From Brachionus manjavacas (taxonomy: Eukaryota; Rotifera; Eurotatoria; Ploima; Brachionidae): a stretch of 64,000 bases of DNA. Numbering within the stretch: the first letter of the stretch is position 1; every line of letters starts with the position of its first letter. Below, piece by piece: positions 1 to 64,000 of this stretch. The stretch is taken from contig JAHQIY010000039.1 of assembly GCA_019054805.1 (NCBI GenBank), positions 282,210-346,209 on the forward strand, in the 5' to 3' direction. A program made the position numbers and the translations under genes. Under the pieces are notes generated by a model. The model was not told the origin of the DNA. It saw only the letters and a program-made list of their open reading frames with translations, and searched no databases.

Positions 1-240
1 TTGTTGTCGTCATCGTTTTTAGCTTCTGCCACAGCCACTAACAAGCAGCTACAATTTTTGTTCAATGTCAGGCTACGGTGGACTTTAGGCTTTAGTTTGC
101 AGTGACAAATGGTGATGATGATGATGATGCTGTTATATAATGAGATGGCACTGCTGTTGATGGTTGTTGCAGAGTTTTGCTTGAAGTCTTTCGTGAAGAG
201 TTGCTTGGAGTGATTGATTAGAATTTTGTTTGTGAGCTAA
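1..240. other. Less AT-rich segment, possible edge of a gene
   Basis: Base composition is visibly more balanced here than in the next 10 kb. The minus strand is free of stops from about base 231 to the window edge, and one plus frame is open from base 1 to about 113. Neither frame has a convincing ATG start or a recognisable domain. This could be an exon, a UTR or conserved non-coding DNA of a gene lying to the left. I cannot choose between these. Confidence 0.3.
112..130. repeat. (GAT/ATG)n microsatellite
   Basis: Five consecutive ATG triplets follow GTG and are followed by CTG. On the minus strand this would read as a short His or Ile run if translated, but there is no support that it is. 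Confidence 0.8.
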
Positions 241-1171
241 TAGGCACGAATTGATTGCGTTCGGTAGTGTCTTCAAATGGTTTAAGATCATTATATGTCA
301 TTTCATTGCATTTAGGTACAATTTTGAGTTGGTACAAAGTGCACAATCTGTGATCTTTACTGATACTTTAAATCTGTGTTTAGAATATAAAAATTATTTT
401 TTTTTTAATTAGTTTATTTGTAGGCAGCCAAAGTTGTGTCATTCCACAACTTTGACCAGAGTTATTTTTAAGTCACAAGTCTTTGCTCAAGTTTAAATCA
501 TTTAATAGATTCAGACATCTTTGTTTTAAAATAAATCTATATTAATTTATTTTAGCGTATTATTTATTTATTTATTGAATCGATTTGAATTTGAAGCCCC
601 TTAACTGAGAAGTAAAAAGAAGAAAAAGAAAAATTACAAAGATATAAAAAAAATGTGAGTTCAACAAAACTTGATGAATTTTTTTTATACTGAATTAGTT
701 GATTTAAAAGAATAGTGAATTATTCAGATAATAATAAGAAATTTTTCGAAGAAAAAAATGCTCAAAAAATTCTTAAGCTAAAAAAATTATAATTGATCAC
801 CAACTTCAACCTGCCGTCATTAATTTACTCGTAGAACAAAAAACGCCAGAGAAAAAACTCCACATTTTTTTTTACAAACAAAATAGTTAATGTTTGGAAG
901 AGACCAGATAAAGATATAATAAACTCTAAAAATATTAATGATTTTAAAAGCAAAATTGACAAAATTAATTTAAATTAATATTCATGGGCTTAGCACATTA
1001 TAGCTTTTTATTATTATTATTTGTTACAAGCAAATTTAATCCCAGTAAAATTCAAAATCGAAATTTTCTGAAATATAAGAAAAAAAATATAAAAATATAA
1101 TATCACTTTTTTGGGTGAGTGAAGTTAAGAGCAATTTAGCGGAATAATTATATTTTTGAATGTACTATAAA
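241..1171. other. AT-rich, no gene seen
   Basis: Long A and T runs, frequent stops in all frames and no recognisable domain. A TTTA-repeat stretch lies near 560-576 and a short perfect hairpin at 429-454. Confidence 0.6.
429..454. repeat. Short perfect inverted repeat
   Basis: CAAAGTTGTG and CACAACTTTG form a 10-bp perfect stem around a 6-base loop. It stands out because it is not simple A/T sequence. No flanking genes indicate a role. Confidence 0.5.
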
Positions 1172-1294
1172 TAAAGATAAAGTTGTTTAACGTGAAAACA
1201 GAATTAATTTAAATTCAGCCTCTGAAAAAACTCGGTCCTTTCTATGAAAGCAGATTTAGCATATCTGTTTTCGCCTTAAACAACTTTATCTTTA
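1172..1294. mobile_element. MITE-like element with about 30-bp terminal inverted repeats
   Basis: The left end (about 1173-1202) and right end (about 1264-1293) are reverse complements over about 30 bases. The only differences are at the centre, where ACGTG faces the complement of CGCC. The inverted ends begin AAGATAAAGTTG and finish CAACTTTATCTT. Each is bounded by a TA dinucleotide (1172-1173 and 1293-1294), as expected for TA target-site duplication by Tc1/mariner-type elements. The interior of about 60 bases is non-coding, so the element would depend on a transposase from elsewhere. Family membership is inferred from TIR and TSD form only. Confidence 0.65.
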
Positions 1295-4200
1295 ATCACA
1301 GGGCTCTATATTGTTTTTTATTATTCAACTTTCAACTTATTCAATTATTGATTGTTAAATAACCTTTCTTGAAAATTCAAACAATTTTAAATTATAATTA
1401 TCAATTAGATATCTCTAGATAAAATTAAGCATCTAAACTTTACTTCCAAATAAAGGTAAACATACCAAATAAAGATACTATAAAAGATTAAAAATAATTT
1501 TTTTATGGAACAAAAATTATTATTTAAAAAAAAAATACTGAAACTAGGGCTATTTTTTACTAAAAAATAAGAAAATTAATAAAAAATTGTCACATTTAAT
1601 TAAAACATACTCATTTTTAATTTATTCAAAACAAATAAAGTAAAAAAAAAATAAAACTTGAAAATAAAAACAAAAAATTATTATTTCTCATTTTATTTTC
1701 TTCAAATCTCATAATCTTTGAATAAAAAAATTCAATTATATATATTTATAACTACATTCTAAAAAATGTTTACTTAATAATTTAGATATTTAGATTTTGG
1801 AAGAAAAAATGAAAAATTCATTTCTTTTAGTTCTTAATCCAGGGTCTTTTATCATTATTTACTATATTTACTATTTTTAGTACCAGGAATGCCTTTTTTT
1901 TTATTAATATAAAAATATTTTTTATCAATTATGAGTGAAACTTAAATTTAAATTTCATGTTCAAAACATGAGGGACTTTAAGCTTGTTCTTAGTCCCTCG
2001 GTGTTTTTTCTGTACCTAGCTAATGCTTCTTTCGATTTCAAAATAAAAATCAAAAAAGAAAGAAAAGTTAAATTGAAATAATTATTTAATAGTAAGGCAT
2101 AATAAAAATAAAATCAGTCATAATACAAAAGAGGAATTGAAATTAATAAATAATAAAAGTTAATATCATCTGAAAGTCAATATTTGGAAGCTTTTTAATA
2201 AAAAAAGGATAATTTTTAGTTATTTTTATAAGAACAATACAAATTTTGTTTTTTTGCTTTATGCATCAATTTTCAAAATTTACTCTATTTTTATTATTAG
2301 GTTCAATATCAATAGATAAAATTATACCTTACATCAGTAATTTTGTCTTTGTTATGCATGTAAATGACATAGGTAATAATCATAAGATAATGCATTAAAA
2401 AAATTGATTAATAAAGAATACAATAAGGAAGATTTTTATTTTTTTATTAATTAATTCCCATTTATAACACTAAAAAATTGAGAAATTGAAAATAGTGATC
2501 TTGAATAATTAATTGTAAATAATGACTTATTAGATAGTCAATAATTAATCAGTTTTTTTCAGAAATTCTACTCAAAAGCACGTTTCTTAAAAATTAAAAT
2601 TTCCAATTTATAGTACCATAATAACAAATTTTATCACTATTCTGCAAAATTGCTCCTGTTTCATTGCTCTTATCTTCAGTCTCCTCATTGTGCATCACTT
2701 TTTCTAAAATGAATTCACTTTAATTCATTTAACACTAAAATTTTTATTTTGGCTGAATTAGATTAGTTAATTTTTTATAAACGATAAGTCAAACTGTTGG
2801 GAAATTTTATCCTCAAAGGTATCGAATATTTAAACAGCTATTTAGTGATCAGCCCGATTTAAATTTCTATAAAAACTAATAGAAAAAAGTAAATAGATTT
2901 ATGTATCATTTTGTTATGTTCCTTTGCACTAAATTTGACAAAAGTCTATTCTGTTGTACTAAAATTCTAATGTAACTAGTTATAAAGACATAAATGCTTT
3001 TAATTTAAAAAAAAAATTCACATAATTCCAGAAGAAAAAAAAGACGATCACAGTTCCTAAATGAGTTGAAAGTGTTAGTTTACTTTTATAGTTTTGCCAT
3101 TTTTTGCTAAAGAAAATATCTAAAATTCAATAAGAGTTTACTTTTATTTTTTATTCTTAAATTCTAAATCTTATTTTGGATTTTTTTGAACCTTGTTCTA
3201 AACAAGTCCAGTTGTATCAAGTTAATAAACGATAAATAATCTAAATAAATCACCTTTCCTACTCTAAAAAAATGAAAAATTTTTTTTGTAAATTATTTTT
3301 AAAACTAATAATCACTTCTTTTTTTTCATTTGTAACCCTCAATAAAGATCATGATCAATGCTAAATTGATTTAAACAAATTTATTCGGCAAGATTCCTGA
3401 TAAAATTTTCAACAGTGAAATAACATGAGCTAAATAGAGAAATTAATCAGTTTGAATGACAAATATTTAATGTTATTAAATTAATTAATCGATATTTTTT
3501 ATTTTATTTATTTATGTAAAATAAGATATCAGAATACTTTTGTAAAATTGGCTAAAAAAATTTAATTTTTCAATGAATAGTCAGATTTCTGACTAAATTA
3601 TGATTAAAATAATTTTTTTTTTGATAATTATTTAATAAGTTTACTAGGATAAAAATACGATCTTTTAAAATTTGATGATAAAACTTCGTTCTGCTCCAAG
3701 ACCGAATTCTAGATGACGGAATCGAATTAAGCTACGTCCCATTGACGAATTTCAAATTAAAAAATTATCTTAAAAGAAGAAATACAAATTAAAAAATTAA
3801 GAGAAAAAATCGAATTAGAAATAAAAAATAAAATTCGAGTCATTTGTTCGCAAAGTACTCAATTAAAAATATTTTTATAGAAAGAACGATTAAGTTGATC
3901 CTCAGAAATTAAACGATAAAGTGCAGTTATTTTCCTAATATTGTTCTATTTAATGCTCACTTAATCTCGAAACTCTATGTAAGCAACAATGTTATTTTGG
4001 CATTTTTTTGTCTTTTAAAGCACATTTGCAAAATTGCGTAATTCTGCGTAAAATTTCATACTAACTTTAAAAAAACCGCCATTAAAGGAAAAAAATCCGA
4101 TTTTGCATACGTCTAGCTTAAATACTGAGCTAATAGTTCATAACTTAAAAAAATGACGAAGAGAGGTGTACTAGGTAGAAGTTATACCAATAAATAGAAG

Positions 4201-5080
4201 AAAAGGTAAGATCACTTTCTCTAAATGTGTACCTTTTATATATTCAGGTATTGCTGAAAATACAAGTATTAAATTTTATGCTCTGTTATAAAAATCTAAA
4301 ATATTATGAGATTTTTGTGAAAAAAATTTATAGATAAAAGTGATTTAAGGTTTTCCAGGGAGCTTGACAATCGAAAATCGTTTTATTATTTTCCTAATTT
4401 TCATTTTCAAGATCTGAGATTGAAAATCACTTCTTTCATAAATACTGAGGAGACTTTGCATTCCGAGGACCTTAAAAAACTGTTTTAAAAATGTCATTTT
4501 TCGAATTTTTTTTACTCTTTAAAGATTTATCTAAAAAAATTTTTTTGTAAAACATGAATCATGGTGAAAGAAGTTTTGATTCTCAGAGTAATTTTAAAAA
4601 ATTAAAACTAAAAAACTTTTTCTGCTATCTAAACCTTTTTGTTTTATTCCTTATTTATTATGCAACATTAATTAGATTTATTTTTGGCTCCTATTAATTG
4701 ATGCGCCTTGAATTTAACCAACACATGACAAAAATTATGTAATTTTGTTTGATTTTAAATTCATGTAAGAGCTTAAGTGGCTTACAATTAAAACTTAATG
4801 TAGACTCGAGTACATTTTGCTAATTATACAATAAAAAAAATGAAAGAAAAATAATTAAATTTTTATTTTGCTGCTTCTGAATCTTCACTTTGGCTTTCTT
4901 TTTTCTATTAAGAATTCTGTTAGCTTTACACAAAATCAAACGAGAAGAAATTGAAATTATTATGATTATTTAAAACTAATTTTGAAATATTTATCAATAA
5001 AATCTTCCGAATTAGTTTTATGTTTTTTTTTATTTATTAGCATATGAATAAATAATAATAATTTGAAATATCGAAATAGC
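1295..5080. other. AT-rich intergenic DNA, no gene seen
   Basis: Dense poly-A and poly-T tracts and stops in every frame. No reading frame of note and no RNA gene were recognised. An imperfect hairpin at 1963-2007 is the only structured item noted. Confidence 0.6.
1963..2007. repeat. Imperfect hairpin
   Basis: GAGGGACT and AGTCCCTC form an 8-bp perfect core stem around a 14-base loop. It is extended outside a small internal mismatch by AAAACA pairing with TGTTTT. The core is GC-containing in an AT-rich setting. Function unknown. Confidence 0.4.
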
Positions 5081-8000
5081 GCCAATAGAGGCTGAAGATG
5101 AGCTGGGTTACGTAAGTTTTAATCATAAGAAGCGCGTTTAAATACCAGCCAAATCGCTGCCAGCTCTATTCGAATAAAAAATTTCAATCAAACACATTAA
5201 ATTTGGCTGATTAAATATTTGTCCAAGATCTTACAAGATCTTTTATTTTGACTAGAATCAAAAAATTAAAAAATCACCTGCTGTTTGTTGGTTTGCATTA
5301 AAAGTCAATGGGAAACCATTTGAATAAATGTGCTGTGAATTTTTTTCAAAATGCTCTTCTTCTTTATTGTAAATTCTAAAATATTTAAAAAATACTGATT
5401 ATTAGAAATATGTCCCTAAAGAGTCAATCTTGATTCTTCCGATAATTCAATCCAGTCTAGATTTGGGCGTTAATTAGTTTTTATAAGTTTTTTTTATTTC
5501 ATATTATTTGAATTCCGATGCAACTTTTTAACATTGTTCCTGAAATCTCGAACTACTTAAAGCTCTGATAAGCTGACTATGCTGAAATGAAATAAATTCT
5601 GATAAAAAAAAAGAATGATTAAAATTTTGTTGAAATATTCTCAACAACTTTGCGAAAACATTGTATTCTTAAATTAGAACACATATAAATCATGTAGCTC
5701 TATTTGGCCAAATACTTCCAAAATAAAGTCTAGATTACTGAAAATATTATAAAGCAATTAATTTTCAATTCTTATCTAAACAACATCTTTTGTCTGATCT
5801 ATTTTGAATGTGGTCAGATAAGTATATTCTGAAATTTATAATTATTTTTAAAAAAAAAATCAAAAATACTTAGTTAATTTTTGAAAATTAGTAAAAAATA
5901 TTAAACTTAAAAAATACAAAATTATCTTTTTTTTTACAAACTCTTTTAATAAAAACTAATTTCGATTGTTTTTGAAAAAACTGTTTTCCATGATATATGA
6001 TCACGTGAAACTGCCGAAAAGTCTCATTTTTAATAGAAAAAAAATGTTCTGTTTGAATAGCTTTAAGACAAAATAAATGTCTTAGCGATTATTATCTTAA
6101 ATAAAATTAAGTCTAAAAAGTTTAAAATAAATAAACTGAAAGGAGAAATTAAAAAAAATTAATTTCTCAGCACAGGGGGACCCGTGTATCTTATAAAAGC
6201 CTATGAAATATTAATAAATCAGATCATGAATAATTTATAATCGAATTGATTGAGCAAGAAAAGCCTTCTTGTTCTCATCAAGCATTCTCAGGCTCTGTGG
6301 CCATGATTAATTTAGAATAGAGTGGAAACAAAGACTAAAAGCTTGCATAAAATAGAGCAAAGCGATGTTTTTCATTTATCCACATAATTATCTAGTTTTC
6401 TTATTTGGCATGTAGGTGAACGAACAAAATGGATTCTAATTGGATTAAGGATTACTGGCATCATCAGAGTGATTGCTATGCGATTTGAACGCTATTTCAA
6501 CTCATTGCAATTCCTAATTGATATTCATAATAATTGCAATATCTAATACCTAGTGAGAATCGGCGAACTTTATATATCTTGAAATTGAAGAGTTTTAATT
6601 TTTTTGAAATAAACCAAAAAGATCGATTAATGCAATTTCTATTCTAGAACAATAGAACTAAATTTAGGTTATTTGAACTAATTTTGAGCTATTTATATAC
6701 CATGGTTCTAGTTACACATGATTATTGAACAGATGGCAAAGACTAAAATAATTTAGCAATTGCTTGGAAATTAGGTGTAAAATGTGCCGATGAAATTCCA
6801 AGCTCAATTGCAGTAATGCAACATATGTGTGCTCGAAATGGCCGGCAAGACCTCCTACAAAAAAAAACTATTCTTGAATTTTCTATTTTTCTGTAGCTGA
6901 AAATACTGGTTTACGCAATGCCATTAATCAAAACGGATTTTTTATTTTTGGCGAAAAAGAATCAATATTTTCAGGAAATCGTATCGGCATACCTTGATTT
7001 TCAATATATCATGTTTAGCAGCTCATTAATACAAATAATTATCAAATTAGAAAATATTTTGCACGCAGCACAACCTTGGCTAGAACCAAACCAATTACTA
7101 ATGCTATTAAAATTTATTTTAATTGCACTTTGGTGGCTTTGTTGCACAAAATTGCTCAAATTCACACTAGTAGGAAACCTTGCGAGCAAGTCGAATCTTT
7201 GAGCAAAAATTAAGCCTTGTCAAATCGACAATCTAATTCACTTCGGAGATTGATTTTGAAATTAAGCAAAAGAGAAATTATGAAAGTTTTTCTTTTTTTG
7301 ATAATAATTAAAATTTGAGCCTTCGAGCTTTTTTATGACAGTTAAAGGAATAAACAAAAAGTGGCAAGGATGGATGGTGATAAAAGATTATGCAATTACA
7401 TTGCCAATAAATCGATAGAAAACAACCGATTAGGCATCTTGATGAACTTGTTAGGAAAACTTTTGTTATTTCCATTATAAAACAGAATTACTTTGGCTAA
7501 TTTGTTTCTTGAAATCATAAATAAATTTAATAAAATTTTATTTCAATCGAAAGGAATTGTTGTTGTTTCTTTTTTCTTTTCTTTTTTTTTTATTTCACTT
7601 TTACTTAATTCTATAATCATAAATTATGTTGCTTCGTGAAGTAACAATAAAATACTGGAACCAGACTTTAATTGAACTTTTTTTGAAATTTTTAAATTTT
7701 CCTAGCTTTCCAGTTCAACGATAATTTTTATTCGGAAAAAAACTTAATTCCAAAAACTAAAGTTGTAATGTGCGATGATCGAAAAAAATTATAATTTTAA
7801 ATAAATTTACTTTAATTAATTTTATTTGAAATTTTTTGAACAAATTGAACTTTTTGACTCTAATACGCAGCAACAAGAACACAAAAACAATTTCTTGGTT
7901 TTGTTTTAATTAGAAAGTCCAGTCGAACAAACTTTAGATTATTAGAAATTATTTTATTATGAAGATCAATTCAGGCGATGACAAATTTTGTTATTTTTAT

Positions 8001-8734
8001 CATTTTTTTCAAAAATTACGCCAAATTCTGCAATGACAAAAAATTTAAAAATATAAATTTAAAAAATATAATATTTCTACTAAACTTTTTTATAAAATTG
8101 ATTAAGAAGAAGTTGTGGAAAAAAAATGAAATTTTAGCTCGATTTTTTTGTAATTTAAGCTTTAAAAAAATCCATTACCTGATCCGGTTAATCAAAAAAT
8201 TTCCTAATCAGTTTTTCAATTTATTTTATTGACTCTAATCAAAATGAACATGAGCCAACATAGAAATTTTTTTTTACTCAAATGATCAATTAAATGGTTT
8301 ATTTGATTTTTAAAGATAATTAAACTTAATTTAATTTTATTAATTTTTTAATTTTTTTTCTGCCTTAAATTTAAATTTATTTATATTTAAATAAATGAAT
8401 TTTATTGTCAATGAATAGCTAATTTTTATTTTCGTTTGCCCGAATGGCTGGCTGAACCCCTTCTTGAATGTAAATGCTACAAAATTTTTGCTTTATTACA
8501 CTAATTTTTTAATCTAATTAAAGCTAAAAAAAATATTAAACAACTTTTACCCATTGACTTATTAAATTTTTTTACTGATTAATTGTTTTAAACGAAAGCT
8601 ATTCCTTAACGACGACCATCTACAACTTATATTTAAAGATAAAAAAATTTAAATTCTAATCAAAAATAAATAGTTTTCTTAACATTTTTTTTTATTTTAA
8701 TGATTTAACTCTTGTATTTAAAATGAAATAATTT
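5081..8734. other. AT-rich DNA, no convincing gene
   Basis: Two subregions (about 5085-5170 and 6180-7200) are slightly less AT-rich than the rest. The longest open frame is at 6918-7202 on the plus strand. It would give 94 residues, hydrophobic near its C-terminal third, with no domain or homologue I recognise. In DNA this AT-rich, one frame of that length is not strong evidence. A possible splice-donor-like GTAAGT occurs near 5111. I see no tRNA or other RNA gene. Confidence 0.45.
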
Positions 8735-8827
8735 TTTTTCAAAGAGAGATCAATGATCGTCCAAAACTGATCTAAATTATTCAATAATTGAATTTTAATA
8801 CTGAAAGTTGAAATTTGGTAAGAAAAA
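8735..8827 (+). repeat. Dispersed direct repeat, copy 1
   Basis: This stretch and 9074-9172 share a common series of blocks in the same order: CAAA-AGAGATC, ATCGT-CAAAACTGATCTAAATT, and TGAAA-TTTGGTAAGAAAAAA. By eye the identity is roughly three quarters to four fifths. It is probably a fragment of an old interspersed repeat. No ends or terminal repeats could be defined. Confidence 0.6.
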
Positions 8828-9073
8828 AGTTTTCTTAAATTATTTATTTTTCTTCCTCAATGCTGACACGGCGAGCAAATTGTCTTAATTTTTTTATTCA
8901 ACAAATTAAAGGAAAAATTTCAAACCGTCATTTAAAAATTAAACAGGGTCGGGGGTAGAGTCCTGGTTCAGATTAGAGAACTATTAGTTAAAATTAAAAA
9001 TTAATAATCAAACTTTTTTAACTAATTAAAATCTTTAGTTTAATTATCCAAATGACTATTTTATTTATTTTAA

Positions 9074-9172
9074 TTTTTTTCTCAAAAAGAGATCTATAAT
9101 CGTTCAAAACTGATCTAAATTGTTTTTTAATTAAATTTTAGCACAGAGACTGAAAATTTGGTAAGAAAAAAA
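9074..9172 (+). repeat. Dispersed direct repeat, copy 2
   Basis: Second copy of the repeat at 8735-8827, offset by about 340 bases and in the same orientation. The sequence between the copies shows no clear further similarity, so this is not a plain two-unit tandem. Confidence 0.6.
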
Positions 9173-11653
9173 TAGATACAAAATTTTAATTGAAAGGTCT
9201 ATAATTCGCCGGGATTTTTCTGTTCTTCAATTACCTTAGAGCAATAAACTAATGGTTGTGAAATTGTTTGTTGTTTCACAAAGCTAAATCTTTAATCTGA
9301 GTGAATATCGAGCCAAAATCTATTATTGATATTTTCATCTAAAGCTATTAAAAGCTGTAGCGGTTTGTTTTGATTAATACCGACTAGCAACAAAAAACTA
9401 TCTTTATTTCATTAACCATTCTGGTTTGTCTTATCCAAAAACAGAGTTTTAATTGAACCCTTTTTTGGATATAAACTAATCTAAATCATTTTTGAAATTC
9501 CATGAACAGAATAAAATTAGAATAAAAAAATACTTGAAAACAAAAATTCACTTTGAAGATTAAGAACGAATTGTCAACAAACTCTAAAAACGTGAGTCTA
9601 TTTTGGCAATTTTTAATAAATGATTAATAAATTGAGCCTAATGAATGAGTCGATTGCATTTCCACATTGGATGACAAGCGCTTTCATGAATTATCAGTCA
9701 AACGACTTCAATTTTCACTTTTTTTAATATCATTTATTTAACTTGCATTATAACACAAAAAATCAATAAGGAAAGCTAAACACGTAGAGAAATTTATTGA
9801 AAATTTGTTGCGGGCCCCTGTTGTTAAACAAAGAAGTTAATTGATCAAACAAACACTCTGCTAGCATAATTGCAAAACGTTTTTGTGATATTAGATATTT
9901 AATCAAATATTTAAATAAATTGATAAAGATTTGTTTGATTAGCATTTAATATAACATATTTGTACAGAGCCTTAAGGGTTTAAACTGGCAAGTCGTTTTC
10001 TTTTTTCTCTTTTCTCTTTCCATTCAGGAGATTGCTTTAACTTGGGCTAAACGCCTCTTATTTCATAATGTTAAACAAGAATGCCAGATTTATTATCTAA
10101 ATGATAATTTATTCCAATGCTTTGGCAAAAACTTAAATTTATTGTTATTGCTTTTGTTTGCCCGCGTTTGCATTCAAATCAATCAAGGCACTGAATTATC
10201 GGAATCTTAATTTTGTTGACAGATTTATAATTGAATTTGCTTCTTACATTTGTTGGCGACAATTGTTTTTTAAAGCTCGATTAGACTTGATTTAGCTTTT
10301 GTGTGAGAATTTTCGATTGTTTCATTTAAATTGATCGAACGTATGTTTTTTAGAGAAAAAACAAAACAAATTTTTTTTTAAGAAGAAGAACTATTTTTAT
10401 TAAATCTATTTTGAGAAACAAAAAAATTAAATTTTAAATGTTTGTTTTATTTTATTTTTTGTAGTTATTGAAGGCATATAAATTTCAAACCAACGAGAGT
10501 TCAAAATTTGGATAAAAATTTTACTTTTTTTTTTTCTCAATCTAACAATCGTTAAGACTTAGATCATTAGGGTTAATAAATTATAAACAGATAAAGCAAT
10601 AAATATCTAGCAAGCTCGCTATTCAACACAACAGCAGCCATTTGAGCCAAGTAGTTGCAAAGCATAAGCCAATGCATAAATAAATTATTAGAGCTCTTTA
10701 TTTGTTTAGATAGAATAGTAAGCTTGAAAATGGAGCTCAGATGCAATCTCTACGGAGGAATCAAATTTGGGCATTAGCAATACATTGAAGAATGCCGTTC
10801 GAGTTGTTTGCGAATGTTATCTGCTCAAGTCTAATGATGCTTTTACTCTATTGCTTCAACTAAGAGCATAATATTTGGTGCTTTTTCTACTATCAGCCTT
10901 GGATTAAAGATAAAGAAATAAATTAATATGGTTGCGTAAGAATAGTTAAAAAAATTTTTTTGAATCTAATGTTTTCTTAAGCAAATTAGCTTACAATTAA
11001 TCTATTGATGTGGAATATTATTTCAAGGTATTGGATTAGCTTGTTGAAAAGTGATACTTAAAATTGAAGATATTTTCCTGTGTGCTTTTTTTTGTTTTTT
11101 GGCGGATTATGCAGCAGCGTGTTAGATCTCTTATCAAGCAATTATTTCGATAAGGATTGTTTCTGTGAAAGCAATTAATCATTTTTTTGCTGTATTTTCT
11201 GTTCTTTGTTTAAAATTTCAATTAGGCTTGTTAATTAAAAGAAATTCATTATTCCGTCAAGGCCTTTAATTATATTTTATTTGCAGTGCTATTTATCTTA
11301 TGGGTGCCTTCTAAGCAATCTTATTTTCTTCTTATATTCTGTTTATTTATTCGTTTCTCATTCATTTGTATAAATTAATCAAGAAACTCATCGATCAATT
11401 CCTAATGAAATAATTAACGACTTTTATTCTTAACTAGTCTGTTTAATTAAGAAAATAAACATTTTGTGTTTATTTAAAATTTTTTTAAAAAAAGCTTATT
11501 TCATTATTTTTATTAAGATTTTAATCTATTAAGTCTTGACCATTTGATCATGACCTTGAACTTCAAGTTGCCTATAAATAATCATTAGTTTTTTCTTCAA
11601 CTTGAACATTTGAATCAAAGATAAGTACGAAAATAATTATTTAACTTTATGTT
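9173..11653. other. AT-rich intergenic DNA, no gene seen
   Basis: No reading frame with a recognisable domain. The stretch at about 10590-10900 is somewhat less AT-rich but is interrupted by stops in the frames I checked. A segment near 10535-10570 faintly resembles the 8735/9074 repeat, too weakly to annotate. Confidence 0.55.
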
Positions 11654-12390
11654 TTAATGAAAATTTATTGAAAAATAACATAAATGAAAATATAGTAATA
11701 AATAAAAATAAGAAAATTGAATAAACTGAAAAAAAAACTTTTCTAAACTTTTTGAAAAAAATAAAGTATCCATTTTATTTAAAAATCCATTTAACGTTGT
11801 TTTTTCAACTTCTCTTGGCAACTTGTTGCACTCATTCACGACTCAATTTGTAAAGAAGTTCAATATTGTAAATCCAATTCTGGCTAACTGTTTTTCAAAA
11901 ACATAACTGTGACTTTTAGAAAAACCAATTCCATTCAAACTTATAAAAGTTTTACAATCGTTGCAAAAAATTGTTTAATTAAATCTCTTCTTACTTTTCT
12001 TTTTTTCAAGCGTAGTAAGTTTAAACTTTCTAAGAGGTTCTTCATATCTCAAGTTTCTCGATTCTCCAATTAGTTAAGTGGCCTTATTTGGACACCTTCT
12101 ATGCTTTTGTGTCTTTCTTTAACATCGGATTCCAAACTTGAACTGCAAACTCTAAATGAGGTATAACCAATGTAGTATACACTTTCTGGAATGTTTCCAT
12201 GTCACAATATATAAAATTCCGTTTGATGGGACCTAAGTTTTGATTAGCTTCCTTAATGACTGTCGAGCTGAATTTTTCAAATCGCTAAAAATTGCTCTTA
12301 AGTTTCTTTTCTGAATTGACACCTTTAGTTTGCTTCGCGAATCGCCCTAGTAGAACTTGCCTTTTTGATTTTTAGTACCCAAGTGATATA
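11654..12390 (-). pseudogene. Broken CR1/Jockey-like LINE ORF2, C-terminal part
   Basis: Read on the minus strand, this segment contains pieces typical of the region after the catalytic core of non-LTR reverse transcriptases. In order these are: a GTKNQ-like stretch at the right end; a KEANQNLGPIKRNF-like block near 12205-12260; a thumb block LVIPHLEFAVQVWNP near 12120-12170; and the C-terminal block NECNKLPREVEKT near 11800-11840. The pieces fall in different frames and are interrupted by stop codons, so no enzyme is made. The catalytic domain is missing: the fragment stops at a TAA-repeat tract near 12390. In an intact element the protein would copy the element's RNA at a nicked target site. 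It belongs to a different family from the LINE remnant at 12561-13880, because the shared thumb block differs clearly. Its right end is duplicated in inverted orientation at 15270-15490. Confidence 0.75.
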
Positions 12391-12417
12391 ATAATAATAA
12401 TAAAAAAAAAATAATAA
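12199..12417 (-). repeat. Inverted repeat, arm 1 (LINE fragment plus TAA tract)
   Basis: Reverse complement of 15270-15490. The central part of about 145 bases appears identical by eye. A few mismatches sit near the LINE-inward end (around 12211-12245). The match includes the TAA/A-run microsatellite that abuts the LINE break. Sharing that junction argues for duplication of this locus rather than two independent LINE insertions. Confidence 0.85.
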
Positions 12418-12560
12418 GCTACAGCAAGTAGGCTTGCGGAGACAACTTACTACGGAAGCCGTGGTAGCTGCTTTACATTGACCTTAGAGAATAATTGTTG
12501 TTTAGATCTCTTTGATACTGGAGTTGAGACAGCGCTGCTGTCTCGGCGGTAATTAAGGAA
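12418..12560. other. Spacer between two LINE remnants, GC-richer
   Basis: A short stretch noticeably richer in G+C than the surroundings, with no recognised coding content. It contains a perfect 8-bp stem, 3-base loop palindrome at 12526-12544 (GAGACAGC/GCTGTCTC). It may be a piece of another element, or a drifted part of the LINE to its right. Confidence 0.4.
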
Positions 12561-13880
12561 TCAAGGCCTAGTAATACCGGAGCGCTGGACCCGATGTCCG
12601 CTGGAATACTTCCAAGCGTTGAAACTGTTCTTGAAATCGCTGTAGCTGAAGTTACGGATTCTCAGAACAAGTTTTGTTGCTCTTCTTTGCACTTTCTTAA
12701 GAATGTTGCTGTCCTTGGCATGGTGGGGGCACCAAACCACTGCTGCATACTCCAAATGGGGCCTGACATATGCGCAGTATAGTGTTTGAAGGTGGCGTTG
12801 GTGCACAATTTAAACGTTTGTCTTAGCTGTCCAAGGATGGCGATGGCCTTATTAGATTAGGCTTTGATATGTCTGGAGAACTTGAGATTGCTTGCGAAGG
12901 TGATTCCCAGATCTTTTTCAATACCAGTTTGATTGAGTACTGACCTTATCACACCCATGCAGAGGTCTTTGTCCGAGTACTTTTTCTGACCGGATCTGCT
13001 GAATTTCATTTCTTTAGATTTTTCGGTATTGAACAGCATCTGCCAAGTTAGGGACCACTCAGTTAGTGCCTCAAGATACTTTTGAAGCAATTCCAGGTCA
13101 TTAACATTGCGGATGGTTGCAATGAGCTTGCTATCATCCACGAAAAGCTTGATGACGTGGTTTACTTTATCAGGCATGTCGTTGATGTAGATAAAAACAA
13201 GAGCGTTCCTAGAACACTGCTTTTGGGGACTCCACTAGTAACTTTTATCCAGTCCTACACATACTGTCCTATTGCAACTCCTGCTTCCGATCTAGTCGGA
13301 AGCCATAAGCAGTCACTCTATTACAGAGGAATCGGGGCACACTTTATCAAAAGCTTTGGCAAAATCCAAGAAAACCACCAGCACATTCCAGCAGTTATCG
13401 ATACCTTCACTGATCCTGTCTACTGTTTCCTGGAAGTTGGTCATTGTCGATTTGTTTAGGACAAAACCATGCTGCTCAGGTTCATTTAGTTTATTGCTGA
13501 AGAGGTGTTCGATCAAGACGTCTCTTATGATTCGTTCCAAAATCTTACATGGCAGTGCAGTTAGCGAAACTGGCCTTTAATTGCTTACCAGACTTCTGCT
13601 ACCTTTATTAAATATAGGCGTAACATGGGCTCGTTTCCACAAATCGACCCTGTCGTGTTTTGCCAAGAATCGAGCATACCGTATGGGTCCGATTCTTGTT
13701 CTGAGGATGTCCAAAAATTCGTGGATCGTCGCTAAATTGAGCGATGATGGATAGCATCGAATCGAGCACATGAAGTCTTGAGGTCTGTTATAGATATTGC
13801 CCATCAATTGATCGAGTCTGGCGTCATCGATTCTGTTGAACTTGTCGCCTATAGTTTTGTTCCGACGTCTTGTTCCATAC
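12561..13880 (-). pseudogene. Decayed CR1/Jockey-like LINE reverse transcriptase
   Basis: The minus strand carries non-LTR reverse-transcriptase motifs in the expected order. These are: VTPIFNKGS near 13600-13630; a NYRPVSLT-type block near 13562-13585 in which the Tyr codon is now a stop; LDFAKAFDKV near 13339-13372, with the first catalytic Asp; GVPKSSVLG near 13210-13240; FVDD near 13133-13147, the catalytic Asp-Asp box; EKDLGITF near 12900-12925; and the thumb block [17 protein letters not shown] near 12725-12780. Several frameshifts and stops break the frame. The segment between the first Asp motif and GVPKSSVLG is shorter than usual in the family and holds a palindrome at 13283-13303. 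Similarity fades after the thumb block near 12620, and no endonuclease domain is visible to the right. Base composition is richer in G+C than the flanks, which fits inserted DNA. The element is inactive. Confidence 0.85.
13283..13303. repeat. Perfect palindrome inside the LINE remnant
   Basis: GCTTCCGA and TCGGAAGC form an 8-bp stem around the 5-base loop TCTAG. It sits where the reverse-transcriptase reading is short and broken, so it may mark a deletion or rearrangement point. Confidence 0.6.
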
Positions 13881-14248
13881 TACGTGCTGATCACTTTAAT
13901 ACTGAATAGTGAAGCTATTTACACAATGTAAAAATCAGTCCACGTGGTTTTCATTATTTCCAAAAAGTGTCAATTGGATTGCAATGACGTAACGTGGATG
14001 TGTCCCTTGTCCTGCAATTTTCAAACCCAACAACAATTAAAGATTCGGTCTTGGTCTTGTTGTCTTTTCACTAGATGATAGACGTCTCGTCCATACGTTC
14101 CTAGTCTTACTGAATTTCAATTGATTTTTTAAATTCTTTTTCCACGTGAATCACTAAAATTATAGTCGATTCGCCAAATCAGATCACCATTATCTGGTTT
14201 TCTACACGTGTATTCAGTCTTGCACAACTTCTTTGATTGTAAGACGTC
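13864..14248. promoter_or_regulatory. Cluster of CACGTG and GACGTC sites
   Basis: Three CACGTG palindromes (13941-13946, 14143-14148, 14205-14210) and three GACGTC palindromes (13864-13869, 14081-14086, 14243-14248) fall within 385 bases. The last two GACGTC sites share a longer context, AGACGTCTCGTC followed a few bases later by CGT-CCTAGT. CACGTG is the E-box core of bHLH factors and GACGTC the core of CRE/bZIP sites. The cluster lies just upstream of the LINE remnant with respect to its minus-strand reading. It could be a fragment of its 5' region or of another element. Regulatory function is inference only. Confidence 0.3.
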
Positions 14249-14790
14249 TCGTCGCTGCGTCCCTAGTATTTACAAATCAACTCGCTGCTTCAGCAAACTA
14301 ACCTACACTACCACCTGAGTTCTTTCCGTGTCGTGAGTTCGTTCCGAATGCTTAATGTTAATAAACTGTTCAGCCAATTGGGCATCACTGTAATAATTCT
14401 GGGTCTGCTGGTAGGCTTTTACTCTCCATTCAGACTTCTCAAGTCCTATTTTGGACAAGAGGGTTTCGGATCAAACACAATAAGGTTTTTTAATAACTTT
14501 ATTGGGACACGAGGTCCAATTCCAAAACCAAATATTTATAACTGAAAAATAATACAAAACAAAAAAAATATGAAAATACACAAAACAAACAATTGTCTAA
14601 CAAATAACTAAAAACATATATATATAAAATGCATTTGTTAATGCAAGCTTCTAGATATAAAAAAACAAGCTTCTTTTTTGAGACGTCTACAATGGTGATT
14701 TTTACTACCCAGTTATTAAATAGATCGATCTTTGATTCAGAAAAAAAAGGCTGCAAATTGAGCAGTGAAATGGTAAAATACCTTCTTGAG
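14249..14790. other. Unassigned DNA with one short hydrophobic frame
   Basis: A plus-strand frame from the ATG at 14348 to 14545 would encode about 65 residues. Residues near the start form a possible membrane segment (ITVIILGLLVGFY). No homologue or domain is recognised and there is no supporting context, so I do not call a gene. The remainder is AT-rich, with an AAGCTTCT direct repeat near 14646 and 14667. Confidence 0.4.
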
Positions 14791-15040
14791 GACGTAACCT
14801 CCAGATAAATTTTTAAAAACTCTTCCCTTTGTCTTTTACAGATCAAATTTACATCAAAGATTCGAATGGTTATGCACGTTAGAAAATAACAAGTGATTAC
14901 TAGTTAATGAGTTTACAAAGCGTTGCAGAATGGTAAATTTTTTAGCTACGATAATGATTAATAGCTCAAATTCAAAAGCGCAAAAATTTCTACTTGATAA
15001 ATTATACAGGAAAACAAAATTTAAGACTAATGGACAATAT
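14791..15040 (+). repeat. Isolated diverged copy of the 337-base satellite
   Basis: This segment aligns with the array unit in the same orientation but lies about 1.2 kb outside the array. It contains CTTTTACAGATCAAA at 14833-14847 and TATACAGG ending at 15010. The spacing between the two TACAG landmarks (14835 to 15003) is 168 bases, the same as in array monomers. Within it, 14924-14986 differs from the array consensus at about two positions, whereas the preceding 80 bases have diverged strongly. The first half of the unit is mostly missing or unrecognisable to the left of about 14791. Confidence 0.85.
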
Positions 15041-15083
15041 TTTCTTTTAGAAAATTATCTTAAAATAACATTTTTTCCTCTTA

Positions 15084-15183
15084 CTCTTAAACCTCTTCGA
15101 ATATTTCGATTATTCGATTATTATTATCTTAAACTGATACCTTCGAAATCTTATCGAATATTTCGATTATTCAATTATTTGAA
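15084..15183 (+). repeat. ATTCGAA-rich repeat, left pair
   Basis: Two imperfect direct copies of a motif (TCGAATATTTCGATTATTC, near 15098 and 15154) are recognisable in inverted orientation at 15976-16063. The left copy shares about 39 bases, with several mismatches, with the reverse complement of 15976-16015, including TTAAACC at its outer end. Confidence 0.6.
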
Positions 15184-15240
15184 TTAATTAATGTTTAATT
15201 TTTTTAGAACAAAAAAATTTTATTAAGAGAAAAATTATCT

Positions 15241-15302
15241 TATTTTTATTATTATCTTATTTTTTTATTATTATTATTTTTTTTTTTATTATTATTATTA
15301 TA
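15241..15302. repeat. TTA/T-run microsatellite
   Basis: Alternating ATT triplets and T runs abut the LINE fragment at 15303. The inner part is mirrored at 12385-12417, on the other arm of the inverted repeat. Confidence 0.8.
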
Positions 15303-15490
15303 TCACTTGGGTACTAAAAATCAAAAAGGCAAGTTCTACTAGGGCGATTCGCGAAGCAAACTAAAGGTGTCAATTCAGAAAAGAAACTTAAGAGCAATTT
15401 TTAGCGATTTGAAAAATTCAGCTCGACAGTCATTAAGGAAGCTAATCTAAACTTAGGTCCCATCAAAAGGGATTTTTTATATTGTGACAT
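15270..15490 (+). repeat. Inverted repeat, arm 2 (LINE fragment plus TTA tract)
   Basis: Near-identical inverted copy of 12199-12417. Read on the plus strand it is the same piece of the first LINE, starting at CACTTGGGTACTAAAAATC. Its inner end, at GTGACAT (15484-15490), is abrupt: the LINE sequence that continues at 12198 and below is absent here. Arm 2 is therefore probably the derived copy. Confidence 0.85.
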
Positions 15491-16196
15491 CTATTTTTTT
15501 TAATTTAGTTCGTGTTTAGAATTTCTTCCATTCGGCTTTTATTCATTGTTTCAAATAAACAAAAAAAATAAAAAACAAAATGGTTCTTTGTAAAATGTTT
15601 GCTGCATTGTTTACGTCCTGAAACTTGATTGAATGTTTGCTCACAAACTGGCTATTCAATCCTTTCAACTCTTCGTGGTTTGATATGTTATGAAATTTAT
15701 GACATTTACTTCTTAAATTTCTATTCATGACGCATTATGTTTACCATTAAAAAAATTTAACTTTTTTGGAAAAAAAGAAAAATGAAGGAAACAAATTTTG
15801 TCTGATGAATTTTTTATCGAATGATGTCTGAAATTTTTAGAGCACTCCTCCAGAAACTCTATTAAAATTTCAATTGTAACCGGGATTAAATATTTTGGTA
15901 CACGAAGCTTCATAATTTCATTATCGAATGATTTAAATATTCGGATAGGTTTAAAAAAAAATATTTTTTATTTTTAAATAATCGAATAATTGATATATTC
16001 GAAATGGTTTAAAAAAAAAAAATTTGATTGTTGAATAATCAAATAATTGAAATATTCGAAAACGAGAATGGAGACTTAATGAACGAAAAATCGAAATTTT
16101 CGAAAGTATTTCGTAGGGAAAATTTCTTACAGAATAATTTCAAAATTATTATTTTATTTCAAAATAATATTAAGATTATTCTAATTGTCCATTTTT
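15491..16196. other. Segment between inverted repeat arm and satellite array
   Basis: Two adjoining short frames lie on the minus strand (15725-15913 and 15543-15728). Together they would be about 120 residues, with fairly normal amino-acid composition at their N-terminal end. I recognise no domain. They sit between the inverted ATTCGAA-rich repeats, so they could be a remnant of a transposon gene, but this is not established. The last part, about 16064-16196, is AT-rich with nothing recognised. Confidence 0.35.
15976..16063 (-). repeat. ATTCGAA-rich repeat, right pair (inverted)
   Basis: Two copies of the motif seen at 15084-15183, in reverse orientation: ATAATCGAATAATTGATAT near 15979 and TAATCAAATAATTGAAATA near 16036. 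They frame an 800-base segment that includes LINE arm 2. This could be a fold-back or an old element with inverted ends. Confidence 0.55.
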
Positions 16197-17525
16197 GAAA
16201 ATTAAAAGACAGGAACTATAAAAACTTCGTATTAGCAAAAAACCCATTTTTTGACGTTTTTCAAAAAGGTTTTTTGCAATGAATTTTTCAAATTATGGAA
16301 AACCGAAGTTACCACTAGATAGATCTTGAAATTTTCTTGACTTTGGCTTTTACAGTTCAAAAAAAGGTCAAAGATTCGAAAAGTTATGCGCATGCGAAAC
16401 TTGCAAGTGATTACCAATAACTGAGTTTTCAAATCACTGCAGAATGGTCAATTTTTTAGCTACGATAATAGTTAATAGCTCAAATTCAAGAGCGCAAAAA
16501 GTTCTACATGATACAATTTACAGGAGTCCAAAAAGTTAAAAGGACAAGAAATTAGGCGACTTCGAAAAAGAGCAAAAAACCCATTTTTTGACGTTTTTCA
16601 AAAAGGTTTTTTGCAATGAATTTTTCAAATTATGGAAAACCGAAGTTACCACTAGATAGATCTTGAAATTTTCTTGACTTTGGCTTTTTCAGATTAAAAA
16701 AAAATAAAAGATTCGAAAAGTAATGCGCATGCGAAACTTGCAAGTGATTACCAATCACTGAGTTTTCAAATCACTGCAGAATGGTCAATTTTTTAGCTAC
16801 GATAATAGTTAATAGCTCAAATTCAAGAGCGCAAAAAGTTCTACATGATACAATTAACAGGTGTCCAAAAAATTAAAAAGACAAGAAATTAGGCGACTTC
16901 GAAAAAGAGCAAAAAACCCATTTTTTGACGTTTTTCAAAAAGGTTTTTTGCAATGAATTTTTCAAATTATGGAAAACCGAAGTTACCACTAGATAGATCT
17001 TGAAATTTTCTTGACTTTGGCTTTTACAGATCAAAAAAAGGTCAAAGATTCGAAAAGTTATGCGCATGCGAAACTTGCAAGTGATTACCAATAACTGAGT
17101 TTTCAAATCACTGCAGAATGGTCAATTTTTTAGCTACGATAATGATTAATAGCTGAAATTCAAGAGCGCAAAAAGTTCTACATGATACAATTTACAGAAG
17201 TCCAAAAAATTAAAAGTACAAGAATTTAGGCGACTTCGAAAAAGAGCAAAAAAAACATTTTTTGACGTTTTTCAAAATGGTTTTTTGCAATGAATTTTTA
17301 AAATTATTGAAACCGAAGTTACCACTAGATAGATCTTGAAATTTTCCTGACTTTGGTTTTACAGATCAAAAAAAGGTCAAAGATTCGAAAAGTTATGCGC
17401 ATGCGAAACTTGCAAGTGATTACCAATCACTGAGTTTTCAAATCACTGCAGAATGGTCAATTTTTTAGCTACGATAATAGTTAATAGCTCAAATTCAAGA
17501 GCGCAAAAAGTTCTACATGATACAA
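16197..17525 (+). repeat. Diverged left-edge monomers of the satellite
   Basis: The first four units carry more private changes than internal ones. Examples are GTTAATAG for GATTAATAG (near 16467, 16806, 17479), TTTTTCAGATTAAAAAAAAATA near 16688, AACAGGTGTCC near 16856, AGCTGAAATTC near 17152, and an eight-A run with ACATTTTTT near 17247. Two of the four have CCAATCACTG in place of CCAATAACTG. This is the usual pattern at array borders, where unequal exchange is less effective. Confidence 0.85.
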
Positions 17526-17581
17526 TTTACAGGAGTCCAAAAAGTTAAAAGGACAAGAAATTAGGCGACTTCGAAAAAGAG

Positions 17582-17622
17582 CAAAAAACCCATTTTTTGA
17601 CGTTTTTCAAAAAGGTTTTTTG
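17582..17622. repeat. Two-stem hairpin in each monomer (example)
   Basis: The outer stem CAAAAAACC pairs with GGTTTTTTG (9 bp). The inner stem TTTTTGA pairs with TCAAAAA (7 bp) around the loop CGTTTT. The only unpaired interruption is a CAT bulge on the left side. The whole structure spans 41 bases and recurs in almost every unit. Confidence 0.75.
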
Positions 17623-17747
17623 CAATGAATTTTTCAAATTATGGAAAACCGAAGTTACCACTAGATAGATCTTGAAATTTTCTTGACTTTGGCTTTTACA
17701 GATCAAAAAAAGGTCAAAGATTCGAAAAGTTATGCGCATGCGAAACT

Positions 17748-17787
17748 TGCAAGTGATTACCAATAACTGAGTTTTCAAATCACTGCA
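17748..17787. repeat. Second dyad in each monomer (example)
   Basis: TGC-A-AGTGATT pairs with AATCACT-GCA: 10 bp with one bulged A and a 19-base loop. Inside the loop, the near-copy AATAACT lies three bases from AGTGATT. In some monomers it is AATCACT, making a tight alternative hairpin. Confidence 0.6.
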
Positions 17788-19229
17788 GAATGGTCAATTT
17801 TTTAGCTACGATAATGATTAATAGCTCAAATTCAAGAGCGCAAAAAGTTCTACATGATACAATTTACAGGAGTCCAAAAAGTTAAAAGGACAAGAAATTA
17901 GGCGACTTCGAAAAAGAGCAAAAAACCCATTTTTTGACGTTTTTCAAAAAGGTTTTTTGCAATGAATTTTTCAAATTATGGAAAACCGAAGTTAACACTA
18001 GATAGATCTTGAAATTTTCTTGACTTTGGCTTTTACAGATCAAATAAAGGTCAAAGATTCGAAAAGTTATGCGCATGCGAAACTTGCAAGTGATTACCAA
18101 TAACTGAGTTTTCAAATCACTGCAGAATGGTCAATTTTTTAGCTACGATAATGATTAATAGCTCAAATTCAAGAGCGCAAAAAGTTCTACATGATACAAT
18201 TTACAATTTTCCAAAAAGTTAAAAGGACAAGAAATTAGGCGACTTCGAAAAAGAGCAAAAAACCCATTTTTTGACGTTTTTCAAAAAGGTTTTTTGCAAT
18301 GAATTTTTCAAATTATGGAAAACCGAAGTTACCACTAGATAGATCTTGAAATTTTCTTGACTTTGGCTTTTACAGATCAAAAAAAGGTCAAAGATTCGAA
18401 AAGTTATGCGCATGCGAAACTTGCAAGTGATTACCAATAACTGAGTTTTCAAATCACTGCAGAATGGTCAATTTTTTAGCTACGATAATGATTAATAGCT
18501 CAAATTCAAGAGCGCAAAAAGTTCTACATGATACAATTTACAGGAGTCCAAAAAGTTAAAAGGACAAGAAATTAGGCGACTTCGAAAAAGAGCAAAAAAC
18601 CCATTTTTTGACGTTTTTCAAAAAGGTTTTTTGCAATGAATTTTTCAAATTATGGAAAACCGAAGTTACCACTAGATAGATCTTGAAATTTTCTTGACTT
18701 TGGCTTTTACAGATCAAAAAAAGGTCAAAGATTCGAAAAGTTATGCGCATGCGAAACTTGCAAGTGATTACCAATAACTGAGTTTTCAAATCACTGCAGA
18801 ATGGTCAATTTTTTAGCTACGATAATGATTAATAGCTCAAATTCAAGAGCGCAAAAAGTTCTACATGATACAATTTACAGGAGTCCAAAAAGTTAAAAGG
18901 ACAAGAAATTAGGCGACTTCGAAAAAGAGCAAAAAACCCATTTTTTGACGTTTTTCAAAAAGGTTTTTTGCAATGAATTTTTCAAATTATGGAAAACCGA
19001 AGTTACCACTAGATAGATCTTGAAATTTTCTTGACTTTGGCTTTTACAGATCAAAAAAAGGTCAAAGATTCGAAAAGTTATGCGCATGCGAAACTTGCAA
19101 GTGATTACCAATAACTGAGTTTTCAAATCACTGCAGAATGGTCAATTTTTTAGCTACGATAATGATTAATAGCTCAAATTCAAGAGCGCAAAAAGTTCTA
19201 CATGATACAATTTACAGGAGTCCAAAAAG

Positions 19230-20573
19230 TTAAAAGGACAAGAAATTAGGCGACTTCGAAAAAGAGCAAAAAACCCATTTTTTGACGTTTTTCAAAAAGG
19301 TTTTTTGCAATGAATTTTTCAAATTATGGAAAACCGAAGTTACCACTAGATAGATCTTGAAATTTTCTTGACTTTGGCTTTTACAGATCAAAATAGGTCA
19401 AAGATTCGAAAAGTAATGCGCATGCGAAACTTGCAAGTGATTACCAATAACTGAGTTTTCAAATCACTGCAGAATGGTCAATTTTTTAGCTACGATAATG
19501 ATTAATAGCTCAAATTCAAGAGCGCAAAAAGTTCTACATGATACAATTTACAGGAGTCCAAAAAGTTAAAAGGACAAGAAATTAGGCGACTTCGAAAAAG
19601 AGCAAAAAACCCATTTTTTGACGTTTTTCAAAAAGGTTTTTGCAATGAATTTTTCAAATTATGGAAAACCGAAGTTACCACTAGATAGATCTTGAAATTT
19701 TCTTGACTTTGGCTTTTACAGATCAAAAAAAGGTCAAAGATTCGAAAAGTTATGCGCATGCGAAACTTGCAAGTGATTACCAATAACTGAGTTTTCAAAT
19801 CACTGCAGAATGGTCAATTTTTTAGCTACGATAATGATTAATAGCTCAAATTCAAGAGCGCAAAAAGTTCTACATGATACAATTTACAGGAGTCCAAAAA
19901 GTTAAAAGGACAAGAAATTAGGCGACTTCGAAAAAGAGCAAAAAACCCATTTTTTGACGTTTTTCAAAAAGGTTTTTTGCAATGAATTTTTCAAATTATG
20001 GAAAACCGAAGTTACCACTAGATAGATCTTGAAATTTTCTTGACTTTGGCTTTTACAGATCAAAATAGGTCAAAGATTCGAAAAGTTATGCGCATGCGAA
20101 ACTTGCAAGTGATTACCAATAACTGAGTTTTCAAATCACTGCAGAATGGTCAATTTTTTAGCTACGATAATGATTAATAGCTCAAATTCAAGAGCGCAAA
20201 AAGTTCTACATGATACAATTTACAGGAGTCCAAAAAGTTAAAAGGACAAGAAATTAGGCGACTTCGAAAAAGAGCAAAAAACCCATTTTTTGACGTTTTT
20301 CAAAAAGGTTTTTGCAATGAATTTTTCAAATTATGGAAAACCGAAGTTACCACTAGATAGATCTTGAAATTTTCTTGACTTTGGCTTTTACAGATCAAAA
20401 AAAGGTCAAAGATTCGAAAAGTTATGCGCATGCGAAACTTGCAAGTGATTACCAATAACTGAGTTTTCAAATCACTGCAGAATGGTCAATTTTTTAGCTA
20501 CGATAATGATTAATAGCTCAAATTCAAGAGCGCAAAAAGTTCTACATGATACAATTTACAGGAGTCCAAAAAG
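19230..20573 (+). repeat. Local two-monomer higher-order repeat
   Basis: The pair 19230-19901 and the pair 19902-20573 are each 672 bases. In both pairs the first monomer has the AAAATAGG variant and the second the shortened GGTTTTTGCAATG run. The main difference I see is AAGTAATG versus AAGTTATG. This points to a recent duplication of a dimer. Confidence 0.7.
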
Positions 20574-23500
20574 TTAAAAGGACAAGAAATTAGGCGACTT
20601 CGAAAAAGAGCAAAAAACCCATTTTTTGACGTTTTTCAAAAAGGTTTTTTGCAATGAATTTTTCAAATTATGGAAAACCGAAGTTACCACTAGATAGATC
20701 TTGAAATTTTCTTGACTTTGGCTTTTACAGATCAAAAAAAGGTCAAAGATTCGAAAAGTAATGCGCATGCGAAACTTGCAAGTGATTACCAATAACTGAG
20801 TTTTCAAATCACTGCAGAATGGTCAATTTTTTAGCTACGATAATGATTAATAGCTCAAATTCAAGAGCGCAAAAAGTTCTACATGATACAATTTACAGGA
20901 GTCCAAAAAGTTAAAAGGACAAGAAATTAGGCGACTTCGAAAAAGAGCAAAAAACCCATTTTTTGACGTTTTTCAAAAAGGTTTTTTGCAATGAATTTTT
21001 CAAATTATGGAAAACCGAAGTTACCACTAGATAGATCTTGAAATTTTCTTGACTTTGGCTTTTACAGATCAAAATAGGTCAAAGATTCGAAAAGTTATGC
21101 GCATGCGAAACTTGCAAGTGATTACCAATAACTGAGTTTTCAAATCACTGCAGAATGGTCAATTTTTTAGCTACGATAATGATTAATAGCTCAAATTCAA
21201 GAGCGCAAAAAGTTCTACATGATACAATTTACAGGAGTCCAAAAAGTTAAAAGGACAAGAAATTAGGCGACTTCGAAAAAGAGCAAAAAACCCATTTTTT
21301 GACGTTTTTCAAAAAGGTTTTTTGCAATGAATTTTTCAAATTATGGAAAACCGAAGTTACCACTAGATAGATCTTGAAATTTTCTTGACTTTGGCTTTTA
21401 CAGATCAAAAAAAGGTCAAAGATTCGAAAAGTTATGCGCATGCGAAACTTGCAAGTGATTACCAATAACTGAGTTTTCAAATCACTGCAGAATGGTCAAT
21501 TTTTTAGCTACGATAATGATTAATAGCTCAAATTCAAGAGCGCAAAAAGTTCTACATGATACAATTTACAGGAGTCCAAAAAGTTAAAAGGACAAGAAAT
21601 TAGGCGACTTCGAAAAAGAGCAAAAAACCCATTTTTTGACGTTTTTCAAAAAGGTTTTTTGCAATGAATTTTTCAAATTATGGAAAACCGAAGTTACCAC
21701 TAGATAGATCTTGAAATTTTCTTGACTTTGGCTTTTACAGATCAAAAAAAGGTCAAAGATTCGAAAAGTTATGCGCATGCGAAACTTGCAAGTGATTACC
21801 AATAACTGAGTTTTCAAATCACTGCAGAATGGTCAATTTTTTAGCTACGATAATGATTAATAGCTCAAATTCAAGAGCGCAAAAAGTTCTACATGATACA
21901 ATTTACAGGAGTCCAAAAAGTTAAAAGGACAAGAAATTAGGCGACTTCGAAAAAGAGCAAAAAACCCATTTTTTGACGTTTTTCAAAAAGGTTTTTTGCA
22001 ATGAATTTTTCAAATTATGGAAAACCGAAGTTACCACTAGATAGATCTTGAAATTTTCTTGACTTTGGCTTTTACAGATCAAAAAAAGGTCAAAGATTCG
22101 AAAAGTTATGCGCATGCGAAACTTGCAAGTGATTACCAATAACTGAGTTTTCAAATCACTGCAGAATGGTCAATTTTTTAGCTACGATAATGATTAATAG
22201 CTCAAATTCAAGAGCGCAAAAAGTTCTACATGATACAATTTACAGGAGTCCAAAAAGTTAAAAGGACAAGAAATTAGGCGACTTCGAAAAAGAGCAAAAA
22301 ACCCATTTTTTGACGTTTTTCAAAAAGGTTTTTTGCAATGAATTTTTCAAATTATGGAAAACCGAAGTTACCACTAGATAGATCTTGAAATTTTCTTGAC
22401 TTTGGCTTTTACAGATCAAAAAAAGGTCAAAGATTCGAAAAGTTATGCGCATGCGAAACTTGCAAGTGATTACCAATAACTGAGTTTTCAAATCACTGCA
22501 GAATGGTCAATTTTTTAGCTACGATAATGATTAATAGCTCAAATTCAAGAGCGCAAAAAGTTCTACATGATACAATTTACAGGAGTCCAAAAAGTTAAAA
22601 GGACAAGAAATTAGGCGACTTCGAAAAAGAGCAAAAAACCCATTTTTTGACGTTTTTCAAAAAGGTTTTTTGCAATGAATTTTTCAAATTATGGAAAACC
22701 GAAGTTACCACTAGATAGATCTTGAAATTTTCTTGACTTTGGCTTTTACAGATCAAAAAAAGGTCAAAGATTCGAAAAGTTATGCGCATGCGAAACTTGC
22801 AAGTGATTACCAATAACTGAGTTTTCAAATCACTGCAGAATGGTCAATTTTTTAGCTACGATAATGATTAATAGCTCAAATTCAAGAGCGCAAAAAGTTC
22901 TACATGATACAATTTACAGGAGTCCAAAAAGTTAAAAGGACAAGAAATTAGGCGACTTCGAAAAAGAGCAAAAAACCCATTTTTTGACGTTTTTCAAAAA
23001 GGTTTTTTGCAATGAATTTTTCAAATTATGGAAAACCGAAGTTACCACTAGATAGATCTTGAAATTTTCTTGACTTTGGCTTTTACAGATCAAAAAAAGG
23101 TCAAAGATTCGAAAAGTAATGCGCATGCGAAACTTGCAAGTGATTACCAATAACTGAGTTTTCAAATCACTGCAGAATGGTCAATTTTTTAGCTACGATA
23201 ATGATTAATAGCTCAAATTCAAGAGCGCAAAAAGTTCTACATGATACAATTTACAGGAGTCCAAAAAGTTAAAAGGACAAGAAATTAGGCGACTTCGAAA
23301 AAGAGCAAAAAACCCATTTTTTGACGTTTTTCAAAAAGGTTTTTTGCAATGAATTTTTCAAATTATGGAAAACCGAAGTTACCACTAGATAGATCTTGAA
23401 ATTTTCTTGACTTTGGCTTTTACAGATCAAAAAAAGGTCAAAGATTCGAAAAGTTATGCGCATGCGAAACTTGCAAGTGATTACCAATAACTGAGTTTTC

Positions 23501-26500
23501 AAATCACTGCAGAATGGTCAATTTTTTAGCTACGATAATGATTAATAGCTCAAATTCAAGAGCGCAAAAAGTTCTACATGATACAATTTACAGGAGTCCA
23601 AAAAGTTAAAAGGACAAGAAATTAGGCGACTTCGAAAAAGAGCAAAAAACCCATTTTTTGACGTTTTTCAAAAAGGTTTTTTGCAATGAATTTTTCAAAT
23701 TATGGAAAACCGAAGTTACCACTAGATAGATCTTGAAATTTTCTTGACTTTGGCTTTTACAGATCAAAATAGGTCAAAGATTCGAAAAGTTATGCGCATG
23801 CGAAACTTGCAAGTGATTACCAATAACTGAGTTTTCAAATCACTGCAGAATGGTCAATTTTTTAGCTACGATAATGATTAATAGCTCAAATTCAAGAGCG
23901 CAAAAAGTTCTACATGATACAATTTACAGGAGTCCAAAAAGTTAAAAGGACAAGAAATTAGGCGACTTCGAAAAAGAGCAAAAAACCCATTTTTTGACGT
24001 TTTTCAAAAAGGTTTTTTGCAATGAATTTTTCAAATTATGGAAAACCGAAGTTACCACTAGATAGATCTTGAAATTTTCTTGACTTTGGCTTTTACAGAT
24101 CAAAATAGGTCAAAGATTCGAAAAGTTATGCGCATGCGAAACTTGCAAGTGATTACCAATAACTGAGTTTTCAAATCACTGCAGAATGGTCAATTTTTTA
24201 GCTACGATAATGATTAATAGCTCAAATTCAAGAGCGCAAAAAGTTCTACATGATACAATTTACAGGAGTCCAAAAAGTTAAAAGGACAAGAAATTAGGCG
24301 ACTTCGAAAAAGAGCAAAAAACCCATTTTTTGACGTTTTTCAAAAAGGTTTTTTGCAATGAATTTTTCAAATTATGGAAAACCGAAGTTACCACTAGATA
24401 GATCTTGAAATTTTCTTGACTTTGGCTTTTACAGATCAAAAAAAGGTCAAAGATTCGAAAAGTTATGCGCATGCGAAACTTGCAAGTGATTACCAATAAC
24501 TGAGTTTTCAAATCACTGCAGAATGGTCAATTTTTTAGCTACGATAATGATTAATAGCTCAAATTCAAGAGCGCAAAAAGTTCTACATGATACAATTTAC
24601 AGGAGTCCAAAAAGTTAAAAGGACAAGAAATTAGGCGACTTCGAAAAAGAGCAAAAAACCCATTTTTTGACGTTTTTCAAAAAGGTTTTTTGCAATGAAT
24701 TTTTCAAATTATGGAAAACCGAAGTTACCACTAGATAGATCTTGAAATTTTCTTGACTTTGGCTTTTACAGATCAAAAAAAGGTCAAAGATTCGAAAAGT
24801 TATGCGCATGCGAAACTTGCAAGTGATTACCAATAACTGAGTTTTCAAATCACTGCAGAATGGTCAATTTTTTAGCTACGATAATGATTAATAGCTCAAA
24901 TTCAAGAGCGCAAAAAGTTCTACATGATACAATTTACAGGAGTCCAAAAAGTTAAAAGGACAAGAAATTAGGCGACTTCGAAAAAGAGCAAAAAACCCAT
25001 TTTTTGACGTTTTTCAAAAAGGTTTTTTGCAATGAATTTTTCAAATTATGGAAAACCGAAGTTACCACTAGATAGATCTTGAAATTTTCTTGACTTTGGC
25101 TTTTACAGATCAAAAAAGGTCAAAGATTCGAAAAGTTATGCGCATGCGAAACTTGCAAGTGATTACCAATAACTGAGTTTTCAAATCACTGCAGAATGGT
25201 CAATTTTTTAGCTACGATAATGATTAATAGCTCAAATTCAAGAGCGCAAAAAGTTCTACATGATACAATTTACAGGAGTCCAAAAAGTTAAAAGGACAAG
25301 AAATTAGGCGACTTCGAAAAAGAGCAAAAAACCCATTTTTTGACGTTTTTCAAAAAGGTTTTTTGCAATGAATTTTTCAAATTATGGAAAACCGAAGTTA
25401 CCACTAGATAGATCTTGAAATTTTCTTGACTTTGGCTTTTACAGATCAAAAAAAGGTCAAAGATTCGAAAAGTTATGCGCATGCGAAACTTGCAAGTGAT
25501 TACCAATAACTGAGTTTTCAAATCACTGCAGAATGGTCAATTTTTTAGCTACGATAATGATTAATAGCTCAAATTCAAGAGCGCAAAAAGTTCTACATGA
25601 TACAATTTACAGGAGTCCAAAAAGTTAAAAGGACAAGAAATTAGGCGACTTCGAAAAAGAGCAAAAAACCCATTTTTTGACGTTTTTCAAAAAGGTTTTT
25701 TGCAATGAATTTTTCAAATTATGGAAAACCGAAGTTACCACTAGATAGATCTTGAAATTTTCTTGACTTTGGCTTTTACAGATCAAAAAAAGGTCAAAGA
25801 TTCGAAAAGTTATGCGCATGCGAAACTTGCAAGTGATTACCAATAACTGAGTTTTCAAATCACTGCAGAATGGTCAATTTTTTAGCTACGATAATGATTA
25901 ATAGCTCAAATTCAAGAGCGCAAAAAGTTCTACATGATACAATTTACAGGAGTCCAAAAAGTTAAAAGGACAAGAAATTAGGCGACTTCGAAAAAGAGCA
26001 AAAAACCCATTTTTTGACGTTTTTCAAAAAGGTTTTTTGCAATGAATTTTTCAAATTATGGAAAACCGAAGTTACCACTAGATAGATCTTGAAATTTTCT
26101 TGACTTTGGCTTTTACAGATCAAAAAAAGGTCAAAGATTCGAAAAGTTATGCGCATGCGAAACTTGCAAGTGATTACCAATAACTGAGTTTTCAAATCAC
26201 TGCAGAATGGTCAATTTTTTAGCTACGATAATGATTAATAGCTCAAATTCAAGAGCGCAAAAAGTTCTACATGATACAATTTACAGGAGTCCAAAAAATT
26301 TAAAGGACAAGAAATTAGGCGACTTCGAAAAAGAGCAAAAAACCCATTTTTTGACGTTTTTCAAAAAGGTTTTTTGCAATGAATTTTTCAAATTATGGAA
26401 AACCGAAGTTACCACTAGATAGATCTTGAAATTTTCTTGACTTTGGCTTTTACAGATCAAAAAAAGTCAAAGATTCGAAAAGTTATGCGCATGCGAAACT

Positions 26501-29500
26501 TGCAAGTGATTACCAATAACTGAGTTTTCAAATCACTGCAGAATGGTCAATTTTTTAGCTACGATAATGATTAATAGCTCAAATTCAAGAGCGCAAAAAG
26601 TTCTACATGATACAATTTACAGGAGTCCAAAAAGTTAAAAGGACAAGAAATTAGGCGACTTCGAAAAAGAGCAAAAAACCCATTTTTTGACGTTTTTCAA
26701 AAAGGTTTTTTGCAATGAATTTTTCAAATTATGGAAAACCGAAGTTACCACTAGATAGATCTTGAAATTTTCTTGACTTTGGCTTTTACAGATCAAAAAA
26801 AGGTCAAAGATTCGAAAAGTTATGCGCATGCGAAACTTGCAAGTGATTACCAATAACTGAGTTTTCAAATCACTGCAGAATGGTCAATTTTTTAGCTACG
26901 ATAATGATTAATAGCTCAAATTCAAGAGCGCAAAAAGTTCTACATGATACAATTTACAGGAGTCCAAAAAGTTAAAAGGACAAGAAATTAGGCGACTTCG
27001 AAAAAGAGCAAAAAACCCATTTTTTGACGTTTTTCAAAAAGGTTTTTTGCAATGAATTTTTCAAATTATGGAAAACCGAAGTTACCACTAGATAGATCTT
27101 GAAATTTTCTTGACTTTGGCTTTTACAGATCAAAAAAAGGTCAAAGATTCGAAAAGTTATGCGCATGCGAAACTTGCAAGTGATTACCAATAACTGAGTT
27201 TTCAAATCACTGCAGAATGGTCAATTTTTTAGCTACGATAATGATTAATAGCTCAAATTCAAGAGCGCAAAAAGTTCTACATGATACAATTTACAGGAGT
27301 CCAAAAAGTTAAAAGGACAAGAAATTAGGCGACTTCGAAAAAGAGCAAAAAACCCATTTTTTGACGTTTTTCAAAAAGGTTTTTTGCAATGAATTTTTCA
27401 AATTATGGAAAACCGAAGTTACCACTAGATAGATCTTGAAATTTTCTTGACTTTGGCTTTTACAGATCAAAAAAAGGTCAAAGATTCGAAAAGTTATGCG
27501 CATGCGAAACTTGCAAGTGATTACCAATAACTGAGTTTTCAAATCACTGCAGAATGGTCAATTTTTTAGCTACGATAATGATTAATAGCTCAAATTCAAG
27601 AGCGCAAAAAGTTCTACATGATACAATTTACAGGAGTCCAAAAAGTTAAAAGGACAAGAAATTAGGCGACTTCGAAAAAGAGCAAAAAACCCATTTTTTG
27701 ACGTTTTTCAAAAAGGTTTTTTGCAATGAATTTTTCAAATTATGGAAAACCGAAGTTACCACTAGATAGATCTTGAAATTTTCTTGACTTTGGCTTTTAC
27801 AGATCAAAATAGGTCAAAGATTCGAAAAGTTATGCGCATGCGAAACTTGCAAGTGATTACCAATAACTGAGTTTTCAAATCACTGCAGAATGGTCAATTT
27901 TTTAGCTACGATAATGATTAATAGCTCAAATTCAAGAGCGCAAAAAGTTCTACATGATACAATTTACAGGAGTCCAAAAAGTTAAAAGGACAAGAAATTA
28001 GGCGACTTCGAAAAAGAGCAAAAAACCCATTTTTTGACGTTTTTCAAAAAGGTTTTTTGCAATGAATTTTTCAAATTATGGAAAACCGAAGTTACCACTA
28101 GATAGATCTTGAAATTTTCTTGACTTTGGCTTTTACAGATCAAAAAAAGGTCAAAGATTCGAAAAGTTATGCGCATGCGAAACTTGCAAGTGATTACCAA
28201 TAACTGAGTTTTCAAATCACTGCAGAATGGTCAATTTTTTAGCTACGATAATGATTAATAGCTCAAATTCAAGAGCGCAAAAAGTTCTACATGATACAAT
28301 TTACAGGAGTCCAAAAAGTTAAAAGGACAAGAAATTAGGCGACTTCGAAAAAGAGCAAAAAACCCATTTTTTGACGTTTTTCAAAAAGGTTTTTTGCAAT
28401 GAATTTTTCAAATTATGGAAAACCGAAGTTACCACTAGATAGATCTTGAAATTTTCTTGACTTTGGCTTTTACAGATCAAAAAAAGGTCAAAGATTCGAA
28501 AAGTTATGCGCATGCGAAACTTGCAAGTGATTACCAATAACTGAGTTTTCAAATCACTGCAGAATGGTCAATTTTTTAGCTACGATAATGATTAATAGCT
28601 CAAATTCAAGAGCGCAAAAAGTTCTACATGATACAATTTACAGGAGTCCAAAAAGTTAAAAGGACAAGAAATTAGGCGACTTCGAAAAAGAGCAAAAAAC
28701 CCATTTTTTGACGTTTTTCAAAAAGGTTTTTTGCAATGAATTTTTCAAATTATGGAAAACCGAAGTTACCACTAGATAGATCTTGAAATTTTCTTGACTT
28801 TGGCTTTTACAGATCAAAAAAAGGTCAAAGATTCGAAAAGTTATGCGCATGCGAAACTTGCAAGTGATTACCAATAACTGAGTTTTCAAATCACTGCAGA
28901 ATGGTCAATTTTTTAGCTACGATAATGATTAATAGCTCAAATTCAAGAGCGCAAAAAGTTCTACATGATACAATTTACAGGAGTCCAAAAAGTTAAAAGG
29001 ACAAGAAATTAGGCGACTTCGAAAAAGAGCAAAAAACCCATTTTTTGACGTTTTTCAAAAAGGTTTTTTGCAATGAATTTTTCAAATTATGGAAAACCGA
29101 AGTTACCACTAGATAGATCTTGAAATTTTCTTGACTTTGGCTTTTACAGATCAAAATAGGTCAAAGATTCGAAAAGTAATGCGCATGCGAAACTTGCAAG
29201 TGATTACCAATAACTGAGTTTTCAAATCACTGCAGAATGGTCAATTTTTTAGCTACGATAATGATTAATAGCTCAAATTCAAGAACGCAAAAAGTTCTAC
29301 ATGATACAATTTACAGGAGTCCAAAAAAATTTAAAGGACAAGAAATTAGGCGACTTCGAAAAAGAGCAAAAAACCCATTTTTTGACGTTTTTCAAAAAGG
29401 TTTTTTGCAATGAATTTTTCAAATTATGGAAAACCGAAGTTACCACTAGATAGATCTTGAAATTTTCTTGACTTTGGCTTTTACAGATCAAAAAAAGGTC

Positions 29501-32500
29501 AAAGATTCGAAAAGTTATGCGCATGCGAAACTTGCAAGTGATTACCAATAACTGAGTTTTCAAATCACTGCAGAATGGTCAATTTTTTAGCTACGATAAT
29601 GATTAATAGCTCAAATTCAAGAGCGCAAAAAGTTCTACATGATACAATTTACAGGAGTCCAAAAAGTTAAAAGGACAAGAAATTAGGCGACTTCGAAAAA
29701 GAGCAAAAAACCCATTTTTTGACGTTTTTCAAAAAGGTTTTTTGCAATGAATTTTTCAAATTATGGAAAACCGAAGTTACCACTAGATAGATCTTGAAAT
29801 TTTCTTGACTTTGGCTTTTACAGATCAAAAAAAGGTCAAAGATTCGAAAAGTTATGCGCATGCGAAACTTGCAAGTGATTACCAATAACTGAGTTTTCAA
29901 ATCACTGCAGAATGGTCAATTTTTTAGCTACGATAATGATTAATAGCTCAAATTCAAGAGCGCAAAAAGTTCTACATGATACAATTTACAGGAGTCCAAA
30001 AAGTTAAAAGGACAAGAAATTAGGCGACTTCGAAAAAGAGCAAAAAACCCATTTTTTGACGTTTTTCAAAAAGGTTTTTTGCAATGAATTTTTCAAATTA
30101 TGGAAAACCGAAGTTACCACTAGATAGATCTTGAAATTTTCTTGACTTTGGCTTTTACAGATCAAAAAAAGGTCAAAGATTCGAAAAGTTATGCGCATGC
30201 GAAACTTGCAAGTGATTACCAATAACTGAGTTTTCAAATCACTGCAGAATGGTCAATTTTTTAGCTACGATAATGATTAATAGCTCAAATTCAAGAGCGC
30301 AAAAAGTTCTACATGATACAATTTACAGGAGTCCAAAAAGTTAAAAGGACAAGAAATTAGGCGACTTCGAAAAAGAGCAAAAAACCCATTTTTTGACGTT
30401 TTTCAAAAAGGTTTTTTGCAATGAATTTTTCAAATTATGGAAAACCGAAGTTACCACTAGATAGATCTTGAAATTTTCTTGACTTTGGCTTTTACAGATC
30501 AAAAAAAGGTCAAAGATTCGAAAAGTTATGCGCATGCGAAACTTGCAAGTGATTACCAATAACTGAGTTTTCAAATCACTGCAGAATGGTCAATTTTTTA
30601 GCTACGATAATGATTAATAGCTCAAATTCAAGAGCGCAAAAAGTTCTACATGATACAATTTACAGGAGTCCAAAAAGTTAAAAGGACAAGAAATTAGGCG
30701 ACTTCGAAAAAGAGCAAAAAACCCATTTTTTGACGTTTTTCAAAAAGGTTTTTTGCAATGAATTTTTCAAATTATGGAAAACCGAAGTTACCACTAGATA
30801 GATCTTGAAATTTTCTTGACTTTGGCTTTTACAGATCAAAAAAAGTCAAAGATTCGAAAAGTTATGCGCATGCGAAACTTGCAAGTGATTACCAATAACT
30901 GAGTTTTCAAATCACTGCAGAATGGTCAATTTTTTAGCTACGATAATGATTAATAGCTCAAATTCAAGAGCGCAAAAAGTTCTACATGATACAATTTACA
31001 GGAGTCCAAAAAGTTAAAAGGACAAGAAATTAGGCGACTTCGAAAAAGAGCAAAAAACCCATTTTTTGACGTTTTTCAAAAAGGTTTTTGCAATGAATTT
31101 TTCAAATTATGGAAAACCGAAGTTACCACTAGATAGATCTTGAAATTTTCTTGACTTTGGCTTTTACAGATCAAAAAAGGTCAAAGATTCGAAAAGTTAT
31201 GCGCATGCGAAACTTGCAAGTGATTACCAATAACTGAGTTTTCAAATCACTGCAGAATGGTCAATTTTTTAGCTACGATAATGATTAATAGCTCAAATTC
31301 AAGAGCGCAAAAAGTTCTACATGATACAATTTACAGGAGTCCAAAAAGTTAAAAGGACAAGAAATTAGGCGACTTCGAAAAAGAGCAAAAAACCCATTTT
31401 TTGACGTTTTTCAAAAAGGTTTTTTGCAATGAATTTTTCAAATTATGGAAAACCGAAGTTACCACTAGATAGATCTTGAAATTTTCTTGACTTTGGCTTT
31501 TACAGATCAAAATAGGTCAAAGATTCGAAAAGTTATGCGCATGCGAAACTTGCAAGTGATTACCAATAACTGAGTTTTCAAATCACTGCAGAATGGTCAA
31601 TTTTTTAGCTACGATAATGATTAATAGCTCAAATTCAAGAGCGCAAAAAGTTCTACATGATACAATTTACAGGAGTCCAAAAAGTTAAAAGGACAAGAAA
31701 TTAGGCGACTTCGAAAAAGAGCAAAAAACCCATTTTTTGACGTTTTTCAAAAAGGTTTTTTGCAATGAATTTTTCAAATTATGGAAAACCGAAGTTACCA
31801 CTAGATAGATCTTGAAATTTTCTTGACTTTGGCTTTTACAGATCAAAATAGGTCAAAGATTCGAAAAGTTATGCGCATGCGAAACTTGCAAGTGATTACC
31901 AATAACTGAGTTTTCAAATCACTGCAGAATGGTCAATTTTTTAGCTACGATAATGATTAATAGCTCAAATTCAAGAGCGCAAAAAGTTCTACATGATACA
32001 ATTTACAGGAGTCCAAAAAGTTAAAAGGACAAGAAATTAGGCGACTTCGAAAAAGAGCAAAAAACCCATTTTTTGACGTTTTTCAAAAAGGTTTTTTGCA
32101 ATGAATTTTTCAAATTATGGAAAACCGAAGTTACCACTAGATAGATCTTGAAATTTTCTTGACTTTGGCTTTTACAGATCAAAAAAAGGTCAAAGATTCG
32201 AAAAGTTATGCGCATGCGAAACTTGCAAGTGATTACCAATAACTGAGTTTTCAAATCACTGCAGAATGGTCAATTTTTTAGCTACGATAATGATTAATAG
32301 CTCAAATTCAAGAGCGCAAAAAGTTCTACATGATACAATTTACAGGAGTCCAAAAAGTTAAAAGGACAAGAAATTAGGCGACTTCGAAAAAGAGCAAAAA
32401 ACCCATTTTTTGACGTTTTTCAAAAAGGTTTTTTGCAATGAATTTTTCAAATTATGGAAAACCGAAGTTACCACTAGATAGATCTTGAAATTTTCTTGAC

Positions 32501-35500
32501 TTTGGCTTTTACAGATCAAAAAAAGGTCAAAGATTCGAAAAGTTATGCGCATGCGAAACTTGCAAGTGATTACCAATAACTGAGTTTTCAAATCACTGCA
32601 GAATGGTCAATTTTTTAGCTACGATAATGATTAATAGCTCAAATTCAAGAGCGCAAAAAGTTCTACATGATACAATTTACAGGAGTCCAAAAAGTTAAAA
32701 GGACAAGAAATTAGGCGACTTCGAAAAAGAGCAAAAAACCCATTTTTTGACGTTTTTCAAAAAGGTTTTTTGCAATGAATTTTTCAAATTATGGAAAACC
32801 GAAGTTACCACTAGATAGATCTTGAAATTTTCTTGACTTTGGCTTTTACAGATCAAAAAAAGGTCAAAGATTCGAAAAGTTATGCGCATGCGAAACTTGC
32901 AAGTGATTACCAATAACTGAGTTTTCAAATCACTGCAGAATGGTCAATTTTTTAGCTACGATAATGATTAATAGCTCAAATTCAAGAGCGCAAAAAGTTC
33001 TACATGATACAATTTACAGGAGTCCAAAAAGTTAAAAGGACAAGAAATTAGGCGACTTCGAAAAAGAGCAAAAAACCCATTTTTTGACGTTTTTCAAAAA
33101 GGTTTTTTGCAATGAATTTTTCAAATTATGGAAAACCGAAGTTACCACTAGATAGATCTTGAAATTTTCTTGACTTTGGCTTTTACAGATCAAAATAGGT
33201 CAAAGATTCGAAAAGTAATGCGCATGCGAAACTTGCAAGTGATTACCAATAACTGAGTTTTCAAATCACTGCAGAATGGTCAATTTTTTAGCTACGATAA
33301 TGATTAATAGCTCAAATTCAAGAGCGCAAAAAGTTCTACATGATACAATTTACAGGAGTCCAAAAAGTTAAAAGGACAAGAAATTAGGCGACTTCGAAAA
33401 AGAGCAAAAAACCCATTTTTTGACGTTTTTCAAAAAGGTTTTTTGCAATGAATTTTTCAAATTATGGAAAACCGAAGTTACCACTAGATAGATCTTGAAA
33501 TTTTCTTGACTTTGGCTTTTACAGATCAAAAAAGGTCAAAGATTCGAAAAGTTATGCGCATGCGAAACTTGCAAGTGATTACCAATAACTGAGTTTTCAA
33601 ATCACTGCAGAATGGTCAATTTTTTAGCTACGATAATGATTAATAGCTCAAATTCAAGAGCGCAAAAAGTTCTACATGATACAATTTACAGGAGTCCAAA
33701 AAGTTAAAAGGACAAGAAATTAGGCGACTTCGAAAAAGAGCAAAAAACCCATTTTTTGACGTTTTTCAAAAAGGTTTTTTGCAATGAATTTTTCAAATTA
33801 TGGAAAACCGAAGTTACCACTAGATAGATCTTGAAATTTTCTTGACTTTGGCTTTTACAGATCAAAAAAGGTCAAAGATTCGAAAAGTTATGCGCATGCG
33901 AGACTTGCAAGTGATTACCAATAACTGAGTTTTCAAATCACTGCAGAATGGTCAATTTTTTAGCTACGATAATGATTAATAGCTCAAATTCAAGAGCGCA
34001 AAAAGTTCTACATGATACAATTTACAGGAGTCCAAAAAGTTAAAAGGACAAGAAATTAGGCGACTTCGAAAAAGAGCAAAAAACCCATTTTTTGACGTTT
34101 TTCAAAAAGGTTTTTTGCAATGAATTTTTCAAATTATGGAAAACCGAAGTTACCACTAGATAGATCTTGAAATTTTCTTGACTTTGGCTTTTACAGATCA
34201 AAATAGGTCAAAGATTCGAAAAGTTATGCGCATGCGAAACTTGCAAGTGATTACCAATAACTGAGTTTTCAAATCACTGCAGAATGGTCAATTTTTTAGC
34301 TACGATAATGATTAATAGCTCAAATTCAAGAGCGCAAAAAGTTCTACATGATACAATTTACAGGAGTCCAAAAAGTTAAAAGGACAAGAAATTAGGCGAC
34401 TTCGAAAAAGAGCAAAAAACCCATTTTTTGACGTTTTTCAAAAAGGTTTTTTGCAATGAATTTTTCAAATTATGGAAAACCGAAGTTACCACTAGATAGA
34501 TCTTGAAATTTTCTTGACTTTGGCTTTTACAGATCAAAATAGGTCAAAGATTCGAAAAGTTATGCGCATGCGAAACTTGCAAGTGATTACCAATAACTGA
34601 GTTTTCAAATCACTGCAGAATGGTCAATTTTTTAGCTACGATAATGATTAATAGCTCAAATTCAAGAGCGCAAAAAGTTCTACATGATACAATTTACAGG
34701 AGTCCAAAAAGTTAAAAGGACAAGAAATTAGGCGACTTCGAAAAAGAGCAAAAAACCCATTTTTTGACGTTTTTCAAAAAGGTTTTTTGCAATGAATTTT
34801 TCAAATTATGGAAAACCGAAGTTACCACTAGATAGATCTTGAAATTTTCTTGACTTTGGCTTTTACAGATCAAAAAAAGGTCAAAGATTCGAAAAGTTAT
34901 GCGCATGCGAAACTTGCAAGTGATTACCAATAACTGAGTTTTCAAATCACTGCAGAATGGTCAATTTTTTAGCTACGATAATGATTAATAGCTCAAATTC
35001 AAGAGCGCAAAAAGTTCTACATGATACAATTTACAGGAGTCCAAAAAGTTAAAAGGACAAGAAATTAGGCGACTTCGAAAAAGAGCAAAAAACCCATTTT
35101 TTGACGTTTTTCAAAAAGGTTTTTTGCAATGAATTTTTCAAATTATGGAAAACCGAAGTTACCACTAGATAGATCTTGAAATTTTCTTGACTTTGGCTTT
35201 TACAGATCAAAAAAAGGTCAAAGATTCGAAAAGTTATGCGCATGCGAAACTTGCAAGTGATTACCAATAACTGAGTTTTCAAATCACTGCAGAATGGTCA
35301 ATTTTTTAGCTACGATAATGATTAATAGCTCAAATTCAAGAGCGCAAAAAGTTCTACATGATACAATTTACAGGAGTCCAAAAAGTTAAAAGGACAAGAA
35401 ATTAGGCGACTTCGAAAAAGAGCAAAAAACCCATTTTTTGACGTTTTTCAAAAAGGTTTTTTGCAATGAATTTTTCAAATTATGGAAAACCGAAGTTACC

Positions 35501-38500
35501 ACTAGATAGATCTTGAAATTTTCTTGACTTTGGCTTTTACAGATCAAAAAAAGGTCAAAGATTCGAAAAGTTATGCGCATGCGAAACTTGCAAGTGATTA
35601 CCAATAACTGAGTTTTCAAATCACTGCAGAATGGTCAATTTTTTAGCTACGATAATGATTAATAGCTCAAATTCAAGAGCGCAAAAAGTTCTACATGATA
35701 CAATTTACAGGAGTCCAAAAAGTTAAAAGGACAAGAAATTAGGCGACTTCGAAAAAGAGCAAAAAACCCATTTTTTGACGTTTTTCAAAAAGGTTTTTTG
35801 CAATGAATTTTTCAAATTATGGAAAACCGAAGTTACCACTAGATAGATCTTGAAATTTTCTTGACTTTGGCTTTTACAGATCAAAAAAAGGTCAAAGATT
35901 CGAAAAGTTATGCGCATGCGAAACTTGCAAGTGATTACCAATAACTGAGTTTTCAAATCACTGCAGAATGGTCAATTTTTTAGCTACGATAATGATTAAT
36001 AGCTCAAATTCAAGAGCGCAAAAAGTTCTACATGATACAATTTACAGGAGTCCAAAAAGTTAAAAGGACAAGAAATTAGGCGACTTCGAAAAAGAGCAAA
36101 AAACCCATTTTTTGACGTTTTTCAAAAAGGTTTTTTGCAATGAATTTTTCAAATTATGGAAAACCGAAGTTACCACTAGATAGATCTTGAAATTTTCTTG
36201 ACTTTGGCTTTTACAGATCAAAATAGGTCAAAGATTCGAAAAGTTATGCGCATGCGAAACTTGCAAGTGATTACCAATAACTGAGTTTTCAAATCACTGC
36301 AGAATGGTCAATTTTTTAGCTACGATAATGATTAATAGCTCAAATTCAAGAGCGCAAAAAGTTCTACATGATACAATTTACAGGAGTCCAAAAAGTTAAA
36401 AGGACAAGAAATTAGGCGACTTCGAAAAAGAGCAAAAAACCCATTTTTTGACGTTTTTCAAAAAGGTTTTTTGCAATGAATTTTTCAAATTATGGAAAAC
36501 CGAAGTTACCACTAGATAGATCTTGAAATTTTCTTGACTTTGGCTTTTACAGATCAAAAAAAGGTCAAAGATTCGAAAAGTTATGCGCATGCGAAACTTG
36601 CAAGTGATTACCAATAACTGAGTTTTCAAATCACTGCAGAATGGTCAATTTTTTAGCTACGATAATGATTAATAGCTCAAATTCAAGAGCGCAAAAAGTT
36701 CTACATGATACAATTTACAGGAGTCCAAAAAGTTAAAAGGACAAGAAATTAGGCGACTTCGAAAAAGAGCAAAAAACCCATTTTTTGACGTTTTTCAAAA
36801 AGGTTTTTTGCAATGAATTTTTCAAATTATGGAAAACCGAAGTTACCACTAGATAGATCTTGAAATTTTCTTGACTTTGGCTTTTACAGATCAAAAAAAG
36901 GTCAAAGATTCGAAAAGTTATGCGCATGCGAAACTTGCAAGTGATTACCAATAACTGAGTTTTCAAATCACTGCAGAATGGTCAATTTTTTAGCTACGAT
37001 AATGATTAATAGCTCAAATTCAAGAGCGCAAAAAGTTCTACATGATACAATTTACAGGAGTCCAAAAAGTTAAAAGGACAAGAAATTAGGCGACTTCGAA
37101 AAAGAGCAAAAAACCCATTTTTTGACGTTTTTCAAAAAGGTTTTTTGCAATGAATTTTTCAAATTATGGAAAACCGAAGTTACCACTAGATAGATCTTGA
37201 AATTTTCTTGACTTTGGCTTTTACAGATCAAAAAAAGGTCAAAGATTCGAAAAGTTATGCGCATGCGAAACTTGCAAGTGATTACCAATAACTGAGTTTT
37301 CAAATCACTGCAGAATGGTCAATTTTTTAGCTACGATAATGATTAATAGCTCAAATTCAAGAGCGCAAAAAGTTCTACATGATACAATTTACAGGAGTCC
37401 AAAAAGTTAAAAGGACAAGAAATTAGGCGACTTCGAAAAAGAGCAAAAAACCCATTTTTTGACGTTTTTCAAAAAGGTTTTTTGCAATGAATTTTTCAAA
37501 TTATGGAAAACCGAAGTTACCACTAGATAGATCTTGAAATTTTCTTGACTTTGGCTTTTACAGATCAAAAAAAGGTCAAAGATTCGAAAAGTTATGCGCA
37601 TGCGAAACTTGCAAGTGATTACCAATAACTGAGTTTTCAAATCACTGCAGAATGGTCAATTTTTTAGCTACGATAATGATTAATAGCTCAAATTCAAGAG
37701 CGCAAAAAGTTCTACATGATACAATTTACAGGAGTCCAAAAAGTTAAAAGGACAAGAAATTAGGCGACTTCGAAAAAGAGCAAAAAACCCATTTTTTGAC
37801 GTTTTTCAAAAAGGTTTTTTGCAATGAATTTTTCAAATTATGGAAAACCGAAGTTACCACTAGATAGATCTTGAAATTTTCTTGACTTTGGCTTTTACAG
37901 ATCAAAATAGGTCAAAGATTCGAAAAGTTATGCGCATGCGAAACTTGCAAGTGATTACCAATAACTGAGTTTTCAAATCACTGCAGAATGGTCAATTTTT
38001 TAGCTACGATAATGATTAATAGCTCAAATTCAAGAGCGCAAAAAGTTCTACATGATACAATTTACAGGAGTCCAAAAAGTTAAAAGGACAAGAAATTAGG
38101 CGACTTCGAAAAAGAGCAAAAAACCCATTTTTTGACGTTTTTCAAAAAGGTTTTTTGCAATGAATTTTTCAAATTATGGAAAACCGAAGTTACCACTAGA
38201 TAGATCTTGAAATTTTCTTGACTTTGGCTTTTACAGATCAAAAAAAGGTCAAAGATTCGAAAAGTTATGCGCATGCGAAACTTGCAAGTGATTACCAATA
38301 ACTGAGTTTTCAAATCACTGCAGAATGGTCAATTTTTTAGCTACGATAATGATTAATAGCTCAAATTCAAGAGCGCAAAAAGTTCTACATGATACAATTT
38401 ACAGGAGTCCAAAAAGTTAAAAGGACAAGAAATTAGGCGACTTCGAAAAAGAGCAAAAAACCCATTTTTTGACGTTTTTCAAAAAGGTTTTTGCAATGAA

Positions 38501-41500
38501 TTTTTCAAATTATGGAAAACCGAAGTTACCACTAGATAGATCTTGAAATTTTCTTGACTTTGGCTTTTACAGATCAAAAAAGGTCAAAGATTCGAAAAGT
38601 TATGCGCATGCGAAACTTGCAAGTGATTACCAATAACTGAGTTTTCAAATCACTGCAGAATGGTCAATTTTTTAGCTACGATAATGATTAATAGCTCAAA
38701 TTCAAGAGCGCAAAAAGTTCTACATGATACAATTTACAGGAGTCCAAAAAGTTAAAAGGACAAGAAATTAGGCGACTTCGAAAAAGAGCAAAAAACCCAT
38801 TTTTTGACGTTTTTCAAAAAGGTTTTTTGCAATGAATTTTTCAAATTATGGAAAACCGAAGTTACCACTAGATAGATCTTGAAATTTTCTTGACTTTGGC
38901 TTTTACAGATCAAAAAAAGGTCAAAGATTCGAAAAGTTATGCGCATGCGAAACTTGCAAGTGATTACCAATAACTGAGTTTTCAAATCACTGCAGAATGG
39001 TCAATTTTTTAGCTACGATAATGATTAATAGCTCAAATTCAAGAGCGCAAAAAGTTCTACATGATACAATTTACAGGAGTCCAAAAAGTTAAAAGGACAA
39101 GAAATTAGGCGACTTCGAAAAAGAGCAAAAAACCCATTTTTTGACGTTTTTCAAAAAGGTTTTTTGCAATGAATTTTTCAAATTATGGAAAACCGAAGTT
39201 ACCACTAGATAGATCTTGAAATTTTCTTGACTTTGGCTTTTACAGATCAAAAAAAGGTCAAAGATTCGAAAAGTTATGCGCATGCGAAACTTGCAAGTGA
39301 TTACCAATAACTGAGTTTTCAAATCACTGCAGAATGGTCAATTTTTTAGCTACGATAATGATTAATAGCTCAAATTCAAGAGCGCAAAAAGTTCTACATG
39401 ATACAATTTACAGGAGTCCAAAAAGTTAAAAGGACAAGAAATTAGGCGACTTCGAAAAAGAGCAAAAAACCCATTTTTTGACGTTTTTCAAAAAGGTTTT
39501 TTGCAATGAATTTTTCAAATTATGGAAAACCGAAGTTACCACTAGATAGATCTTGAAATTTTCTTGACTTTGGCTTTTACAGATCAAAAAAAGGTCAAAG
39601 ATTCGAAAAGTTATGCGCATGCGAAACTTGCAAGTGATTACCAATAACTGAGTTTTCAAATCACTGCAGAATGGTCAATTTTTTAGCTACGATAATGATT
39701 AATAGCTCAAATTCAAGAGCGCAAAAAGTTCTACATGATACAATTTACAGGAGTCCAAAAAATTAAAAGGACAAGAAATTAGGCGACTTCGAAAAAGAGC
39801 AAAAAACCCATTTTTTGACGTTTTTCAAAAAGGTTTTTTGCAATGAATTTTTCAAATTATGGAAAACCGAAGTTACCACTAGATAGATCTTGAAATTTTC
39901 TTGACTTTGGCTTTTACAGATCAAAAAAAGGTCAAAGATTCGAAAAGTTATGCGCATGCGAAACTTGCAAGTGATTACCAATCACTGAGTTTTCAAATCA
40001 CTGCAGAATGGTCAATTTTTTAGCTACGATAATGATTAATAGCTCAAATTCAAGAGCGCAAAAAGTTCTACATGATACAATTTACAGGAGTCCAAAAAGT
40101 TAAAAGGACAAGAAATTAGGCGACTTCGAAAAAGAGCAAAAAACCCATTTTTTGACGTTTTTCAAAAAGGTTTTTTGCAATGAATTTTTCAAATTATGGA
40201 AAACCGAAGTTACCACTAGATAGATCTTGAAATTTTCTTGACTTTGGCTTTTACAGATCAAAATAGGTCAAAGATTCGAAAAGTTATGCGCATGCGAAAC
40301 TTGCAAGTGATTACCAATAACTGAGTTTTCAAATCACTGCAGAATGGTCAATTTTTTAGCTACGATAATGATTAATAGCTCAAATTCAAGAGCGCAAAAA
40401 GTTCTACATGATACAATTTACAGGAGTCCAAAAAGTTAAAAGGACAAGAAATTAGGCGACTTCGAAAAAGAGCAAAAAACCCATTTTTTGACGTTTTTCA
40501 AAAAGGTTTTTTGCAATGAATTTTTCAAATTATGGAAAACCGAAGTTACCACTAGATAGATCTTGAAATTTTCTTGACTTTGGCTTTTACAGATCAAAAA
40601 AAGGTCAAAGATTCGAAAAGTTATGCGCATGCGAAACTTGCAAGTGATTACCAATAACTGAGTTTTCAAATCACTGCAGAATGGTCAATTTTTTAGCTAC
40701 GATAATGATTAATAGCTCAAATTCAAGAGCGCAAAAAGTTCTACATGATACAATTTACAGGAGTCCAAAAAGTTAAAAGGACAAGAAATTAGGCGACTTC
40801 GAAAAAGAGCAAAAAACCCATTTTTTGACGTTTTTCAAAAAGGTTTTTTGCAATGAATTTTTCAAATTATGGAAAACCGAAGTTACCACTAGATAGATCT
40901 TGAAATTTTCTTGACTTTGGCTTTTACAGATCAAAATAGGTCAAAGATTCGAAAAGTTATGCGCATGCGAAACTTGCAAGTGATTACCAATAACTGAGTT
41001 TTCAAATCACTGCAGAATGGTCAATTTTTTAGCTACGATAATGATTAATAGCTCAAATTCAAGAGCGCAAAAAGTTCTACATGATACAATTTACAGGAGT
41101 CCAAAAAGTTAAAAGGACAAGAAATTAGGCGACTTCGAAAAAGAGCAAAAAACCCATTTTTTGACGTTTTTCAAAAAGGTTTTTTGCAATGAATTTTTCA
41201 AATTATGGAAAACCGAAGTTACCACTAGATAGATCTTGAAATTTTCTTGACTTTGGCTTTTACAGATCAAAAAAAGAACAAAGATTCGAAAAGTAATGCG
41301 CATGCGAAACTTGCAAGTGATTACCAATAACTGAGTTTTCAAATCACTGCAGAATGGTCAATTTTTTAGCTACGATAATGATTAATAGCTCAAATTCAAG
41401 AGCGCAAAAAGTTCTACATGATACAATTTACAGGAGTCCAAAAAGTTAAAAGGACAAGAAATTAGGCGACTTCGAAAAAGAGCAAAAAACCCATTTTTTG

Positions 41501-44500
41501 ACGTTTTTCAAAAAGGTTTTTTGCAATGAATTTTTCAAATTATGGAAAACCGAAGTTACCACTAGATAGATCTTGAAATTTTCTTGACTTTGGCTTTTAC
41601 AGATCAAAAAAAGGTCAAAGATTCGAAAAGTTATGCGCATGCGAAACTTGCAAGTGATTACCAATAACTGAGTTTTCAAATCACTGCAGAATGGTCAATT
41701 TTTTAGCTACGATAATGATTAATAGCTCAAATTCAAGAGCGCAAAAAGTTCTACATGATACAATTTACAGGAGTCCAAAAAGTTAAAAGGACAAGAAATT
41801 AGGCGACTTCGAAAAAGAGCAAAAAACCCATTTTTTGACGTTTTTCAAAAAGGTTTTTTGCAATGAATTTTTCAAATTATGGAAAACCGAAGTTACCACT
41901 AGATAGATCTTGAAATTTTCTTGACTTTGGCTTTTACAGATCAAAAAAAGGTCAAAGATTCGAAAAGTTATGCGCATGCGAAACTTGCAAGTGATTACCA
42001 ATAACTGAGTTTTCAAATCACTGCAGAATGGTCAATTTTTTAGCTACGATAATGATTAATAGCTCAAATTCAAGAGCGCAAAAAGTTCTACATGATACAA
42101 TTTACAGGAGTCCAAAAAGTTAAAAGGACAAGAAATTAGGCGACTTCAAAAAGGGCAAAAAACCCATTTTTTGACGTTTTTCAAAAAGGTTTTTTGCAAT
42201 GAATTTTTCAAATTATGGAAAACCGAAGTTACCACTAGATAGATCTTGAAATTTTCTTGACTTTGGCTTTTACAGATCAAAAAAAGGTCAAAGATTCGAA
42301 AAGTTATGCGCATGCGAAACTTGCAAGTGATTACCAATAACTGAGTTTTCAAATCACTGCAGAATGGTCAATTTTTTAGCTACGATAATGATTAATAGCT
42401 CAAATTCAAGAGCGCAAAAAGTTCTACATGATACAATTTACAGGAGTCCAAAAAGTTAAAAGGACAAGAAATTAGGCGACTTCGAAAAAGAGCAAAAAAC
42501 CCATTTTTTGACGTTTTTCAAAAAGGTTTTTTGCAATGAATTTTTCAAATTATGGAAAACCGAAGTTACCACTAGATAGATCTTGAAATTTTCTTGACTT
42601 TGGCTTTTACAGATCAAAAAAAGGTCAAAGATTCGAAAAGTTATGCGCATGCGAAACTTGCAAGTGATTACCAATAACTGAGTTTTCAAATCACTGCAGA
42701 ATGGTCAATTTTTTAGCTACGATAATGATTAATAGCTCAAATTCAAGAGCGCAAAAAGTTCTACATGATACAATTTACAGGAGTCCAAAAAATTTAAAGG
42801 ACAAGAAATTAGGCGACTTCGAAAAAGAGCAAAAAACCCATTTTTTGACGTTTTTCAAAAAGGTTTTTTGCAATGAATTTTTCAAATTATGGAAAACCGA
42901 AGTTACCACTAGATAGATCTTGAAATTTTCTTGACTTTGGCTTTTACAGATCAAAAAAAGGTCAAAGATTCGAAAAGTTATGCGCATGCGAAACTTGCAA
43001 GTGATTACCAATCACTGAGTTTTCAAATCACTGCAGAATGGTCAATTTTTTAGCTACGATAATGATTAATAGCTCAAATTCAAGAGCGCAAAAAGTTCTA
43101 CATGATACAATTTACAGGAGTCCAAAAAGTTAAAAGGACAAGAAATTAGGCGACTTCGAAAAAGAGCAAAAAACCCATTTTTTGACGTTTTTCAAAAAGG
43201 TTTTTTGCAATGAATTTTTCAAATTATGGAAAACCGAAGTTACCACTAGATAGATCTTGAAATTTTCTTGACTTTGGCTTTTACAGATCAAAATAGGTCA
43301 AAGATTCGAAAAGTTATGCGCATGCGAAACTTGCAAGTGATTACCAATCACTGAGTTTTCAAATCACTGCAGAATGGTCAATTTTTTAGCTACGATAATG
43401 ATTAATAGCTCAAATTCAAGAGCGCAAAAAGTTCTACATGATACAATTTACAGGAGTCCAAAAAGTTAAAAGGACAAGAAATTAGGCGACTTCGAAAAAG
43501 AGCAAAAAACCCATTTTTTGACGTTTTTCAAAAAGGTTTTTTGCAATGAATTTTTCAAATTATGGAAAACCGAAGTTACCACTAGATAGATCTTGAAATT
43601 TTCTTGACTTTGGCTTTTACAGATCAAAATAGGTCAAAGATTCGAAAAGTTATGCGCATGCGAAACTTGCAAGTGATTACCAATAACTGAGTTTTCAAAT
43701 CACTGCAGAATGGTCAATTTTTTAGCTACGATAATGATTAATAGCTCAAATTCAAGAGCGCAAAAAGTTCTACATGATACAATTTACAGGAGTCCAAAAA
43801 GTTAAAAGGACAAGAAATTAGGCGACTTCGAAAAAGAGCAAAAAACCCATTTTTTGACGTTTTTCAAAAAGGTTTTTTGCAATGAATTTTTCAAATTATG
43901 GAAAACCGAAGTTACCACTAGATAGATCTTGAAATTTTCTTGACTTTGGCTTTTACAGATCAAAATAGGTCAAAGATTCGAAAAGTTATGCGCATGCGAA
44001 ACTTGCAAGTGATTACCAATCACTGAGTTTTCAAATCACTGCAGAATGGTCAATTTTTTAGCTACGATAATGATTAATAGCTCAAATTCAAGAGCGCAAA
44101 AAGTTCTACATGATACAATTTACAGGAGTCCAAAAAGTTAAAAGGACAAGAAATTAGGCGACTTCGAAAAAGAGCAAAAAACCCATTTTTTGACGTTTTT
44201 CAAAAAGGTTTTTTGCAATGAATTTTTCAAATTATGGAAAACCGAAGTTACCACTAGATAGATCTTGAAATTTTCTTGACTTTGGCTTTTACAGATCAAA
44301 AAAAGGTCAAAGATTCGAAAAGTTATGCGCATGCGAAACTTGCAAGTGATTACCAATAACTGAGTTTTCAAATCACTGCAGAATGGTCAATTTTTTAGCT
44401 ACGATAATGATTAATAGCTCAAATTCAAGAGCGCAAAAAGTTCTACATGATACAATTTACAGGAGTCCAAAAAGTTAAAAGGACAAGAAATTAGGCGACT

Positions 44501-46828
44501 TCGAAAAAGAGCAAAAAACCCATTTTTTGACGTTTTTCAAAAAGGTTTTTTGCAATGAATTTTTCAAATTATGGAAAACCGAAGTTACCACTAGATAGAT
44601 CTTGAAATTTTCTTGACTTTGGCTTTTACAGATCAAAAAAAGGTCAAAGATTCGAAAAGTTATGCGCATGCGAAACTTGCAAGTGATTACCAATCACTGA
44701 GTTTTCAAATCACTGCAGAATGGTCAATTTTTTAGCTACGATAATGATTAATAGCTCAAATTCAAGAGCGCAAAAAGTTCTACATGATACAATTTACAGG
44801 AGTCCAAAAAGTTAAAAGGACAAGAAATTAGGCGACTTCGAAAAAGAGCAAAAAACCCATTTTTTGACGTTTTTCAAAAAGGTTTTTTGCAATGAATTTT
44901 TCAAATTATGGAAAACCGAAGTTACCACTAGATAGATCTTGAAATTTTCTTGACTTTGGCTTTTACAGATCAAAATAGGTCAAAGATTCGAAAAGTTATG
45001 CGCATGCGAAACTTGCAAGTGATTACCAATAACTGAGTTTTCAAATCACTGCAGAATGGTCAATTTTTTAGCTACGATAATGATTAATAGCTCAAATTCA
45101 AGAGCGCAAAAAGTTCTACATGATACAATTTACAGGAGTCCAAAAAGTTAAAAGGACAAGAAATTAGGCGACTTCGAAAAAGAGCAAAAAACCCATTTTT
45201 TGACGTTTTTCAAAAAGGTTTTTTGCAATGAATTTTTCAAATTATGGAAAACCGAAGTTACCACTAGATAGATCTTGAAATTTTCTTGACTTTGGCTTTT
45301 ACAGATCAAAAAAAGGTCAAAGATTCGAAAAGTTATGCGCATGCGAAACTTGCAAGTGATTACCAATAACTGAGTTTTCAAATCACTGCAGAATGGTCAA
45401 TTTTTTAGCTACGATAATGATTAATAGCTCAAATTCAAGAGCGCAAAAAGTTCTACATGATACAATTTACAGGAGTCCAAAAAGTTAAAAGGACAAGAAA
45501 TTAGGCGACTTCGAAAAAGAGCAAAAAACCCATTTTTTGACGTTTTTCAAAAAGGTTTTTTGCAATGAATTTTTCAAATTATGGAAAACCGAAGTTACCA
45601 CTAGATAGATCTTGAAATTTTCTTGACTTTGGCTTTTACAGATCAAAAAAGGTCAAAGATTCGAAAAGTTATGCGCATGCGAAACTTGCAAGTGATTACC
45701 AATAACTGAGTTTTCAAATCACTGCAGAATGGTCAATTTTTTAGCTACGATAATGATTAATAGCTCAAATTCAAGAGCGCAAAAAGTTCTACATGATACA
45801 ATTTACAGGAGTCCAAAAAGTTAAAAGGACAAGAAATTAGGCGACTTCGAAAAAGAGCAAAAAACCCATTTTTTGACGTTTTTCAAAAAGGTTTTTTGCA
45901 ATGAATTTTTCAAATTATGGAAAACCGAAGTTACCACTAGATAGATCTTGAAATTTTCTTGACTTTGGCTTTTACAGATCAAAAAAGGTCAAAGATTCGA
46001 AAAGTTATGCGCATGCGAAACTTGCAAGTGATTACCAATAACTGAGTTTTCAAATCACTGCAGAATGGTCAATTTTTTAGCTACGATAATGATTAATAGC
46101 TCAAATTCAAGAGCGCAAAAAGTTCTACATGATACAATTTACAGGAGTCCAAAAAGTTAAAAGGACAAGAAATTAGGCGACTTCGAAAAAGAGCAAAAAA
46201 CCCATTTTTTGACGTTTTTCAAAAAGGTTTTTTGCAATGAATTTTTCAAATTATGGAAAACCGAAGTTACCACTAGATAGATCTTGAAATTTTCTTGACT
46301 TTGGCTTTTACAGATCAAAATAGGTCAAAGATTCGAAAAGTTATGCGCATGCGAAACTTGCAAGTGATTACCAATAACTGAGTTTTCAAATCACTGCAGA
46401 ATGGTCAATTTTTTAGCTACGATAATGATTAATAGCTCAAATTCAAGAGCGCAAAAAGTTCTACATGATACAATTTACAGGAGTCCAAAAAGTTAAAAGG
46501 ACAAGAAATTAGGCGACTTCGAAAAAGAGCAAAAAACCCATTTTTTGACGTTTTTCAAAAAGGTTTTTTGCAATGAATTTTTCAAATTATGGAAAACCGA
46601 AGTTACCACTAGATAGATCTTGAAATTTTCTTGACTTTGGCTTTTACAGATCAAAATAGGTCAAAGATTCGAAAAGTTATGCGCATGCGAAACTTGCAAG
46701 TGATTACCAATAACTGAGTTTTCAAATCACTGCAGAATGGTCAATTTTTTAGCTACGATAATGATTAATAGCTCAAATTCAAGAGCGCAAAAAGTTCTAC
46801 ATGATACAATTTACAGGAGTCCAAAAAA

Positions 46829-48850
46829 TTAAAAGGACAAGAAATTAGGCGACTTCGAAAAAGAGCAAAAAACCCATTTTTTGACGTTTTTCAAAAAGGT
46901 TTTTTGCAATGAATTTTTCAAATTATGGAAAACCGAAGTTACCACTAGATAGATCTTGAAATTTTCTTGACTTTGGCTTTTACAGATCAAAAAAAGGTCA
47001 AAGATTCGAAAAGTTATGCGCATGCGAAACTTGCAAGTGATTACCAATAACTGAGTTTTCAAATCACTGCAGAATGGTCAATTTTTTAGCTACGATAATG
47101 ATTAATAGCTCAAATTCAAGAGCGCAAAAAGTTCTACATGATACAATTTACAGGAGTCCAAAAAATTAAAAGGACAAGAAATTAGGCGACTTCGAAAAAG
47201 AGCAAAAAACCCATTTTTTGACGTTTTTCAAAAAGGTTTTTTGCAATGAATTTTTCAAATTATGGAAAACCGAAGTTACCACTAGATAGATCTTGAAATT
47301 TTCTTGACTTTGGCTTTTACAGATCAAAAAAAGGTCAAAGATTCGAAAAGTTATGCGCATGCGAAACTTGCAAGTGATTACCAATAACTGAGTTTTCAAA
47401 TCACTGCAGAATGGTCAATTTTTTAGCTACGATAATGATTAATAGCTCAAATTCAAGAGCGCAAAAAGTTCTACATGATACAATTTACAGGAGTCCAAAA
47501 AATTAAAAGGACAAGAAATTAGGCGACTTCGAAAAAGAGCAAAAAACCCATTTTTTGACGTTTTTCAAAAAGGTTTTTTGCAATGAATTTTTCAAATTAT
47601 GGAAAACCGAAGTTACCACTAGATAGATCTTGAAATTTTCTTGACTTTGGCTTTTACAGATCAAAAAAAGGTCAAAGATTCGAAAAGTAATGCGCATGCG
47701 AAACTTGCAAGTGATTACCAATAACTGAGTTTTCAAATCACTGCAGAATGGTCAATTTTTTAGCTACGATAATGATTAATAGCTCAAATTCAAGAGCGCA
47801 AAAAGTTCTACATGATACAATTTACAGGAGTCCAAAAAATTAAAAGGACAAGAAATTAGGCGACTTCGAAAAAGAGCAAAAAACCCATTTTTTGACGTTT
47901 TTCAAAAAGGTTTTTTGCAATGAATTTTTCAAATTATGGAAAACCGAAGTTACCACTAGATAGATCTTGAAATTTTCTTGACTTTGGCTTTTACAGATCA
48001 AAAAAAGGTCAAAGATTCGAAAAGTTATGCGCATGCGAAACTTGCAAGTGATTACCAATAACTGAGTTTTCAAATCACTGCAGAATGGTCAATTTTTTAG
48101 CTACGATAATGATTAATAGCTCAAATTCAAGAGCGCAAAAAGTTCTACATGATACAATTTACAGGAGTCCAAAAAGTTAAAAGGACAAGAAATTAGGCGA
48201 CTTCGAAAAAGAGCAAAAAACCCATTTTTTGACGTTTTTCAAAAAGGTTTTTTGCAATGAATTTTTCAAATTATGGAAAACCGAAGTTACCACTAGATAG
48301 ATCTTGAAATTTTCTTGACTTTGGCTTTTACAGATCAAAAAAAGGTCAAAGATTCGAAAAGTTATGCGCATGCGAAACTTGCAAGTGATTACCAATAACT
48401 GAGTTTTCAAATCACTGCAGAATGGTCAATTTTTTAGCTACGATAATGATTAATAGCTCAAATTCAAGAGCGCAAAAAGTTCTACATGATACAATTTACA
48501 GGAGTCCAAAAAATTAAAAGGACAAGAAATTAGGCGACTTCGAAAAAGAGCAAAAAACCCATTTTTTGACGTTTTTCAAAAAGGTTTTTTGCAATGAATT
48601 TTTCAAATTATGGAAAACCGAAGTTACCACTAGATAGATCTTGAAATTTTCTTGACTTTGGCTTTTACAGATCAAAAAAAGGTCAAAGATTCGAAAAGTT
48701 ATGCGCATGCGAAACTTGCAAGTGATTACCAATAACTGAGTTTTCAAATCACTGCAGAATGGTCAATTTTTTAGCTACGATAATGATTAATAGCTCAAAT
48801 TCAAGAGCGCAAAAAGTTCTACATGATACAATTTACAGGAGTCCAAAAAA
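46829..48850 (+). repeat. Cluster of AAAATTAAAAGG variant monomers
   Basis: Five of six consecutive units have CCAAAAAATTAAAAGG where most of the array has CCAAAAAGTTAAAAGG. This local enrichment suggests spread by gene conversion or unequal exchange. Confidence 0.65.
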
Positions 48851-51800
48851 TTTAAAGGACAAGAAATTAGGCGACTTCGAAAAAGAGCAAAAAACCCATT
48901 TTTTGACGTTTTTCAAAAAGGTTTTTTGCAATGAATTTTTCAAATTATGGAAAACCGAAGTTACCACTAGATAGATCTTGAAATTTTCTTGACTTTGGCT
49001 TTTACAGATCAAAAAAGGTCAAAGATTCGAAAAGTTATGCGCATGCGAAACTTGCAAGTGATTACCAATAACTGAGTTTTCAAATCACTGCAGAATGGTC
49101 AATTTTTTAGCTACGATAATGATTAATAGCTCAAATTCAAGAGCGCAAAAAGTTCTACATGATACAATTTACAGGAGTCCAAAAAGTTAAAAGGACAAGA
49201 AATTAGGCGACTTCGAAAAAGAGCAAAAAACCCATTTTTTGACGTTTTTCAAAAAGGTTTTTTGCAATGAATTTTTCAAATTATGGAAAACCGAAGTTAC
49301 CACTAGATAGATCTTGAAATTTTCTTGACTTTGGCTTTTACAGATCAAAAAAAGGTCAAAGATTCGAAAAGTTATGCGCATGCGAAACTTGCAAGTGATT
49401 ACCAATAACTGAGTTTTCAAATCACTGCAGAATGGTCAATTTTTTAGCTACGATAATGATTAATAGCTCAAATTCAAGAGCGCAAAAAGTTCTACATGAT
49501 ACAATTTACAGGAGTCCAAAAAGTTAAAAGGACAAGAAATTAGGCGACTTCGAAAAAGAGCAAAAAACCCATTTTTTGACGTTTTTCAAAAAGGTTTTTT
49601 GCAATGAATTTTTCAAATTATGGAAAACCGAAGTTACCACTAGATAGATCTTGAAATTTTCTTGACTTTGGCTTTTACAGATCAAAATAGGTCAAAGATT
49701 CGAAAAGTTATGCGCATGCGAAACTTGCAAGTGATTACCAATAACTGAGTTTTCAAATCACTGCAGAATGGTCAATTTTTTAGCTACGATAATGATTAAT
49801 AGCTCAAATTCAAGAGCGCAAAAAGTTCTACATGATACAATTTACAGGAGTCCAAAAAATTTAAAGGACAAGAAATTAGGCGACTTCGAAAAAGAGCAAA
49901 AAACCCATTTTTTGACGTTTTTCAAAAAGGTTTTTTGCAATGAATTTTTCAAATTATGGAAAACCGAAGTTACCACTAGATAGATCTTGAAATTTTCTTG
50001 ACTTTGGCTTTTACAGATCAAAAAAAGGTCAAAGATTCGAAAAGTTATGCGCATGCGAAACTTGCAAGTGATTACCAATAACTGAGTTTTCAAATCACTG
50101 CAGAATGGTCAATTTTTTAGCTACGATAATGATTAATAGCTCAAATTCAAGAGCGCAAAAAGTTCTACATGATACAATTTACAGGAGTCCAAAAAGTTAA
50201 AAGGACAAGAAATTAGGCGACTTCGAAAAAGAGCAAAAAACCCATTTTTTGACGTTTTTCAAAAAGGTTTTTTGCAATGAATTTTTCAAATTATGGAAAA
50301 CCGAAGTTACCACTAGATAGATCTTGAAATTTTCTTGACTTTGGCTTTTACAGATCAAAATAGGTCAAAGATTCGAAAAGTTATGCGCATGCGAAACTTG
50401 CAAGTGATTACCAATAACTGAGTTTTCAAATCACTGCAGAATGGTCAATTTTTTAGCTACGATAATGATTAATAGCTCAAATTCAAGAGCGCAAAAAGTT
50501 CTACATGATACAATTTACAGGAGTCCAAAAAGTTAAAAGGACAAGAAATTAGGCGACTTCGAAAAAGAGCAAAAAACCCATTTTTTGACGTTTTTCAAAA
50601 AGGTTTTTTGCAATGAATTTTTCAAATTATGGAAAACCGAAGTTACCACTAGATAGATCTTGAAATTTTCTTGACTTTGGCTTTTACAGATCAAAAAAAG
50701 GTCAAAGATTCGAAAAGTTATGCGCATGCGAAACTTGCAAGTGATTACCAATAACTGAGTTTTCAAATCACTGCAGAATGGTCAATTTTTTAGCTACGAT
50801 AATGATTAATAGCTCAAATTCAAGAGCGCAAAAAGTTCTACATGATACAATTTACAGGAGTCCAAAAAGTTAAAAGGACAAGAAATTAGGCGACTTCGAA
50901 AAAGAGCAAAAAACCCATTTTTTGACGTTTTTCAAAAAGGTTTTTTGCAATGAATTTTTCAAATTATGGAAAACCGAAGTTACCACTAGATAGATCTTGA
51001 AATTTTCTTGACTTTGGCTTTTACAGATCAAAATAGGTCAAAGATTCGAAAAGTTATGCGCATGCGAAACTTGCAAGTGATTACCAATAACTGAGTTTTC
51101 AAATCACTGCAGAATGGTCAATTTTTTAGCTACGATAATGATTAATAGCTCAAATTCAAGAGCGCAAAAAGTTCTACATGATACAATTTACAGGAGTCCA
51201 AAAAATTAAAAGGACAAGAAATTAGGCGACTTCGAAAAAGAGCAAAAAACCCATTTTTTGACGTTTTTCAAAAAGGTTTTTGCAATGAATTTTTCAAATT
51301 ATGGAAAACCGAAGTTACCACTAGATAGATCTTGAAATTTTCTTGACTTTGGCTTTTACAGATCAAAAAAAGGTCAAAGATTCGAAAAGTTATGCGCATG
51401 CGAAACTTGCAAGTGATTACCAATAACTGAGTTTTCAAATCACTGCAGAATGGTCAATTTTTTAGCTACGATAATGATTAATAGCTCAAATTCAAGAGCG
51501 CAAAAAGTTCTACATGATACAATTTACAGGAGTCCAAAAAATTAAAAGGACAAGAAATTAGGCGACTTCGAAAAAGAGCAAAAAACCCATTTTTTGACGT
51601 TTTTCAAAAAGGTTTTTTGCAATGAATTTTTCAAATTATGGAAAACCGAAGTTACCACTAGATAGATCTTGAAATTTTCTTGACTTTGGCTTTTACAGAT
51701 CAAAATAGGTCAAAGATTCGAAAAGTTATGCGCATGCGAAACTTGCAAGTGATTACCAATAACTGAGTTTTCAAATCACTGCAGAATGGTCAATTTTTTA

Positions 51801-54800
51801 GCTACGATAATGATTAATAGCTCAAATTCAAGAGCGCAAAAAGTTCTACATGATACAATTTACAGGAGTCCAAAAAGTTAAAAGGACAAGAAATTAGGCG
51901 ACTTCGAAAAAGAGCAAAAAACCCATTTTTTGACGTTTTTCAAAAAGGTTTTTTGCAATGAATTTTTCAAATTATGGAAAACCGAAGTTACCACTAGATA
52001 GATCTTGAAATTTTCTTGACTTTGGCTTTTACAGATCAAAAAAAGGTCAAAGATTCGAAAAGTTATGCGCATGCGAAACTTGCAAGTGATTACCAATAAC
52101 TGAGTTTTCAAATCACTGCAGAATGGTCAATTTTTTAGCTACGATAATGATTAATAGCTCAAATTCAAGAGCGCAAAAAGTTCTACATGATACAATTTAC
52201 AGGAGTCCAAAAAGTTAAAAGGACAAGAAATTAGGCGACTTCGAAAAAGAGCAAAAAACCCATTTTTTGACGTTTTTCAAAAAGGTTTTTTGCAATGAAT
52301 TTTTCAAATTATGGAAAACCGAAGTTACCACTAGATAGATCTTGAAATTTTCTTGACTTTGGCTTTTACAGATCAAAAAAAGGTCAAAGATTCGAAAAGT
52401 TATGCGCATGCGAAACTTGCAAGTGATTACCAATAACTGAGTTTTCAAATCACTGCAGAATGGTCAATTTTTTAGCTACGATAATGATTAATAGCTCAAA
52501 TTCAAGAGCGCAAAAAGTTCTACATGATACAATTTACAGGAGTCCAAAAAGTTAAAAGGACAAGAAATTAGGCGACTTCGAAAAAGAGCAAAAAACCCAT
52601 TTTTTGACGTTTTTCAAAAAGGTTTTTTGCAATGAATTTTTCAAATTATGGAAAACCGAAGTTACCACTAGATAGATCTTGAAATTTTCTTGACTTTGGC
52701 TTTTACAGATCAAAAAAAGGTCAAAGATTCGAAAAGTTATGCGCATGCGAAACTTGCAAGTGATTACCAATAACTGAGTTTTCAAATCACTGCAGAATGG
52801 TCAATTTTTTAGCTACGATAATGATTAATAGCTCAAATTCAAGAGCGCAAAAAGTTCTACATGATACAATTTACAGGAGTCCAAAAAGTTAAAAGGACAA
52901 GAAATTAGGCGACTTCGAAAAAGAGCAAAAAACCCATTTTTTGACGTTTTTCAAAAAGGTTTTTTGCAATGAATTTTTCAAATTATGGAAAACCGAAGTT
53001 ACCACTAGATAGATCTTGAAATTTTCTTGACTTTGGCTTTTACAGATCAAAAAAAGGTCAAAGATTCGAAAAGTTATGCGCATGCGAAACTTGCAAGTGA
53101 TTACCAATAACTGAGTTTTCAAATCACTGCAGAATGGTCAATTTTTTAGCTACGATAATGATTAATAGCTCAAATTCAAGAGCGCAAAAAGTTCTACATG
53201 ATACAATTTACAGGAGTCCAAAAAATTAAAAGGACAAGAAATTAGGCGACTTCGAAAAAGAGCAAAAAACCCATTTTTTGACGTTTTTCAAAAAGGTTTT
53301 TTGCAATGAATTTTTCAAATTATGGAAAACCGAAGTTACCACTAGATAGATCTTGAAATTTTCTTGACTTTGGCTTTTACAGATCAAAAAAAGGTCAAAG
53401 ATTCGAAAAGTTATGCGCATGCGAAACTTGCAAGTGATTACCAATAACTGAGTTTTCAAATCACTGCAGAATGGTCAATTTTTTAGCTACGATAATGATT
53501 AATAGCTCAAATTCAAGAGCGCAAAAAGTTCTACATGATACAATTTACAGGAGTCCAAAAAGTTAAAAGGACAAGAAATTAGGCGACTTCGAAAAAGAGC
53601 AAAAAACCCATTTTTTGACGTTTTTCAAAAAGGTTTTTTGCAATGAATTTTTCAAATTATGGAAAACCGAAGTTACCACTAGATAGATCTTGAAATTTTC
53701 TTGACTTTGGCTTTTACAGATCAAAATAGGTCAAAGATTCGAAAAGTTATGCGCATGCGAGACTTGCAAGTGATTACCAATAACTGAGTTTTCAAATCAC
53801 TGCAGAATGGTCAATTTTTTAGCTACGATAATGATTAATAGCTCAAATTCAAGAGCGCAAAAAGTTCTACATGATACAATTTACAGGAGTCCAAAAAGTT
53901 AAAAGGACAAGAAATTAGGCGACTTCGAAAAAGAGCAAAAAACCCATTTTTTGACGTTTTTCAAAAAGGTTTTTTGCAATGAATTTTTCAAATTATGGAA
54001 AACCGAAGTTACCACTAGATAGATCTTGAAATTTTCTTGACTTTGGCTTTTACAGATCAAAAAAAGGTCAAAGATTCGAAAAGTTATGCGCATGCGAAAC
54101 TTGCAAGTGATTACCAATAACTGAGTTTTCAAATCACTGCAGAATGGTCAATTTTTTAGCTACGATAATGATTAATAGCTCAAATTCAAGAGCGCAAAAA
54201 GTTCTACATGATACAATTTACAGGAGTCCAAAAAATTTAAAGGACAAGAAATTAGGCGACTTCGAAAAAGAGCAAAAAACCCATTTTTTGACGTTTTTCA
54301 AAAAGGTTTTTTGCAATGAATTTTTCAAATTATGGAAAACCGAAGTTACCACTAGATAGATCTTGAAATTTTCTTGACTTTGGCTTTTACAGATCAAAAT
54401 AGGTCAAAGATTCGAAAAGTTATGCGCATGCGAAACTTGCAAGTGATTACCAATAACTGAGTTTTCAAATCACTGCAGAATGGTCAATTTTTTAGCTACG
54501 ATAATGATTAATAGCTCAAATTCAAGAGCGCAAAAAGTTCTACATGATACAATTTACAGGAGTCCAAAAAGTTAAAAGGACAAGAAATTAGGCGACTTCG
54601 AAAAAGAGCAAAAAACCCATTTTTTGACGTTTTTCAAAAAGGTTTTTTGCAATGAATTTTTCAAATTATGGAAAACCGAAGTTACCACTAGATAGATCTT
54701 GAAATTTTCTTGACTTTGGCTTTTACAGATCAAAAAAAGGTCAAAGATTCGAAAAGTTATGCGCATGCGAAACTTGCAAGTGATTACCAATAACTGAGTT

Positions 54801-56246
54801 TTCAAATCACTGCAGAATGGTCAATTTTTTAGCTACGATAATGATTAATAGCTCAAATTCAAGAGCGCAAAAAGTTCTACATGATACAATTTACAGGAGT
54901 CCAAAAAATTAAAAGGACAAGAAATTAGGCGACTTCGAAAAAGAGCAAAAAACCCATTTTTTGACGTTTTTCAAAAAGGTTTTTTGCAATGAATTTTTCA
55001 AATTATGGAAAACCGAAGTTACCACTAGATAGATCTTGAAATTTTCTTGACTTTGGCTTTTACAGATCAAAAAAAGGTCAAAGATTCGAAAAGTTATGCG
55101 CATGCGAAACTTGCAAGTGATTACCAATAACTGAGTTTTCAAATCACTGCAGAATGGTCAATTTTTTAGCTACGATAATGATTAATAGCTCAAATTCAAG
55201 AGCGCAAAAAGTTCTACATGATACAATTTACAGGAGTCCAAAAAGTTAAAAGGACAAGAAATTAGGCGACTTCGAAAAAGAGCAAAAAACCCATTTTTTG
55301 ACGTTTTTCAAAAAGGTTTTGTGCAATGAATTTTTCAAATTATGGAAAACCGAAGTTACCACTAGATAGATCTTGAAATTTTCTTGACTTTGGCTTTTAC
55401 AGATCAAAAAAAGGTCAAAGATTCGAAAAGTTATGCGCATGCGAAACTTGCAAGTGATTACCAATAACTGAGTTTTCAAATCACTGCAGAATGGTCAATT
55501 TTTTAGCTACGATAATGATTAATAGCTCAAATTCAAGAGCGCAAAAAGTTCTACATGATACAATTTACAGGAGTCCAAAAAGTTAAAAGGACAAGAAATT
55601 AGGCGACTTCGAAAAAGAGCAAAAAACCCATTTTTTGACGTTTTTCAAAAAGGTTTTTTGCAATGAATTTTTCAAATTATGGAAAACCGAAGTTACCACT
55701 AGATAGATCTTGAAATTTTCTTGACTTTGGCTTTTACAGATCAAAAAAAGGTCAAAGATTCGAAAAGTTATGCGCATGCGAAACTTGCAAGTGATTACCA
55801 ATAACTGAGTTTTCAAATCACTGCAGAATGGTCAATTTTTTAGCTACGATAATGATTAATAGCTCAAATTCAAGAGCGCAAAAAGTTCTACATGATACAA
55901 TTTACAGGAGTCCAAAAAATTTAAAGGACAAGAAATTAGGCGACTTCGAAAAAGAGCAAAAAACCCATTTTTTGACGTTTTTCAAAAAGGTTTTTTGCAA
56001 TGAATTTTTCAAATTATGGAAAACCGAAGTTACCACTAGATAGATCTTGAAATTTTCTTGACTTTGGCTTTTACAGATCAAAAAAAGGTCAAAGATTCGA
56101 AAAGTTATGCGCATGCGAAACTTGCAAGTGATTACCAATAACTGAGTTTTCAAATCACTGCAGAATGGTCAATTTTTTAGCTACGATAATGATTAATAGC
56201 TCAAATTCAAGAGCGCAAAAAGTTCTACATGATACAATTTACAGGA

Positions 56247-57263
56247 GTCCAAAAAGTTAAAAGGACAAGAAATTAGGCGACTTCGAAAAAGAGCAAAAAA
56301 CCCATTTTTTGACGTTTTTCAAAAAGGTTTTTGCAATGAATTTTTCAAATTATGGAAAACCGAAGTTACCACTAGATAGATCTTGAAATTTTCTTGACTT
56401 TGGCTTTTACAGATCAAAAAAGGTCAAAGATTCGAAAAGTTATGCGCATGCGAAACTTGCAAGTGATTACCAATAACTGAGTTTTCAAATCACTGCAGAA
56501 TGGTCAATTTTTTAGCTACGATAATGATTAATAGCTCAAATTCAAGAGCGCAAAAAGTTCTACATGATACAATTTACAGGAGTCCAAAAATTTAAAAGGA
56601 CAAGAAATTAGGCGACTTCGAAAAAGAGCAAAAAACCCATTTTTTGACGTTTTTCAAAAAGGTTTTTGCAATGAATTTTTCAAATTATGGAAAACCGAAG
56701 TTACCACTAGATAGATCTTGAAATTTTCTTGACTCTTGGCTTTTACAGATCAAAAAAGGTCAAAGATTCGAAAAGTTATGCGCATGCGAGACTTGCAAGT
56801 GATTACCAATAACTGAGTTTTCAAATCACTGCAGAATGGTCAATTTTTTAGCTACGATAATGATTAATAGCTCAAATTCAAGAGCGCAAAAAGTTCTACA
56901 TGATACAATTTACAGGAGTCCAAAAAGTTAAAAGGACAAGAAATTAGGCGACTTCGAAAAAGAGCAAAAAACCCATTTTTTGACGTTTTTCAAAAAGGTT
57001 TTTTGCAATGAATTTTTCAAATTATGGAAAACCGAAGTTACCACTAGATAGATCTTGAAATTTTCTTGACTTTGGCTCTTGCAGATCAAAAAAGGTCAAA
57101 GATTCGAAAAGTTATGCGCATGCGAGACTTGCAAGTGATTACCAATAACTGAGTTTTCAAATCACTGCAGAATGGTCAATTTTTTAGCTACGATAATGAT
57201 TAATAGCTCAAATTCAAGAGCGCAAAAAGTTCTACATGATACAATTTACAGGAGTCCAAAAAG
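56247..57263 (+). repeat. Internal patch of more diverged monomers
   Basis: Three successive units carry unusual changes: shortened GGTTTTTGC, CCAAAAATTTAAAAGG, GACTCTTGGC near 56732, GGCTCTTGCAG near 57074, and GCGAGACTTG near 56787 and 57122. The GGCTCTTGCAG variant returns in the unit starting at 60296, which also has AGCAATAAAAACATT. Confidence 0.65.
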
Positions 57264-58273
57264 TTAAAAGGACAAGAAATTAGGCGACTTCGAAAAAGAG
57301 CAAAAAACCCATTTTTTGACGTTTTTCAAAAAGGTTTTTTGCAATGAATTTTTCAAATTATGGAAAACCGAAGTTACCACTAGATAGATCTTGAAATTTT
57401 CTTGACTTTGGCTTTTACAGATCAAAAAAAGGTCAAAGATTCGAAAAGTTATGCGCATGCGAAACTTGCAAGTGATTACCAATAACTGAGTTTTCAAATC
57501 ACTGCAGAATGGTCAATTTTTTAGCTACGATAATGATTAATAGCTCAAATTCAAGAGCGCAAAAAGTTCTACATGATACAATTTACAGGAGTCCAAAAAG
57601 TTAAAAGGACAAGAAATTAGGCGACTTCGAAAAAGAGCAAAAAACCCATTTTTTGACGTTTTTCAAAAAGGTTTTTTGCAATGAATTTTTCAAATTATGG
57701 AAAACCGAAGTTACCACTAGATAGATCTTGAAATTTTCTTGACTTTGGCTTTTACAGATCAAAATAGGTCAAAGATTCGAAAAGTTATGCGCATGCGAAA
57801 CTTGCAAGTGATTACCAATAACTGAGTTTTCAAATCACTGCAGAATGGTCAATTTTTTAGCTACGATAATGATTAATAGCTCAAATTCAAGAGCGCAAAA
57901 AGTTCTACATGATACAATTTACAGGAGTCCAAAAAGTTAAAAGGACAAGAAATTAGGCGACTTCGAAAAAGAGCAAAAAACCCATTTTTTGACGTTTTTC
58001 AAAAAGGTTTTTTGCAATGAATTTTTCAAATTATGGAAAACCGAAGTTACCACTAGATAGATCTTGAAATTTTCTTGACTTTGGCTTTTACAGATCAAAA
58101 AAAGGTCAAAGATTCGAAAAGTTATGCGCATGCGAAACTTGCAAGTGATTACCAATAACTGAGTTTTCAAATCACTGCAGAATGGTCAATTTTTTAGCTA
58201 CGATAATGATTAATAGCTCAAATTCAAGAGCGCAAAAAGTTCTACATGATACAATTTACAGGAGTCCAAAAAG

Positions 58274-59284
58274 TTAAAAGGACAAGAAATTAGGCGACTT
58301 CGAAAAAGAGCAAAAAACCCATTTTTTGACGTTTTTCAAAAAGGTTTTTTGCAATGAATTTTTCAAATTATGGAAAACCGAAGTTACCACTAGATAGATC
58401 TTGAAATTTTCTTGACTTTGGCTTTTACAGATCAAAAAAAGGTCAAAGATTCGAAAAGTTATGCGCATGCGAGACTTGCAAGTGATTACCAATAACTGAG
58501 TTTTCAAATCACTGCAGAATGGTCAATTTTTTAGCTACGATAATGATTAATAGCTCAAATTCAAGAGCGCAAAAAGTTCTACATGATACAATTTACAGGA
58601 GTCCAAAAAGTTAAAAGGACAAGAAATTAGGCGACTTCGAAAAAGAGCAAAAAACCCATTTTTTGACGTTTTTCAAAAAGGTTTTTTGCAATGAATTTTT
58701 CAAATTATGGAAAACCGAAGTTACCACTAGATAGATCTTGAAATTTTCTTGACTTTGGCTTTTACAGATCAAAAAAAGGTCAAAGATTCGAAAAGTTATG
58801 CGCATGCGAGACTTGCAAGTGATTACCAATAACTGAGTTTTCAAATCACTGCAGAATGGTCAATTTTTTAGCTACGATAATGATTAATAGCTCAAATTCA
58901 AGAGCGCAAAAAGTTCTACATGATACAATTTACAGGAGTCCAAAAAGTTAAAAGGACAAGAAATTAGGCGACTTCGAAAAAGAGCAAAAAACCCATTTTT
59001 TGACGTTTTTCAAAAAGGTTTTTTGCAATGAATTTTTCAAATTATGGAAAACCGAAGTTACCACTAGATAGATCTTGAAATTTTCTTGACTTTGGCTTTT
59101 ACAGATCAAAAAAAGGTCAAAGATTCGAAAAGTTATGCGCATGCGAGACTTGCAAGTGATTACCAATAACTGAGTTTTCAAATCACTGCAGAATGGTCAA
59201 TTTTTTAGCTACGATAATGATTAATAGCTCAAATTCAAGAGCGCAAAAAGTTCTACATGATACAATTTACAGGAGTCCAAAAAG
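58274..59284 (+). repeat. Three consecutive identical-looking GCGAGACTTG monomers
   Basis: Units starting at 58274, 58611 and 58948 all share the GCGAGACTTG change, which is rare elsewhere (single cases near 33899 and 53757). It indicates a recent local amplification. Confidence 0.65.
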
Positions 59285-62200
59285 TTAAAAGGACAAGAAA
59301 TTAGGCGACTTCGAAAAAGAGCAAAAAACCCATTTTTTGACGTTTTTCAAAAAGGTTTTTTGCAATGAATTTTTCAAATTATGGAAAACCGAAGTTACCA
59401 CTAGATAGATCTTGAAATTTTCTTGACTTTGGCTTTTACAGATCAAAAAAAGGTCAAAGATTCGAAAAGTTATGCGCATGCGAAACTTGCAAGTGATTAC
59501 CAATAACTGAGTTTTCAAATCACTGCAGAATGGTCAATTTTTTAGCTACGATAATGATTAATAGCTCAAATTCAAGAGCGCAAAAAGTTCTACATGATAC
59601 AATTTACAGGAGTCCAAAAAGTTAAAAGGACAAGAAATTAGGCGACTTCGAAAAAGAGCAAAAAACCCATTTTTTGACGTTTTTCAAAAAGGTTTTTTGC
59701 AATGAATTTTTCAAATTATGGAAAACCGAAGTTACCACTAGATAGATCTTGAAATTTTCTTGACTTTGGCTTTTACAGATCAAAAAAAGGTCAAAGATTC
59801 GAAAAGTTATGCGCATGCGAAACTTGCAAGTGATTACCAATAACTGAGTTTTCAAATCACTGCAGAATGGTCAATTTTTTAGCTACGATAATGATTAATA
59901 GCTCAAATTCAAGAGCGCAAAAAGTTCTACATGATACAATTTACAGGAGTCCAAAAAATTTAAAGGACAAGAAATTAGGCGACTTCGAAAAAGAGCAAAA
60001 AACCCATTTTTTGACGTTTTTCAAAAAGGTTTTTTGCAATGAATTTTTCAAATTATGGAAAACCGAAGTTACCACTAGATAGATCTTGAAATTTTCTTGA
60101 CTTTGGCTTTTACAGATCAAAAAAAGGTCAAAGATTCGAAAAGTTATGCGCATGCGAAACTTGCAAGTGATTACCAATAACTGAGTTTTCAAATCACTGC
60201 AGAATGGTCAATTTTTTAGCTACGATAATGATTAATAGCTCAAATTCAAGAGCGCAAAAAGTTCTACATGATACAATTTACAGGAGTCCAAAAAGTTAAA
60301 AGGACAAGAAATTAGGCGACTTCGAAAAAGAGCAATAAAAACATTTTTTGACGTTTTTCAAAAAGGTTTTTTGCAATGAATTTTTCAAATTATGGAAAAC
60401 CGAAGTTACCACTAGATAGATCTTGAAATTTTCTTGACTTTGGCTCTTGCAGATCAAAAAAAGGTCAAAGATTCGAAAAGTTATGCGCATGCGAGACTTG
60501 CAAGTGATTACCAATAACTGAGTTTTCAAATCACTGCAGAATGGTCAATTTTTTAGCTACGATAATGATTAATAGCTCAAATTCAAGAGCGCAAAAAGTT
60601 CTACATGATACAATTTACAGGAGTCCAAAAAATTTAAAGGACAAGAAATTAGGCGACTTCGAAAAAGAGCAAAAAACCCATTTTTTGACGTTTTTCAAAA
60701 AGGTTTTTTGCAATGAATTTTTCAAATTATGGAAAACCGAAGTTACCACTAGATAGATCTTGAAATTTTCTTGACTTTGGCTTTTACAGATCAAAATAGG
60801 TCAAAGATTCGAAAAGTTATGCGCATGCGAAACTTGCAAGTGATTACCAATAACTGAGTTTTCAAATCACTGCAGAATGGTCAATTTTTTAGCTACGATA
60901 ATGATTAATAGCTCAAATTCAAGAGCGCAAAAAGTTCTACATGATACAATTTACAGGAGTCCAAAAAGTTAAAAGGACAAGAAATTAGGCGACTTCGAAA
61001 AAGAGCAAAAAACCCATTTTTTGACGTTTTTCAAAAAGGTTTTTTGCAATGAATTTTTCAAATTATGGAAAACCGAAGTTACCACTAGATAGATCTTGAA
61101 ATTTTCTTGACTTTGGCTTTTACAGATCAAAAAAAGGTCAAAGATTCGAAAAGTTATGCGCATGCGAAACTTGCAAGTGATTACCAATAACTGAGTTTTC
61201 AAATCACTGCAGAATGGTCAATTTTTTAGCTACGATAATGATTAATAGCTCAAATTCAAGAGCGCAAAAAGTTCTACATGATACAATTTACAGGAGTCCA
61301 AAAAATTTAAAGGACAAGAAATTAGGCGACTTCGAAAAAGAGCAAAAAACCCATTTTTTGACGTTTTTCAAAAAGGTTTTTTGCAATGAATTTTTCAAAT
61401 TATGGAAAACCGAAGTTACCACTAGATAGATCTTGAAATTTTCTTGACTTTGGCTTTTACAGATCAAAAAAAGGTCAAAGATTCGAAAAGTTATGCGCAT
61501 GCGAAACTTGCAAGTGATTACCAATAACTGAGTTTTCAAATCACTGCAGAATGGTCAATTTTTTAGCTACGATAATGATTAATAGCTCAAATTCAAGAGC
61601 GCAAAAAGTTCTACATGATACAATTTACAGGAGTCCAAAAAGTTAAAAGGACAAGAAATTAGGCGACTTCGAAAAAGAGCAAAAAACCCATTTTTTGACG
61701 TTTTTCAAAAAGGTTTTTTGCAATGAATTTTTCAAATTATGGAAAACCGAAGTTACCACTAGATAGATCTTGAAATTTTCTTGACTTTGGCTTTTACAGA
61801 TCAAAATAGGTCAAAGATTCGAAAAGTTATGCGCATGCGAAACTTGCAAGTGATTACCAATAACTGAGTTTTCAAATCACTGCAGAATGGTCAATTTTTT
61901 AGCTACGATAATGATTAATAGCTCAAATTCAAGAGCGCAAAAAGTTCTACATGATACAATTTACAGGAGTCCAAAAAGTTAAAAGGACAAGAAATTAGGC
62001 GACTTCGAAAAAGAGCAAAAAACCCATTTTTTGACGTTTTTCAAAAAGGTTTTTTGCAATGAATTTTTCAAATTATGGAAAACCGAAGTTACCACTAGAT
62101 AGATCTTGAAATTTTCTTGACTTTGGCTTTTACAGATCAAAAAAAGGTCAAAGATTCGAAAAGTTATGCGCATGCGAAACTTGCAAGTGATTACCAATAA

Positions 62201-64000
62201 CTGAGTTTTCAAATCACTGCAGAATGGTCAATTTTTTAGCTACGATAATGATTAATAGCTCAAATTCAAGAGCGCAAAAAGTTCTACATGATACAATTTA
62301 CAGGAGTCCAAAAAGTTAAAAGGACAAGAAATTAGGCGACTTCGAAAAAGAGCAAAAAACCCATTTTTTGACGTTTTTCAAAAAGGTTTTTTGCAATGAA
62401 TTTTTCAAATTATGGAAAACCGAAGTTACCACTAGATAGATCTTGAAATTTTCTTGACTTTGGCTTTTACAGATCAAAAAAAGGTCAAAGATTCGAAAAG
62501 TTATGCGCATGCGAAACTTGCAAGTGATTACCAATCACTGAGTTTTCAAATCACTGCAGAATGGTCAATTTTTTAGCTACGATAATGATTAATAGCTCAA
62601 ATTCAAGAGCGCAAAAAGTTCTACATGATACAATTTACAGGAGTCCAAAAAGTTAAAAGGACAAGAAATTAGGCGACTTCGAAAAAGAGCAAAAAACCCA
62701 TTTTTTGACGTTTTTCAAAAAGGTTTTTTGCAATGAATTTTTCAAATTATGGAAAACCGAAGTTACCACTAGATAGATCTTGAAATTTTCTTGACTTTGG
62801 CTTTTACAGATCAAAATAGGTCAAAGATTCGAAAAGTTATGCGCATGCGAAACTTGCAAGTGATTACCAATAACTGAGTTTTCAAATCACTGCAGAATGG
62901 TCAATTTTTTAGCTACGATAATGATTAATAGCTCAAATTCAAGAGCGCAAAAAGTTCTACATGATACAATTTACAGGAGTCCAAAAAATTAAAAGGACAA
63001 GAAATTAGGCGACTTCGAAAAAGAGCAAAAAACCCATTTTTTGACGTTTTTCAAATGGGTTTTTTGCAATGAATTTTTCAAATTATGGAAAACCGAAGTT
63101 ACCACTAGATAGATCTTGAAATTTTCTTGACTTTGGCTTTTACAGATCAAAAAAAGGTCAAAGATTCGAAAAGTTATGCGCATGCGAAACTTGCAAGTGA
63201 TTACCAATAACTGAGTTTTCAAATCACTGCAGAATGGTCAATTTTTTAGCTACGATAATGATTAATAGCTCAAATTCAAGAGCGCAAAAAGTTCTACATG
63301 ATACAATTTACAGGAGTCCAAAAAGTTAAAAGGACAAGAAATTAGGCGACTTCGAAAAAGAGCAAAAAACCCATTTTTTGACGTTTTTCAAAAAGGTTTT
63401 TTGCAATGAATTTTTCAAATTATGGAAAACCGAAGTTACCACTAGATAGATCTTGAAATTTTCTTGACTTTGGCTTTTACAGATCAAAAAAAGGTCAAAG
63501 ATTCGAAAAGTAATGCGCATGCGAAACTTGCAAGTGATTACCAATAACTGAGTTTTCAAATCACTGCAGAATGGTCAATTTTTTAGCTACGATAATGATT
63601 AATAGCTCAAATTCAAGAGCGCAAAAAGTTCTACATGATACAATTTACAGGAGTCCAAAAAGTTAAAAAGACAAGAAATTAGGCGACTTCGAAAAAGAGC
63701 AAAAAACCCATTTTTTGACGTTTTTCAAAAAGGTTTTTTGCAATGAATTTTTCAAATTATGGAAAACCGAAGTTACCACTAGATAGATCTTGAAATTTTC
63801 TTGACTTTGGCTTTTACAGATCAAAAAGGTCAAAGATTCGAAAAGTTATGCGCATGCGAGACTTGCAAGTGATTACCAATAACTGAGTTTTCAAATCACT
63901 GCAGAATGGTCAATTTTTTAGCTACGATAATGATTAATAGCTCAAATTCAAGAGCGCAAAAAGTTCTACATGATACAATTTACAGGAGTCCAAAAAATTA

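What the first reader, a model, noticed from the sequence alone, without database searches (positions are those of the whole stretch)
16197..64000. A 48 kb array of a 337-base satellite, probably undescribed
About 142 same-orientation copies with no interruption, continuing past the window edge. I do not recognise the unit from any known satellite. Long homogeneous arrays of one unit beside decayed LINEs are typical of centromeric or pericentromeric DNA, so this is a candidate for the main satellite of its host.
Basis: partly seen in the sequence, partly recalled or inferred. Interest (0 to 1): 0.75.

Follow-up and report, generated by a model that had tools for sequence, protein, structure and literature searches.

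The report
Rotifer genome-wide 337-base satellite DNA
This is a long run of one 337-letter DNA unit that also occurs at many other places in the genome of the rotifer Brachionus manjavacas; it is an ordinary kind of repeat (satellite DNA), but its spread over several sites of one chromosome bears on how rotifer chromosomes are pulled apart, which is not known.

Summary
It stops at 64000 because the contig stops there; its true length is unknown. The host is almost certainly the monogonont rotifer Brachionus manjavacas: two published guide targets and their four primers match exactly. The unit is a genome-wide satellite: 4104 core hits, about 1.38 Mb as a lower bound, and 38 of 118 examined contig ends, on 32 contigs; the next commonest end repeat has 8. 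Arrays differ (median identity 91%) and some carry locus-private variants, which link C24, C1 and C25 into one inferred scaffold with four arrays. So it is not simply one centromere per chromosome. Best reading: satellite blocks, probably heterochromatic; centromere role open. 'Undescribed' could not be tested against repeat libraries. New member of a known kind.

The parts
16234..64000 (+). Array of the 337-bp satellite unit, 141.9 copies, cut off by the end of the contig
16197..16233 (+). Decayed partial copy at the left edge
   Evidence: gapped alignment to the end of the unit; only 7 of 37 positions match without gaps
16407..18426 (+). First six complete units in the anchor phase, more diverged than the rest (mean 98.2% to the consensus against 99.65% for the other 135)
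14791..15019 (+). Isolated, older partial copy of the unit, 80% identical
16235..16277 (.). Imperfect dyad in the unit: 10-base arms GCAAAAAACC and GGTTTTTTGC, 23 bases apart; marginal (10 of 200 shuffles have an arm as long)
12860..13177 (-). Possible decayed non-LTR reverse-transcriptase fragment in the flank; not part of the satellite
   Evidence: RVT_1 E 0.046, below cut-off; the FxDD-like motif is my own reading

Best explanation
The array is one member of a non-coding satellite DNA family of Brachionus manjavacas. Shown: the family lies in arrays at many sites (satellite at ends of 32 contigs), the window array is nearly uniform inside, arrays differ between loci, and it is the commonest sequence found at contig ends. 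Inferred: it grows and is kept uniform within each locus by unequal exchange, gene conversion or replication-based amplification, with some spread between loci. Inferred: the arrays are packed as heterochromatin at inner and interstitial chromosome sites and have no function that depends on this sequence at most sites; whether any of them also serves in kinetochore attachment is open.
For: 4104 core hits with no hit of the reversed pattern; 38 of 118 contig ends; 99.42% mean pairwise identity in the window array, a more diverged left edge, no distance effect and no clear higher-order period; 23 of 46 array samples in one subfamily at 5% average distance, the others apart; a 27-base variant haplotype found only on C39 (9 of 9); two patterns whose 100 listed places each lie on just two contig ends in fitting orientation (one of those 200 is an isolated copy on C24); no frame longer than 82 codons between stops in the tandem unit.
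Against: No chromatin, read-depth or cytological data: heterochromatin is inferred. A core-histone gene cluster on C38 reaches to about 302 kb and the array starts between 308 and 312 kb, so genes come within about 10 kb of an array. Five contigs that run from telomere-like blocks to satellite would also fit a localised centromere. CpG is not depleted (ratio 1.04).
Confidence: 0.6

Rival explanations
1. It is the centromeric satellite proper: each chromosome has one localised kinetochore site on an array of this unit, without CenH3, and the extra arrays are inactive.
For: Five contigs (C6, C8, C14, C15, C19; 1.36-6.70 Mb) have telomere-like blocks near the start and satellite at the other end; it is the commonest assembly-breaking repeat. 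Chaetognaths, also gnathiferans, are reported to have localised centromeres without CenH3 (PMC12460157, section 5).
Against: Six contigs have it at both ends and one inferred scaffold carries four arrays. No CENP-B box within 3 mismatches. The same paper calls holocentromeres likely in the rotifer Adineta vaga.
Confidence: 0.18
2. Few-unit holocentric or polycentric chromosomes: several arrays of this satellite per chromosome all attach spindle fibres.
For: Four arrays on the inferred scaffold C24-C1-C25. CenH3 reported lost in Gnathifera and holocentromeres likely in Adineta vaga. A plant with 7 to 11 satellite-based centromere units per chromatid is known (PMC10264360, abstract). My searches found no CENP-C domain and identified no CenH3, but neither search can show absence.
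Against: Nothing here ties the arrays to kinetochores. Spacing is not shown to be even: 1.1, 12.1 and 0.9 Mb on the one scaffold.
Confidence: 0.09
3. Satellite-rich dispensable DNA as in Brachionus asplanchnoidis: arrays on B chromosomes or as copy-number-variable insertions.
For: A congener has megabase satellite arrays that vary among individuals (PMC8447722, passages).
Against: Here arrays flank the largest contigs (C1, C2, C3, C5, C6), so they are not confined to small dispensable pieces. Copy-number variation was not testable.
Confidence: 0.1
4. Assembly artefact: an over-expanded collapse of a short repeat.
For: The array ends exactly at the contig end; 60 of 141 units are identical.
Against: 36 different unit sequences in order, other variants at other loci, 32 contigs with satellite ends. 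Cut-off arrays point to under-assembly. Order and number of near-identical units may still be wrong.
Confidence: 0.03

Closest known systems
rotiSat satellites of Brachionus asplanchnoidis (PMC8447722, passages read)
   Same: Same genus; long satellite arrays; GC above the genome background.
   Different: rotiSat1 and rotiSat2 have 154- and 143-bp monomers and about 37% GC; here 337 bp and 32% GC. Sequences were not compared, since supplements could not be opened; monomer lengths of the other rotiSats were not seen.
Centromeric satellites such as human alpha satellite (recalled)
   Same: AT-rich tandem unit; 337 is close to twice a nucleosomal length.
   Different: No CENP-B box, no clear higher-order repeat, several arrays per inferred scaffold; CenH3 reported lost in Gnathifera.
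Chionographis japonica holocentromere satellites (PMC10264360, abstract)
   Same: Several satellite arrays on one chromosome.
   Different: 23- and 28-bp monomers, megabase units, CENH3-positive; none of the kinetochore features was tested here.

Membership tests
Satellite DNA | Long head-to-tail arrays of one non-coding unit | tested here: met
   141.9 copies; longest frame between stops 82 codons
Satellite DNA | Many copies at many loci | tested here: met
   4104 core hits; 38 of 118 contig ends on 32 contigs
Satellite DNA | Units more alike within an array than between arrays | tested here: met
   99.42% within the window array against a median of 91% between samples; a main subfamily is nevertheless shared by many loci at 95-99.7%
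Localised centromeric satellite | Carries kinetochore chromatin | not testable with these tools
   no ChIP, FISH or Hi-C; CenH3 reported lost in Gnathifera
Localised centromeric satellite | One site per chromosome | tested here: inconclusive
   six contigs with satellite at both ends and an inferred four-array scaffold speak against it for the family as a whole; one array per chromosome could still be special
Alpha-satellite-like centromeric satellite | CENP-B box | tested here: not met
   none within 3 mismatches on either strand (motif recalled)
Subtelomeric satellite | Lies next to telomere repeats | tested here: not met
   27 telomere-like hits on 8 contigs; in 5 of the 8 the satellite is at the opposite end, in the other 3 at no fetched end
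rotiSat families | Sequence identity to a named rotiSat | not tested
   consensus sequences are in supplements that could not be opened; two known monomer lengths (154, 143) differ

The most novel reading that the evidence does not exclude
In Brachionus manjavacas, a gnathiferan without CenH3, several 337-bp satellite arrays on each chromosome all serve as kinetochore sites: a few-unit holocentric or polycentric organisation built on one satellite and recruited without CenH3.
Probability: 0.09. Interest if true: 0.8.

Novelty: new member of a known kind. Interest (0 to 1): 0.4.

Why it matters
A 2025 study reports that CenH3 and most of its assembly genes were lost in Gnathifera, that chaetognaths keep localised centromeres and that the bdelloid Adineta vaga probably has holocentromeres (PMC12460157, section 5 read). 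The monogonont state is not given in that section. A mapped satellite with locus-private variants gives FISH probes, candidate sites and contig links for B. manjavacas, so that question can be tested. As a sequence it is an ordinary satellite.

Tried and rejected
Single-locus minisatellite: rejected by 4104 genome-wide hits. Subtelomeric satellite: disfavoured. Coding repeat: no long frame. Known RNA family: none at window 1-18000. Ancient dimer of a 168-bp half: ungapped self-identity at shift 168 is 0.39 against 0.28 in shuffles (0 of 1000 reach it; the maximum over all shifts is reached by 2 of 300 shuffles for the C39 unit and 0 of 300 for the grand consensus), but gapped half-to-half alignment is not significant (51 of 300 and 148 of 300): a weak hint only. 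Dyad: marginal (10 of 200 and 17 of 200 shuffles); its columns are only slightly more conserved than the rest (0.955 against 0.934). Higher-order repeat: best lag 12, reached by 9 of 200 permutations, not convincing. CENP-C: no match, but the fourteen control genomes of that search are prokaryotes as named and introns are not bridged, so this shows nothing alone. CenH3: 60 histone matches, of which I read one, a split H3 on C15 that looks like H3.3; not resolved. rDNA at the repeat shared by the start of C39 and seven other ends: two stretches of C44 and three ends gave no Rfam match. SSU rRNA search: not completed. One search was wasted on a mistyped variant (0 hits). It showed that my draft's statement that no rotifer centromere work was found was wrong and that a CENP-A experiment was a poor proposal. 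I therefore raised the novel case from 0.06 to 0.09 and interest from 0.35 to 0.4.
Full report
Observation. The tandem-repeat program reports one array at 16234-64000, period 337, 141.9 copies. An anchor motif recurs 142 times; the 141 spacings are 337 (89), 336 (46), 335 (5) and 338 (1). Among 141 complete units 36 sequences are distinct and 60 units are identical. Chance is no option at this length. A 229-bp copy at 80% identity lies at 14791-15019. The window is G000:C39:282210-346209 and the contig has 346,209 bases, so the array is cut by the contig end.

Inside the array. Without the first six complete units, mean pairwise identity is 99.42%; the first six average 98.2% to the consensus, the other 135 99.65%. 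Neighbouring units are no more alike than random pairs (51 of 200 permutations reach the value at lag 1), and no higher-order period is convincing (lag 12, reached by 9 of 200). This fits array-wide homogenisation with a decaying edge. Order and number of near-identical units depend on the assembly. The unit has 32% GC, a CpG ratio of 1.04, no CENP-B box within 3 mismatches and no frame above 82 codons between stops.

Host. G000 has 114.17 Mb in 61 contigs. A 2023 paper on gene editing in Brachionus manjavacas (PMC10395877, passages and section 14 read) lists two guide targets and four primers. Each target occurs once, exactly, in a search that allowed one mismatch, and each lies between its exact primer pair. 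The host is B. manjavacas or something nearly identical at those loci. The paper names assembly GCA_018683815.1; I did not verify that G000 is that record. The low GC agrees: monogonont assemblies in one survey have 24.95-31.14% GC (PMC11954553, passages), and the window flank is mostly 22-29%.

Genome-wide distribution. A 29-bp core with up to 3 mismatches hits 2051 times forward and 2053 reverse, reversed-pattern control 0; 100 of these places were listed. At 337 bp each this is 1.38 Mb or 1.2% of the assembly, a lower bound since diverged subfamilies escape the core. I fetched 117 of 122 contig ends, 300 bases each; three of them are masked; the window gives one more end; four were not fetched. 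38 of these 118 lie in the satellite, on 32 contigs; in one, C14's end, only 132 of 300 bases match. If breaks fell at random 1.4 would be expected, but assemblies break at repeats, so this shows only that the satellite is the leading breaker. The next shared end repeats cover 8, 6 and 5 of the 117. Read outward, 21 satellite ends run one way and 17 the other (my count from the strands), as expected if most broken arrays have two flanks; so about 20 arrays are broken. Satellite was found at every point sampled over the first 48 kb of C36 (not at 60 kb) and from 312 kb to the end of C38 (74 kb), and at 50 kb of the C23 start.

Subfamilies and links. Among 46 array samples, several from the same arrays, median identity is 91% and the minimum 71%. 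23 of the 46, the window array among them, fall in one subfamily at 5% average distance; the rest are apart. A 27-base haplotype of the window array occurs 9 times, all on C39; the single base change in it also occurs in C38 copies in another setting. A pattern from the C1 and C25 ends hits 198 times; the 100 listed places are C1:12084-12101 kb (44, forward) and C25:878-899 kb (56, reverse). A pattern from the C1 start and C24 end hits 224 times, all forward; of 100 listed, 89 are on the first 32 kb of C1 and 11 on C24, one of these an isolated copy at 891 kb. The unlisted 98 and 124 were not seen. Orientation fits the joins C24-end to C1-start (identity only 89.6%) and C1-end to C25-end (99.2%), and C36-end to C46-end (99.6%). 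Against easy joining, C7-end and the C23 start array are 98.3% alike but their orientations do not fit. If the two joins hold, the scaffold C24-C1-C25 carries four arrays. The listed C25 copies include 428-bp spacings, 7 of 55, probably 337 plus 91.

Position. Telomere-like blocks (TTAGGG with TTTAGGG) occur 27 times on eight contigs. Five of these, C6, C8, C14, C15 and C19, have blocks 13-66 kb from the start and satellite at the other end. That fits arms running from telomere to a satellite block. Against a purely central place, C1, C22, C23, C24, C25 and C36 have satellite at both ends. A histone-gene cluster on C38 reaches to about 302 kb and the array begins between 308 and 312 kb.

Centromere context. 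A 2025 paper on chaetognaths (PMC12460157, passages and section 5 read) reports that 12 of 20 genes of CenH3 chromatin assembly, CenH3 and CENP-T among them, were lost in Gnathifera, that chaetognaths have localised centromeres all the same, and that the bdelloid rotifer Adineta vaga probably has holocentromeres. A figure legend there shows a synteny plot of a species spelt Brachionus manjacavas. My own searches found no CENP-C domain and did not settle CenH3.

What it is and how it works. Satellite DNA: the three defining features tested were met. In order of support: amplification and homogenisation within loci (inferred from variant patterns); packing as heterochromatin (inferred, no data); kinetochore role at one or several arrays per chromosome (possible, untested).

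Known relatives. B. asplanchnoidis has abundant satellites (154 and 143 bp, about 37% GC) that vary in amount among individuals; four satellites there are shared with B. plicatilis (PMC8447722, passages). Sequences could not be compared. Ten paper searches returned no listing that names a 337-bp rotifer satellite; the library holds only openly licensed papers, no paper was read whole, and supplements were closed, so this does not prove novelty.

Verdict. Real, genome-wide and the leading satellite at contig ends of this assembly; ordinary in kind; of more than routine use because the centromeres of monogonont rotifers are an open matter.

Noticed in passing
L160 (G000:C21:120555-121901) and contig C21, 1.22 Mb: C21 looks bacterial: an intact 661-aa cytochrome oxidase subunit I (cyoB-like, name recalled) whose best 80 matches among bacterial genomes are 57-60% identical, from Chromobacterium, Pseudomonas and others. 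A divergent proteobacterium in the rotifer culture or host.
   Followed up: partly
Ends of contigs C40, C42, C43, C45, C55: GC of 0.39-0.50 against mostly 0.2-0.35 elsewhere; they look like bacterial, perhaps Vibrio, contamination (my impression, not tested).
   Followed up: no
L266 (C24:890750-891200): An isolated satellite copy of at least 373 bp at 82% identity lies about 144 kb before the C24 end array, so stray old copies exist outside the arrays.
   Followed up: partly
G000:C25:878-899 kb: Within the satellite array 7 of 55 listed spacings are 428 bp, that is 337 plus 91: a longer unit variant that has multiplied in that array.
   Followed up: partly
L044 (start of C39) and seven other contig ends: The start of the window's contig shares a repeat with ends of C18, C20, C33, C44 (both) and C51 (both). 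The C44 end holds a match to Rfam RAGATH-11, 97.5 bits; two stretches inside C44 and three of the ends gave no Rfam match. Nature unknown.
   Followed up: partly
C14 start, C18 end, C27 start, C28 end, C50 end: A repeat with GGGCTCCGCCCCGGACCCC and telomere-like stubs is shared by five ends; possibly telomere-associated.
   Followed up: no
G000 contigs C6, C8, C14, C15, C19, C30, C31, C52: Telomere-like blocks mix TTAGGG and TTTAGGG, and on several contigs lie tens of kilobases inside the contig end rather than at it.
   Followed up: partly
C17 start and C61 end: The two ends (with C5 end) share a repeat; reading them by eye they look like Helitron helicase frames; not tested with a family search.
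   Followed up: no
Contigs C58 and C59: Both are 56,391 bp long, which suggests a duplicated record or two haplotypes; the C59 start is masked.
   Followed up: no
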